DNA from: Athripsodes cinereus
Taxonomy: Eukaryota; Arthropoda; Insecta; Trichoptera; Leptoceridae
Direction of reading: 5' to 3'
Length of the DNA: 64,000 bases
Assembly: GCA_947579605.1 (NCBI GenBank)
Contig: OX388307.1
Location: forward strand, 6,735,237-6,799,236
Below the pieces are notes generated by a model that was given only the letters and a program-made list of their open reading frames with translations, did no database searches and was not told where the DNA came from. Positions 1 through 64,000 of the stretch are shown in pieces. The position numbers were made by a program, and so were the translations under genes. Every line of letters begins with the position of its first letter. The first letter of the stretch is position 1.

Positions 1-2409
1 ATAGATAGATTGGTGTTAGACCTTTTTAGTGTTTTGTTTTGCTATGAACATTGAAAATGGCGCCAATAAGGACGAAAAAGTATCATTACATATAACTTAT
101 ATAACGGTGTTGTAAGTTAGTAGACTTACTTAGTTAAAATATTATCCCTTATGAACGTCTCATAAACATATAAAATAATAATGTAGTAGGTACCTACTGT
201 CGATAGCAAAATTATTAAAATTTATTGAAATGAAAATCCAATGCCTGCAAATTATGAAGGAAAATAAAATATTCTCTGAATTTTCTCTTTGTTAGTTATT
301 AAGTATTGATTTTCATAATCACAAAATTACATAAATGTGCATTTCCTATGTATGTACTCTGTATGCATCCTAAATTCTTATTAGAACATGTACTAATTAG
401 TATAATATGCATTCTGTATTCTTATTAGTACATGTACTACATTCATGACTGAATAATTTTGACATGGAAATATTCAGTGAACTAATAGTACTAATAGTAC
501 TAGAAGAGCGTACTAGTTCCGTAGGACAATTGTACTAGATCAGATCGCTCCCAAAAATGACCGAGCAAGAACAAGCCTACACCACTTTCCTTTCACATAG
601 AATTAAGGTCTCATCACACTATTGCTATTTTTACTCTATTTTTTTATGGAGGAAATTAAATTAAATTTAAATTTCTTTAGGCGACGAAACGCCAATAATA
701 AAAAACGCTAGTTTTACTTTTTATCATGTACTTGTCCATAAGAATGCTTAAATGTATATCTTTGGCTTAAATTGATTTTTTCCTTCCTTATAAAAATTTG
801 GGAATGATCTAGAAAAAAAAAATATACATCATGTGAAACGTTCTTTTTCGTTATCATAATAATGTTTAAAATGTTGATGTTGGTCATAGTGAATTTATTT
901 TTTTCGTGGCGACCGTAAAGCTTCGGACGTTGCTCGAATTATTTACATTGTATTATGTTGGTAAGTTATTTCACTTAAAAAATACAACTGAAAATATTGT
1001 AAACGTTTCAATTACATATTTGTTATAGTTTTTTCTCGAAAATATAGCACTAAAACAATAACATTAATTTGACATTGTCACGGTGTGTTACACTGTGAAG
1101 TTAGCTGGTTGGTAACCGTCAGTCCATAAAAGAATATTAAATGTTTTTCAAGACTTTTAATAATTTCAATCAAATAAAATACATTTAAATATCATAAAAA
1201 CTTTCAAGCATCATATAAATCGTGTAATTATTGTTCATAGCGCCTTCAATAAATAGAAATACAAACTATATTTTCAACTCTGCAGGGTGATAAACATAAC
1301 AGAATTGACGCGCCAAATTGTTAATATCGAACAAATATCGAAGTATTTTTACTATTTTTTTATTCATTTCTGCGTTTCGGGTTACCACGTGGATTTTTGT
1401 CTTATGATTGTATTTATTTTTAAAGTAAAAATAATAATCCATGTGTTCATTGTTTGTTTGTAATTGTTCAGTGTAATTCAATGCTTTTATTTTTATTAGT
1501 TATTGTGAACAATAAAACCTCAAGTGATAACTAAACCCCAGCTATAAAAAATAGATATTAATTAAAAATAATAATATGTAGCTACCTCAGTTATCAGTCA
1601 CTGAGATAAGATAATAAAATCATTAATTGCCCAACAATAAAACTATATTTTTAAGAGATTTGAAAGTGAAAACCTGAAAAAAGAAATCTTTATATGATTT
1701 ACAGTGAAAATATGATAATATTTTTAAAAACAAATAACATAAAAACAGAGACAAATCAAAGCAATGATTCTGCTACTCGATTATTATTTTTTGTTAATAT
1801 AAAATTGCTGTACAATTGATTATGATATATTGTCAATAATTGAGGAAAGTAAAGTCATTGTTAAAGCTATTTAAAGCTGGAAAAGTTACAGTCATTGTTA
1901 AAGTTGGAAAAGGTAAGGTTATTTTCTAACATGGAGTATAGCGACCCAACACATGCTGCTTTTTAAATAATGTCTATTTGATATTAGTATTTAAGCATAA
2001 AATTTTATGACTTGATATTATTAGTCCTTGAATCCTTGAAATCTCCCATGTCTCAAATAAAAAAAAGAGAAATTGCTACCAACTTATTTGTCTCGTCGTC
2101 GTCCTGCATATATAGATGAAATAACCTGAGATATCTATAGAAAAAGGTTGAGAGATAATAAAAATCTTAATTAGTTAAAACTCACTTGTAGTTATAAAAT
2201 GTTTTTTTAATCATGCCTATAAATTCAATATAATGTAGAATTCCTAAGGCACGTTCCACTTAACAAATCTAACACATTGAAAATGTCAGCTAGCAAAACA
2301 GTTTTTTGATATCTTGATAAATGCACAGAAGAGGTTTCATGAGTCCACAAATAATAAGTGTTTATTATAAGCATTTCATCGTCATATTGCGGATGTCAAA
2401 TGCCCTATA
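1..2409. other. AT-rich region, no gene recognised
   Basis: Very AT-rich with many in-frame stops on both strands. The short open frames here (under 75 codons) have no recognisable motif. It may contain the promoter and a 5' exon of NitFhit, because the first recognised NitFhit exon opens with a splice acceptor at 3620, but I could not place such an exon. The palindromic word taggtacctac near 190 is a common low-copy insect word, not a clear site. Confidence 0.5.
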
Positions 2410-3485
2410 CAGGTCAAATCTCGATATAACGAAGCTCACGGGACCGAACAATACATTTCGTTATACTGAAAATTCGTTATACCGAATTCATAGAATTTTG
2501 ATACCCAAACATACACAAGTGTACTCCTGAGTCAAAATAATGGTAACAGGATGTCCGATATTCCAGCTTGAATAATATATAGGTACCTATAGCAGGACAA
2601 ATACATACTAGACATTAGAGCGGTACATTTTTTGCGCAACATTAATAATTACAACAATAATAATATTATGCTGTCTCACTCCACATCATTAAGATGATAA
2701 TGGTCTCTTTCCTACTAATGCTGAAGTATAGAACACCCTTTGTACCTGCTGAGGGTGTCGTGTTCCTATCATAAAAAATCTTTGTTACTGGACGGAAAAC
2801 AAATAAAACAGCGATCTTCAAACTGTGATACATATGTAGATTTATTTAAAAAGTATATTTTATTATTGCATATACTCAACATGATGAAATCATTTAAAAT
2901 AAAAAAAATATGTAAATATAAAAAAGTGTACAAAAACAGCAGAGGATTATTATTTTTTGACAAAAATTTTGTAATTTTAGTTTGTTTTGAATTTTCTGTA
3001 GCGGCTTTAAAAATGTATTCCTCCAACTTTAAATATTTTAAAAAGCATCTTCTATCTCCTCCAAAATGCTTACTTTCTCCTTATGATGTTTTAAAAAAAA
3101 GTTTAAAATCACCGAAATGTAGAACAAACACAACAGGATACAGTGCAATGTAAAGTTTTAGAATCACCGAAATATAGATGGGCAATAGACAATAAAACGA
3201 AATAAACAAGAGGAACACTTGTAAACCATATGTGATGCAATCACTTACAAACACGTGTTATGTCACCAGAAGTCAAGAATAAACCAATTTCACAAAAATT
3301 TTGAGTTAATTTAGAAGTAAATTCTAAAGCACTCAGACAAAAACTTCGTTATACTGAGATCGGTCTTCGTTATAATGAATTTTGGTTCAGTACATTTTGT
3401 ATGGAAATTTCTCGGGGACAAATTATAGATTCGTTATACTGGAAATTTCGTTACTTCGGTATTCGTTACACCGAGATTTGACCTG
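2410..3485. mobile_element. Non-autonomous pogo/Tigger-like DNA transposon (MITE)
   Basis: The left end CAGGTCAAATCTCG and the right end CGAGATTTGACCTG are inverted repeats, extending to about 24 bp with two mismatches (CAGG...ATAACGAA against CAGG...GTAACGAA). The element is flanked on both sides by TA, the target duplication of Tc1/mariner/pogo elements. Just inside both ends the word TTCGTTATAC recurs in both orientations, as subterminal repeats do in pogo/Tigger relatives. An internal 137-codon open frame starts on a non-ATG codon and shows no transposase motif, so I treat the 1,076-bp element as non-autonomous. Superfamily placement is inferred from TA duplication plus the CAG start. Confidence 0.8.
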
Positions 3486-3773
3486 TATTTGTTGTGCAGC
3501 CTTGATAAGCAAAATTAAATTTGAACTGTGATTAGTATTAAATTTGTTTTTTCTGTGGAAACAATTTTGAGTTGCAAGTGTTTCAAATTAATCTAATGAA
3601 ATTCTATTATTTATTTTCAGAAATTGTTACCACTATTTAAATGCAGTCAAAGCATTGTCATAGAATTCCATAAGATCTTTCCACCGAGATCTTGCTCTTC
3701 AGTCACGTTTAACAAGTTAAACAAATTTAGTAGCTTCTCTAGTTTATTTAAATCAAAATATTCTACTAAAAAC

Positions 3774-6700
3774 ATGGAAACAAGAAGGATAGCCGTTTGT
3801 CAGATGACTTCTACGGGTGATAGGAGTAGAAACTTGGACGCTGTTACCAAACTTGTAGAAGAAGCTGCCTCTAGTCAAGTACAGGTATTGTTTACATTTT
3901 ATTATGATTTATTTGCATCTAATTCAGTTATAAAATTAAAACTAAAAAAGTACATGTGATACAGAAATTTGTTGCATATATTTCTTTCATTCCACCCCAC
4001 AGATAATGCACCCTTTATTGTTTTTAATTATTGCAATAATTCTTAATTACAATATTCATTATTACTTTAGTCAGATATCTTTTTTAGAGATATATAAACA
4101 ATCACTTCCTTTACAAACAATCCTATTTTCAACCTGACCTATTGCTTACCTATGCAAAATCTACATTGCCGTACTGCTGTTGAATAAACAGTCAGGTAAA
4201 ACGGTTGTACACATGCGTATAGCATAAGAGGACAAGTTAAGCCGTGACAATATTAGTAATACACCTTCAATGATCGGTGTCTGCTTGTCGCTTGGCTTAG
4301 GGACACATTCAATCAAATGTTTGAAATACTGGGTCTAAGAGTTGTATGACTATATTTACAGATGGTGTTTTTCCCTGAAGCCTGTGACTATCTTTGCGAC
4401 AATAAGAAAGACATGCTGGAGTATGCTGAGCCGATACTTACGGGGAACACCGTAGGGAAGTATAGAGAATTAGCTAAGAAACACAACATATGGTTGTCTA
4501 TGGGAGGTCTGCATGAAAAAGTAAGTTCTTTTTATCCAACATTCAACAACAAATATAAAAATATAAGTTTTCTAGTGTCTTGTAAATAAAAGGCAGGTAT
4601 TGCTGAAAAAAAAACATGAAATATGAGATATACATTTAACTCAGAAGTTATAAAATAATATGCCACCTGTTTATGGGACACAAAGTATAGCCTATATTTT
4701 TATTACATGCTGTAGTTAGCCTGCTAGCTACCTCACTTGTAAAGTGGTGTTCACATTTGGCGAATATCGCCAGGACACCAAAATATCATCTGCCATTTGA
4801 ACCGTGTGAACAAAATGACAGCTAGTCTGAAACGATAAAAACTAGTAAAAACGATATCGTCTCAAGTTGACCACCTTTTAACTTTTTTCTTTGGTGGAGC
4901 GATTCGGGCATGCCTAGATGTGCGCGCCGTCCGTATCTATGGTAAAAGCTTTATAACCTATAAATTTTATAATGTTTCCCGTTTCGTGACAGTTGTTATC
5001 TATGTTGTTGATTTGTGGCGTTTGTTTCCTCCATTAAAAGGTGCCTTATAACCTCTACTATAACATTTTCAACTAATAATAAACACTTCGCAATCTCCAT
5101 CTCCGCCATTTTGAAAACAACGTCAAAATCAAAGCGCATCTGACACACTTTAGAGATGTCGTGATGGTATGGATAGGTTGAATAGTCGAAGATTATTTGT
5201 TTTTCTTTTTCAGGATCCAAATAATGAAAAGAAGGTTTTCAATACGCATGTAATTATCAATAATGAAGGAGAGATCGTACAGACATATCGTAAACTTCAC
5301 ATGTTTGATGTTGAAATACCAGAGAAGAACATTAGATTAAGAGAATCTGACTATGCCTCACCTGGAAAGCATATTGGTAAGAGTTCTAGATCGATATATT
5401 TATGTGCGAAAGAAAAAAGGGAATGAGTCCACTCTTCTCCAAATCGAGTTTAACCCTTTGTAGTCCAGATTTTTTTTTTATGACGTGATGTAACTTCAGC
5501 ATGATTTATGCAAATCACACAAAATTTGAAATGACCTAATGCAAAAAAAGAATAATATTCATAATAATATTATTAATAATATTATTATGAATATAATAAT
5601 ATTAATTTATTTTGGTAATGTTTTTGATATTGTTTTCTTTTAATTTACTTTTGTATTGTTTTGTAATATTGTAACAATGTAGCTCACTTCAAAACACGAG
5701 ATTTTCTCTTTTTGAAGTTGAGTCATTGAAAAATAATGTTTTATTTATATGTATTTGTTAACTATGTTAATATGTTTTAAAAAAAAAAATTATAAATAAA
5801 TAAAATAAATAAATAAATAAATAAATACCGGATACATGAAAACACCAAAGCAGACAATTTAAATGAATATTATAAATAAAAATATTTTTTTGTAGTGAAG
5901 CCAGTTGAGACTCCGGTGGGTGACGTTGGTTTGGCTATCTGTTATGACATGAGATTCCCAGAGTTGGCCATCCAGCTTACTGCTCTGGGAGCTGACATTC
6001 TTACATTCCCTTCGGCCTTCACGTACGCTACGGGAAAAGCACATTGGGATATATTATTAAGGTAATTGATCTACTAGCTGAACCGTGTTTGTGTTTAAAA
6101 AAGTCTAATAAAATGAGAAGGCAGTAACTTGATAGTCTTAGAGTTTCAATTGAGAGATCTTGGGTTAGAATCCTCCAGCTGATAATATTTTTCGCCCTGC
6201 GCCCAAACTATATTGAATTAATTGAAATAAAACACTTATTTGTAGTATATCCACGGTGACTTTTTATTGGACGCGAGCCGGCTTTCAAGAGCTTCCGCTC
6301 TCATCATCAGGCTGGCGAAAAGTAAAGAAATTACAGGTTGGTAACAAATATATATAGTATGTCATTGGATAGCAAAACTCGCGTCCAATAAAAAGTCACC
6401 GTGGATATACTACAAATAAGTGTTTTATTTCAATTAATTCAACATGAATTTCCACCAAGTACCGTCGGTTGAAAATATCAACTATACCAAACTATATTAT
6501 TCAATGTTTAGATTGTTATTACGTTTATTTCATATTGAGAGTTGTTTCGAAAATTTTTCCCCCCACAAGTTCATACAAAGTATTCAATAAAATCATTCAA
6601 GTTCTAGTTAAAAGAAAGGAAAAATTTAAATAATATTTTTTTTAATTAATACATCCATTTCTAGGTGTCGAGCGATAGAAAATCAATGTTTTGTGATAGC

Positions 6701-8777
6701 CGCTGCCCAAATAGGATCTCACAATACCAAAAGAAGATCGTACGGGCATGCCATGTGCGTGAATCCCTGGGGGGAGGTGATAGCTACGTGCGGAGACAAG
6801 GAAGACGAACCCTGTCTCGCTGTGGCTGATTTAGATTACAATAGATTTGCAACTGTTAGACGGGATATGCCAATACAACAACATAGAAGGTAAACACTTT
6901 GATAAAAGTTTCCAATTCTTTTAAAAACACTTTCTAGAGTCCTGCAAAGTCCTGTAAATATTTGTAATGTTTAACATTTTAATGAAAAAGTGAGGCATAC
7001 AGAGTAGTCTTCTTCTTCTGTCACCATCGCAGTCGACTTGTACCATCGAGATTCTGGGTTCAATTAAGTAGGTCTGAGAATCGGCCAACATCTAGTTTTC
7101 ATACCCTTAAAAGTTAAGCTCAATTTTTTATTTTATTTTTTTATGGTGAGACATTCAAAAATACATACAGACCTAAATTTTCACCCTTCTACCATCAACC
7201 CTTTTTTAATAGCGATATTAGTAATCTAGAAATAAGGTACATATATGGTAAAACAACGTTTGCTGGGCCAGCTAGTGAAATAATATAATTGATTTGGATA
7301 AAATTATTTTTATCACATAATTATTATTTTTATCTATTTGCAGAGCTGACATTTATAAAATAATAGCACCCAGAATAAGGGTTAATAAGTTAAGAGAACA
7401 TTCCACTGGCAGCACAGAATCTAATCCTACAGCTGGCAACACTTCTAGTGCTGTAATAGATGTGGATGAAGAATACTTGCTGTTTAACGATATCAAAATT
7501 GGAATGTCAACAATATTTTATCAGACTGATTTGACATACGCTTTTGTAAATATAAGGTTTGTACAAAATTGTTATACGCTACGTTATTTTTTACAATTCA
7601 CGATTGTGCAAGGTTCCATATTTAAATTTTACACAATAAACTCAAAAAAAATCAGGCTTAGGAAAGACGACATCACCTTATTTGGTAATTCACCTTTTTT
7701 GCAAGGTGTGCTTTTTTCCAAATACCAGACTAATATTAATTGTGTCGATGCACATGTGGTAGAATTCCATAATTAACTTAAGTGAAACAATCTGATAAAT
7801 CGAAAGATGTTTCTCTTACGATTTATATTTTTTAGTAGACAGAAACATTTGTTTGATTTTTTATTCCAGATGTGTTGTTCCTGGTCACGTATTGGTTGCC
7901 CCGAAGCGTATTGCAAAGAGAACCTTTGATTTGACTCCAGAAGAGATAGCGGACTTCTTCAAAGTGGTTATAAAAGTTCAGAAAGTTATGGAGCAAGTAC
8001 ACAGCGCTACCTCTTCCAATGTCACTGTTCAGGATGGGCCGGAAGCGGGACAAACTGTTGAGGTATGTTGCATTATTCACCTATTTATCTTAACCCGTGG
8101 AGCAATCAGTAAAGAATTAGCCTCTCACGCTTCTCCAAAAGTTTTCGAGTGTCCTGTTAAAGGCAGGTGTTAGAAAAAATGAAGACATTTTACATCTTTA
8201 ATTCAGCTATGAAGTTTGCCACCCATCCTGAATGTCTTGATTTAATATTCAAACGGAGAGGACAGCTTGCATGTTTATTATACGCAGCTGGTCTGCTGGC
8301 TACCCCACTTGTGGGATATGTTGGGATTGTATAGTAGTAGTTTTCCCACTTTGAATATCTTTTTCTACATGATGAAATACATGACCTATGTATATTTCTT
8401 TTTGATGCTATGTTCAGTTTTGTATAAAACGCTTTATATTTTCTAATATCAAAGAGCAAAACAAACCATTTTTTAACTTGGAATAATATGTTATACATTC
8501 TGATAAATTTACATTGTATATTTTTAGACACAATTTCTCCAGCACTAGCAAACATTTTCAACAATACTAAACTAGGAAATATTTTGTTTATTTTTTTTAG
8601 CATGTTCACTGTCACATAATGCCTCGCAAGAAAAATGATTTTAAAGATGTTGATATGATATACTCGGAGTTGGCCAAACATGATGCCAAGCCACTTGGAA
8701 CACTGCTACAGAAACCTGCTAGGAGTCTGGAAGAGAGAAGAGCGGAAGCCGCCATGCTGAGGTCATATTTTACGTGA
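3774..8777 (+). CDS. NitFhit: NitFhit: nitrilase-like / Fhit (HIT) fusion protein
   Basis: Eight coding exons: 3774-3884, 4362-4520, 5214-5376, 5896-6061, 6665-6889, 7344-7556, 7870-8062 and 8601-8777; every intron begins GT and ends AG and all phases match, giving 468 aa. Residues 1-285 are a carbon-nitrogen hydrolase (Nit) with the Glu-Lys-Cys triad: E43 in MVFFPEACDY, K117 in TYRKLHMFDV, C160 in LAICYDMRFPE. A linker of about 30 residues leads to a HIT domain (about 320-468) ending with HVHCHIMPR (H411, H413, H415), the nucleotide-binding histidine triad. Known family roles: Nit hydrolyses deaminated glutathione and Fhit hydrolyses diadenosine polyphosphates; the two are fused in invertebrates. 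Start: ATG 3774 (aaaaacATGG) fits the domain edge. The frame stays open 51 codons further up to a splice acceptor at 3620, and that stretch is basic and Ser/Phe-rich like a mitochondrial presequence, so a longer form starting in an upstream exon is plausible. Intact, no frameshift seen. Confidence 0.96.
4590..4770 (+). repeat. Dispersed repeat copy in NitFhit intron 2
   Basis: Diverged from a second copy in intron 7 (about 8155-8330). Shared blocks in the same order are aaaggcaggt(a/g)tt, ttaa(c/t)tcag, a gccacc word, gcatg near the middle and ctg(c/g)ctacc.cacttgt. No coding sense or family could be assigned; a short SINE-like or MITE-like repeat is the likeliest explanation. Confidence 0.4.
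5555..5594. repeat. Perfect 40-bp AT palindrome in NitFhit intron 3
   Basis: The 20 bases 5555-5574 (atattcataataatattatt) are followed directly by their exact reverse complement with no spacer. Such a sequence can extrude a cruciform. It lies immediately before a truncated LINE 3' end and may have been part of the insertion target. Confidence 0.9.
5611..5826 (+). mobile_element. 5'-truncated LINE 3' end, same family as the LINE at 54187-57439
   Basis: This matches, on the opposite strand, the 3' untranslated end of the LINE at about 54187-54395. Shared words include ggtaatgtttttgatattg, gtagctcacttcaaaacacg, gattttctctttttgaag and gagtcattgaaaaataatg. It ends in an A-rich tract running into (AAAT)n, as does the full copy. 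Only the last 215 bp or so are present, so it is a dead copy inside intron 3 of NitFhit. Sense orientation is that of the gene. Confidence 0.88.
6105..6190 (+). repeat. Possible tRNA-derived SINE fragment
   Basis: The stretch agtcttagagtttcaattg followed by gatcttgggttagaatcctcc resembles a decayed tRNA-derived SINE head: GGTTAGAATCC is one base from the tRNA B-box consensus GGTTCGAATCC. No tail or duplication could be fixed. Confidence 0.3.
6213..6442. repeat. Foldback element: perfect 65-bp inverted repeat with 100-bp spacer
   Basis: Bases 6213-6277 and 6378-6442 are exact reverse complements over 65 bp, reading from ttgaattaattgaaat to attggacgcgag. The spacer on the minus strand contains cctgatgatgagagcggaa and gctcttgaaagccgg. 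That word pair is reminiscent of the ends of Penelope-like elements, which often leave inverted end copies; this is an inference. It lies in intron 4 of NitFhit. A transcript would form a long hairpin. Confidence 0.85.
7020..7285 (+). repeat. Possible SINE-like repeat in NitFhit intron 5
   Basis: gattctgggttcaattaag resembles a tRNA B-box region. About 200 bp further on is aacgtttgctgggccagcta, a tail word that I recognise from dispersed repeats in several insect genomes. Boundaries are guesses. Confidence 0.3.
8095..8340 (+). repeat. Dispersed repeat copy in NitFhit intron 7
   Basis: Partner of the repeat at 4590-4770. This copy is longer and less decayed; it includes ctcacgcttctccaaaagtt, aaaggcaggtgtt, tgccacccatcctgaatg and gctggctaccccacttgtgg. 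It does not disturb the flanking splice sites. Confidence 0.4.
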
Positions 8778-8879
8778 TATTTTTAACAATTGTCCATTTT
8801 AGAATAAGCTATTTCCAAATATTATTATAGTACTGCCATATTATTGTTAGATCAAAATACTGTTGCTAAAAGAGGTAAT

Positions 8880-8935
8880 CAGTAACGTAATGGTAATAGT
8901 CTGGGAATCGCAAACGGGAGATCCACAGTTGAATA
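8880..8935 (+). repeat. tRNA-derived SINE fragment
   Basis: agtctgggaatcgcaaacg followed by ggagatccacagttgaat has the spacing of a decayed tRNA-derived SINE (A-box-like taatggtaatag, then anticodon-like cgcaaac). It ends exactly where the RTE tail on the other strand begins, so it may be the target of that insertion. Confidence 0.35.
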
Positions 8936-9200
8936 AGTAAATAAATTTTTATTGGCCATAATTTTACACGAATACATAGAAAATAAAACTCAACATTACA
9001 AAACGTGACAATTACCAAAATTAGGCCAAAAGGCGGACTTGTTGCTGAGCATCATTTTTCAGTTGAATACCACTTCGGACCTAATTTATCTTCACAATGC
9101 AAGAAGCGATCTCAGATCAGCCTCTCTGAGCAATCGTCTCGTTCCAAAGGTGTGCATCTACTTTATTCTGTCCCATATCATGTATTGCGAAATTATAGTT
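8936..9200 (-). mobile_element. 3' tail of an RTE-type LINE
   Basis: On the minus strand it reads GCAACAAGTCCGCCTTTTGG, then an A/T-rich stretch, then GGCCAATAAAAATTTATTTA. The same 20-mer and a CCAATAAAGGTTTACTTATT tail occur at 59562-59660 on the + strand. The shared core plus a polyadenylation-like AATAAA and a TTAC-type end is what RTE LINE tails look like in insects. The right edge is uncertain; no coding frame was recognised. Confidence 0.55.
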
Positions 9201-10914
9201 AGATAGTTGACGTTGGTAGAAAACGTTTGAATGCCGGAGTGTTGGACAAAATAAAACTTGCTGTAAATCCACAGCGAGCACAATATAATTTGGATTCATC
9301 CCATCACATCCCATACAGTATCAACTGTTATATATTTATCTTTTGCCGTATACGGACATTACACTTCCAACACAGAGTCTTCACCAATTAAACCATCTGG
9401 AGAACATCCTAAAAATTGGTAATGTGGATGTATGATAATCCCACACCGAGTAGATATCATACCCGTAAGGTTTTCAAGGACATGGCGTCATGGGATAGAT
9501 ACATAGATAAACATAACTATTAATTTACCTAAATACAATAACTATACTACTATTTCAATACTTACATGGGATGTGTGCATGTGTGGAAGTAAAATTAACT
9601 ATTATATCCTATATAAAAATTAAAATAACTGAAGAAAACTACAAAGACTCACAAAATCTCAAGTATAAACTTTGAGTAAACACACGAAAAAACAGAATAG
9701 AAGAAAGAAGATAATACATAAAGTTTCATAAGCCAAATAAATCTAATACGATAATTAATAACGATATTTAGCAATATCATACGATAATAATAAATAATTA
9801 TTTTTTACGCCAAAAAAATTAATACGTGCGGTTCATTAAGTAAATAGGTACCTACTTAAACGCAACACGCAACGACAACGGTCATTTGTGATCATAATAG
9901 AACAGCATTCATAACGGCGGTCAACTGCAAAAGAGTTTATGCAAACAAAAACAAAATCGTCGAAAAACATAATATAATCGTTATGTAGGTATGAAAATAT
10001 GTATATTACATTAGGCTTTCAATATTTTAATTAGTATTGTAATAATATATGCCCATAATAATATTTGGTTGCAATATTTTTAAAAATATTTTAAATAATT
10101 ATCGTAGTACTATTATAATCTACGCATATTATAACATTTATGTCACTATTGCAACGATTAAACCAGAAGCGAATGTCATTCGGGTGCACGAAGTACATCT
10201 TCTGTAAAACGAAGATAATCCATGTTGTTTGGATCACAATCACCTAGTGTTTTAAGCTACGTTCTGTTATAATCAACCAAGGCACACATTGTTTCCGCTA
10301 GGTAATAGTTTCATCTCTGGTTGTTTGAATTTTAAAGAGCGCCTTGTATGTATTAGTGAGAATATATGTAGGGGCGCAAAGGGCGCGTTGTGGTTGTATA
10401 TGTAAGCGGTATTGGATCAGTTGGTTGGTTTAGTTGGTTGCATATCTTGTATGTATTAGTGAGAATCTATGTAGAAGCATTTAGAGTTGTATTAGTGCTG
10501 AGCGGGGCGCAAAGAACAGTACTTGGTTGTATGAGACATTGAAAAAACAGAGATACACGAGATTTTGACCCTTATTATGTATGGAAAAGTTAGAGTACGT
10601 AACATTCAAAATCCTTTGAACTTAAATGAAGAAATCAAATTGTATTATATGAGTCGACAGTGATGAGGTATAAGAGCGTGCTACTTTTCGCGGGAATTTC
10701 AAAAATAGTTGATATTATAAAACCGATACATTTTGTGTTATGTGTAACTTTCTATGCAAGCGGAAGTATAGCAATCAATGCGGAAGTACTTATTAAATTA
10801 TTTATTTATAAAATCTCTGATTAAAACTTAATCCAGAGTTAATCTATGTGCCGCCTTATACTTTCGGCGCCCTGGTGGGCCGAACCATTTGAACCTATGG
10901 TAGGTCCGGCGCTG
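9201..10914. other. No gene recognised; short local duplication
   Basis: AT-rich, no coding signal seen on either strand. Between about 10345 and 10525 there are two diverged copies of cttgtatgtattagtgaga...gtag followed by ggggcgcaaag and ggttgtat, indicating a local duplication of about 90-100 bp. Function unknown. Confidence 0.45.
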
Positions 10915-11495
10915 TGGATCTAAATCTTGTAACAGATTTTGTGAAATTTGATTTTCTTTTAATTTTAAAACCTTAGCTTCGACTGGGATTCCACGATACC
11001 TCTTTGGTATGTATATGAAAATTTTGGAGTATGTCAGTGCACGTATCCCTTACTATATAAACTTGATTGATGCAAAAGTCTACAAGTCCTCTCAAAACGA
11101 CGAAGACATGTTTGCAATGTGCATCTGGTCCTGCACCAGCAGCACATTCACATTGTGTTTCCAAAATAATATTTTGTGTATATTTTATGTACACAATGTA
11201 CTCCACTTTTTTCCTATATTCGGAAGCACATGCTCCTAATATAAATGTTGGATCATTGACACTGGCACTTAAACACACCCGCATAAACAGCAAAAACTTT
11301 TCATTATACATTTTGGACGATTTAGGCACATCGTGTTCACTCGTAACAGCAAATGCATTAAAGCACTCTTCTGATAATGTTGGGATTGATGTTGACAAAT
11401 TGATCAGAAAATTTATTATGTTCTGGGACAGACATTTCAAACAGGCTGTTTGCGGTGCTATATCCTTCAACATTTGATAGCTTGTCATAATCATG
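10915..11495 (-). pseudogene. SWIM zinc-finger protein fragment (frameshifted)
   Basis: The minus frame from about 11512 to 10973 encodes CECAAGAGPDAHCKHVFVVL, which fits the SWIM finger C-x-C...C-x-H. It begins after a good splice acceptor (gtgtattgCAG, about 11496). The downstream sense continues in another frame with KRYRGIPVEAKVLKLKENQ to about 10918, so there is a frameshift near 11008. SWIM fingers of this type precede YqaJ-like nuclease domains in an expanded insect family and also occur in MULE transposases; the nuclease part is not visible here. I read it as one decayed exon of such a protein. Confidence 0.6.
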
Positions 11496-11569
11496 AAGCC
11501 TGCAATACACAATAATCATTAGTTAACGAAACATTACTATAATATACATTGAAAAAAAAATCTTATTTG

Positions 11570-12215
11570 AAAACCATACTAACCTAATTACTAGTACAGC
11601 TTTTTTTCAGCAAATTTTTGCATTTTGTCTCTTTAATTCCGTTTTTAACTGAGTAAGAGACCATTCACCGTGATTCCTGTTCATTTTAATGTTATTTTTG
11701 AATATGGATTCTAAAAAAAACGCAACGAAAACACTACCAAATATGCAACTCTCCGCGTGTATTTGATTCTGACAACCAGCTGTCACAATATTTTTAGACC
11801 TTATTAAAAGTGCTGCCACCTAGTGTATTTTTTTGGGAACTGCTCAGAAAACTTCCCATTATTCAGAATAAAACAATTTCCATGTTGCGAAACAACATGG
11901 AAATTGGTAATTTTTTCATAGTTGTTAGTCTTTATAAACATGTCGCATTCATTTCGATAAGTTGTTTTCAAAGGTCCAAAAAATGTTACATCTAATGGCT
12001 GAGTACGGTGAGATGTATGTGGTGGAAGTGAAAGCATTACTTTTTCATTTTCTTGATAATAATTGTAAATAACCAATGAAATGTGACTCGTATGGTTATC
12101 TAATATTAAGAGCACTGGATCTTCTGATGATGGTTTTGTGTGGTTTTTAAAATGTATCAACCATTCTTGAAACAGATCTTCTGTGATCCAGCCAGATTTT
12201 CAGCCAGACTCTTAA
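11570..12215 (-). pseudogene. pogo/Jerky-like (DDE_1) transposase fragment
   Basis: The minus frame contains SGWITEDLFQEWLIHF, then PVLLILDNHTSHISL (second catalytic Asp) and LPPHTSHRTQPLDVTFFGPL, the classic central block of DDE_1 transposases (pogo, Tigger, Jerky). The N-terminal CENP-B-type DNA-binding domain and the first catalytic Asp are missing. After about 11804 the frame breaks and only weak sense remains. Related fragments at 22570-23640, 23740-23990 and 29095-29440 show that this family was active here repeatedly. Confidence 0.75.
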
Positions 12216-12460
12216 GACAAAACAGCGTCAAGTAAGACAATGTTTTGTCTTGAAGCAGCCTCCAAATCATCCACTTGATGTTCAACTGCACTAATAGACT
12301 TCTTCACCTTAGCTATTTACTTGTGTGCTTCTGTCTTGAATTCAACAAATTCTTTTTGCAGATTAGTCGCTACACAGGTGCATTGCATCGTATTCAGGCG
12401 CTTCTTGAATTCTGCGAGTCTTCTCTCAATTTGCTCAATATTCATATTGTGTGATAGATA
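12200..12460 (-). pseudogene. Coiled-coil fragment, unknown
   Basis: From a possible ATG near 12442 the minus frame reads MNIEQIERRLAEFKKRLNTM and continues through one stop to SISAVEHQVDDLEAASRQN, a heptad-like Leu/Ile/Val pattern. It resembles the coiled-coil N-termini of retroelement ORF1/Gag proteins. A gag fragment lies a little upstream on the same strand (12980-13880), so the two could come from one element. Function not assigned. Confidence 0.3.
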
Positions 12461-12979
12461 AAGAAGAGAGAATAAAAAAAATGTTAAGCCAGTGCCCATT
12501 TGAGGTTGATAGATTCAAGGACACGTGTACGAGGTAGCGTCTGATGCCTACACTATCCTGAACTAAACTGCCTTAACGATGCCAGTGTCCATGTCTTCCA
12601 TTTAGATGCTTTTTCTTTTCCAGCATAATAGTGATCAATGGCTCTATTTCTTTCTATTTTGTACTTAAGGTATTGTCCTTTGTAACTCCCCACCTTTAGC
12701 TTACTGCTTTTTAGAGTTTTTGATGATGCCTGTGTCCACGTCTTCCACTTAGATGCTTTTTCTTTTCCAGCATCTTAAGTATTATATTCAGTAGACAATA
12801 CCACTGGATTAAGGTGAAAATACAGTAGCAGTGGTAGAGGGGGGGACAATAGAGGTAGGAGAGTATGAATCAAGTGGGAATATTCTAAGAATTGGGGAAG
12901 CATTAGGTATTGTTATTTTATTGACTAAATTATTTACTTTGATAGCCTCTTTCATTCGAGTCGATTCCTCCTCGTCATG

Positions 12980-13880
12980 GAACGCAGTTGTCGGGTCGCT
13001 TTTGAAAGGTCAAGATTTTCTTGCATCCTCGTTGATACTTTGATAGCCTCTTTTATCTGGTCAAAGTTGAAAATTTTTCTGCAAGATTTGTTATATTTTA
13101 CTATCGTTCATCCATGAACTCCCTTCCTTGAAAGTAGGTCTCGTCTCGATGAACAATTTTTGGCGATATTTTGTAAGGTACTCTATTACCATCTGTGGGG
13201 TGCCCTTAAAATGCTTTCTTATTGTCCCAAATTACTTTTTTGGAGCAATGATTTTTTATTGCCAAGAGAACTGGCCGTTTTCAGCAGCAAAATGTGTACT
13301 AAGACCTTTCTTAATAATTTTCATAATTTCTGATTCACGAATGGGAGATTTAAGACCGCGATTCATCATGGTGACACGGGATATATAGTCTGAGGCGGTT
13401 TCAGATGAGGATTGTTTTGAACACCAAACACTCATACGACGTTCAGAGGTAATCGGTCAACAAAAGTGGCTTTTACTTCATCCCATCGCAAAGCACTGAA
13501 ACGAGCGGCTTGGTAAAATGTGAGTCCCTTCTCACTTAAAAATTCAGGCAAAACGGTAGGTAGTAGAGTTATGTCGAATCGACGAGAAAGACAAATCTCC
13601 TCCAAGCGAGTAAAAAATTCGATTAAATCTCCTTCCCCATTGAATACAGGGATAGGTCATGATGAAAAGTTTACATTCACTGGAGCATAAGTAGATCCAG
13701 CTCGAGGTGGTACATAAGGATGAGTAACAGAACGGTCGCAACTGGGGACACCTTCCTCAGCAGTGATAGCACAACTAGAATTGGTAACATGCAGCAAGGT
13801 GGTATTTTCTGTGAGTGGAGGAACATCAGAAATTTTATTATTAAATAAGCAGGTGAGAAGGAAAAGACGCTCCATTATAA
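12980..13880 (-). pseudogene. LTR-retrotransposon gag fragment (Ty3-like), broken
   Basis: Minus strand sense: VFNGEGDLIEFFTRLEEICL, LLPTVLPEFLSEKGLTFYQ, RWDEVKATFVDRL, then in a shifted frame ETASDYISRVTMMNRGLKS and IKKGLSTHFAAENGQF. This order (a 'sGEGDl..Fl.rLEe' start, an aromatic-rich middle, then a segment about keeping to successive reads of 'lkspi.e.e.mk.i.kGL') matches capsid-type gags of Ty3 relatives. At least one stop (after FSS) and one frameshift occur. No protease or RT follows, and no LTRs were found, so it is a remnant. Confidence 0.6.
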
Positions 13881-14239
13881 CTATGGGATTATTAAAAATT
13901 GTAATTGTTGTACCTTCAAGTACGGGAATTCTATTTCTTCACAGATATCAATTTTTGACCACGACACTGTAGCATTAAAAAATTACTCTCTCTTTTTGGG
14001 TAAGTAAAAAGGGATATAAAAAATGTGAAGTACACGTATAATATATATGTGAGTTTATCCATAATTTTTTGCACCATTCTGTATTGAGTTGACCATAATT
14101 TATTCTTTCTTCTGTGACTGTGACGTCAAATTAAGTGACAATGGTGGCTCCCATAAGCAACGATGACTGTGGCACCAGTGCAAAAGAATAAAATAAATAC
14201 ATACTATATTTTTCTCATGGTAAAGATCATCAGACTTTC

Positions 14240-14770
14240 TCACTCACTAGCCCTGGATCTACTGAATCTGATCAGTTGACATTTACTAACGTTTAAATGC
14301 AGCCGGCTTTTGTTACACTTCAAGTCAAGTTTGTCTTGATTATTTTGGATTTCTAATTCATTTGTTTGACTTTAGATCATCGGCAAACAATAAAAATTCT
14401 ACATTGTCGAATTGGGAAATAATTTATGAATATTAGGAATAAAATAGGACCAAAATGGCTCCTTTGCGGCAAACCACTTGTTGCTAGAAAGTTGGGGGAT
14501 ATTGTATTACTTATTTTTACTCTTAAGGTTCTTTCCGATTAGTAATTAGTAAACCGTTCCAGTAGTGAATCACTAAAGCCCAAAGCATTTAATTTTTGTA
14601 GTAAAATATTATGTGATACCTTGTCGAATGCCTTATTGAAATCAGTATAGATGCTGGCGACTTGGAAACCCTGTGATAAACTCTCTGCAATGCAATTTTC
14701 GTAAATAACCTAATTTGTAACTGTGGATCTGCCTGTCATATAACCATGCTGCTATTTTGCTTTGTTTAAT
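14240..14770 (-). pseudogene. LINE reverse transcriptase core fragment (CR1/Jockey-like)
   Basis: Minus strand sense in order: QHGYMTGRSTVTN, VASIYTDFNKAFDKVSHNIL (RT motif A Asp), a Gly-rich SGLPQ block (SGLPQRSHFGPILFLIF), a degenerate FADD region with a frameshift, and LHLNVSKCQLIRFSRSR. Stops interrupt it. It lies downstream, on this strand, of the C-terminal half at 14781-15440, the reverse of the natural order. Confidence 0.75.
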
Positions 14771-14780
14771 CTTAATTGAA

Positions 14781-15440
14781 TTAGAGCTCACAATTTTCTC
14801 TTGTCTCTTTATTATTTTCCGGTATTTCATTATACAGCTTCAATGATTTGTAGATTGAATTTTGGGATTGTGTTTTTTTTCTCATTGGCAATCTTATACT
14901 ATTTAATTTTCTTGTACTGTATTTGTGAAACTCACTATTTAAACTTATTTTCCTTTTGAATTCATCAGATGTTAAATTGTTCGTTACTTTGTGCACAAAA
15001 TTTGAAACATTATATTGTATTTGTTTTTTAACTGATAGAAAATTTAATTCCTTGAGCATCCATTCAATTTTTGTATATTTGTTCTTTTTTAGTATGGTCC
15101 TCATAACCTTGTTTTGTTGTATTAGCATTTTTTTGTATCGCCTTCATTACTCAGAAATAATACCGTCGAACAGTAATTTAAATGTGGTTCAATAATGCTT
15201 TTATAAACCAATATACTTGTTTTTTTGTTGAGTTTATCTCGTATTCTACCAAGAAAGGAGCATTTTTTAGCCATCTTCTTGGTCACGTATTCCGTATTCT
15301 TTTTAAAATCCAATTGAGAATCCAAAAATAAACCAAGATATTTAATTTATTTTACGCAGCTCACTGGTTCATCATGTATAGCTGTGTTTCAATAATAGAA
15401 TCTGGGGCAAAATCTGTTCTAAGAACACAGACTCAAATTT
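14781..15440 (-). pseudogene. LINE reverse transcriptase C-terminal fragment (CR1/Jockey-like)
   Basis: Minus sense YLGLFLDSQLDFKKNT (with a frame slip just before), then CSFLGRIRDKLNKKTSILVY, IIEPHLNYCSTVLFL, and a C-terminal region with KYSTRKLNSIRLPMRKK and KLYNEIPENNKE. These are the thumb and C-terminal features of CR1/Jockey-type RTs. It would directly follow the core fragment at 14240-14770 in an intact protein, so the locus has been rearranged or holds two overlapping insertions of one family. Confidence 0.7.
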
Positions 15441-16175
15441 TTTTGCAAAAGTTGATTGTAAGTAAATGGGTCTATTCTTTTATTTTTTCTTATCATCCGT
15501 AGGCCATTGATTTGGCACTTGGAATCGTCAGGCAATTAGGGTGACGGGTATAGCTATTGGCCGGTTAAGACACTTTTTTTACTTTGAATATGAATGATTC
15601 GAATCAAATTAAACTTGTAGTTAATTGGTGAATGCAGAAATAATAGTTATACAAATAACAAGAAACGTATACAAAAAGTATTTATATTAGCTAAGTTTAA
15701 AAAATTATAGGATCTATTAAAAGAAAACTTAACTATCGTTATATTGATTGGCCACTTTTACATAATTATTGGCCATCCGTGTTACCGTTATTAGCCTCTC
15801 TAAATTTTTATCATTAAATGAGTAAATGATCACAATGAAAAACAAAAAAACACAAATTTGAGTTCTGTAATATTTATTTTCGAGTTGAAACTGACAATCT
15901 ATTATAAAATTTCAACATTTTGTTGTCAATTTAACTAATATTATTTAACGAATTCTTCAAAGCTAATTCTTTAAAGGACACATAATAGACTGTTGTCGAA
16001 TTGCTTCTCAAATTTTAGAAATAATTTAAATAATAAAAAAATATCAGGTAGCTAATATAATAGTACCTAATATAAGATAATATAATATATAAACTTATTC
16101 ATAAACATAAAAATAAACTAGTTATAATTGCTAAGTAAATTGGTGGATGCAATATATTTCAACTCTGAGCGTCAC
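15441..16175. other. AT-rich spacer, nothing recognised
   Basis: No coding sense on either strand. It separates the LINE RT pieces from the LINE ORF1 piece and contains several 'ttggcc' words near 15560-15790. No boundary or duplication found. Confidence 0.5.
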
Positions 16176-16179
16176 ATAT

Positions 16180-16480
16180 CATCCTGAAAATGTCTTCAGT
16201 ACTGTCAGATGATTCATCTTTTTCCGATAAAGACAGGGAATGGTCCACTCAGTAACACAAATGACAAAGAAATAAATAATTATTATCTCCTGATTCAGGT
16301 TTCTGTAATCTGTGATTTTTCGGAACACAATTTTCATGTGAAAATGGTTTGCACTTAACACACTGAATAGATGATGTTAAAAGGACTTTGTTTTTGCAAA
16401 TGAAACAAACATTTTGTGAACCATTATTATTGATGCTTTTGGCAAATTTATTTGTTTTATGATAATGGATTGACAATCAC
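16180..16480 (-). pseudogene. LINE ORF1 N-terminal fragment with PHD-like finger
   Basis: From a minus-strand ATG at 16476 the frame gives SINNNGSQNVCFICKNKV, then QCVKCKPFSHENC and FLCHLCY. The Cys/His spacing C-x2-C...C-x2-C-x4-H-x2-C...C-x2-C is a PHD-type zinc finger, a known component of CR1-clade LINE ORF1 proteins. A stop follows CHLCY, after which sense resumes (DHSLSLSEKDESSDSTEDI). The first part of this fragment is repeated three more times in the adjoining array. Confidence 0.7.
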
Positions 16481-17588
16481 ATGAAGCATTTTGCTTTGAA
16501 TTTTTTCGTTTTTTATTTCCTTTTCAATATTTTTCTTCTTCTTCTACAATTGGAAGTATCAGTTTTTTCACCTTTTTTGAAAATAGGCAATATATTTCCT
16601 TGTTTCCAAATTGAAGGAAAAATACCCAATTTTTATTTCCTTCTCGATTTCTTTATTTTTCTTCTTCTTCTACAATTGGAAGTATCAGTTTTTTCACCTT
16701 TTTTGAAAATAGGCAATATATTTCCTTGTTTCCAAATTGAAGGAAAAATACCCAATTTTTATTTCCTTCTCGATTTCTTTATTTTTCTTCTTCTTCTATA
16801 ATTGGAAACATCAGTTTTTTCACCTTTTTTGAAAATAGGCAATATATTTCCTTGTTTCCAAATTGAAGGAAAAGTACCCAATTTTTATTTCCTTCTCGAT
16901 TTCTTTATTTTTCTTCTTCTTCTATAATTGAAAACATCAGTTTTTTCACCTTTTTTGAAAATAGGCAATATATTTCCTTGTTTCCAAATTGAAGGAAAAA
17001 TACCCAATTTTCTTGACTTGTTGAATATGAAAGTCTTTTGCAAATGAAACAAACATTTTGTGAACCATTATTATTGATGCTTTTGGCAAATTTATTTGTT
17101 TTATGATAATGGATTGACAATCACATAAAGCGTTTTGCTTTGAATTTTTTCGTTTTTTATTTCCTTTTCAATATTTTTCCTCTTCTACAATTGGAAGTAT
17201 CAGTTTTTTCACCTTTTTTGAAAATAGGCAATATATTTCCTTGTTTCCAAATTGAAGGAAAAGTACCCAATTTTTATTTCCTTCTCGATTTCTTTCTTTT
17301 TCTTCTTCTATAATTGGAAACATCAGTTTTTTCACCTTTTTTGAAAATAGGCAATATATTTCCTTGTTTCCAAATTGAAGGAAAAATACCCAATTTTCTT
17401 GACTTGTTGAATATGAAAGTCTTTTGCAAATGAAACAAACATTTTGTGAACCATTATTATTCATGCTTTTGGCAAATTTATTTGTTTTATGATAATGGAT
17501 TGACAATCACATGAAGCATTTTGCTTTGAATTTTTTCGTTTTTTATTTCCTTTTCAATATTTTTCCTCTTCTTCTACAGTTGGAAGTA

Positions 17589-18500
17589 GAGTAAGCGCCA
17601 CGAAAGAAGTCTCGCGGGCTCAGCGCAGCGATCGCCAAAAGAAGTGTTGCCACATTCATAGATTAAATTTTCCCACATAAGCCATGTAATTTTTTGCATA
17701 AATTCTGATAACTGCCTGAACCACTCCATAGCATGAATATTACATTAAAAATATTACATTTTTTAATAAATTTTTAATAAAATTAAATTAAACAATAATA
17801 TATCTAAGTACCTAATACAAAAATAAAATCATGAATAATTGTAATCACATAGTGGGGTGATTCCGGACATACTGCAGTCACTATCATTGCTACCTTCTGA
17901 ATTTGTATCGGGTTCTGTATCACTATCACTCGCTTTCACTATCCTGGACACAGTTTTTCAGCAACACCTGTAATAAGAAATTAATGTTTTATTACCATTT
18001 AATGTAAATTAAAACCACGAAATATAAGATAAAACCTCCGTCTCCCAGCATTAAAGGCCGTGGTGTTATCATTCACATCACGAACGAACTTTTTTTTTAA
18101 TTATTAAATTATTATTTTATATGAAAATATTTTTAAATTAAAGTATTATTTCAGATACTAAAGTAAAAATAAATATTCCTTAAAAGTGAGAAAAAGTTTT
18201 TTTTACTGACAACACTAAACATTACCTGTCATAACAGCTACACGGGAACAAACTTTTTCTAATGGAATTATAATGTCTTTATTTTTCTTTTCTGATTCAC
18301 AAAAATCTTTCACCTTAAGAATCATTTCACGGGCATTACTTTTTAACACTTTAGGCATCTTCGATAATTAATTATAACACTTTTTCAACACTTTTTACTC
18401 CCGGCACAACACTTGAAACCAAAGATGGCTGACAAACGAGTTCTGTCATTTTTAGTTCGGCATTTTTACCACCGCGGGACTTCTTTGGTGGCGCGGACTC
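17589..18500 (-). mobile_element. 912-bp TIR DNA transposon with TA target duplication
   Basis: The left end gagtaagcgccacgaaagaa and the reverse complement of the right end (gagtccgcgccaccaaagaa) form a 29-bp TIR with four mismatches. TA flanks both ends (17587-17588 and 18501-18502). Removing the insert and one TA restores the ggaagtatcag word found in the neighbouring repeat units, which proves the boundaries. It carries a two-exon gene remnant on the minus strand. TA duplication suggests a Tc1/mariner-type element, but no DDE catalytic core is present. Confidence 0.88.
17820..18358 (-). pseudogene. N-terminal helix-turn-helix-like exon carried by the TIR element
   Basis: ATG at 18358 opens MPKVLKSNAREMILKVKDFC and continues to SRVAVMT at 18226, followed by a donor (G|GTAATG). 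An acceptor (TTATTACAG) lies at about 17968. The joined frame stops after ten codons, but the next frame gives an acidic Ser/Asp tail (KASDSDTEPDTNSEGSNDS) to 17832, so one base seems to have been lost at an A-run. The first exon resembles the N-terminal helical regions found before DDE-type transposases in insects (inference). It is short and broken; the rest of a transposase is absent. Confidence 0.45.
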
Positions 18501-18849
18501 TATCAGTTTTTTCACCTTTTTTGAAAATAGGCAATATATTTCCTTGTTTCCAAATTGAAGGAAAAGTACCCAATTTTTATTTCCTTCTCGATTTCTTTAT
18601 TTTTCTTCTTCTTCTATTATTGGAAACATCAGTTTTTTCACCTTTTTTGAAAATAGGCAATATATTTCCTTGTTTCCAAATTGAAGGAAAAATACCCGAT
18701 TTTCTTGACTTGTTGAATATGAAAGTCTTTTGCAAATGAAACAAACATTTTGTGAACCATTATTATTGATGCTTTTGGCAAATTTATTTGTTTCATGATA
18801 ATGGATTGACAATCACATGAAGCATTTTGCTTTGAATTTTTTCGTTTTT

Positions 18850-19130
18850 TATTTCCTTTTCAATATTTTTCTTCTTCTTCTACAATTGGAAGTATCAGTT
18901 TTTTCACCTTTTTTGAAAATAGGCAATATATTTCCTTGTTTCCAAATTGAAGGAAAAATACCCGATTTTCTTGACTTGTTGAATATGAAAGTCAGTGGTA
19001 TAGCCAATGCCTGAAAACAGCTTTTTATAAATAATGGTGGTGCTTCATCAGGACCTGCTGATTTTCTAGAGTCAAGGGATGACACTTTGACCAATAGTTT
19101 ATCAAGATAAAATTGGTACACTCTGAAAAA
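18850..19130 (-). pseudogene. LINE RT N-terminal fragment, left of the piggyBac insertion
   Basis: Minus sense RKSAGPDEAPPLFIKSC, then PLTFIFNKSRKSGIFPS and ILPIFKKGEKTDTSNC: the start of the RT domain of CR1/Jockey LINEs. At TDTSNC it stops matching an RT and enters the composite repeat. Its upstream continuation is on the other side of the piggyBac, at 21719. Confidence 0.8.
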
Positions 19131-21718
19131 TTAACCCATACATGGCGAATTCATCTATAGTTTTGACAAATACAAGGTGGCGGCATGATTTTACGACAGT
19201 AAAGTTATGCACATTACGTCTTTATTTTCACATATTTTGATCAAATTACGGTTTACAAACAATAACAAAAGCATGATAAATACATTTATATATGTCCGTG
19301 CCGATTAATTATAAGAATATCGTATTTTAAACGCTTTAATTTACCTTCATACAAACATCGCAGACATCCCAGCCGCCATCAGGGTCAAGTGCAGTTGTGT
19401 GGACCTATGCGCCGATGTATTTTTTAGCTGGTGTTAAACACACATCCGAGAAAATTCTTATACCTAACACTTTTTTATAAACAAAAACACTTAATATTTT
19501 ATTGATCAGTATATTTAATTTTTTTTTACGATTAACACATTAATTTGAAAATTGTTTGCTGGCATGAAATGGTCCAAAGCACGTTACACACAAACCAACG
19601 TTGCACTCTACACACATATACCTAGATCTTCTCCTTAGTTTGTGCTTATGAGAACATTCATAACATCGACGAGAAGGTTGTGCACAATTTTCAATTGCTG
19701 GAATCTCTACAGGACTGTGTGCGGCTATTATAGAACCCGCTAAACCAAGAGAAAGTGGCTTACTTGTGGGTTGAGACACATGGGACGATTTTGATGCTAG
19801 CTTATATTTTTCAAATATTTGGCTTATTACTGCTAAATGAAATTCGGCTAAGCCTATTTTTTTTCCTGTTGTATGTCGGAAAATAAAATATGAATTCAAC
19901 ATATATAAATCAACAAAATGGAATGCCAGCTTTCTGTACCACTTCAAAGTTTTTCTAAGACAATTCAAACTACTGAGCATCATATCAGTCTTATCCACAC
20001 TACCCATATTTTTATTATAGCCTACAATGCACTCGGGTTTTTTTATTTGTTCACCAGTTTTAAAGTTAACTTTATCAGTGGAAATAAATTTATCACTGTG
20101 AATGGTAGTCAACATGTGAACTTCGCGTTTATCATGCCATTTTATGGCTAACAAGGATCCACAATGTTGTGAGTCAAAGTCTCCTTTTTTGGTTTTTTTA
20201 AAATTTGGCATCCCTTTTCGTGACTTTCTTACTGTTCCACATGCATGTGTTTTGTTATCATGCAAAAACTTGAATAACTGAGGACTTGAGTACCAGTTAT
20301 CACACCATAAATGATGTCCTTTCCCAAGATAGTCTTTCAAAAGTGTTGTGACAACTGATCCTGACATACCTAATGATTTATCATCTGTTATTTCTGTTCC
20401 GTCACCAGTATATACTATAAGATCCAACACACAACCGGTTTCAACGTCGCACAAAACGAACAGTTTTATGCCAAATCTGTGTCGTTTGTTGGGAAGATAT
20501 TGCTTGATCATGAGACGCCCTTTGAATACCACAATGCTTTCGTCTATACATAAGTTTTTATGGGGAAGCATAACACTTTTAAAAATATGACGAGTATGAT
20601 CTAACAATAATCTTATTTTTTGGAGCTTATCACCACTATTTGTCACAAAGTTATTAGAGAAATGAAGCATGTTTAAAATTAGTTCATATCGATCTCTCGA
20701 CATAGTCTTCCCAAAAATCGGACTGTTCAGAAGGGGGTGTGTAGACCAATGTTCTCGAATGGTTAGATGTTTATTTCGAGTCATCAACATTGTAACTCCA
20801 AAAAATAGATACAATTCTGCTACGTTTGTATCTACCCAATGTTGAATTCGAGATCCAGCGGAATATTCTTTACTTTCTTTTTTGAATTTATGAAATTCGT
20901 TGGTTTGTTCCACCACTTTTTCCATTATATCACTGTTCAAAAAATATTCAAAAATATCAAGTTCTGATGATTCCGGTGAAAGTTGACACGAGGGCAAGAT
21001 ACCCGCAGAAAATTCATCAAATTCGTGGACAATTGGCGCAAACGGGCCCCTACTCCATGAAGAAAATACATTTTCTAATAAAACATTTGGCTCGACGTTG
21101 CCGCCGGTCACTGCCCCATTATCTGAAATAACTGTTTCATCCATTTCTTGTTGTTCTTCCAATGGATCTACGTCATTTGCCACATCGTATTCATCATCCG
21201 TCAACTCAAAATCTGAACCAAGTTCGTCAATAATATTTTCAATTTCTAATTCAGTCAATTTTCTTTTAGCCATTGTGAAAATCGGTAACAATATTAAATC
21301 AATATGAAAAAAATAATAATCCAAAACAATGAAAATAAAACCGTTAAATAATACGCGTACACAAAAAAGAAATTCGACGCACAATGCAACGTAATACCTC
21401 GGATCGGGAATATTCGTCACTAGACTTGCGAACTTCGGCACGTCCGAACTAATGGCGCGAAATATTCAAACTGATCAATCTGTCGACGGTCTGTTTAAAC
21501 TCGTTTAAAATCATTTTTACAAAATATTATGGTGATTTATCAATAGATGTCAGTGACGAAAGCATTTTGTATGCATTCCTGTTTAAGGAAGTAAAAAATA
21601 TTTCTTCCTTACCGACTTATTTACACGCAAAGTTAGTGGCCATTTAAGTGGCCGGTCGTCTTTATGGCACATCTTTTAGAGTGGCCACTTAAGTGGCCGT
21701 TCGCCACAAAAGAGTTAA
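19131..21718 (-). mobile_element. piggyBac-type DNA transposon, apparently complete
   Basis: TTAA stands at 19131-19134 and at 21715-21718. The left inner end reads CCCATACATGGCGAATTC; the right end, reverse-complemented, reads CTCTTTTGTGGCGAACGG. They share TGGCGAA at the same offset from TTAA, a short imperfect TIR. A palindromic GGCCACTTAAGTGGCC lies close to the right end and a related word (ggccatttaagtggcc) about 40 bp further in. One ORF fills the element. It interrupts a LINE whose halves lie on both sides, so the TTAA pair is a true duplication. Confidence 0.85.
19540..21273 (-). CDS. piggyBac transposase, 577 aa
   Basis: Catalyses TTAA-specific cut-and-paste transposition. From ATG 21273 (MAKRKLTELEIENIIDEL) the protein has an acidic N-terminus (about 1-60), then the DDE_Tnp_1_7 catalytic domain with all expected acids: D244 in LCIDESIVVFKGR, D325 in LWCDNWYSS, D427 and D430 in NMGSVDKTDMM. 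It ends with a cysteine-rich DNA-binding domain (537-570: CYECSHKH...CVECNVGLCVTCFGPFH). The length is typical of the family. The frame remains open 56 codons further upstream, but that stretch begins on GTG and is hydrophobic, unlike a piggyBac N-terminus, so I use the internal ATG. No stop or frameshift; with TTAA and TIR-like ends present, it may be active or recently so. Confidence 0.93.
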   Translation of the reverse strand: MAKRKLTELEIENIIDELGSDFELTDDEYDVANDVDPLEEQQEMDETVISDNGAVTGGNVEPNVLLENVFSSWSRGPFAPIVHEFDEFSAGILPSCQLSPESSELDIFEYFLNSDIMEKVVEQTNEFHKFKKESKEYSAGSRIQHWVDTNVAELYLFFGVTMLMTRNKHLTIREHWSTHPLLNSPIFGKTMSRDRYELILNMLHFSNNFVTNSGDKLQKIRLLLDHTRHIFKSVMLPHKNLCIDESIVVFKGRLMIKQYLPNKRHRFGIKLFVLCDVETGCVLDLIVYTGDGTEITDDKSLGMSGSVVTTLLKDYLGKGHHLWCDNWYSSPQLFKFLHDNKTHACGTVRKSRKGMPNFKKTKKGDFDSQHCGSLLAIKWHDKREVHMLTTIHSDKFISTDKVNFKTGEQIKKPECIVGYNKNMGSVDKTDMMLSSLNCLRKTLKWYRKLAFHFVDLYMLNSYFIFRHTTGKKIGLAEFHLAVISQIFEKYKLASKSSHVSQPTSKPLSLGLAGSIIAAHSPVEIPAIENCAQPSRRCYECSHKHKLRRRSRYMCVECNVGLCVTCFGPFHASKQFSN

Positions 21719-21960
21719 TGCTATTTTGCAAAACAATGAATCACCCTCTCCGTCTTTCTCATTATTTTCGTATACGCCACTGAAAAACTTTGCAAAGAGA
21801 TTCATGATATCTTATAATCCTGACACATTTTCTCGTCCCAGAAACATCTGCGTGGTGTAGGCTGTGCCACTCTTACTCAATCTCATGTACTCTCCACTGC
21901 CTTTTCAAGTTTGAGGCATTTTCTCGAAGTACTCTCTTTTCAACCAACTTGTTATAATAT
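21719..21960 (-). pseudogene. LINE fragment, right of the piggyBac insertion
   Basis: Minus sense GTAYTTQMFLGRENVSGL, one stop, then LFAKFFSGVYENNEKDGE: the linker between endonuclease and RT in CR1/Jockey LINEs. Sense continues across the piggyBac into 19130. A frame slip at the junction means this copy was already or has since become defective. Confidence 0.65.
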
Positions 21961-22069
21961 AATTAATTATATTTTTTTATGAAAACACAATTGTGTGGGT
22001 TAGTGTTTATTGTATAAAAAGAAACATTCAAACTTAAAGATAATACTTGTTTATTAATCAACAAGAAAT

Positions 22070-22565
22070 TACACTTTTTATTTCTTATGAAAAATTTTAA
22101 AACAGTTTTGTGCTTTTGACAAGCACAAGTAAATATTGCATTTTTTCACACTGCACTCTTGACCTGCTTGAATATTTCTCCATTCTACAAAACCTTGGAG
22201 TAGATAAGTTGTCCACAGCAGGAAAATTATCGTATCCATCATACCTTTTATCTTGCCATGGTATTGGAGTTGGCGGATTGTAAAATTTCGATATTTTGGC
22301 TATTGTCAGACTCTCTTCATCTTTCCTTGTCTGGTGTAGCTATTAATGCTTCAGCAAGTTCAAATCTAAATTTTAGGTACTCCTTTTTTAGTTTTCTTGG
22401 AATCTTGTGTAACTTAGCTAGATGATTATATTCCATCCAACTATTGACCGTTGCTAAATCCAAGATATGGAGTACAACTTTTAATGACCATTTTCGTGTT
22501 CTGAATCATATCCTGTAGTTCTCCATCATCTGATCACACAAATCGACTCCACCCATGCCAGTGTT
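22070..22565 (-). pseudogene. piggyBac transposase C-terminal remnant
   Basis: Minus sense KKYNTGMGGVDLCDQMMENY (third catalytic Asp region), then RTRKWSLKVVLHILDLATVN and WMEYNHLAKLHKIPRKLK. Beyond about 22230, in a shifted frame, are GYDNFP and a Cys-rich tail. A stop splits YRI from RTRKW. This copy is distinct from the intact element at 19131 and from the remnant at 27505. Confidence 0.8.
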
Positions 22566-22569
22566 ATAC

Positions 22570-23640
22570 TTCTTAAATCCAAATATTTTGAGACCTTTCG
22601 CGTGTTTTTCTTTGAAACAGGTGGAAAAGTGGATTTTGCTTTTGCTTCTTCTATATTTGGCGTTGAAGTTAATAATAATATTGTTGGTTTCTTACGGGGT
22701 TTTCTTTTCCTTGTCCTGCCACATATATTTTTGGCACTGGAGATAACACGCTGACTGGAACATTAATATTAATGTCTCGGAGTACATTGGGTGTTTTGGG
22801 TGTCGTAAGAATCTGGACGTGCATTGTTAGCGCTTGATGTGCTTGCAAATACAAACAATACCGAATTTGCAGCTTTCACCTGAACTGGACTTGCTATGGG
22901 TATTTATAGGTCTTCTGCTGCCGTTGAAACTTCTTCAGTCTTTAACTGATCTTGTTGCATGAGGATGTTTGTAGTCTCAGAAGGCTCAAACAAATAATCA
23001 GGAAATATATTTGGATCAACAGACCAGAGACATGTTTTTTGAAACCCATTGACTGCAGTTTGGATTGTTGCTGCTCTGCCATAAGCCTTGCTGAGTATTG
23101 TGCCTATTTGAAAATGAGTAACAACTCTGCCTAGATGGCTTTTTAACCAAGTACCTACTTCTTGATTAAAATAAGTCTTTAGTGGACCCAGTGGCGGATT
23201 CAAAAAAGCTACAATTGTGGTTCTCTTCCTTAAATGATGAATTCTCTGCGCCTACTCTTCCTGGCAAATTGGATAATTAAATTGTCAATAGGAGAATCAA
23301 TTTCAGGGTGTGTTCAACAGAGCCAAGCCATTAAGTCGATCCTTTGTCTTCCCTCATGTCTTTGTACATCGCAATGTTGGTGTATCCTACTTTGTAACGA
23401 ATCTGTGGGAACGCGAACATGGGAGGAACACTATTGCCTGCAGCGTTCACAGTGCAAACAATAGTCACAAGCATTCCTCTTTCAGCAGATGTCATGGCTC
23501 CAACCTGTTTTTGACCTCGTGCGGCTACAATTTTCTTTTATTTCTGAACGGTGGTTACTCCTTGGTTAGTCCGATGTCACGGTGCTTGCCCGCTTTGTAC
23601 TTACGTCGTAGGCTCTATCTAAAAGAGTATGTTGAGTTCA
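22570..23640 (-). pseudogene. pogo/Jerky-like (DDE_1) transposase remnant A
   Basis: Minus sense, in order: [40 protein letters not shown], a gap, then PLGPLKTYFNQEVGTWLKS, RAATIQTAVNGFQKTCLWSV and a low-complexity tail with RKKPTILLLTSTPNIEE. These are the central and C-terminal parts of Jerky/pogo transposases. Stops and deletions are scattered through it, including a lost second catalytic block. It abuts the piggyBac remnant at 22565. Confidence 0.75.
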
Positions 23641-23739
23641 AAATTGAAACAAAATATTTGAAATCGGCTGAAATTGACTTTCCCCCGTTGCAACAAGCCC
23701 CTTTCTCCCCTACATTCTCTCTCTGTTACATATGAGCTA

Positions 23740-23995
23740 AAAAAATCTTCGGTAAATGTGTTCTCATTTAATGGATGAATGCCAGTTTTTCAAAATCCAT
23801 TTACAATATTTTGTAAAGAAAATGCTCCTAAATATGCTTCATTAGCAAATTTGGCTATCTCTTATATAGTTACTGTTCTGCCTGGGTTTGACAACATCCA
23901 ATTATTCATCGCTGTTCTGTAATGGGTTTTGAATGGTCCAAAGACACTAACATCCAGTGATTGTAGTCGATGGCATGGCAAATTAATTCATTCAA
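23740..23995 (-). pseudogene. pogo/Jerky-like (DDE_1) transposase remnant B
   Basis: Minus sense HRLQSLDVSVFGPFKTHYRT, NNWMLSNPGRTVTI, stop, EIAKFANEAYLGAFSLQNIV, stop, KTGIHPLNENTFTEDFF. Only the C-terminal third remains. It is a different subfamily from remnant A, as the FGPFKTHYRT and GIHPLN blocks differ in detail. Confidence 0.7.
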
Positions 23996-23999
23996 CAGT

Positions 24000-24255
24000 T
24001 CTTTCTCAGAAATTTCCATAGGGATCCCCTTGATAACTTCCATTCATGTGATATTGTACGTGCAAATAAAAATCTTATATTGTTTACTAAGTGAACCATG
24101 TGTAAATTGGTTAGCAGTTGTCATTGTTTCAAACTCTACTAATATTTTATATTTATCAAGAGTTTTAACTCCACCTTGCTTTATGTTTTTGGCATTATTT
24201 TTCAAGGACTTGCCAAAAAGAATTGGATTAATTTCAGAACTCTCTTGCATAATTT
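24000..24255 (-). pseudogene. LINE ORF1 fragment (RRM-like, Jockey/X-element type)
   Basis: Minus sense INPILFGKSLKNNAKNIKQG, YKILVEFETMTTANQFTHGS and YKIFICTYNIT, one stop, then MEVIKGIPMEISEKELLNEL. A run of 'vIkGiP..iseeELl' after an RRM-like segment is typical of insect non-LTR ORF1 nucleic-acid-binding proteins. It sits directly against the transposase remnant at 23995. Confidence 0.55.
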
Positions 24256-24309
24256 GTACATGAGTAATAAATGGTCCCGTGTCCCTTGCAGTATATATAC
24301 TTTTATATA

Positions 24310-25560
24310 CTTTGAAGTAATTATTTATATATTTCTCTTCGTATCGGAGAAAAGAACTGTCTTGCTCTCTTTAATTGAGTCCCCCCAACCTCGAGCAGAT
24401 CATCCGACTGACTCTTTTTTTTGTTGATAGATATGTTAGATAGTGGTCTCTCAACTGATAAAACTTTTGCAAAATTTGATTTTTCCGCAGTTATGGGACG
24501 AGCAGATGTTTGGGCATCAAGGTTGACCGTAACTGCCTGCAAAATGTTTGGATAAGATTGAGTCTGTATAGAGTGACTGTTCTTGAGCATCGTCTGTTGT
24601 AGATAAATTTGTTGCCGAGTTCATAACAGTGCGTGACTGCCCTTGTTCGATATTTGGCGTGGATTGTATTAGGACAGAGCTATCTATTTCCAGCCCCTGT
24701 TGAATGCCACGAGATGTAGACAGAAGTGGGTCAGAGATACCAGTAAGTAGCTGTTGAAAAACAGGTCTCTGAGACTGACCAACAGCAGCCGAACTTGCTT
24801 GCTCATTAATTTGGTTCTGATCTTCATCCACGGCAACAAAATTATCTTCTGAAAATACAGCAGGATTCATGGGAAAAATATCAAATAGCCAAAAGATTTA
24901 TAATTTTTAGAATAAAAATAATAGGCAAGAAAATGAATAAAACCTAGTTTGAAAAGAGTAGGAAAAACACGAACATAAATAAAATGTATTATAACAAAAA
25001 ATGTTTAGTTGAAAAAAAATATTATTAATATAGTAAAATTACCTATTAAAAAATTGTCACAGTCATCTACATGCGGTATTCCTGTACCTCCTCTTCCAAG
25101 AAGCTCCAACACCGCAAGTAGTATTGGATCATATCTAGGTTCCTCGCTAGGCCCACCTCCAGTTTTGAAACTATTTACTCTGATTTTAGACATATGTGTC
25201 TTCGCCTCCATTTTCAACTTATCCCACATTTTTTTAAGTGATTCAATTGGTCTGAAACAGATTATAAATATTGTGTGAATTTAACAAAACACGGGATATT
25301 GTTATAACAATTTCACTTCTCTAATCATATGTTGACTTATTTTATCAAGTAATAATCGAACAATTACTCTTACCGAGGTATTAAAGTTGTGGCATTATAT
25401 TGCCGATGGACGTCAATCCATGCTAATTCCTTTTGCTTGTTGGTACATCCATCGGTTTTTTTATTTAAAATAGAAGATTTTTTTTGTGAGATCAAATTTA
25501 TTATTTTCATTTTATCTTCGGGGCTGAAATTGTACTGCCTGCGTTTTTACCCGTCCATTT
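24310..25560 (-). pseudogene. Myb/SANT-like (zeste-type) DNA-binding gene, probably broken
   Basis: Exon 1 (about 25377-25560, minus) reads NFSPEDKMKIINLISQKKSS, KTDGCTNKQKELAWIDVHRQ, then a GT donor after TLIPR. Exon 2 (about 25040-25260) reads LKKMWDKLKMEAKTHMSKIR and SFKTGGGPSEEPRYDP. Both parts belong to the Myb_DNA-bind_5 / zeste-like domain, known from insect transcription factors and from Harbinger-type accessory proteins. An exon 3 candidate (24517-24885) is Gln/Ser-rich and then slips frame into 24321-24590. The first in-frame ATG is followed by a stop at codon 4, so translation would need the internal Met, or the copy is dead. Confidence 0.55.
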
Positions 25561-26118
25561 TAAATTTTTCTCGACAAATTTACAACGATATTAACAACTC
25601 CGTGCGAATTCAAAGATGCCGGTAAACGTCAAAAAACCAATGCGCACCTAACTTCAATCGTGTTGCAATCATGAGTAAAATAAATATCAACCATTTCCTA
25701 ACTGAGAGATATCCTAACTATCATTGTGAAACTCAAAAGTAAGAACTACGCAGATAGGAAATACTTACGAGTTAGGTAATTCCTTCGTAGGAAATTACTT
25801 ATGATACGCCGGTGAAACTGGACATTACACTTTTCAATGATGCACTTTAAGTATTTTCAATTATTTTTGGAAAAGTTGACGTTACACTTCAACACAACTT
25901 TCTTTTCAAACATTTGGTCCAATAATTTATGACTTTTTGGCAAATTCGTCATCATAGAAAAAGAGAAAAGTCTTTCCACGCTTGCAGAAGCTGGTAAAGG
26001 TGTATTGTATTTGATAAAATTTATCTTTATTTCTGGATATTTGTGTAGCAAATTAAGTTCTTCACTTTCTTCAGCAAAGAAGTGTAACTTCAATACCTCA
26101 GCCTTTGTAAGAGGGGGG

Positions 26119-26334
26119 CTAGTACTGATAGATGCTGCATGGACATAAACTTAAAGTATGCACACAGCATCTGAGAGGAGTGGGTAAATGGAATTCTTCA
26201 GGCTCTCTTTCGTTCAGGCGTGAATCAGATTCTGCATCCTGATCTTCAGACAAATGTTCTTCAGGTTGAACGAATATTGTTTTGTTGGTCTCATTTTCAG
26301 TGCAATCAATTTTTTTAAACTGCACCAACTGCAT
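26119..26334 (-). repeat. Second copy of an hAT N-terminal segment
   Basis: About 195 bp here match 27290-27503 closely (long shared words such as ggaattcttcaggctctctt and ttggtctcattttcagtgca). Minus sense in both: TENETNKT, QPEEHLSEDQDAESDS, EEFHLP...RC. This copy lies between the hAT middle region and its C-terminus, as expected if a deleted hAT copy sits beside a longer one. Confidence 0.7.
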
Positions 26335-26344
26335 GTAATAAACT

Positions 26345-26460
26345 TACACAGTTTTACCAAATTAAAATTACTCAGTTTTACCAAATTAAAATTACACAGT
26401 TTTACCAAATTAAAATTACACAGTTTTACCGAATTAGACAGTTAACACAGTTTTGCCAAA
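26345..26460. repeat. Short tandem repeat, about 24-bp unit, four copies
   Basis: The unit cagttttaccaaattaaaat(tac) recurs four times with minor changes and a fifth partial copy (cagttttgccaaattt). It separates the two hAT fragments. Confidence 0.8.
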
Positions 26461-27289
26461 TTTCAAAGTTTAGTTTGCGGTTTGAGATTTAAAATGATAA
26501 CTTTTATAAGTAGCAAACAGAAGGTACCCGACTACTCGAGCGAACTCACTGGACTGGTGCAGGTGACAAATTATTACTGTTATCCGAGTCGGAATCGGAT
26601 TCCAATTCAAAAAAACGTTTTCCTTGTTTCTTTTTTTTTTGTTACAAATTGTCGCGTTTCTTCTTTTATTTCTTTTGCAATCAAAGTTTTAAAAATATTT
26701 AATACCTTATTTTGGTTTTCCAAATCTAGGCAAGAAAGCCATTTATTTTTAAATCGAAGATATGACAGAGCGGCTATTACTGGATGTTCTGTCTCAGCAA
26801 TGTTAAAATAAAAAAACAATTTAAATCTACTTTCAACACTTACTCTGTATGTTTCAATCAAATTTTCACAGTAGACTAAATCATTTTTTTTTCTATTTTC
26901 GAAAGTTTCCTTTTCAATGCCAAAAGATATGGCAGTAGAATACCGTAATATGTATTGTTTTCACCTAGCATTATATCTAGTGCTTCAGCTAACCGTGCAG
27001 CACATATCAAAAATTCTATTAAGTAATCAAATTCAATGTCATTTATGGGGTTTTTTAAATTTAGTGATCTATTAAGTTGCACATTTTTTTCTCGCAGAGC
27101 GTCATATAAACTATTCCATCTTGATTCACCCTTTGACTTATTTAGTGCTGCCATATTTCTTGTTGTCTTTCTCTCAGATGTTTCGGACGTCCGGCTGCAT
27201 TTCGTAAAGAGTTGAATTTTTTTAATACGGGGGCATGCATACCAGACAATATCGACTATCTGTGGCACTCAAATTTTATTTGGGATCCA

Positions 27290-27503
27290 TGGAAGCACAC
27301 AAACTTAGTATGCGCTCAGCATCTGAGATGAGCAGGTAAATGGAATTCTTCAGGCTCTCTTTCGTCCAGGCTTGAATCAGATTCCGCATCCACATCTTCA
27401 AACAAATGTTCTTCAGGTTGAATGAATACTGTTTTATTGGTCTCATTTTCAGTGCAATCGATGTTTGTAAACTGCACCCCAAGACCAACTGAATCAATTG
27501 CAA
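27290..27503 (-). pseudogene. hAT transposase N-terminal remnant
   Basis: Minus sense CTENETNKTVFIQPEEHL, DAESDSSLDERESEEFHLP, then AHLRC. In many hAT proteins this acidic stretch precedes the 'lP.H.RCaaHtlnL' block. It is followed on this strand by the hAT middle region at 27268. It starts directly after the piggyBac remnant's cysteine-rich tail. Confidence 0.6.
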
Positions 27504-27504
27504 T

Positions 27505-28570
27505 TGATTTAACTACAACAATATGTTTTGTTGTAACTCTCGCAGTTGTAATTTGTTTTACGGTCTTTCTTGGCTGGACACACTTGGCACCTTTTGCTGT
27601 GCCGAAGTTTCCCTTGAAGATTCACCATCAAATTTTCCAATTTTTTGTCGCAACTCACGTGGAACCTCTGATACATTTTGGCAAAGTTTTTGGTGTTCCA
27701 TGACGAGACCGAGGCCTAGGCCTTTTTTATAAATCGTCTTTGTTTTGTTTCTGAATAATTATTATTATTTTGGTTTATTATTAGGCCATTAATGGCAGCT
27801 ATGTTCAATGAGGCATAAAAAATTGTTAATGGCCATCTTTTGAAATTATGACTTACGTCGTCATACGTAGCACATAGCTCGTCAGCTACATCCACACAAC
27901 ATTTTGTCTTGTTATATTATGCATTTATTTCAGGTTTGTGCTATTCTTCTGTTGTTTCATCGATGGCATCGTCGTGATATAAGCTAGACATCAGTAATAC
28001 TATTTTGGTTTTTTTAGGCGCTTGAGTGACTAGTATCACATCCTTTTGAAAATCAAATCGAGATGAGAATAAAAATGACAAATGTTTCTTAAGTTTCTTG
28101 TATTCAGATTTATCTGCTAGTTTGACTTCCAATGCATCCAACTGACATTGGTCTTTAATTATATTAAAGTAAAAGCTCTCGGCTTCATCTTGATGGACAT
28201 CTTTAAATAAAGTCACTTGTATAGGTTGTTCGTTTCCAATTGGTATGGTTTGTACCAAACGCATCATAACAGAAGGTTCATGTCCAAGACCTTTATTAAG
28301 TATAGAAAGTAGTAGTCCCTTGGTAAAATTCAAAATCCATTACCATTCCAGAAGAAGAAGCAATGACATAATTTTTAAACCTGTAGGTTGTGGTTTGTTC
28401 AATTGCCTTAATCCATGCCATTTTCTAGTAAATGGAATAATTTGCTCATCAATCGAGTATGTTGCATGGTTTCGTGTTAGATTTAGACATCGTTTTCCCA
28501 CAGTGTTAATCAGTGGTGTACATAAACGTTCTCCGACCATGCAGGCAACAACATCGAGTGACCGGTGACC
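27505..28570 (-). pseudogene. piggyBac transposase remnant
   Basis: Minus sense, in order: NHATYSIDEQIIPFTRKWHG (first catalytic Asp), NKPQPTGLKIM, GLGHEPSVMMRLVQTIP, YHDDAIDETTEE, DELCATYDD...KRWPLTIFYASLNIAAIN, RRFIKK, and a Cys-rich tail CQVCPAKKDRKTNYNCESYN. The order is that of piggyBac transposases, but several frame changes and stops break it, and the second catalytic region is degenerate. TTAA ends were not identified. Confidence 0.8.
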
Positions 28571-28794
28571 GTGCGTATCGAGAACTGACTGAGCACAGAC
28601 AGCACTATAAAACAGAACAGACGCACCTAGCGTGCGAACAATAAAAACAGATGGCTGCAATTAGGCACAACAGCCTAGGTCATTGATCGGCAAACTTATT
28701 AGCCAATGAGCCAAATATGAACATTACAACAATTTAAAAAAAAATTGGATGCCAAATCTGCTTGTTTGGTAAACTTTTATTACACTAAATAAAA

Positions 28795-29090
28795 CTAAAT
28801 TCTTAATAAATATTTATTAAGCGAACAATGTGCTTGCATCTCCTTGGAAAGTTTGAATAAGTCAGGTTTGTACATTGTTGTTTTTAATTTTAGGCATGAT
28901 TCCAAATTCTCATCAACAAAACGACTTCTCAGTTTACTCTTGATAATGTTGATGCTTGAAAAAGATTGTTCGCACATATATGTAGAACCGAAAAGGGAAA
29001 GAACAGCAAACCGCAAGCTGTTTCAGCTGATCCTAAGAGACAGGAATACTATTCCAAGCGTTGAAAATGATCATGTCTTCCTTTTACAGG
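28795..29090 (-). pseudogene. hAT-family C-terminal remnant (EPM2AIP1/GTF2IRD2-like type)
   Basis: Minus sense FNAWNSIPVS, then FAVLSLFGSTYMCEQSFSS, NIIKSKLRSRFVDENLESC and LKTTMYKPDLFKLSKEMQ. The 'lFGStY.CEqsFS' block is the dimerisation segment of the hAT subgroup that also gave rise to vertebrate host genes. A stop and a short frame slip occur near 29030. The remainder of the transposase is absent. Confidence 0.7.
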
Positions 29091-29094
29091 TCAT

Positions 29095-29440
29095 TCAAAG
29101 CAGACCACATGGTTGTGAACTAAGGTCACATTTTTTTTTCTCCAATATTTCCAATTCAACACAAAGACATTCAGCATTACAACAAGCAATAACCGTTATT
29201 CTTTCACCTTTTTCTGCAGAAGTTACTGAAGGAATCGCCTCAGAACCTTTTTCTGCGAGCACATGGCCATTATTAAGTTGTAGTCCGGTTTCATCCGTAT
29301 TGTAAATGTTTCCAGGCTTATTGAATAAATTATTATCTTCTGAAGTTTTTTCTATTTTTACTTCATCTCGACTCATTGCTTCAGAGCGAGCTAATGAAAC
29401 GCCTTCTGTTTTTCTTAGGCCCTGTCTGCACCGCAATTTT
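29095..29440 (-). pseudogene. pogo/Jerky-like (DDE_1) transposase remnant C
   Basis: Minus sense GLRKTEGVSLARSEAMSRDE, NNLFNKPGNIYNTDETGLQL (first catalytic Asp), VLAEKGSEAIPSVTSAEKGE and RITVIACCNAE. These residues are the first half of the DDE_1 catalytic domain. It is complementary in content to the fragment at 11570-12215, which carries the second half. The frame degenerates after CCNAE. Confidence 0.75.
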
Positions 29441-29454
29441 TCACCGCGCGATTT

Positions 29455-30019
29455 TTATTCGCACAAATTAAATTTCACCCAGTACACACTGCGAATAAAA
29501 TTTCGCACGGTTTTTGTCAATTCGATGCAGTTCCCGAAGAGACAAACGTCTAATATAGACAACAGAATCTTTTTTAAATCTTCACATATTTCTTCCCACA
29601 ATCTCATCTTCAATGTTCTATCGAAGTATTTTTGATCAAACTTATCCCACCCTCTCTTTTTGCATATTGAATATATGTCGAATAAAGTCGCTCCCATCGG
29701 TGAAAAAATAACCGAAAAACGATTAAGATGGTATGGGCACATCTTGAGACTACCACAGGATAATATGATTAAAAAGACGATGGACGTAGAAGTAGGACCC
29801 AGAAGACCAGGCAGACCAGTGACCACCTGGATGTCCACAATTGCCAGGGATATGAAGGAGGCAAAGTTGCGCGCGGAGGATGCAGGGGACCGCAAAACTT
29901 GGAAGATGAGGACTAGGAGAGCCGACCCCAAGTAAATGGGATAAAGGCGAGGGCGAAGAAGAAGAATATATGTCGAATACCCAATTGTTCTGTGAATTGA
30001 AATGGCATACATCTGACAT
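29455..30019 (-). pseudogene. MADF-like DNA-binding fragment split by an RTE insertion
   Basis: With the 29685-29963 insertion and one duplication removed, the minus frame runs from MSDVCHFNSQNNWVFDIYS through ICKKRGWDKFDQKYFDRTLK and MRLWEEICEDLKK. The W-D-x-F...Y-x-D-R...W-E-E-I pattern is that of a MADF (Adf-1-type) domain, used by insect transcription factors and by Harbinger accessory proteins. The later part (VRNFIRSVYW) is a possible third helix after a small insertion. Function beyond DNA binding cannot be said. Confidence 0.5.
29685..29963 (+). mobile_element. 5'-truncated RTE LINE insertion with 16-bp target duplication
   Basis: The 279-bp insert is flanked by exact copies of gaatatatgtcgaata (29669-29684 and 29964-29979). 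It encodes the C-terminus of an RTE-type RT: KITEKRLRWYGHILRLPQD, GPRRPGRPVTTWMSTIARDM, DAGDRKTWKMRTRRADPK, stop, then a GAAGAAGAA tail. The clean duplication defines both ends. Confidence 0.93.
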
Positions 30020-30899
30020 CGAGCGTAGTCAATGGAAATCCATGGCATAGCAAAGGGCTTACGGTTGGATTTCATTAAGGTTATCTGGTTTTTCAAAAGC
30101 TCTTACTACTTAAGCTTTTGTCATTGTTAAGGGCAATTTTCAAACAATATTTGAAAGATTCATCGTCAATTTCTGTCTTCAGAATTTTATATTTGCTAAG
30201 AATATTTTCGAACTGAGACCACAAAGTTAATACAGCACTAGGTAATACCCATTTCAAATCATTATCAGATAATTCCATATTACCTAAAAACATTTTAACA
30301 CTAAAATCCCTTTAATCACTAGACTATTAACTACCCTTATACCAGTATCAACACTTAAATTTTTTGTATGGGCTGATACGACAACGCGTAACGCCCACAA
30401 TGCTACATCCAACGGACGAGCACACAACTTGATACGATATCGTCCCACCGGGACGATCGCACCATATTCATACATAATTATTATCATGTATATTATCAAA
30501 AATGAAATTATTAAATATTATGTAAGAAAAGAATTTACATGAATTAATTGTACATAAGGAAAGTATATAAATTGACTCGTAGCCCCCAGTTCTCTATGTA
30601 CTATGTACATAAAGAACGCATAGAATATAAATTATTTATAGAAAGTATATAACAGAAATTATTGTAGCTAGGTAAATTTTAATTATGTAAAAGCAAATAA
30701 AAACAGATTTATATATTGGCTCAAGTTTCGTCTAGGCATGATTCTAACTTTGTATACAAGAGAAATGCATTGTGTGTGTGGGTGTACATTCTTCAATTAT
30801 ACAATACTTACATAAGGTTCAGAGAATCTCAATCCATGGTGTTCATCATCATTCTATTCATATGGTCTTCAGATTATTTTACATAATATATATATATAT
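30020..30899. other. No gene recognised
   Basis: A 66-codon minus frame (30093-30293, MFLGNMELSDNDLKWVLPSA) looks protein-like and could be part of a transposable element, but I do not recognise it. Beyond 30300 the sequence is AT-rich and non-coding, with a TA microsatellite at about 30885-30899 that served as the target of the large LTR element. Confidence 0.4.
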
Positions 30900-31877
30900 T
30901 GTCACACTCATATACATAAACAACGGTTAGTTTCCGTTATCTCAAGTGTGATTCTTTACGGTGCCGGCTGAGTGACTCTTAATCTACAGGGTGTGGTTGT
31001 TCGGTGCCCCTTTTGTGTTGTTGCTTGCCCCGTGCGCTGTGAAGAGTTTGGAGGGAACAAATAAAGAACAGAATATGCGGTTATGAACAGGTCTATTTTA
31101 AACTGTGATTTCTAAATTATGTACAATCAATACAATGGCAATTTACTACTATTACATTACAAAGTTGATTGGCGTCTGAGAGAAAGCACCCCTATGTAGG
31201 TCTTCAATAAGAATGAGATAGGATAAGTAACAAAAGGTAATACAGTATAACGATGAAGTTCCTGGACTCCAGGCGAAGGCCTGGTAAAGGGTTCCCAAAG
31301 GGTTATGCGCTGAGGTCCATATGATCGATAGTGTAGATCGATAGCGTCTGTTTTGATAAATATTTAAAGAGGCATCCTCTTAGTCTCAGCAACAGGAGAA
31401 CTGGGGTTTATATGAGGCAAGTTATGTATTTACCCAACTTCCAGCAATCAGCATGGCGGACAAACCTTGCCGAGGGTTATCGATGAACTTGACCACGCCT
31501 AGTCACTTTTGTATTACTGTAAGTGTTCGCGAGGTCAGAGAGAGTTGTCCTCAAGGAGGTCTGGATCAGGGCACTCAATTAGACACTTATGGCTTCCTTA
31601 CCAGCCATTTTACACTAGGAGTCTAACTTTTCAGAATATTAATTATCAGAGAACACGGACCAACGTGTTGTTAGCACAAAGGCTGAACCGGAAGAAGAAT
31701 GAATCGTATCTCTCGGCGGTTGAATTTGGCATTATTTTAGGTTGGTGTCCCTTACTTGCTCACAGTATGGACAACTTGAACTAAATATTCTCTGGTTTAC
31801 AAAATTTAGGCGGGGAATTTAAATCTTTTTTGACATTTAACCTATATTTTCATATGTCAGATGTTTGCATCCTGACA
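30900..31877 (-). repeat. 3' LTR of the large retrotransposon
   Basis: It has the same length as the LTR at 57584-58561, and the sequence was identical wherever I compared them by eye. It starts TGTCACACTC and ends CATCCTGACA on +. The 91-codon plus-strand open frame in both LTRs starts on a non-ATG codon and is antisense to the element, so I do not call it a gene. Confidence 0.95.
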
Positions 31878-31891
31878 CATTCCCCCTTCTC
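31878..31891 (-). other. Polypurine tract of the large retrotransposon
   Basis: On the minus strand GAGAAGGGGGAATG directly precedes the 3' LTR (TGTCAGGATG). This is where plus-strand DNA synthesis would be primed, and it fixes the element's orientation. Confidence 0.85.
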
Positions 31892-32564
31892 GGAAAAGAC
31901 AAAAGAAATGAACTCAACCCCTAATGAGTTTAAGCGTGGGTGGTTTCTCTCATTTGGTTACAGGAAATCTATGGACATAAAATTCTTATCAATACAGTAT
32001 TACAGAGTTCAACAATGGATCATACATTATAATAGTTACATAGTTACAATGAGCAAATTTTTCAGCTGTTACAAAGTTTCACATGAAATGTTACCAAAAT
32101 TTGATGCATTTTTCTTGTTATCACTCTATGCCTTATTAAATTGACCATTCACTGCCTAGTAATGTGGCAAGCATCTAGGACTTTTTCACTTGTTGGTTAT
32201 TATTTTTATTTTATTTCAAAAAAAATTTCGTTGTGTTCTTCAATTTATCTTCTTTTTATTTTCTTGCGGCTGTTTTATTATTATTGGTTTGTATGGGTGA
32301 TTTCTCTCAACTAAATTTTCTTCCAATATTACAAAGTTTTTCCATTTTTTCTTAAAATTATACATTTTCAATTTTTCTTAAAATTATACATTTTTTTATA
32401 TTTCTTTTCTTTTATTGTCATCATTTTGACAATCCTTTCCCCCTTCCAGAAGAGAAAGAAAATTCTGATCAAAGTAACAATGGTGTTGGCTTCTCATGGT
32501 ACCACGTACCAAAGCACAGCACGAAATTACATAAGCAAAACAATGAATCTTCCAACATCTTGTG
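31892..32564. other. Non-coding internal region of the retrotransposon with a second purine tract
   Basis: No coding sense. At 32441-32462 the + strand reads cccccttccagaagagaaag, echoing the tract beside the LTR (cccccttctcggaaaagaca), and it is preceded by a similar gaca word. This is a second purine tract on the element's sense strand, perhaps a copied LTR-junction segment. Confidence 0.5.
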
Positions 32565-33375
32565 GTTGTCTACCAACCATCCGTGGTGATCAATAGTACA
32601 AGGTACTTTTATTGATTCAACACTAAATTTACACAAATTTTAACAATGACATATTTAACAATTTTGTAGTTGTTTATCAACCACCGTGTTGATCATTAGT
32701 ACGGAGTACTTTTAATGATTCAACACTAAATTTTTTACATATTTTACACAATTACAACAATTTTCTGTAGTTGTTCAGCAACTACCGTGTTGATCAATAG
32801 TACGGAGTACTTTTAATGATTCAACACTAAATTTTCACAAATTTTACAACAAATTACCTATACAAATACTGTGGTTGTTTGCCATCCACCGTGTTGATCA
32901 TTGGTACAGGAGTACTTTCAATAATTCAACACTAAATTCTTACACAGTTACAAAAACAAATACATATACAATTTCTGTGGTTGTTTGCCATCCACCGTGT
33001 TGATCATTGGTACAGGAGTACTTTCAATAATTCAACACTAAATTTACACAATTTACAAATACAAATACATATACGATTTCTGTGGTTGTTTAGCAGCCAC
33101 CGTGTTGATCATTGGTACAGGAGTACTTTCAATAATTCAACACTAAAATCTTACACAAGTTTTACAAATACAATTACATATACAATTTCTGTGGTTGTTT
33201 AGCAGCCACCGTGTTGATCAATAGTACGGAGTACTTTTAATGATTCAACACTAAATTTTTACATATTTTACACAATTACAACAATTTTCTGTAGTTGTTC
33301 AGCAACTACCGTGTTGATCAATAGTACGGAGTACTTTTAATGATTCAACACTAAATTTTTACACAATTACAAAGA
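32565..33375 (-). repeat. Internal minisatellite, about 100-109-bp units, eight copies
   Basis: Each unit has an anchor ccgtg(t/g)tgatca (32583, 32686, 32787, 32891, 32997, 33102, 33211, 33311 by its gtgttgatca part), then gtac..agtactttyaatra and ttcaacactaaat, then an AC-rich stretch. Spacing runs 100-109 bp. The tandem array begins inside the last unit, at its aacactaaat word. Confidence 0.9.
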
Positions 33376-33908
33376 CATTTAAATATTTAACAATTAGACA
33401 GACAACTCTGGGAAAAACCTATTTGAGCGCCACTTGCTTTTTGTCTCCGGGTATGCAAGAAACCCAATGTTAAGAGAATGCAACATTCTTGTAAAAAAAA
33501 CAAAAAAAAAATATATGGGCTCTCAGGTAGATAGCGTAAGGCTATCGCCTCCACCCCGACCGTGTGAAAATTCACAAAATTCAATTTTTCTCCAAACAAG
33601 TAACTTGTTTGTATCTTCTACTTCTCCTAGTCAGCCATTTGCTTTTCGTCTGGCTAGACTCTTAAGTTTCAATTTAAAATAAACATAAATAACAGACACA
33701 TTTAAATTTGATCAAACACCTGCAGTCTCTTCATGTAGCATTTCTTTGTGAAGGGATCAGTTTCATTTTGGAAATGCCCATAAATATGACAATTGCGATG
33801 CTGCAACAATCACTTAAGTCAATTTCACTTAAGACAACCGTTACAGCCGCAAGTCAGGGATTGAAAAAAAAATTTTTTTATGCAATAGAGAAAATTTAGG
33901 AGGGATGA

Positions 33909-34838
33909 TTAGTTTGATTTAACTAAATCCTTGATATGCCATTTACCCGCTGGTTTTCCATTCATATTGGCGAGTACGTAAACTGTTCCTGAAATTTTTA
34001 TCTTGCTGTCTGATAGTAGTCTAAATTCAGATGTATCCAGGCTTAAAGGATACGCAGCCAAACTGTTTCTTACTAAATTGATTAATTGCTTTGAAGGGTA
34101 AAAGGGACACGGAGTTGTGTCCACATCTTCGTCCTCGTGACCAATTGATCCATCTATGTCCTCGTGAGAGAGATCATCAACTGGAGCACACCAGTCGATT
34201 TTTGACTTGGGGGTGGAGCTGTCCCTCGATGGTTTTTCAGCGCGACGTTCAGAATCGGCTGGATTACTGACATTCTTCTTAGTGACTTGAATTCTTTTTG
34301 CCTCAGAATCGAAACTTTTTCCCACTTTTGGGAGATGCTCCGACTTCTGATCCTTCTTTCTTTCTTTGTCCTTACTGGTCCCTGGAATGTTTTCTTTCCT
34401 TGGTTTAACCTCTCTTTCAATGGGTATCAACCCAAGTTTAGAAAGACCCTCTGCTAATGCATTACCTGAGCTGGCGCTGTGTCTCGCGAATGTACCTCGA
34501 GAGACGCGTCCAACTGTGACAGTCTGCGAACCGTACATTGTTCGCGCAATCGCTTCTGGTCTCATGGGTTCGTTCAATGAGTATATATCTTTGGTCTCAT
34601 GGTCATAATACAAACGTGAGCGATAGATGGGTATGTGTACCCCATCTCCGCTCACTAACACTATTCGATGAATTCTTTTCGCAATTTCATTAGGTCTGAT
34701 TTGGTCTACTCTAACGAGAAACTCTTCTCGTGTAAAACCAGAGAAGTTATACGTTTCGGCATAAAATAACTGAGCTTTGGTCTCGGTGTCTATGTAGAGG
34801 CTCAGTGTATAGAAACACTTGCGTTCAACTGATGCCAT
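33909..34838 (-). CDS. Orphan 309-aa protein, copy 1 (most 3' in the element)
   Basis: I do not recognise this protein. ATG lies in a strong context (gcgccATGGca). Residues 1-120 look globular (start MASVERKCFYTLSLYIDTET; RPNEIAKRIHRIVLVSGDG; LYYDHETKDIYSLNEP). About 140-235 is charged and probably disordered (Lys/Arg/Glu/Ser-rich, KPRKENIPGTSKDKERKKDQ), then a short acidic stretch (HEDEDVD). A C-terminal segment (about 250-309) ends KWHIKDLVKSN. No CCHC knuckle, protease, RT or signal peptide. Its position just after the primer-binding site is where gag lies, so a structural or RNA-binding role is possible but is inference only. Copy 1 has a silent difference (agaaagacc for agaaaggcc at about 34441-34449) from the others. 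Confidence 0.8.
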   Translation of the reverse strand: MASVERKCFYTLSLYIDTETKAQLFYAETYNFSGFTREEFLVRVDQIRPNEIAKRIHRIVLVSGDGVHIPIYRSRLYYDHETKDIYSLNEPMRPEAIARTMYGSQTVTVGRVSRGTFARHSASSGNALAEGLSKLGLIPIEREVKPRKENIPGTSKDKERKKDQKSEHLPKVGKSFDSEAKRIQVTKKNVSNPADSERRAEKPSRDSSTPKSKIDWCAPVDDLSHEDIDGSIGHEDEDVDTTPCPFYPSKQLINLVRNSLAAYPLSLDTSEFRLLSDSKIKISGTVYVLANMNGKPAGKWHIKDLVKSN

Positions 34839-35771
34839 GGCGCTCGTAATAGATAGTAGTCTCGGATACTCGTCCGCTACTCCGGATGCACGTATTTTTT
34901 CACTGGGCGAATTTAAATTTTCATTATTTTTCCAATTTAAGAAACAATTTGTGAAAAGAATTTAAAAGGATTGATTCAAAAAGAAATTTCAAAAATTTCC
35001 GCACAAGTTGCGAAAACCGTGTGATGTCGGCTTTACTAACTATCGTGTGATGTTGGCCTTATAATTTGACGGTTACTTTGTTACGTACTTTGCACGTAAG
35101 CCAAACTTTGAAACGGATTTACATCAATAATAAAACCTCTTCAACAATCCACACCGCACAACACAAACACGCAACACACTTGGGAGCCAGTGTCACACTC
35201 ATATACATAAACACTAAATTTTTACACAATTACAAAGACATTTAAATATTTAACAATTAGACAGACAACTCTGGGAAAAACCTATTTGAGCGCCACTTGC
35301 TTTTTGTCTCCGGGTATGCAAGAAACCCAATGTTAAGAGAATGCAACATTCTTGTAAAAAAAACAAAAAAAAAATATATGGGCTCTCAGGTAGATAGCGT
35401 AAGGCTATCGCCTCCACCCCGACCGTGTGAAAATTCACAAAATTCAATTTTTCTCCAAACAAGTAACTTGTTTGTATCTTCTACTTCTCCTAGTCAGCCA
35501 TTTGCTTTTCGTCTGGCTAGACTCTTAAGTTTCAATTTAAAATAAACATAAATAACAGACACATTTAAATTTGATCAAACACCTGCAGTCTCTTCATGTA
35601 GCATTTCTTTGTGAAGGGATCAGTTTCATTTTGGAAATGCCCATAAATATGACAATTGCGATGCTGCAACAATCACTTAAGTCAATTTCACTTAAGACAA
35701 CCGTTACAGCCGCAAGTCAGGGATTGAAAAAAAAAATTTTTTATGCAATAGAGAAAATTTAGGAGGGATGA

Positions 35772-36701
35772 TTAGTTTGATTTAACTAAATCCTTGATAT
35801 GCCATTTACCCGCTGGTTTTCCATTCATATTGGCGAGTACGTAAACTGTTCCTGAAATTTTTATCTTGCTGTCTGATAGTAGTCTAAATTCAGATGTATC
35901 CAGGCTTAAAGGATACGCAGCCAAACTGTTTCTTACTAAATTGATTAATTGCTTTGAAGGGTAAAAGGGACACGGAGTTGTGTCCACATCTTCGTCCTCG
36001 TGACCAATTGATCCATCTATGTCCTCGTGAGAGAGATCATCAACTGGAGCACACCAGTCGATTTTTGACTTGGGGGTGGAGCTGTCCCTCGATGGTTTTT
36101 CAGCGCGACGTTCAGAATCGGCTGGATTACTGACATTCTTCTTAGTGACTTGAATTCTTTTTGCCTCAGAATCGAAACTTTTTCCCACTTTTGGGAGATG
36201 CTCCGACTTCTGATCCTTCTTTCTTTCTTTGTCCTTACTGGTCCCTGGAATGTTTTCTTTCCTTGGTTTAACCTCTCTTTCAATGGGTATCAACCCAAGT
36301 TTAGAAAGGCCCTCTGCTAATGCATTACCTGAGCTGGCGCTGTGTCTCGCGAATGTACCTCGAGAGACGCGTCCAACTGTGACAGTCTGCGAACCGTACA
36401 TTGTTCGCGCAATCGCTTCTGGTCTCATGGGTTCGTTCAATGAGTATATATCTTTGGTCTCATGGTCATAATACAAACGTGAGCGATAGATGGGTATGTG
36501 TACCCCATCTCCGCTCACTAACACTATTCGATGAATTCTTTTCGCAATTTCATTAGGTCTGATTTGGTCTACTCTAACGAGAAACTCTTCTCGTGTAAAA
36601 CCAGAGAAGTTATACGTTTCGGCATAAAATAACTGAGCTTTGGTCTCGGTGTCTATGTAGAGGCTCAGTGTATAGAAACACTTGCGTTCAACTGATGCCA
36701 T
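35772..36701 (-). CDS. Orphan 309-aa protein, copy 2
   Basis: Same protein sequence as copy 1. The A/T run downstream of the stop is distributed differently (nine A then six T on +). Confidence 0.8.
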   Translation of the reverse strand: MASVERKCFYTLSLYIDTETKAQLFYAETYNFSGFTREEFLVRVDQIRPNEIAKRIHRIVLVSGDGVHIPIYRSRLYYDHETKDIYSLNEPMRPEAIARTMYGSQTVTVGRVSRGTFARHSASSGNALAEGLSKLGLIPIEREVKPRKENIPGTSKDKERKKDQKSEHLPKVGKSFDSEAKRIQVTKKNVSNPADSERRAEKPSRDSSTPKSKIDWCAPVDDLSHEDIDGSIGHEDEDVDTTPCPFYPSKQLINLVRNSLAAYPLSLDTSEFRLLSDSKIKISGTVYVLANMNGKPAGKWHIKDLVKSN

Positions 36702-37634
36702 GGCGCTCGTAATAGATAGTAGTCTCGGATACTCGTCCGCTACTCCGGATGCACGTATTTTTTCACTGGGCGAATTTAAATTTTCATTATTTTTCCAATT
36801 TAAGAAACAATTTGTGAAAAGAATTTAAAAGGATTGATTCAAAAAGAAATTTCAAAAATTTCCGCACAAGTTGCGAAAACCGTGTGATGTCGGCTTTACT
36901 AACTATCGTGTGATGTTGGCCTTATAATTTGACGGTTACTTTGTTACGTACTTTGCACGTAAGCCAAACTTTGAAACGGATTTACATCAATAATAAAACC
37001 TCTTCAACAATCCACACCGCACAACACAAACACGCAACACACTTGGGAGCCAGTGTCACACTCATATACATAAACACTAAATTTTTACACAATTACAAAG
37101 ACATTTAAATATTTAACAATTAGACAGACAACTCTGGGAAAAACCTATTTGAGCGCCACTTGCTTTTTGTCTCCGGGTATGCAAGAAACCCAATGTTAAG
37201 AGAATGCAACATTCTTGTAAAAAAAACAAAAAAAAAATATATGGGCTCTCAGGTAGATAGCGTAAGGCTATCGCCTCCACCCCGACCGTGTGAAAATTCA
37301 CAAAATTCAATTTTTCTCCAAACAAGTAACTTGTTTGTATCTTCTACTTCTCCTAGTCAGCCATTTGCTTTTCGTCTGGCTAGACTCTTAAGTTTCAATT
37401 TAAAATAAACATAAATAACAGACACATTTAAATTTGATCAAACACCTGCAGTCTCTTCATGTAGCATTTCTTTGTGAAGGGATCAGTTTCATTTTGGAAA
37501 TGCCCATAAATATGACAATTGCGATGCTGCAACAATCACTTAAGTCAATTTCACTTAAGACAACCGTTACAGCCGCAAGTCAGGGATTGAAAAAAAAATT
37601 TTTTTATGCAATAGAGAAAATTTAGGAGGGATGA

Positions 37635-38564
37635 TTAGTTTGATTTAACTAAATCCTTGATATGCCATTTACCCGCTGGTTTTCCATTCATATTGGCGAG
37701 TACGTAAACTGTTCCTGAAATTTTTATCTTGCTGTCTGATAGTAGTCTAAATTCAGATGTATCCAGGCTTAAAGGATACGCAGCCAAACTGTTTCTTACT
37801 AAATTGATTAATTGCTTTGAAGGGTAAAAGGGACACGGAGTTGTGTCCACATCTTCGTCCTCGTGACCAATTGATCCATCTATGTCCTCGTGAGAGAGAT
37901 CATCAACTGGAGCACACCAGTCGATTTTTGACTTGGGGGTGGAGCTGTCCCTCGATGGTTTTTCAGCGCGACGTTCAGAATCGGCTGGATTACTGACATT
38001 CTTCTTAGTGACTTGAATTCTTTTTGCCTCAGAATCGAAACTTTTTCCCACTTTTGGGAGATGCTCCGACTTCTGATCCTTCTTTCTTTCTTTGTCCTTA
38101 CTGGTCCCTGGAATGTTTTCTTTCCTTGGTTTAACCTCTCTTTCAATGGGTATCAACCCAAGTTTAGAAAGGCCCTCTGCTAATGCATTACCTGAGCTGG
38201 CGCTGTGTCTCGCGAATGTACCTCGAGAGACGCGTCCAACTGTGACAGTCTGCGAACCGTACATTGTTCGCGCAATCGCTTCTGGTCTCATGGGTTCGTT
38301 CAATGAGTATATATCTTTGGTCTCATGGTCATAATACAAACGTGAGCGATAGATGGGTATGTGTACCCCATCTCCGCTCACTAACACTATTCGATGAATT
38401 CTTTTCGCAATTTCATTAGGTCTGATTTGGTCTACTCTAACGAGAAACTCTTCTCGTGTAAAACCAGAGAAGTTATACGTTTCGGCATAAAATAACTGAG
38501 CTTTGGTCTCGGTGTCTATGTAGAGGCTCAGTGTATAGAAACACTTGCGTTCAACTGATGCCAT
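37635..38564 (-). CDS. Orphan 309-aa protein, copy 3
   Basis: Protein identical to copy 1; carries the majority silent base at the agaaaggcc site. Confidence 0.8.
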   Translation of the reverse strand: MASVERKCFYTLSLYIDTETKAQLFYAETYNFSGFTREEFLVRVDQIRPNEIAKRIHRIVLVSGDGVHIPIYRSRLYYDHETKDIYSLNEPMRPEAIARTMYGSQTVTVGRVSRGTFARHSASSGNALAEGLSKLGLIPIEREVKPRKENIPGTSKDKERKKDQKSEHLPKVGKSFDSEAKRIQVTKKNVSNPADSERRAEKPSRDSSTPKSKIDWCAPVDDLSHEDIDGSIGHEDEDVDTTPCPFYPSKQLINLVRNSLAAYPLSLDTSEFRLLSDSKIKISGTVYVLANMNGKPAGKWHIKDLVKSN

Positions 38565-39497
38565 GGCGCTCGTAATAGATAGTAGTCTCGGATACTCGTC
38601 CGCTACTCCGGATGCACGTATTTTTTCACTGGGCGAATTTAAATTTTCATTATTTTTCCAATTTAAGAAACAATTTGTGAAAAGAATTTAAAAGGATTGA
38701 TTCAAAAAGAAATTTCAAAAATTTCCGCACAAGTTGCGAAAACCGTGTGATGTCGGCTTTACTAACTATCGTGTGATGTTGGCCTTATAATTTGACGGTT
38801 ACTTTGTTACGTACTTTGCACGTAAGCCAAACTTTGAAACGGATTTACATCAATAATAAAACCTCTTCAACAATCCACACCGCACAACACAAACACGCAA
38901 CACACTTGGGAGCCAGTGTCACACTCATATACATAAACACTAAATTTTTACACAATTACAAAGACATTTAAATATTTAACAATTAGACAGACAACTCTGG
39001 GAAAAACCTATTTGAGCGCCACTTGCTTTTTGTCTCCGGGTATGCAAGAAACCCAATGTTAAGAGAATGCAACATTCTTGTAAAAAAAACAAAAAAAAAA
39101 TATATGGGCTCTCAGGTAGATAGCGTAAGGCTATCGCCTCCACCCCGACCGTGTGAAAATTCACAAAATTCAATTTTTCTCCAAACAAGTAACTTGTTTG
39201 TATCTTCTACTTCTCCTAGTCAGCCATTTGCTTTTCGTCTGGCTAGACTCTTAAGTTTCAATTTAAAATAAACATAAATAACAGACACATTTAAATTTGA
39301 TCAAACACCTGCAGTCTCTTCATGTAGCATTTCTTTGTGAAGGGATCAGTTTCATTTTGGAAATGCCCATAAATATGACAATTGCGATGCTGCAACAATC
39401 ACTTAAGTCAATTTCACTTAAGACAACCGTTACAGCCGCAAGTCAGGGATTGAAAAAAAATTTTTTTTATGCAATAGAGAAAATTTAGGAGGGATGA

Positions 39498-40427
39498 TTA
39501 GTTTGATTTAACTAAATCCTTGATATGCCATTTACCCGCTGGTTTTCCATTCATATTGGCGAGTACGTAAACTGTTCCTGAAATTTTTATCTTGCTGTCT
39601 GATAGTAGTCTAAATTCAGATGTATCCAGGCTTAAAGGATACGCAGCCAAACTGTTTCTTACTAAATTGATTAATTGCTTTGAAGGGTAAAAGGGACACG
39701 GAGTTGTGTCCACATCTTCGTCCTCGTGACCAATTGATCCATCTATGTCCTCGTGAGAGAGATCATCAACTGGAGCACACCAGTCGATTTTTGACTTGGG
39801 GGTGGAGCTGTCCCTCGATGGTTTTTCAGCGCGACGTTCAGAATCGGCTGGATTACTGACATTCTTCTTAGTGACTTGAATTCTTTTTGCCTCAGAATCG
39901 AAACTTTTTCCCACTTTTGGGAGATGCTCCGACTTCTGATCCTTCTTTCTTTCTTTGTCCTTACTGGTCCCTGGAATGTTTTCTTTCCTTGGTTTAACCT
40001 CTCTTTCAATGGGTATCAACCCAAGTTTAGAAAGGCCCTCTGCTAATGCATTACCTGAGCTGGCGCTGTGTCTCGCGAATGTACCTCGAGAGACGCGTCC
40101 AACTGTGACAGTCTGCGAACCGTACATTGTTCGCGCAATCGCTTCTGGTCTCATGGGTTCGTTCAATGAGTATATATCTTTGGTCTCATGGTCATAATAC
40201 AAACGTGAGCGATAGATGGGTATGTGTACCCCATCTCCGCTCACTAACACTATTCGATGAATTCTTTTCGCAATTTCATTAGGTCTGATTTGGTCTACTC
40301 TAACGAGAAACTCTTCTCGTGTAAAACCAGAGAAGTTATACGTTTCGGCATAAAATAACTGAGCTTTGGTCTCGGTGTCTATGTAGAGGCTCAGTGTATA
40401 GAAACACTTGCGTTCAACTGATGCCAT
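39498..40427 (-). CDS. Orphan 309-aa protein, copy 4
   Basis: Protein identical to copy 1. The run after the stop is eight A then eight T on +, the form shared with copies 5-8 and 11. Confidence 0.8.
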   Translation of the reverse strand: MASVERKCFYTLSLYIDTETKAQLFYAETYNFSGFTREEFLVRVDQIRPNEIAKRIHRIVLVSGDGVHIPIYRSRLYYDHETKDIYSLNEPMRPEAIARTMYGSQTVTVGRVSRGTFARHSASSGNALAEGLSKLGLIPIEREVKPRKENIPGTSKDKERKKDQKSEHLPKVGKSFDSEAKRIQVTKKNVSNPADSERRAEKPSRDSSTPKSKIDWCAPVDDLSHEDIDGSIGHEDEDVDTTPCPFYPSKQLINLVRNSLAAYPLSLDTSEFRLLSDSKIKISGTVYVLANMNGKPAGKWHIKDLVKSN

Positions 40428-41360
40428 GGCGCTCGTAATAGATAGTAGTCTCGGATACTCGTCCGCTACTCCGGATGCACGTATTTTTTCACTGGGCGAA
40501 TTTAAATTTTCATTATTTTTCCAATTTAAGAAACAATTTGTGAAAAGAATTTAAAAGGATTGATTCAAAAAGAAATTTCAAAAATTTCCGCACAAGTTGC
40601 GAAAACCGTGTGATGTCGGCTTTACTAACTATCGTGTGATGTTGGCCTTATAATTTGACGGTTACTTTGTTACGTACTTTGCACGTAAGCCAAACTTTGA
40701 AACGGATTTACATCAATAATAAAACCTCTTCAACAATCCACACCGCACAACACAAACACGCAACACACTTGGGAGCCAGTGTCACACTCATATACATAAA
40801 CACTAAATTTTTACACAATTACAAAGACATTTAAATATTTAACAATTAGACAGACAACTCTGGGAAAAACCTATTTGAGCGCCACTTGCTTTTTGTCTCC
40901 GGGTATGCAAGAAACCCAATGTTAAGAGAATGCAACATTCTTGTAAAAAAAACAAAAAAAAAATATATGGGCTCTCAGGTAGATAGCGTAAGGCTATCGC
41001 CTCCACCCCGACCGTGTGAAAATTCACAAAATTCAATTTTTCTCCAAACAAGTAACTTGTTTGTATCTTCTACTTCTCCTAGTCAGCCATTTGCTTTTCG
41101 TCTGGCTAGACTCTTAAGTTTCAATTTAAAATAAACATAAATAACAGACACATTTAAATTTGATCAAACACCTGCAGTCTCTTCATGTAGCATTTCTTTG
41201 TGAAGGGATCAGTTTCATTTTGGAAATGCCCATAAATATGACAATTGCGATGCTGCAACAATCACTTAAGTCAATTTCACTTAAGACAACCGTTACAGCC
41301 GCAAGTCAGGGATTGAAAAAAAATTTTTTTTATGCAATAGAGAAAATTTAGGAGGGATGA

Positions 41361-42149
41361 TTAGTTTGATTTAACTAAATCCTTGATATGCCATTTACCC
41401 GCTGGTTTTCCATTCATATTGGCGAGTACGTAAACTGTTCCTGAAATTTTTATCTTGCTGTCTGATAGTAGTCTAAATTCAGATGTATCCAGGCTTAAAG
41501 GATACGCAGCCAAACTGTTTCTTACTAAATTGATTAATTGCTTTGAAGGGTAAAAGGGACACGGAGTTGTGTCCACATCTTCGTCCTCGTGACCAATTGA
41601 TCCATCTATGTCCTCGTGAGAGAGATCATCAACTGGAGCACACCAGTCGATTTTTGACTTGGGGGTGGAGCTGTCCCTCGATGGTTTTTCATCGCGACGT
41701 TCAGAATCGGCTGGATTACTGACATTCTTCTTAGTGACTTGAATTCTTTTTGCCTCAGAATCGAAACTTTTTCCCACTTTTGGGAGATGCTCCGACTTCT
41801 GATCTGTAATATGTGTTGTTAGATGGTGTGTGGATTTGGGGGCCACACACTACTCCAATCTTCAGATCCCTTGAAAGTTTTGGTTCTGCTACCAAGGGGA
41901 TGTGGGTTTAGTAGTAAAACTCGGACTTCGTTTAAACACTGTATTCACGAAGGTAAAAAAAACTATTTACAGATAAGTTTAGCACACTTTAAAATATACA
42001 CTTTACAATAGGTAATAACGAACCGAGAGAGGGAACTTGAATTCCTCCTCAAAGCAACACCTCGTCTATATATAAACTTTTAACCTCCTCTCTCTTGTCA
42101 CAAAAACCAAAATATACAACAACACCCCTTCTAGAAAAATCCTACAATC

Positions 42150-42191
<42 letters not shown>

Positions 42192-42794
42192 AGACATCTG
42201 TCCTATATATCATAAAGTAGTGAGTAATTAATACCACCAATGTGACTACCATTAAATCCTAATTTAGCTTAATATAATTTCCCACAGATGTCTATATCTT
42301 ACATGATCCTTCTTTCTTTCTTTGTCCTTACTGGTCCCTGGAATGTTTTCTTTCCTTGGTTTAACCTCTCTTTCAATGGGTATCAACCCAAGTTTAGAAA
42401 GGCCCTCTGCTAATGCATTACCTGAGCTGGCGCTGTGTCTCGCGAATGTACCTCGAGAGACGCGTCCAACTGTGACAGTCTGCGAACCGTACATTGTTCG
42501 CGCAATCGCTTCTGGTCTCATGGGTTCGTTCAATGAGTATATATCTTTGGTCTCATGGTCATAATACAAACGTGAGCGATAGATGGGTATGTGTACCCCA
42601 TCTCCGCTCACTAACACTATTCGATGAATTCTTTTCGCAATTTCATTAGGTCTGATTTGGTCTACTCTAACGAGAAACTCTTCTCGTGTAAAACCAGAGA
42701 AGTTATACGTTTCGGCATAAAATAACTGAGCTTTGGTCTCGGTGTCTATGTAGAGGCTCAGTGTATAGAAACACTTGCGTTCAACTGATGCCAT
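41361..42794 (-). pseudogene. Orphan 309-aa ORF, copy 5, split by a solo LTR
   Basis: The N-terminal part (42794 to about 42304) ends at KERKKD and then reads into the solo LTR, giving a 176-codon frame with a foreign tail. The C-terminal part (41800-41361) begins at QKSEHLPK. It also has one substitution not seen in other copies (RRDEKP for RRAEKP). The protein cannot be made from this copy. Confidence 0.92.
41805..42303. mobile_element. Solo LTR, 499 bp, with 5-bp duplication TGATC
   Basis: It begins TGTAATATGTG and ends CTATATCTTACA (TGTAA/TTACA inverted ends) and is flanked by TGATC at 41800-41804 and 42304-42308. Deleting it plus one TGATC restores the standard unit exactly. It has no internal sequence, so it arose by LTR-LTR recombination of a different retroelement family. 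It contains a (TA)n run near 42150-42190. Orientation was not determined. Confidence 0.93.
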
Positions 42795-43728
42795 GGCGCT
42801 CGTAATAGATAGTAGTCTCGGATACTCGTCCGCTACTCCGGATGCACGTATTTTTTCACTGGGCGAATTTAAATTTTCATTATTTTTCCAATTTAAGAAA
42901 CAATTTGTGAAAAGAATTTAAAAGGATTGATTCAAAAATAAATTTCAAAAATTTCCGCACAAGTTGCGAAAACCGTGTGATGTCGGCTTTACTAACTATC
43001 GTGTGATGTTGGCCTTATAATTTGACGGTTACTTTGTTACGTACTTTGCACGTAAGCCAAACTTTGAAACGGATTTACATCAATAATAAAACCTCTTCAA
43101 CAATCCACACCGCACAACACAAACACGCAACACACTTGGGAGCCAGTGTCACACTCATATACATAAACACTAAATTTTTACACAATTACAAAGACATTTA
43201 AATATTTAACAATTAGACAGACAACTCTGGGAAAAACCTATTTGAGCGCCACTTGCTTTTTGTCTCCGGGTATGCAAGAAACCCAATGTTAAGAGAATGC
43301 AACATTCTTGTAAAAAAAACAAAAAAAAAAATATATGGGCTCTCAGGTAGATAGCGTAAGGCTATCGCCACCACCCCGACCGTGTGAAAATTCACAAAAT
43401 TCAATTTTTCTCCAAACAAGTAACTTGTTTGTATCTTCTACTTCTCCTAGTCAGCCATTTGCTTTTCGTCTGGCTAGACTCTTAAGTTTCAATTTAAAAT
43501 AAACATAAATAACAGACACATTTAAATTTGATCAAACACCTGCAGTCTCTTCATGTAGCATTTCTTTGTGAAGGGATCAGTTTCATTTTGGAAATGCCCA
43601 TAAATATGACAATTGCGATGCTGCAACAATCACTTAAGTCAATTTCACTTAAGACAACCGTTACAGCCGCAAGTCAGGGATTGAAAAAAAATTTTTTTTA
43701 TGCAATAGAGAAAATTTAGGAGGGATGA

Positions 43729-44658
43729 TTAGTTTGATTTAACTAAATCCTTGATATGCCATTTACCCGCTGGTTTTCCATTCATATTGGCGAGTACGTA
43801 AACTGTTCCTGAAATTTTTATCTTGCTGTCTGATAGTAGTCTAAATTCAGATGTATCCAGGCTTAAAGGATACGCAGCCAAACTGTTTCTTACTAAATTG
43901 ATTAATTGCTTTGAAGGGTAAAAGGGACACGGAGTTGTGTCCACATCTTCGTCCTCGTGACCAATTGATCCATCTATGTCCTCGTGAGAGAGATCATCAA
44001 CTGGAGCACACCAGTCGATTTTTGACTTGGGGGTGGAGCTGTCCCTCGATGGTTTTTCAGCGCGACGTTCAGAATCGGCTGGATTACTGACATTCTTCTT
44101 AGTGACTTGAATTCTTTTTGCCTCAGAATCGAAACTTTTTCCCACTTTTGGGAGATGCTCCGACTTCTGATCCTTCTTTCTTTCTTTGTCCTTACTGGTC
44201 CCTGGAATGTTTTCTTTCCTTGGTTTAACCTCTCTTTCAATGGGTATCAACCCAAGTTTAGAAAGGCCCTCTGCTAATGCATTACCTGAGCTGGCGCTGT
44301 GTCTCGCGAATGTACCTCGAGAGACGCGTCCAACTGTGACAGTCTGCGAACCGTACATTGTTCGCGCAATCGCTTCTGGTCTCATGGGTTCGTTCAATGA
44401 GTATATATCTTTGGTCTCATGGTCATAATACAAACGTGAGCGATAGATGGGTATGTGTACCCCATCTCCGCTCACTAACACTATTCGATGAATTCTTTTC
44501 GCAATTTCATTAGGTCTGATTTGGTCTACTCTAACGAGAAACTCTTCTCGTGTAAAACCAGAGAAGTTATACGTTTCGGCATAAAATAACTGAGCTTTGG
44601 TCTCGGTGTCTATGTAGAGGCTCAGTGTATAGAAACACTTGCGTTCAACTGATGCCAT
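43729..44658 (-). CDS. Orphan 309-aa protein, copy 6
   Basis: Protein identical to copy 1. This unit has one extra A in the A-run near 43320 and a base change in 'gctatcgccaccacc' (43361-43375) seen in no other unit; both are outside the ORF. Confidence 0.8.
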   Translation of the reverse strand: MASVERKCFYTLSLYIDTETKAQLFYAETYNFSGFTREEFLVRVDQIRPNEIAKRIHRIVLVSGDGVHIPIYRSRLYYDHETKDIYSLNEPMRPEAIARTMYGSQTVTVGRVSRGTFARHSASSGNALAEGLSKLGLIPIEREVKPRKENIPGTSKDKERKKDQKSEHLPKVGKSFDSEAKRIQVTKKNVSNPADSERRAEKPSRDSSTPKSKIDWCAPVDDLSHEDIDGSIGHEDEDVDTTPCPFYPSKQLINLVRNSLAAYPLSLDTSEFRLLSDSKIKISGTVYVLANMNGKPAGKWHIKDLVKSN

Positions 44659-45591
44659 GGCGCTCGTAATAGATAGTAGTCTCGGATACTCGTCCGCTAC
44701 TCCGGATGCACGTATTTTTTCACTGGGCGAATTTAAATTTTCATTATTTTTCCAATTTAAGAAACAATTTGTGAAAAGAATTTAAAAGGATTGATTCAAA
44801 AAGAAATTTCAAAAATTTCCGCACAAGTTGCGAAAACCGTGTGATGTCGGCTTTACTAACTATCGTGTGATGTTGGCCTTATAATTTGACGGTTACTTTG
44901 TTACGTACTTTGCACGTAAGCCAAACTTTGAAACGGATTTACATCAATAATAAAACCTCTTCAACAATCCACACCGCACAACACAAACACGCAACACACT
45001 TGGGAGCCAGTGTCACACTCATATACATAAACACTAAATTTTTACACAATTACAAAGACATTTAAATATTTAACAATTAGACAGACAACTCTGGGAAAAA
45101 CCTATTTGAGCGCCACTTGCTTTTTGTCTCCGGGTATGCAAGAAACCCAATGTTAAGAGAATGCAACATTCTTGTAAAAAAAACAAAAAAAAAATATATG
45201 GGCTCTCAGGTAGATAGCGTAAGGCTATCGCCTCCACCCCGACCGTGTGAAAATTCACAAAATTCAATTTTTCTCCAAACAAGTAACTTGTTTGTATCTT
45301 CTACTTCTCCTAGTCAGCCATTTGCTTTTCGTCTGGCTAGACTCTTAAGTTTCAATTTAAAATAAACATAAATAACAGACACATTTAAATTTGATCAAAC
45401 ACCTGCAGTCTCTTCATGTAGCATTTCTTTGTGAAGGGATCAGTTTCATTTTGGAAATGCCCATAAATATGACAATTGCGATGCTGCAACAATCACTTAA
45501 GTCAATTTCACTTAAGACAACCGTTACAGCCGCAAGTCAGGGATTGAAAAAAAATTTTTTTTATGCAATAGAGAAAATTTAGGAGGGATGA

Positions 45592-46521
45592 TTAGTTTGA
45601 TTTAACTAAATCCTTGATATGCCATTTACCCGCTGGTTTTCCATTCATATTGGCGAGTACGTAAACTGTTCCTGAAATTTTTATCTTGCTGTCTGATAGT
45701 AGTCTAAATTCAGATGTATCCAGGCTTAAAGGATACGCAGCCAAACTGTTTCTTACTAAATTGATTAATTGCTTTGAAGGGTAAAAGGGACACGGAGTTG
45801 TGTCCACATCTTCGTCCTCGTGACCAATTGATCCATCTATGTCCTCGTGAGAGAGATCATCAACTGGAGCACACCAGTCGATTTTTGACTTGGGGGTGGA
45901 GCTGTCCCTCGATGGTTTTTCAGCGCGACGTTCAGAATCGGCTGGATTACTGACATTCTTCTTAGTGACTTGAATTCTTTTTGCCTCAGAATCGAAACTT
46001 TTTCCCACTTTTGGGAGATGCTCCGACTTCTGATCCTTCTTTCTTTCTTTGTCCTTACTGGTCCCTGGAATGTTTTCTTTCCTTGGTTTAACCTCTCTTT
46101 CAATGGGTATCAACCCAAGTTTAGAAAGGCCCTCTGCTAATGCATTACCTGAGCTGGCGCTGTGTCTCGCGAATGTACCTCGAGAGACGCGTCCAACTGT
46201 GACAGTCTGCGAACCGTACATTGTTCGCGCAATCGCTTCTGGTCTCATGGGTTCGTTCAATGAGTATATATCTTTGGTCTCATGGTCATAATACAAACGT
46301 GAGCGATAGATGGGTATGTGTACCCCATCTCCGCTCACTAACACTATTCGATGAATTCTTTTCGCAATTTCATTAGGTCTGATTTGGTCTACTCTAACGA
46401 GAAACTCTTCTCGTGTAAAACCAGAGAAGTTATACGTTTCGGCATAAAATAACTGAGCTTTGGTCTCGGTGTCTATGTAGAGGCTCAGTGTATAGAAACA
46501 CTTGCGTTCAACTGATGCCAT
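45592..46521 (-). CDS. Orphan 309-aa protein, copy 7
   Basis: Protein identical to copy 1. No distinguishing change seen within the frame. Confidence 0.8.
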   Translation of the reverse strand: MASVERKCFYTLSLYIDTETKAQLFYAETYNFSGFTREEFLVRVDQIRPNEIAKRIHRIVLVSGDGVHIPIYRSRLYYDHETKDIYSLNEPMRPEAIARTMYGSQTVTVGRVSRGTFARHSASSGNALAEGLSKLGLIPIEREVKPRKENIPGTSKDKERKKDQKSEHLPKVGKSFDSEAKRIQVTKKNVSNPADSERRAEKPSRDSSTPKSKIDWCAPVDDLSHEDIDGSIGHEDEDVDTTPCPFYPSKQLINLVRNSLAAYPLSLDTSEFRLLSDSKIKISGTVYVLANMNGKPAGKWHIKDLVKSN

Positions 46522-47454
46522 GGCGCTCGTAATAGATAGTAGTCTCGGATACTCGTCCGCTACTCCGGATGCACGTATTTTTTCACTGGGCGAATTTAAA
46601 TTTTCATTATTTTTCCAATTTAAGAAACAATTTGTGAAAAGAATTTAAAAGGATTGATTCAAAAAGAAATTTCAAAAATTTCCGCACAAGTTGCGAAAAC
46701 CGTGTGATGTCGGCTTTACTAACTATCGTGTGATGTTGGCCTTATAATTTGACGGTTACTTTGTTACGTACTTTGCACGTAAGCCAAACTTTGAAACGGA
46801 TTTACATCAATAATAAAACCTCTTCAACAATCCACACCGCACAACACAAACACGCAACACACTTGGGAGCCAGTGTCACACTCATATACATAAACACTAA
46901 ATTTTTACACAATTACAAAGACATTTAAATATTTAACAATTAGACAGACAACTCTGGGAAAAACCTATTTGAGCGCCACTTGCTTTTTGTCTCCGGGTAT
47001 GCAAGAAACCCAATGTTAAGAGAATGCAACATTCTTGTAAAAAAAACAAAAAAAAAATATATGGGCTCTCAGGTAGATAGCGTAAGGCTATCGCCTCCAC
47101 CCCGACCGTGTGAAAATTCACAAAATTCAATTTTTCTCCAAACAAGTAACTTGTTTGTATCTTCTACTTCTCCTAGTCAGCCATTTGCTTTTCGTCTGGC
47201 TAGACTCTTAAGTTTCAATTTAAAATAAACATAAATAACAGACACATTTAAATTTGATCAAACACCTGCAGTCTCTTCATGTAGCATTTCTTTGTGAAGG
47301 GATCAGTTTCATTTTGGAAATGCCCATAAATATGACAATTGCGATGCTGCAACAATCACTTAAGTCAATTTCACTTAAGACAACCGTTACAGCCGCAAGT
47401 CAGGGATTGAAAAAAAATTTTTTTTATGCAATAGAGAAAATTTAGGAGGGATGA

Positions 47455-48384
47455 TTAGTTTGATTTAACTAAATCCTTGATATGCCATTTACCCGCTGGT
47501 TTTCCATTCATATTGGCGAGTACGTAAACTGTTCCTGAAATTTTTATCTTGCTGTCTGATAGTAGTCTAAATTCAGATGTATCCAGGCTTAAAGGATACG
47601 CAGCCAAACTGTTTCTTACTAAATTGATTAATTGCTTTGAAGGGTAAAAGGGACACGGAGTTGTGTCCACATCTTCGTCCTCGTGACCAATTGATCCATC
47701 TATGTCCTCGTGAGAGAGATCATCAACTGGAGCACACCAGTCGATTTTTGACTTGGGGGTGGAGCTGTCCCTCGATGGTTTTTCAGCGCGACGTTCAGAA
47801 TCGGCTGGATTACTGACATTCTTCTTAGTGACTTGAATTCTTTTTGCCTCAGAATCGAAACTTTTTCCCACTTTTGGGAGATGCTCCGACTTCTGATCCT
47901 TCTTTCTTTCTTTGTCCTTACTGGTCCCTGGAATGTTTTCTTTCCTTGGTTTAACCTCTCTTTCAATGGGTATCAACCCAAGTTTAGAAAGGCCCTCTGC
48001 TAATGCATTACCTGAGCTGGCGCTGTGTCTCGCGAATGTACCTCGAGAGACGCGTCCAACTGTGACAGTCTGCGAACCGTACATTGTTCGCGCAATCGCT
48101 TCTGGTCTCATGGGTTCGTTCAATGAGTATATATCTTTGGTCTCATGGTCATAATACAAACGTGAGCGATAGATGGGTATGTGTACCCCATCTCCGCTCA
48201 CTAACACTATTCGATGAATTCTTTTCGCAATTTCATTAGGTCTGATTTGGTCTACTCTAACGAGAAACTCTTCTCGTGTAAAACCAGAGAAGTTATACGT
48301 TTCGGCATAAAATAACTGAGCTTTGGTCTCGGTGTCTATGTAGAGGCTCAGTGTATAGAAACACTTGCGTTCAACTGATGCCAT
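47455..48384 (-). CDS. Orphan 309-aa protein, copy 8
   Basis: Protein identical to copy 1. No distinguishing change seen within the frame. Confidence 0.8.
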   Translation of the reverse strand: MASVERKCFYTLSLYIDTETKAQLFYAETYNFSGFTREEFLVRVDQIRPNEIAKRIHRIVLVSGDGVHIPIYRSRLYYDHETKDIYSLNEPMRPEAIARTMYGSQTVTVGRVSRGTFARHSASSGNALAEGLSKLGLIPIEREVKPRKENIPGTSKDKERKKDQKSEHLPKVGKSFDSEAKRIQVTKKNVSNPADSERRAEKPSRDSSTPKSKIDWCAPVDDLSHEDIDGSIGHEDEDVDTTPCPFYPSKQLINLVRNSLAAYPLSLDTSEFRLLSDSKIKISGTVYVLANMNGKPAGKWHIKDLVKSN

Positions 48385-49317
48385 GGCGCTCGTAATAGAT
48401 AGTAGTCTCGGATACTCGTCCGCTACTCCGGATGCACGTATTTTTTCACTGGGCGAATTTAAATTTTCATTATTTTTCCAATTTAAGAAACAATTTGTGA
48501 AAAGAATTTAAAAGGATTGATTCAAAAAGAAATTTCAAAAATTTCCGCACAAGTTGCGAAAACCGTGTGATGTCGGCTTTACTAACTATCGTGTGATGTT
48601 GGCCTTATAATTTGACGGTTACTTTGTTACGTACTTTGCACGTAAGCCAAACTTTGAAACGGATTTACATCAATAATAAAACCTCTTCAACAATCCACAC
48701 CGCACAACACAAACACGCAACACACTTGGGAGCCAGTGTCACACTCATATACATAAACACTAAATTTTTACACAATTACAAAGACATTTAAATATTTAAC
48801 AATTAGACAGACAACTCTGGGAAAAACCTATTTGAGCGCCACTTGCTTTTTGTCTCCGGGTATGCAAGAAACCCAATGTTAAGAGAATGCAACATTCTTG
48901 TAAAAAAAACAAAAAAAAAATATATGGGCTCTCAGGTAGATAGCGTAAGGCTATCGCCTCCACCCCGACCGTGTGAAAATTCACAAAATTCAATTTTTCT
49001 CCAAACAAGTAACTTGTTTGTATCTTCTACTTCTCCTAGTCAGCCATTTGCTTTTCGTCTGGCTAGACTCTTAAGTTTCAATTTAAAATAAACATAAATA
49101 ACAGACACATTTAAATTTGATCAAACACCTGCAGTCTCTTCATGTAGCATTTCTTTGTGAAGGGATCAGTTTCATTTTGGAAATGCCCATAAATATGACA
49201 ATTGCGATGCTGCAACAATCACTTAAGTCAATTTCACTTAAGACAACCGTTACAGCCGCAAGTCAGGGATTGAAAAAAAAAATTTTTTATGCAATAGAGA
49301 AAATTTAGGAGGGATGA

Positions 49318-50247
49318 TTAGTTTGATTTAACTAAATCCTTGATATGCCATTTACCCGCTGGTTTTCCATTCATATTGGCGAGTACGTAAACTGTTCCTG
49401 AAATTTTTATCTTGCTGTCTGATAGTAGTCTAAATTCAGATGTATCCAGGCTTAAAGGATACGCAGCCAAACTGTTTCTTACTAAATTGATTAATTGCTT
49501 TGAAGGGTAAAAGGGACACGGAGTTGTGTCCACATCTTCGTCCTCGTGACCAATTGATCCATCTATGTCCTCGTGAGAGAGATCATCAACTGGAGCACAC
49601 CAGTCGATTTTTGACTTGGGGGTGGAGCTGTCCCTCGATGGTTTTTCAGCGCGACGTTCAGAATCGGCTGGATTACTGACATTCTTCTTAGTGACTTGAA
49701 TTCTTTTTGCCTCAGAATCGAAACTTTTTCCCACTTTTGGGAGATGCTCCGACTTCTGATCCTTCTTTCTTTCTTTGTCCTTACTGGTCCCTGGAATGTT
49801 TTCTTTCCTTGGTTTAACCTCTCTTTCAATGGGTATCAACCCAAGTTTAGAAAGGCCCTCTGCTAATGCATTACCTGAGCTGGCGCTGTGTCTCGCGAAT
49901 GTACCTCGAGAGACGCGTCCAACTGTGACAGTCTGCGAACCGTACATTGTTCGCGCAATCGCTTCTGGTCTCATGGGTTCGTTCAATGAGTATATATCTT
50001 TGGTCTCATGGTCATAATACAAACGTGAGCGATAGATGGGTATGTGTACCCCATCTCCGCTCACTAACACTATTCGATGAATTCTTTTCGCAATTTCATT
50101 AGGTCTGATTTGGTCTACTCTAATGAGAAACTCTTCTCGTGTAAAACCAGAGAAGTTATACGTTTCGGCATAAAATAACTGAGCTTTGGTCTCGGTGTCT
50201 ATGTAGAGGCTCAGTGTATAGAAACACTTGCGTTCAACTGATGCCAT
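49318..50247 (-). CDS. Orphan 309-aa protein, copy 9
   Basis: One conservative substitution, Val to Ile, in EEFLIRVDQIRPNE (about residue 42); the base is visible at about 50124 (taatgag for taacgag). Confidence 0.8.
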   Translation of the reverse strand: MASVERKCFYTLSLYIDTETKAQLFYAETYNFSGFTREEFLIRVDQIRPNEIAKRIHRIVLVSGDGVHIPIYRSRLYYDHETKDIYSLNEPMRPEAIARTMYGSQTVTVGRVSRGTFARHSASSGNALAEGLSKLGLIPIEREVKPRKENIPGTSKDKERKKDQKSEHLPKVGKSFDSEAKRIQVTKKNVSNPADSERRAEKPSRDSSTPKSKIDWCAPVDDLSHEDIDGSIGHEDEDVDTTPCPFYPSKQLINLVRNSLAAYPLSLDTSEFRLLSDSKIKISGTVYVLANMNGKPAGKWHIKDLVKSN

Positions 50248-51180
50248 GGCGCTCGTAATAGATAGTAGTCTCGGATACTCGTCCGCTACTCCGGATGCAC
50301 GTATTTTTTCACTGGGCGAATTTAAATTTTCATTATTTTTCCAATTTAAGAAACAATTTGTGAAAAGAATTTAAAAGGATTGATTCAAAAAGAAATTTCA
50401 AAAATTTCCGCACAAGTTGCGAAAACCGTGTGATGTCGGCTTTACTAACTATCGTGTGATGTTGGCCTTATAATTTGACGGTTACTTTGTTACGTACTTT
50501 GCACGTAAGCCAAACTTTGAAACGGATTTACATCAATAATAAAACCTCTTCAACAATCCACACCGCACAACACAAACACGCAACACACTTGGGAGCCAGT
50601 GTCACACTCATATACATAAACACTAAATTTTTACACAATTACAAAGACATTTAAATATTTAACAATTAGACAGACAACTCTGGGAAAAACCTATTTGAGC
50701 GCCACTTGCTTTTTGTCTCCGGGTATGCAAGAAACCCAATGTTAAGAGAATGCAACATTCTTGTAAAAAAAACAAAAAAAAAATATATGGGCTCTCAGGT
50801 AGATAGCGTAAGGCTATCGCCTCCACCCCGACCGTGTGAAAATTCACAAAATTCAATTTTTCTCCAAACAAGTAACTTGTTTGTATCTTCTACTTCTCCT
50901 AGTCAGCCATTTGCTTTTCGTCTGGCTAGACTCTTAAGTTTCAATTTAAAATAAACATAAATAACAGACACATTTAAATTTGATCAAACACCTGCAGTCT
51001 CTTCATGTAGCATTTCTTTGTGAAGGGATCAGTTTCATTTTGGAAATGCCCATAAATATGACAATTGCGATGCTGCAACAATCACTTAAGTCAATTTCAC
51101 TTAAGACAACCGTTACAGCCGCAAGTCAGGGATTGAAAAAAAAATTTTTTTATGCAATAGAGAAAATTTAGGAGGGATGA

Positions 51181-52110
51181 TTAGTTTGATTTAACTAAAT
51201 CCTTGATATGCCATTTACCCGCTGGTTTTCCATTCATATTGGCGAGTACGTAAACTGTTCCTGAAATTTTTATCTTGCTGTCTGATAGTAGTCTAAATTC
51301 AGATGTATCCAGGCTTAAAGGATACGCAGCCAAACTGTTTCTTACTAAATTGATTAATTGCTTTGAAGGGTAAAAGGGACACGGAGTTGTGTCCACATCT
51401 TCGTCCTCGTGACCAATTGATCCATCTATGTCCTCGTGAGAGAGATCATCAACTGGAGCACACCAGTCGATTTTTGACTTGGGGGTGGAGCTGTCCCTCG
51501 ATGGTTTTTCAGCGCGACGTTCAGAATCGGCTGGATTACTGACATTCTTCTTAGTGACTTGAATTCTTTTTGCCTCAGAATCGAAACTTTTTCCCACTTT
51601 TGGGAGATGCTCCGACTTCTGATCCTTCTTTCTTTCTTTGTCCTTACTGGTCCCTGGAATGTTTTCTTTCCTTGGTTTAACCTCTCTTTCAATGGGTATC
51701 AACCCAAGTTTAGAAAGGCCCTCTGCTAATGCATTACCTGAGCTGGCGCTGTGTCTCGCGAATGTACCTCGAGAGACGCGTCCAACTGTGACAGTCTGCG
51801 AACCGTACATTGTTCGCGCAATCGCTTCTGGTCTCATGGGTTCGTTCAATGAGTATATATCTTTGGTCTCATGGTCATAATACAAACGTGAGCGATAGAT
51901 GGGTATGTGTACCCCATCTCCGCTCACTAACACTATTCGATGAATTCTTTTCGCAATTTCATTAGGTCTGATTTGGTCTACTCTAACGAGAAACTCTTCT
52001 CGTGTAAAACCAGAGAAGTTATACGTTTCGGCATAAAATAACTGAGCTTTGGTCTCGGTGTCTATGTAGAGGCTCAGTGTATAGAAACACTTGCGTTCAA
52101 CTGATGCCAT
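51181..52110 (-). CDS. Orphan 309-aa protein, copy 10
   Basis: Protein identical to copy 1. No distinguishing change seen within the frame. Confidence 0.8.
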   Translation of the reverse strand: MASVERKCFYTLSLYIDTETKAQLFYAETYNFSGFTREEFLVRVDQIRPNEIAKRIHRIVLVSGDGVHIPIYRSRLYYDHETKDIYSLNEPMRPEAIARTMYGSQTVTVGRVSRGTFARHSASSGNALAEGLSKLGLIPIEREVKPRKENIPGTSKDKERKKDQKSEHLPKVGKSFDSEAKRIQVTKKNVSNPADSERRAEKPSRDSSTPKSKIDWCAPVDDLSHEDIDGSIGHEDEDVDTTPCPFYPSKQLINLVRNSLAAYPLSLDTSEFRLLSDSKIKISGTVYVLANMNGKPAGKWHIKDLVKSN

Positions 52111-53043
52111 GGCGCTCGTAATAGATAGTAGTCTCGGATACTCGTCCGCTACTCCGGATGCACGTATTTTTTCACTGGGCGAATTTAAATTTTCATTATT
52201 TTTCCAATTTAAGAAACAATTTGTGAAAAGAATTTAAAAGGATTGATTCAAAAAGAAATTTCAAAAATTTCCGCACAAGTTGCGAAAACCGTGTGATGTC
52301 GGCTTTACTAACTATCGTGTGATGTTGGCCTTATAATTTGACGGTTACTTTGTTACGTACTTTGCACGTAAGCCAAACTTTGAAACGGATTTACATCAAT
52401 AATAAAACCTCTTCAACAATCCACACCGCACAACACAAACACGCAACACACTTGGGAGCCAGTGTCACACTCATATACATAAACACTAAATTTTTACACA
52501 ATTACAAAGACATTTAAATATTTAACAATTAGACAGACAACTCTGGGAAAAACCTATTTGAGCGCCACTTGCTTTTTGTCTCCGGGTATGCAAGAAACCC
52601 AATGTTAAGAGAATGCAACATTCTTGTAAAAAAAACAAAAAAAAAATATATGGGCTCTCAGGTAGATAGCGTAAGGCTATCGCCTCCACCCCGACCGTGT
52701 GAAAATTCACAAAATTCAATTTTTCTCCAAACAAGTAACTTGTTTGTATCTTCTACTTCTCCTAGTCAGCCATTTGCTTTTCGTCTGGCTAGACTCTTAA
52801 GTTTCAATTTAAAATAAACATAAATAACAGACACATTTAAATTTGATCAAACACCTGCAGTCTCTTCATGTAGCATTTCTTTGTGAAGGGATCAGTTTCA
52901 TTTTGGAAATGCCCATAAATATGACAATTGCGATGCTGCAACAATCACTTAAGTCAATTTCACTTAAGACAACCGTTACAGCCGCAAGTCAGGGATTGAA
53001 AAAAAATTTTTTTTATGCAATAGAGAAAATTTAGGAGGGATGA

Positions 53044-53973
53044 TTAGTTTGATTTAACTAAATCCTTGATATGCCATTTACCCGCTGGTTTTCCATTCAT
53101 ATTGGCGAGTACGTAAACTGTTCCTGAAATTTTTATCTTGCTGTCTGATAGTAGTCTAAATTCAGATGTATCCAGGCTTAAAGGATACGCAGCCAAACTG
53201 TTTCTTACTAAATTGATTAATTGCTTTGAAGGGTAAAAGGGACACGGAGTTGTGTCCACATCTTCGTCCTCGTGACCAATTGATCCATCTATGTCCTCGT
53301 GAGAGAGATCATCAACTGGAGCACACCAGTCGATTTTTGACTTGGGGGTGGAGCTGTCCCTCGATGGTTTTTCAGCGCGACGTTCAGAATCGGCTGGATT
53401 ACTGACATTCTTCTTAGTGACTTGAATTCTTTTTGCCTCAGAATCGAAACTTTTTCCCACTTTTGGGAGATGCTCCGACTTCTGATCCTTCTTTCTTTCT
53501 TTGTCCTTACTGGTCCCTGGAATGTTTTCTTTCCTTGGTTTAACCTCTCTTTCAATGGGTATCAACCCAAGTTTAGAAAGGCCCTCTGCTAATGCATTAC
53601 CTGAGCTGGCGCTGTGTCTCGCGAATGTACCTCGAGAGACGCGTCCAACTGTGACAGTCTGCGAACCGTACATTGTTCGCGCAATCGCTTCTGGTCTCAT
53701 GGGTTCGTTCAATGAGTATATATCTTTGGTCTCATGGTCATAATACAAACGTGAGCGATAGATGGGTATGTGTACCCCATCTCTGCTCACTAACACTATT
53801 CGATGAATTCTTTTCGCAATTTCATTAGGTCTGATTTGGTCTACTCTAACGAGAAACTCTTCTCGTGTAAAACCAGAGAAGTTATACGTTTCGGCATAAA
53901 ATAACTGAGCTTTGGTCTCGGTGTCTATGTAGAGGCTCAGTGTATAGAAACACTTGCGTTCAACTGATGCCAT
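53044..53973 (-). CDS. Orphan 309-aa protein, copy 11 (next to the 5' LTR)
   Basis: This copy is closest to the promoter-bearing 5' LTR and so would be the one translated from a genome-length transcript, but the LINE at 54187-57439 now sits between it and the LTR. It has a Gly to Arg change (LVSRDGVH for LVSGDGVH), and its leader has attccgg for actccgg near 54015. Confidence 0.8.
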   Translation of the reverse strand: MASVERKCFYTLSLYIDTETKAQLFYAETYNFSGFTREEFLVRVDQIRPNEIAKRIHRIVLVSRDGVHIPIYRSRLYYDHETKDIYSLNEPMRPEAIARTMYGSQTVTVGRVSRGTFARHSASSGNALAEGLSKLGLIPIEREVKPRKENIPGTSKDKERKKDQKSEHLPKVGKSFDSEAKRIQVTKKNVSNPADSERRAEKPSRDSSTPKSKIDWCAPVDDLSHEDIDGSIGHEDEDVDTTPCPFYPSKQLINLVRNSLAAYPLSLDTSEFRLLSDSKIKISGTVYVLANMNGKPAGKWHIKDLVKSN

Positions 53974-54186
53974 GGCGCTCGTAATAGATAGTAGTCTCGG
54001 ATACTCGTCCGCTATTCCGGATGCACGTATTTTTTCACTGGGCGAATTTAAATTTTCATTATTTTTCCAATTTAAGAAACAATTTGTGAAAAGAATTTAA
54101 AAGGATTGATTCAAAAATAAATTTCAAAAATTTCCGCACAAGTTGCGAAAACCGTGTGATGTCGGCTTTACTAACTATCGTGTGAT

Positions 54187-57100
54187 TTTTTTTTTTTTTT
54201 TTTTTATTTATTTATAATTTTTTTTTAAAACATTTACATAGTTAACAAATACATATAAATAAAACATTATTTTTCAATGACTCAACTTCAAAAAGAGAAA
54301 ATCTCGTGTTTTGAAGTGAGCTACATTGTTACAATATTACAAAACAATACAAAAGTAAATAAAAAGAAAACAATATCAAAAACATTACCAGAAAAAATCC
54401 TGAAACCTTCCATAAACTTGAAAAGAAAAAATAAGTAAAACACATCGTACAAAAATAAACATGTTAGTACAAATTAAATAACAATAAGGTACAATATTTT
54501 CAATCAATACTCTATACACAAAGAAAAGAAAAATCTACTTCATTAACTTTTTTAAAGCTAACTTAAACTTAGCTATACCAATATTTGCTAGATCCTTGCA
54601 ATCCACCGGCAAAGCATTATACCACTTCACTCCTAGGTAGGAGTAGTGGTTTTGCGCAAACGTTGTATTTTTTTTTGGTATTTTTATAAGACCACCTAAA
54701 CGAGGCAATGTGCTAATGCACTCCACCGGGTGGATCGGATCAGTTATATATTCCTTACAAATACGCAGCACAGCTTGTCTCCTATATATTGTGTCCAATC
54801 TTAATACTCCAAAGTCAGAAAACAGTTGGTCAGATGGGTAATCACTCGGCTTATGCAATATAATCTTAATAATTTTTCGCTGTATGATGTAAAGTGGCTT
54901 CAAGCTGGTAGAATATATTCCTCCCCATCCTATTATTCCATACTGCATAACCGACTGTGCAAGAGCATAGTAAACCATTTTTAACACATTCGTACATAAA
55001 AAACTTCTGAGACGATAAAAGACATAAAATATTTTTCTCAATCTCTCTACAGTCATAAACAATTGATCTCTCCATTTTAATTCCGAATCAACCAGCACAC
55101 CCAAATATCTAACCGAACTATGTACTTTCAATCTAACACATTCAGTTTCTTCACCATAACATTTCATATCACAATCATAGCGGTGGATTCTAACATCCAA
55201 ATTTTTAGGTACATTTTTTTCATTAATAGAGAAAGGTAGCACTGCAGTCTTTTGAGCATTCAGCGTTAACAAATTTAGGTCGAACCATGATCTTAGAACA
55301 CCCATCTCCACATTTGCCACTTCAACAACCTCATCCCATGTGTCACCCACAGATAACATCACCGTATCATCTGCGAAAGAAACAATTTCAGATCGAATAT
55401 TTATATCAAACAGATTATTTACATATATTAAAAACATTATAGGCCCCAAGACAGTGCCTTGTGGTATGCCATAAGTGGAACAAGCATGGTCGCTCAACAC
55501 ATCTCTCAACCTGACATGCTGCTTTCGGTTATATAAGTAGCTTCTTAACCAATTTAAACATGCATCATCGAACCCAATTTTATTTAGTCTACGTATTAAT
55601 CTCTCATAGCTAATACTATCAAAAGCCTTTTGTAGGTCTATGAATAATCCAATACATTTTTTACCATTATCCAATGCATTGCAGACCACAGATGTCAATC
55701 TGGCAATAGCATCCTCTGTCCCAATTCCTTCTCTAAACCCAAATTGATTTTTACTAAATATAGCATTATCATCAGTATATTTGAGTATTCTTTTTTTCAC
55801 TACTCTTTCATAGATTTTAGCAATACTTGAAGTAAGTGATATCGGTCTATAATTTGTTGGGTTCTTCCTATCGCCAGACTTGAATACCGGAGTAACATGT
55901 GTGATTTTATAGATAGATGGGAAAACTCCTTCTTTCAAACTGTTATTAATTATGTAAGTGAGTGGCCTCACCAGTTGTGCAAGATTAGTCTTTAATAGCT
56001 CAACAGTTACACCGTCGAAACCAGGCGACGTTCCACCCTTCATTGACTTCACTATAGTTTCGATTTCACTCTCATTTACGATCTCAAACTGCTTATATTG
56101 TTTTGAAACAGGTGAATCTCCTTCATCAACATTCATAACACTGGGAGTAATATTATTAATCTTACTTGCAAGGTCAGCTCCTACAGAGGTAAAAAAATCA
56201 TTAAAAACATTTGCACATTTCTTAGGTTCCTTAGAAACATTTAATATCTGCTCCTCATTAATTATTTCAGTAATAGGACTAAATTTCTTTCTTTTATTTA
56301 TTGCTTCATTTATTGTATCCCATACTTTCTTTGCACTTTGTCCAGCAAGTTCAACCTTTTTAGCAAAATATTTGTTCTTTGCTTGTCGAATAAGATCAGT
56401 CAGCATATTCCTATATTGCCTGAATATTGTCCTTGTCGCAAAATCGTTCGGATATTGCAAAGTCCTTCTATATAATTTTTCCTTGTTTCTTATAGAAACA
56501 ACAAGTCCATGAGTAATCCATGGCTTAATACGCCTATATTTAGATTTAATATTGCTCTTAACTTCAACAAGGGACGTTGCATCTTTAATATGTTTATCAA
56601 GAATCTCATGGAAAACCAAAGCACTATCTTCCGCACCACCGCAATCATATAACCGAGACCAATTTTCAGATAGTAACAAACCCTTTAAATATTCCATATT
56701 CAACCTTGCACACTGTAAAGTCATTGATGTTCGTTCATAGTTTGTTCTATTTACTAATATTTTTTTCACAAGTATCGTTGTATGATGATCTGTAATAGAA
56801 TTCTTCCATATAAGCGCTGTAATATTTTCTAGTCCTTCTATCGGTTCGTTTATCCAAAAATGATCAATACATGATGGTGTCTGTCCCAGAACTTGACGGG
56901 TGTATTTCCTTATGCAAAGCTTAAAATTATGATCACTTAGTCGGTCGATGTACTCGGCCTTGTCAGCTCCATCATAGTCATCGGAAACATTTATATTTAT
57001 ATCACCCGCTATCACAACACTTTTACCTTTTAGCTCATCCGCTATTTTACCGATATTATTTAAGAAAACATTTATATCAGAACCATGAGTCCTATAGACA

Positions 57101-57439
57101 GCAATCACGTGAAATTCACATTTTAATATTCTAAAGTTTATTTGTAAGCAATTAATTAAGGGTATATCTATTTCCACAACCGAAATATCACATAATCTTT
57201 CATTGATATACACCGATATTCCACTATTCCTGTTTATAATTTTTGAGGTGGAAAAATATTCATAATTGGGAATTGGATAAGTAGGACTATTCATATTCAG
57301 ATGAGCTTCCGTCAAAATGATGACATCAGGCCTACACTCAAGCGTATCCAAATGTATAAGAAACTCGTCATAATTTTTTTGTATGCTTCTAATATTAAGG
57401 TGCATCACCACAAATTTATCAATACTTTGAGACAAAACA
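54187..57439 (-). mobile_element. LINE (non-LTR retrotransposon), 5'-truncated, inserted in array unit 11
   Basis: GTGAT flanks it at 54182-54186 and 57440-57444. The left end on + is a long T-run then tttatttatttataat, i.e. an A-rich 3' end on the element's strand. At the right end the coding frame runs straight to the junction with no upstream ORF or 5' UTR, so the copy is 5'-truncated at or near the endonuclease start. The same 3' end occurs at 5611-5826. Confidence 0.93.
54535..57435 (-). CDS. LINE ORF2: endonuclease-reverse transcriptase (CR1/Jockey-like)
   Basis: The frame of about 966 codons has no internal stop. N-terminal third: APE-type endonuclease with VVMHLNIRSI, VIILTEAHLN (catalytic Glu), VIAGDININ (Asp, Asn), SITDHHTTI (terminal Asp-His). 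Then RT with SPGFDGVTVELLK, NPTNYRPISLTSS, NQFGFREG, GLFIDLQKAFDSI (motif A), GIPQGTVLGPIMFLIYVNN, SFADDTVML (catalytic FADD) and thumb YLGVLVDSELKWRD. No RNase H. The reported start is TTG at the truncation point, not a true initiator; the first in-frame Met is about ten codons in (MHLNIRS). ORF1 is absent. Clade is judged from motif style only. Confidence 0.9.
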   Translation of the reverse strand: MSQSIDKFVVMHLNIRSIQKNYDEFLIHLDTLECRPDVIILTEAHLNMNSPTYPIPNYEYFSTSKIINRNSGISVYINERLCDISVVEIDIPLINCLQINFRILKCEFHVIAVYRTHGSDINVFLNNIGKIADELKGKSVVIAGDININVSDDYDGADKAEYIDRLSDHNFKLCIRKYTRQVLGQTPSCIDHFWINEPIEGLENITALIWKNSITDHHTTILVKKILVNRTNYERTSMTLQCARLNMEYLKGLLLSENWSRLYDCGGAEDSALVFHEILDKHIKDATSLVEVKSNIKSKYRRIKPWITHGLVVSIRNKEKLYRRTLQYPNDFATRTIFRQYRNMLTDLIRQAKNKYFAKKVELAGQSAKKVWDTINEAINKRKKFSPITEIINEEQILNVSKEPKKCANVFNDFFTSVGADLASKINNITPSVMNVDEGDSPVSKQYKQFEIVNESEIETIVKSMKGGTSPGFDGVTVELLKTNLAQLVRPLTYIINNSLKEGVFPSIYKITHVTPVFKSGDRKNPTNYRPISLTSSIAKIYERVVKKRILKYTDDNAIFSKNQFGFREGIGTEDAIARLTSVVCNALDNGKKCIGLFIDLQKAFDSISYERLIRRLNKIGFDDACLNWLRSYLYNRKQHVRLRDVLSDHACSTYGIPQGTVLGPIMFLIYVNNLFDINIRSEIVSFADDTVMLSVGDTWDEVVEVANVEMGVLRSWFDLNLLTLNAQKTAVLPFSINEKNVPKNLDVRIHRYDCDMKCYGEETECVRLKVHSSVRYLGVLVDSELKWRDQLFMTVERLRKIFYVFYRLRSFLCTNVLKMVYYALAQSVMQYGIIGWGGIYSTSLKPLYIIQRKIIKIILHKPSDYPSDQLFSDFGVLRLDTIYRRQAVLRICKEYITDPIHPVECISTLPRLGGLIKIPKKNTTFAQNHYSYLGVKWYNALPVDCKDLANIGIAKFKLALKKLMK

Positions 57440-57569
57440 GTGATGTTGGCCTTATAATTTGACGGTTACTTTGTTACGTACTTTGCACGTAAGCCAAACT
57501 TTGAAACGGATTTACATCAATAATAAAACCTCTTCAACAATCCACACCGCACAACACAAACACGCAACA

Positions 57570-57582
57570 CACTTGGGAGCCA
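57570..57582 (-). other. Primer-binding site of the large retrotransposon
   Basis: On the minus strand the 5' LTR ends GTGTGACA, then one C, then TGGCTCCCAAGTG. The TGG start complements a tRNA CCA end, as in tRNA-primed LTR elements. I cannot name the tRNA. The same 13-mer recurs in each of the other ten tandem units (about 35177 in unit 1). Confidence 0.8.
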
Positions 57583-57583
57583 G

Positions 57584-58558
57584 TGTCACACTCATATACA
57601 TAAACAACGGTTAGTTTCCGTTATCTCAAGTGTGATTCTTTACGGTGCCGGCTGAGTGACTCTTAATCTACAGGGTGTGGTTGTTCGGTGCCCCTTTTGT
57701 GTTGTTGCTTGCCCCGTGCGCTGTGAAGAGTTTGGAGGGAACAAATAAAGAACAGAATATGCGGTTATGAACAGGTCTATTTTAAACTGTGATTTCTAAA
57801 TTATGTACAATCAATACAATGGCAATTTACTACTATTACATTACAAAGTTGATTGGCGTCTGAGAGAAAGCACCCCTATGTAGGTCTTCAATAAGAATGA
57901 GATAGGATAAGTAACAAAAGGTAATACAGTATAACGATGAAGTTCCTGGACTCCAGGCGAAGGCCTGGTAAAGGGTTCCCAAAGGGTTATGCGCTGAGGT
58001 CCATATGATCGATAGTGTAGATCGATAGCGTCTGTTTTGATAAATATTTAAAGAGGCATCCTCTTAGTCTCAGCAACAGGAGAACTGGGGTTTATATGAG
58101 GCAAGTTATGTATTTACCCAACTTCCAGCAATCAGCATGGCGGACAAACCTTGCCGAGGGTTATCGATGAACTTGACCACGCCTAGTCACTTTTGTATTA
58201 CTGTAAGTGTTCGCGAGGTCAGAGAGAGTTGTCCTCAAGGAGGTCTGGATCAGGGCACTCAATTAGACACTTATGGCTTCCTTACCAGCCATTTTACACT
58301 AGGAGTCTAACTTTTCAGAATATTAATTATCAGAGAACACGGACCAACGTGTTGTTAGCACAAAGGCTGAACCGGAAGAAGAATGAATCGTATCTCTCGG
58401 CGGTTGAATTTGGCATTATTTTAGGTTGGTGTCCCTTACTTGCTCACAGTATGGACAACTTGAACTAAATATTCTCTGGTTTACAAAATTTAGGCGGGGA
58501 ATTTAAATCTTTTTTGACATTTAACCTATATTTTCATATGTCAGATGTTTGCATCCTG

Positions 58559-58561
<3 letters not shown>
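57584..58561 (-). repeat. 5' LTR of the large retrotransposon
   Basis: 978 bp, matching 30900-31877. On the element's strand it starts TGTCAGGATGC and ends ATGAGTGTGACA. Promoter elements were not pinned down. Confidence 0.95.

Positions 58562-58614
<53 letters not shown>
58562..58614. repeat. TA microsatellite
   Basis: Pure (AT)n, the right-hand continuation of the target site of the large LTR element (left part at about 30885-30899). Confidence 0.95.
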
Positions 58615-58618
<4 letters not shown>

Positions 58619-59560
58619 GTTTATACTTTAGCACTTTGTTGATAAAACCTATGTAGATTTACCGGGACTTCTTGATCATTTTTACTTTCTAGATCATTTG
58701 TCATTTTCTTGATCTGATAAAATTTGAGTTGTATACACCAATGCAATCAGTGAGTCATGACGAATCGATTGGTGTATGTAACTCAAAATGATGTGGAATG
58801 TTATTTTTTCGCAAGCATCGGATATTCTCCAAATATACCTTTTTACCCTGAAATATTCATGAGCACAGTTTAGATCAATCTTGTCATTTTTTAATACCAA
58901 AAGTATGATCATTGTTTGCGATGTTGCCGTTTATAAAATTTGCGAGCCGACCAATAGAATTTCGTTTTGATGCGCTTGCGCATTATCACGCATCCAGGAC
59001 CGACGCATTACGAAATAATGGCGGGCAAATGTCAAAATTACGTCAAAATTAAGTATTTTCATTATGTTCTTGTGACAGATTTTTTCACAAGTGGTGAATA
59101 TTTTCCTACGCCGAAATTTAATGCATTCATTTCTTTACAATTTGTGCCAACTTTATATTCGACAGGTGTTATGGAAATCTTCGCATTAACTCATTCCATA
59201 TTCTGACAAAAGAACCGATTTTGAACTCGGCTCCATTCAAAATGACCTACGGGAGAAATGAAATATCTCCTTGACTTTTATAGTAATTGATAATTTATGT
59301 AGCCTAACACCGTCTCAAATGAACTTTTCACGAAGTATGAAGTCTGACAGTGTTCTAATTCTCACGTGATATACGAATGACAGCTACTTCAGAACGTACA
59401 TAGGCTCAAGTAGTATGAAAATAATAATTTTATTAAGTACTTCAATAATCAAAGGTACACTCTAATCCCGGATTACTAGAATAGTGATGGATCTACATAC
59501 ATACTGCACATATATATACTTGTATATATTTTTTCTCGGATTGACTAAGATATTGTTTTT
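58615..59560. other. No gene recognised; one hairpin
   Basis: AT-rich spacer. At 58723-58788 tttgagttgtatacaccaat and attggtgtatgtaactcaaa can pair (about 18 of 20) around a 26-nt loop. Short open frames here lack any motif. Confidence 0.5.
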
Positions 59561-59561
59561 G

Positions 59562-59660
59562 CAACAAGTCCGCCTTTTGGCACACTACAATAATTATTGT
59601 ATTGTATTGTAACTCTGCATATTTTTCTAGCCAATAAAGGTTTACTTATTCTATTACTTC
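59562..59660 (+). mobile_element. 3' tail of an RTE-type LINE
   Basis: GCAACAAGTCCGCCTTTTGG at 59562-59582 region, then ccaataaaggtttacttatt. It shares the 20-mer and tail structure with the minus-strand tail at 8936. Only the 3' end is recognisable. Confidence 0.55.
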
Positions 59661-60055
59661 AACATTTTTTATTTGTATTTAATATGTATTGGTCTTATGA
59701 AGATATCGCATGACCGCGACAAGTTCGCCCTAGTGTGCATTGTTTCATCTCAAATTTAGCTCATATAATAATATTGTACTTACTGAATGTTCACTTAAAG
59801 ACTAAATAAAATATTGTTGCTGTCTTACCTTTTTTACTTACCTATTTTTAATTCAACAATGAATGAAATTCATGTCCAATTAGGATTTGTAGAAGGATGA
59901 ACAAATAAAAGATAAGTCTTTTAAATATCAATTTATAAAAGATGATGCATAGAATATTATAAAAGTAGAATATTAAAAAAATATTTATAAAAGATGATGC
60001 ATAGATAAGTAGATTGATAATGCGGAAGTACAATAGTTAAACAAATAAACTTAAG

Positions 60056-62236
60056 TTATGTTAGAATATTATCAGATAACTTAAAAGCTTTTTGTCTTTG
60101 TAGGTTATCGGGCAATTTTAAATTTTTCGTATGGTGATTGTTAATAAAAGTATTTATCTGTTTCCATGAACGATTAGGTAAAATGCCTTTTTTCTTTAAT
60201 TCATTTATTTTCGAAGCACCTGGATCTTTGCCTTCGATGAAATATTTGGCAAAATGTTTGTAAACTTGGTCTTTTTCTTGCTGAAGCCATCGTTTTCTGA
60301 CTATTTTTGTTTTTATTGTTTTATCTGATTTGCCTTTAAATGAATCATCTGATGGTAAATTTTCACTGTCGCTTTCATCTTTGTTAGGTGTCCTCCGTGA
60401 TTGAGTTTCTTGATCCATATTTGTCTCCATACGCTCTGATGTTGTCAATTCTTCGCTTTTATCATTGTTAGGTGTCCTCCGGGACTGAGTTTCTTGATCC
60501 ATATTTGTATCCATATTCTCTGATGTTGTCAATTCTTCAATTGCAGATATTGGATCACTGGACCTAACTTCAGATACGCTTATTCCAGCAGATTGTTTTT
60601 GAGGGCCTATTTTTCCCTCCGCTAATTGCAATAAATTTAGACCAACTTTACCTTTTTCTAGAGCCAGCTGTGGAAGCATGTAACTCCCTTTATGGGTACC
60701 AGGCGTGTGCCCCAAGAAATGCGATAAGGCGTTCACAAAAGAATTATTTTTACCGGATATTTGACTCATTGTCGCCACATGGTGGCGTAGCCCGGTTGAA
60801 GTCATATGATCCGGGTTTGTAAGGGACAACTCCGATCTTAGGTCCCTTAAAATCTTTGAACCACAAAAATATGGTTCCCCTCCTAATTTTGAAAATAGAT
60901 AGGTATTTGTTGCTGGTATTCCGACTAATTCTCTATATGCAAATATGGTATCTACATTTTTCTTCATTTGTTCCCGAAGAAGTATAGGGACAGTTCGTCC
61001 CCTTTTCCCCGGAATATGAAAGCAATAGAGAGAATTTATGGCCTCCTTTTCCTCATCGCTCATTACATCTAATATTTCTTGAGGTATTTCTTGGCTGGAT
61101 GAATTGCGTTGGCAAGATATATAATTTTCTAATGGTGCTCTTGTAACTTCTCCGGCTCTTCTTCTGTTGAATATTATAATATGTGCGATTGTTATTTTAA
61201 CCAATTCTTCGTAAGCACCGTAACTCTTTTCTTTATCAAAAAGTAGAGCGGCTTCCACTTCTCTCTTTTGAATAATTTCACAAAGTAATTTGATATCAGA
61301 TAATAAAGGCATAACATCAGTCTTTAACATTTTTCTAGTTTTTCTTGATTTTTCTGCGTTAGTTGAAATTTCAAACTTCCATGAATGGTTAAATATTGAT
61401 TTGAAATCAGATAATTTTGCTTTAATTTTTTCTTTTGAAGCTGTGGTTAGTACAGCACTCTGTATAGAGCGACGCATTAGTATGTCTACACAATCTTTAA
61501 TCGCTGTGCATATTCTTGCCGGCATACTTGGTATGCTAACGAAACCAGTTGTTTCGTCATATCCGCTGATAATTTTTACTGATTTCATAAAAAAGTCGAA
61601 ATGTACCGGGTCGAAGGCCAATTCAAATGATGATATAGATGGGTCATGAAGTTTTATTTGTTGAAAGAGCTTGGCAAGGCTTCTCATTTTAGATGTTATG
61701 TGAGTTTTTAAATGATATTCCTTGTGGTTACTTAACAGCAAGGCTCCATAAGCGCAGATAAGTGGGTCATTTTTTGCAATTACAGCAATATTGTCATCCT
61801 TAAATGAGGGAAATATTTCATTTTTCAACGTTTCTGTAATTTCCTCGTTATGTGGTGTTAATAATATAGCAGATGATTTCAACACTCTGGTGCGCTTTGA
61901 TGGATTTTGGTTTACTTCTGTATTACATTTCTTAACATGTCTATATAATAATTTTCTTTTGAAAGTACCACAGCAGTGTATGCATGTGGCATAATCTTGT
62001 ATATTGTTGTTTGATTTGGTACGGTGATTGGGTATTACAAAACCTCCATCTGGCTGACTCAATACTTTTTGATTGTAAAGATAATTTCCTCTGTTTCTCA
62101 GTTTTGCTGATACCGCTTCTCTTTTCTTTTTCCTTTCCCGAAGGTCTGGATCAAGGATTCCATTGAACTCAATCACCTCAGATTCTTTTGAATGGTGAGC
62201 TGTAATATGTCGAGTGAAATTTGTTATCAATCTCAT
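60056..62236 (-). CDS. Zinc-finger tyrosine-recombinase-like protein (Crypton-like)
   Basis: 726 codons without a stop. A finger-like CIHCCGTFKRKLLYRHVKKC sits at 85-104. The central/C-terminal core has tyrosine recombinase hallmarks: box I Arg in FNRRRAGEVTRAPLEN (about 358-360), box II in TSTGLRHHVATMSQ (R484), then FLGHTPGTHKGSYMLPQ with H510 and the candidate nucleophile Tyr519. The usual HxxR histidine is Thr here. After it come two 28-residue tandem repeats (567-594, 595-622) and a Myb-like C-terminus (about 647-700, KRWLQQEKDQVYKHFAKYF...RSWKQINTF). This family is known from Crypton-type DNA transposons and their host-adopted relatives; I infer membership from the motifs. A C2H2 finger (CPYCMRLITNFTRHITAHH) straddles the ATG, so the real start is probably in an upstream exon (acceptor-like ATAATCGCAG about 30 nt upstream); an in-frame stop lies just beyond. 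No element ends found. Confidence 0.72.
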   Translation of the reverse strand: MRLITNFTRHITAHHSKESEVIEFNGILDPDLRERKKKREAVSAKLRNRGNYLYNQKVLSQPDGGFVIPNHRTKSNNNIQDYATCIHCCGTFKRKLLYRHVKKCNTEVNQNPSKRTRVLKSSAILLTPHNEEITETLKNEIFPSFKDDNIAVIAKNDPLICAYGALLLSNHKEYHLKTHITSKMRSLAKLFQQIKLHDPSISSFELAFDPVHFDFFMKSVKIISGYDETTGFVSIPSMPARICTAIKDCVDILMRRSIQSAVLTTASKEKIKAKLSDFKSIFNHSWKFEISTNAEKSRKTRKMLKTDVMPLLSDIKLLCEIIQKREVEAALLFDKEKSYGAYEELVKITIAHIIIFNRRRAGEVTRAPLENYISCQRNSSSQEIPQEILDVMSDEEKEAINSLYCFHIPGKRGRTVPILLREQMKKNVDTIFAYRELVGIPATNTYLFSKLGGEPYFCGSKILRDLRSELSLTNPDHMTSTGLRHHVATMSQISGKNNSFVNALSHFLGHTPGTHKGSYMLPQLALEKGKVGLNLLQLAEGKIGPQKQSAGISVSEVRSSDPISAIEELTTSENMDTNMDQETQSRRTPNNDKSEELTTSERMETNMDQETQSRRTPNKDESDSENLPSDDSFKGKSDKTIKTKIVRKRWLQQEKDQVYKHFAKYFIEGKDPGASKINELKKKGILPNRSWKQINTFINNHHTKNLKLPDNLQRQKAFKLSDNILT
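60371..60538 (-). repeat. Two 84-bp in-frame tandem repeats inside the recombinase ORF
   Basis: They encode EELTTSENMDTNMDQETQSR(RTPNNDKS) and EELTTSERMETNMDQETQSR(RTPNKDES). Differences are few, so the duplication is fairly recent; frame is kept. Confidence 0.9.
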
Positions 62237-62480
62237 ACAATATGGGCAACAGTTTCTGCGATTATATGGACGGCGTTATGCAGAAAACATCCAACCCACA
62301 AAACACCATTCTGAGAAAATGGCGTTTCAAAAATCAACTTTACAAAAACATCTCACGACTATACAAATGCATATGAGTATATTTTTCTCACGTAGTATCA
62401 GCTGTCACAGGTTCCTAATTATTATGTAATTATCAAAAAACGTGTAATGTCAATTTTTAGGTATTTAAATAGTATTTATT
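62237..62480. other. Upstream flank of the recombinase-like gene
   Basis: Contains about 40 nt of continuing minus-strand finger coding sequence and a possible splice acceptor, then no recognised feature. Confidence 0.4.
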
Positions 62481-62640
62481 AGGTTGGATGGATTCTACAA
62501 ATTAGGTGCAACCTCGATATTCTTTTGACATTTTTATATAAGTGGGTTGGATGCATTCTGCAAATCAATGCAACCCCTATAATATATCGTATTTTTTTAT
62601 AGAAGTGGATTGATTGTATTCAGCAAAGTCAAAAAAATGC
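62481..62640. repeat. Three diverged hairpin-like repeats, about 62-bp spacing
   Basis: ggttggatggattctacaaa...gcaacc (62482), gggttggatgcattctgcaa...gcaaccc (62544) and ggattgattgtattcagcaa (62607). The first two have complementary GGTTG/CAACC ends. Confidence 0.6.
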
Positions 62641-62714
62641 AATTTTTTTCATCAAACTCAATAAAATAAACAGTTATCTATATTTCTTATGTAACATACA
62701 GAATCTTTTTTTTT

Positions 62715-63605
62715 ATATCTTGGGGTATAGTATGCACTGCGACCTACAAGATCTATTGTACTCCCCCTACTAAGCTTTCCCGGTGTTGCCAGTCAAAGCG
62801 AATCCTCAACTTCTAGACATCTTATGAAGTCCAGGATCTTGAGGGGATCCAAGGTGTGGAGAGACTCAACTTCTTCCAGGGCTTTGATTCTTGCTAATCC
62901 CACGGCATTGCAGTTCGCCAAGAGATGTCGAGGAGTCTCGGCCTCTTAATCACAGAATCTACAGGTGCCGTCTCCTTCAAGTCCCAGTTTGCGTAAGTGT
63001 TCCCTGAGTCTGCAGTGACCCGTTAGGAAGCCCGTCACTTGTCTTACTTAGGTTAGTGCAAGCCTTGGCTCTTCTGAAGTCATATCTTCCGAGTAGTTTC
63101 TTGGCTTGCCTAAGCCTAGGGAGGTTTTTCCATATTTCGTTTCATTCCAGTCTTCCTTTCTTATTGATTTCTTCTTTGAAAAACGTATGTCCCAAACCAC
63201 AGATTGGTTCTGGTCCGTAGAGTTGCGTTGCCACACCCTTTCTAGCCAGCTTATCAATTCGTTCATTTTCCTCAAGCCCGATGTGTCCGGGTACCCAAAA
63301 GGGGATGACTTAATTCTTCTTGCTCGTTAAGTTTGAGGAGGCGTGTGCAAACCATCTTGGAGTTGACGATGTATGAACCCAATGCTTTAATAGCTGCTTG
63401 ACTTAACCATGCAATGGCTCCATATGCGATAATTGGTTTTATCATCGCTGTATACATCTAGAGCAGGATGTTTAGGTTGCAGCCCCAATTTTTACCTGCT
63501 ATCCTTCTGCAAATCATAAGTGCAGAGGTTGCTTTTTCGACTACTTTGTCGACGCGTCTATTCCACAGCAGCTTTTTGTTAAGTGTGACACCTAGATATT
63601 TTGCT
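62715..63605 (-). pseudogene. LINE 3' part with RT thumb and RNase H (I/R1-like)
   Basis: Minus sense KYLGVTLNKKLLWNRRVDKV, RIAGKNWGCN, MIKPIIAYGAIAW (RT end), SKMVCTRLLKLNEQEEL, then GHIGLEENERIDKLARKGVA (C-terminal RNase H block), then TGHCRLREHLRKLGLEGDGT-like Cys/His tail text and ARIKALEEVESLHTLDPLK. Several stops and frame slips. RNase H places it outside the CR1 and RTE families, nearer the I/R1/Loa group. Confidence 0.7.
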
Positions 63606-63689
63606 GTATCACCTCATTCTACAACAGCTCCACCTTAAAAGATTTATTTGGTATTCTGGAGTTTCTTTGCCAAACTGCAAATATATTTT

Positions 63690-64000
63690 CCTCTGTTCAT
63701 GGTATGAAATCTTACGGACCATAGCGTTCTTCAGCAGATGTCTACTGCAATTGGCTCTTCTCAAAACCTCCGAGTTGCTGACCAAATCTGTCCATGGTAT
63801 GCGAAGCATTCTCCTGTGCAACCACATCTCGAATGCCTCCAACCAATATCTGGGTTACGCTCTGCGGGGCAATAAGTATAGTTTGCTACAGCTGATACTG
63901 ATGGGGAAGATTGAGGGGCAGCGTGGTCCTGGTAAAAGGCAAACGTCTTGGCTGCGCAACATAAGAGACTGGACCGGGATGAGACATGTGGGGGAGCTGT
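63690..64000. mobile_element. RTE/endonuclease-RT C-terminal fragment with internal inversion, runs off the window
   Basis: On the minus strand from 63842 leftward: EAFEMWLHRRMLRIPWTDLV, NSEVLRRANCSRHLLKNAMV, RKISYH. On the plus strand from about 63846 rightward: YLGYALRGNKYSLLQLILMG, KIEGQRGPGKRQTSWLRNIR, DWTGM. These are adjacent pieces of one RT C-terminus in opposite orientations, head to head, as left by twin priming. The plus part continues beyond 64000. Confidence 0.75.

Follow-up and report, generated by a model that had tools for sequence, protein, structure and literature searches.

Non-autonomous LTR elements are known, among them LARDs, TR-GAGs and gene-carrying ones such as maize Bs1. 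Excerpts of a report on tandem arrays name LARD in this group and describe LTR-sharing arrays of Cassandra TRIM and BARE1 elements, with up to 12 repeats per array in Cassandra, for which LTR recombination or template switching was proposed (PMC7215508). In the plant Tat/Ogre and Retand LTR elements, short tandem repeats of the 3′UTR can expand to satellites, according to excerpts of two reports (PMC7004042; PMC11963269). Among the open-licence papers listed by literature searches, no title or abstract opening describes a coding array inside an LTR element whose units each carry a primer-binding site (PBS).

The analysed stretch of Athripsodes cinereus DNA (64,000 nucleotides, hereafter the window) contains one LTR retrotransposon on the minus strand (30900-58561). 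Its main parts are:

30900..31877, minus strand: 3′ LTR, 978 bp, outer flank (AT)n
31878..33346, minus strand: 3′ tail, repeats and polypurine tract adjoining the 3′ LTR; 88.6% to the fuller relative L039
32561..33386, minus strand: ~105-bp tandem repeats of the 3′UTR, 7.8 copies over 32561-33368
33347..57606, minus strand: array, 11 units of 1,863 bp
57440..57583, minus strand: leader, 144 bp, in all units; also in L039, within unit positions 1-315
57565..57583, minus strand: PBS-like site abutting the 5′ LTR, CTGGCTCCCAAGTG...
57584..58561, minus strand: 5′ LTR, 978 bp, TGTCAGG...TGTGACA, with TATAAA at LTR position 466

The original prediction of a single, internally expanded LTR element held up: the two LTRs (30900-31877 versus 57584-58561) are identical at 978/978 positions, both outer flanks are (AT)n, and leader and tail run without a break into the LTRs. 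The predicted size of 27.7 kb stands for the span, but nested insertions, target duplications included, account for ~3.76 kb of it (3,258 + 504 bp). The LTRs start with TG and finish with CA, a Ty3/gypsy feature. The (AT)n flanks make a target duplication unreadable at this site; solo LTRs of the same family, L004 and L006, have 4-bp duplications (ACGT and AATG, respectively). The purine tract (sense CCGAGAAGGGGGAA) abuts the 3′ LTR as claimed, and the putative PBS lies at the expected position next to the 5′ LTR, as it does in family copies L007 and L008. ORF and domain searches found no Gag or Pol (PR-RT-RH-IN) of the element’s own; pol is lost while LTRs, leader and tail are retained, as in LARDs.

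The repeated unit and its junctions map as follows:

33347, 35210, 37073, 38936, 40799, 43166, 45030, 46893, 48756, 50619, 52482: unit starts in plus-strand coordinates
35172, 37035, 38898, 40761, 43128, 44992, 46855, 48718, 50581, 52444: lower ends of 10 more exact copies of the PBS-like site
35187..35220, minus strand: example unit-unit junction, 3′UTR running into the final 23 nt of the LTR, microhomology TGTT
33909..34838, minus strand: 309-aa ORF of unit 1
35772-36701, 37635-38564, 39498-40427, 43729-44658, 45592-46521, 47455-48384, 49318-50247, 51181-52110, 53044-53973: intact ORFs of other units

Each unit comprises the final 23 nt of the LTR, the PBS-like site, the leader, a 309-codon ORF and the 3′UTR. 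As originally described, the eleven are near-identical (99.7-99.9%); besides two large inserts, nine columns vary and unit 6 has one additional base. Chance cannot produce such an eleven-fold, 20-kb repeat. The claim that every unit carries the LTR end and a PBS-like site was likewise borne out, with 11 exact copies of the site and 10 exact copies of the tandem junction, against one copy of the complete U5-PBS context in a motif scan. The 4-nt microhomology at the junction (at least 4 nt is expected in 2.1% of random joints) lies at a breakpoint within the final ~105-bp 3′UTR repeat copy. Unit 2, the unit scanned, has no TATAAA, AATAAA or ATTAAA on its sense strand, so an internal promoter or polyadenylation signal of these types was not seen.

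Going by the excerpts, Tat/Ogre and Retand elements likewise contain internal tandem arrays, located between their coding region and 3′ LTR and enlarged at some loci, and the family of the window element also has ~105-bp 3′UTR and ~140-bp 5′UTR repeats. The units in those plant elements, however, are repeats of the 3′UTR or of the pol-to-3′LTR interval, whereas the 1,863-bp unit seen here carries a PBS-like site, a leader and an ORF, and is thus no short-3′UTR-repeat satellite. The Cassandra and BARE1 arrays, as reported in part, likewise consist of nearly identical LTR-element copies in tandem, but they alternate LTRs with internal domains; here, 23 nt of LTR recur per unit, the joint is one of microhomology, and no complete LTR separates internal domains.

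These 23 nt bear on whether the locus might be a satellite of other origin caught between two separate insertions, or whole elements in an ordinary LTR-sharing tandem. Such a tandem seems to exist at L056, of a related subfamily, where 2,284 comparable bp are repeated at 100% with a period of 3,517, so such elements have undergone tandem duplication elsewhere in this genome. The junction structure nevertheless contradicts this reading, and the two-insertion version also conflicts with the leader and tail running on from identical LTRs between (AT)n flanks; we find it scarcely credible. Among the matches listed, 14 other LTR pairs in the genome are spaced 3.6-4.8 or 8.8 kb apart, and this much closer spacing supports internal expansion of the window element. 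A 231-bp query spanning the junction gave 10 full matches, all in the array, and 40 partial ones, with 40 of 199 candidates scored. The once proposed route from retrotransposon to satellite is thus so far unsupported as a general one seen in many copies, and the check for multi-unit copies gave no second junction-bearing locus among those candidates. Found at a single place, the array represents a known process in unusual form. The locus offers a readable intermediate between retrotransposon and coding satellite.

Two units carry insertions:

54187..57439, minus strand: nested non-LTR retrotransposon (LINE) with poly(A) tail, 3.25 kb
54535..57405, minus strand: LINE RT ORF, 956 aa (RVT_1 8e-34; endonuclease match weak, below its cut-off)
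41805..42303, strand unassigned: LTR-like insert in unit 5, 499 bp, TGTAAT...CTTACA, 5-bp target duplication TGATC

The LINE lies in the 5′-most unit, between leader and ORF, with a short target duplication, ATCAC, whose first A is ambiguous with the tail. An alternative reading of this stretch as spliced subgenomic cDNA (leader spliced to the ORF past the 956-aa ORF) was ruled out, as it consists of LINE, poly(A) and target duplication. The insert in unit 5 disrupts the 309-aa ORF there and, judged by its ends and target duplication, is probably a solo LTR. Since each insert occurs in one unit only, both are younger than the array. An RNA with eleven PBSs has probably ceased to be produced, because a LINE with its own poly(A) end sits just behind the leader. 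The inserts also weigh on whether the assembler enlarged a smaller array: although the units are nearly identical, two distinct unit-specific inserts and scattered single variants position them, and the near-identical runs between the inserts, ~8.5 kb (33347-41804) and 11.9 kb (42304-54186), should normally be spannable by the long reads that 160 contigs for 716 Mb suggest. An assembly artefact is accordingly improbable.

What the element has lost can be read from its relatives. The fuller relative L039 (C9) is a Ty3/gypsy element with separate intact Gag and Pol ORFs (Retrotrans_gag 3e-7, zf-CCHC 2e-4, RVT_1 6e-32, RT_RNaseH 4e-38, rve 2e-15; protease RVP 0.01, below its cut-off), and such relatives are apparently autonomous. 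Membership in BEL/Pao was rejected, as integrase comes last in L039 Pol and the two solo LTRs have 4-bp duplications. L039 has the LTR (96%), leader, pol end and tail in common with the window element, but not unit positions 316-1202; compared with L039, other sequence has taken the place of the 5′UTR repeats, gag and all but the end of pol. Six family copies of ~4 kb have the ~140-bp 5′UTR repeats of L039 where the window element has its ORF. That the ORF is the usual upstream gene of the family was rejected for seven copies, and L039 has no match at that place. The element appears to have given up its own replication genes in exchange for a foreign one, which it then multiplied along with the copying start site.

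The history that we modestly favour as the likeliest is that a non-autonomous derivative of Ty3/gypsy inserted once, recently, and that a microhomology-seeded duplication then expanded in place. To judge by the junctions, reverse transcriptase would first have switched templates on family RNA, so that ~280 codons of another gene replaced the 5′UTR repeats, gag and nearly all of pol and were fused in frame to the pol end. The cDNA would then have entered an (AT)n tract by means of enzymes of relatives such as L039. A 4-nt microhomology joint linking the 3′UTR to the final 23 nt of the 5′ LTR would have doubled the block of LTR end, PBS, leader, ORF and 3′UTR, and unequal exchange in place may have raised two units to eleven while maintaining their likeness. 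Last, the LINE entered the 5′-most unit, and unit 5 received an LTR element, since reduced to a putative solo LTR. The exchange of cargo, the insertion, the seeding junction, the expansion and the subsequent insertions can thereby be arranged in sequence. Variants shared between units are too sparse to demonstrate unequal exchange. A seven-unit period agrees with one compound site in 3/4 comparisons, where 7.7% of shuffles do equally well at any period from 3 to 7, and site 227, common to units 5 and 11, is off that period.

The breakpoint speaks against an origin in place, as it lies 23 nt before the PBS, where early minus-strand transfer would also put it. The array may instead have arisen during reverse transcription, which we regard as possible, if doubtful. 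A minus strand begun at the PBS would have run 23 nt into U5 and jumped at TGTT to the 3′UTR of the same or a co-packaged RNA; ordinary second-strand transfer would then, by reasoning rather than computation, give exactly a two-unit element with the observed junction. Because a PBS is present in every unit, internal priming with transfer at another PBS could add units in each cycle. Both the position of the junction and its microhomology fit, as do the strand-transfer and template-switch proposals for plant LTR repeats in the excerpted reports (PMC7004042; PMC7215508). This route, however, requires a source locus with one unit; the scored candidates included neither such a locus nor a second one with the junction. 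An RNA of ~24 kb is also long for a particle, which counts against it. The full-length ORF occurs in the assembly only in the window array (38 matches with 128 of 177 candidates scored; 13 matches with 15/15 scored), hence no single-unit source copy was found; the search covers one assembly, from which the source might be missing. Expansion during reverse transcription, if it occurred, would give a testable answer on the origin of tandem repeats inside LTR elements.

The 309-aa ORF is present in every unit and intact in 10/11, as predicted, but its description as a Gag-like gene failed: the family Gag is a different, 462-aa CCHC protein, in L039 an ORF of its own, and in the window ORF a stretch of ~280 codons with a different origin runs on, in frame, into the final ~30 codons of pol. 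In unit 1, the last 30 codons are:

33912..34001, minus strand: match to the family Pol C-terminus

Residues ~280-309 match the Pol C-terminus at 93-97% in the genome search, and residues 281-309, to which significant matching with L039 (in Pol) is limited, are identical at 29/29 positions to L039, L048, L049 and L050. Short identities, AGCAAGATA and AAAATTTC, lie at the ORF/pol joint. LARDs, TR-GAGs and Bs1 are comparable in that gag-pol is missing, LTRs, leader and tail are retained and foreign coding sequence has been captured, but here the captured gene has no Pfam family and stands in eleven tandem copies. TR-GAG membership was rejected, as the ORF has no Pfam match and the L039 Gag is separate.

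The ORF had no Pfam match even at E 10; alone, it gave 0 matches from 1,141 candidates against 5.8 billion proteins, and none in PDB, viral contigs or phage records. Mean pLDDT of the predicted structure was 37 for the ORF alone and 32 with two relatives, too low for the models to be of use. The foreign codons have relatives at two other loci of the same genome and in two Parnassius apollo proteins, and evolved under purifying selection, either prior to the array or outside it. That selection and the 10/11 intact frames would suit an array kept for protein dosage. A young array, however, needs no selection to keep its frames intact; three of the four ORF substitutions among units change the protein, and the sole visible promoter, in the 5′ LTR, is now trailed by the LINE. 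Dosage selection is therefore very unlikely.

Also unlikely, taken jointly, is that the PBS-bearing units drive array growth in reverse transcription and that what they multiply is a gene foreign to the family. An early strand transfer would make the first duplication; as each unit has its own PBS, internal priming combined with second-strand transfer at another PBS could then turn n units into up to 2n-1 per cycle; the cargo would perhaps derive from a virus or a lost host gene. A captured intron-bearing host gene was not found in the genome by a six-frame search, which could miss a diverged or absent source. L045 was considered as a clean gypsy element with the gene as its first ORF but not established as such, the locus being scrambled, with 887-bp inverted repeats. 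A constrained gene, unassigned to a family, is the cargo of one retroelement and adjoins parts of two others: in the same genome, the foreign gene also occurs next to a LINE-like ORF and next to a second gypsy Gag.

In the window (G000:C3:6735237-6799236), the eleven tandem units lie within a Ty3/gypsy-derived LTR element (30900–58561), whose reading direction is the minus strand and which is organized as follows:

57584–58561, minus strand: 5' LTR
57440–57583, minus strand: PBS-like site and leader, just after the 5' LTR
54187–57439: LINE in the 5'-most unit, poly(A)-tailed and bounded by a short target duplication
After the leader, as far as 33347, minus strand: eleven tandem units
Within unit 5, 499 bp: insert (TGTAAT...CTTACA) with TSD TGATC, disrupting the unit 5 ORF
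Between the array and the 3' LTR, minus strand: 3' tail of ~105-bp repeats and a polypurine tract
30900–31877, minus strand: 3' LTR

Our comparison recovered what the original prediction had described, namely 978-bp LTRs and eleven 1,863-bp units bearing a 309-aa ORF that is intact in ten. Pairwise comparison showed the two LTRs to be 100% identical. Large inserts left aside, the units vary at nine columns, and unit 6 has one extra base relative to the others. The PBS-like site occurs in 11 exact copies in the element and the unit junction in 10 in the array, the two large inserts divide the array into near-identical unit runs of about 8.5 and 11.9 kb, and (AT)n lies on both outer sides of the element.

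Since each insert was found in a single unit, we infer that both the LINE and the 499-bp insert are younger than the array. The LINE carries a 956-aa RT ORF (RVT_1, 8e-34; endonuclease match below the cut-off), and its poly(A) end, preceded by AATAAA, is positioned between the leader and the first ORF, which would make full-length transcription of the element doubtful now. A sense-strand motif scan detected one TATAAA but no AATAAA or ATTAAA in the LTR, none of the three motifs in the unit scanned (unit 2), and five AATAAA and four ATTAAA in the 3' tail. Given AATAAA/ATTAAA in the tail and none in the LTR, transcripts may possibly end in the tail instead of the 3' LTR. This distribution weakens models that require packaged full-length RNA of this copy.

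Searching the assembly (716 Mb, 160 contigs) with the LTR returned at least 41 rows (40 of 293 candidates scored), which by count from the list are 40 LTRs, one being divided over two rows. The matches listed comprised the window pair, 14 further pairs, and 10 LTRs without a listed partner; start-to-start spacing was 3.6–4.8 kb in 13 of these 14 pairs and 8.8 kb in the other. Seven of the 14 were examined in sequence (L039–L043, L046, and L047). The 8.8-kb copy, L039, is a fuller relative encoding a CCHC-bearing Gag of 462 aa and a Pol of 1,046 aa, the latter comprising RT, RNase H, and integrase (protease match below the cut-off). The six ~4-kb copies proceed from the leader through ~140-bp 5'UTR repeats resembling those of L039 to the sequence that follows pol, and then to the tail. 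Differences between 5' and 3' LTRs were 0/978 in the window, 0/978 in L041, 0/984 in L046, 1/979 in L040, 4/985 in L047, and 23/978 in L042; the low values indicate recent movement of the family. A 4-bp target duplication accompanies each of two solo LTRs, L004 and L006. At L042 (G000:C4:220014-226193), one LTR has 8 differences from the window LTR and the other 20, an unequal likeness that hints at recombination.

Comparison of a window unit with L039 revealed that positions 1–315 and 1203–1863 are common to both, whereas 316–1202 are not. The final 29–30 residues of the ORF match the Pol C-terminus, and the joint has short identities with the pol end; as the simplest account, this chimaera would be a template-switch product. 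The 309-aa protein (P0002) yielded 38 genomic matches (128 of 177 candidates scored), among those listed ten full copies, unit 5 in two halves, a further two loci, both on contig C24, and 24 covering residues ~280–309 alone.

Against one C24 locus, L045, the array ORF aligned over 254 codons with 74% protein and 69.6% DNA identity, and differences by codon position were 41/47/144 (dN 0.17; dS saturated, no value computable). Random mutation to the same divergence gave a mean protein identity of 44% and a maximum of 48% (300 runs). Against the other, L044, dN was 0.019 and dS 0.162. Together, these patterns indicate purifying selection on the captured codons. That the array itself is retained by selection for dosage of the encoded protein seems very improbable to us. 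At L045 (G000:C24:14644000-14653500), the captured-gene relative adjoins an open 485-aa gypsy Gag frame (31% to L039 Gag); the locus is scrambled and contains inverted repeats of 887 bp at 99%. L044 (G000:C24:8468500-8478000) carries part of the captured gene at 95%, and the adjoining ORFs appear LINE-like by eye.

In the protein database, P0002 alone found no relatives among 1,141 candidates, and a three-copy profile found one (5,402 candidates from 5.8 billion proteins), the Parnassius apollo protein P0006 (E 1e-11; 37% over 138 aligned positions). P0006 as query found one further protein, also from P. apollo (1 of 37 candidates), and its 13 matches in the Athripsodes genome (15 of 15 candidates scored) fell on the eleven units plus both C24 loci. 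Neither P0002 nor P0006 searches of the genome found an intron-bearing version; the captured gene possibly came from an exogenous virus or from a lost gene.

At the unit junction, the 3'UTR meets the final 23 nt of the LTR via TGTT; microhomology of at least 4 nt is expected in 2.1% of random joints. The array may have begun as a duplication seeded by such microhomology and grown by unequal exchange in place. Reverse transcription would produce the same two-unit structure through one early minus-strand transfer, with repeated PBSs permitting further gain, and accounts of plant arrays include proposals of abnormal strand transfer or template switching (PMC7004042, PMC7215508). The sparse inter-unit variants do not discriminate between the two origins. 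With 40 of 199 candidates scored, a 231-bp junction-spanning query returned 50 matches; ten were full, all of them inside the window array, and the other 40 covered the query in part. The P0002 (128 of 177 scored) and P0006 (15 of 15) searches found no single-unit source copy. Because neither a source copy nor a second junction-bearing locus was found, we prefer microhomology-seeded duplication with in-place unequal exchange.

The array is distinct from LTR-sharing arrays, and also from 3'UTR-repeat expansion because its unit is coding and bears a PBS-like site. A tandem copy of a related subfamily, L056 (G000:C22:2787600-2793400), in which 2,284 bp (all comparable in that stretch) are repeated at 100% with a period of 3,517, seems to be a related case of the LTR-sharing type, and a further junction-query match at C22:2763894 suggests a longer cluster around it.

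Two other ORFs were observed in the window. A 726-aa ORF (60056–62236, minus strand) had no Pfam match at E 1; by eye, its C-terminal stretch resembles a Crypton-type tyrosine recombinase, judged by its motif, and the ORF contains two tandem copies of an 84-bp unit at 91% (60369–60538). An intact 577-aa transposase ORF (19540–21273, minus strand) matched DDE_Tnp_1_7 (3e-83), which we take to be of the piggyBac type.
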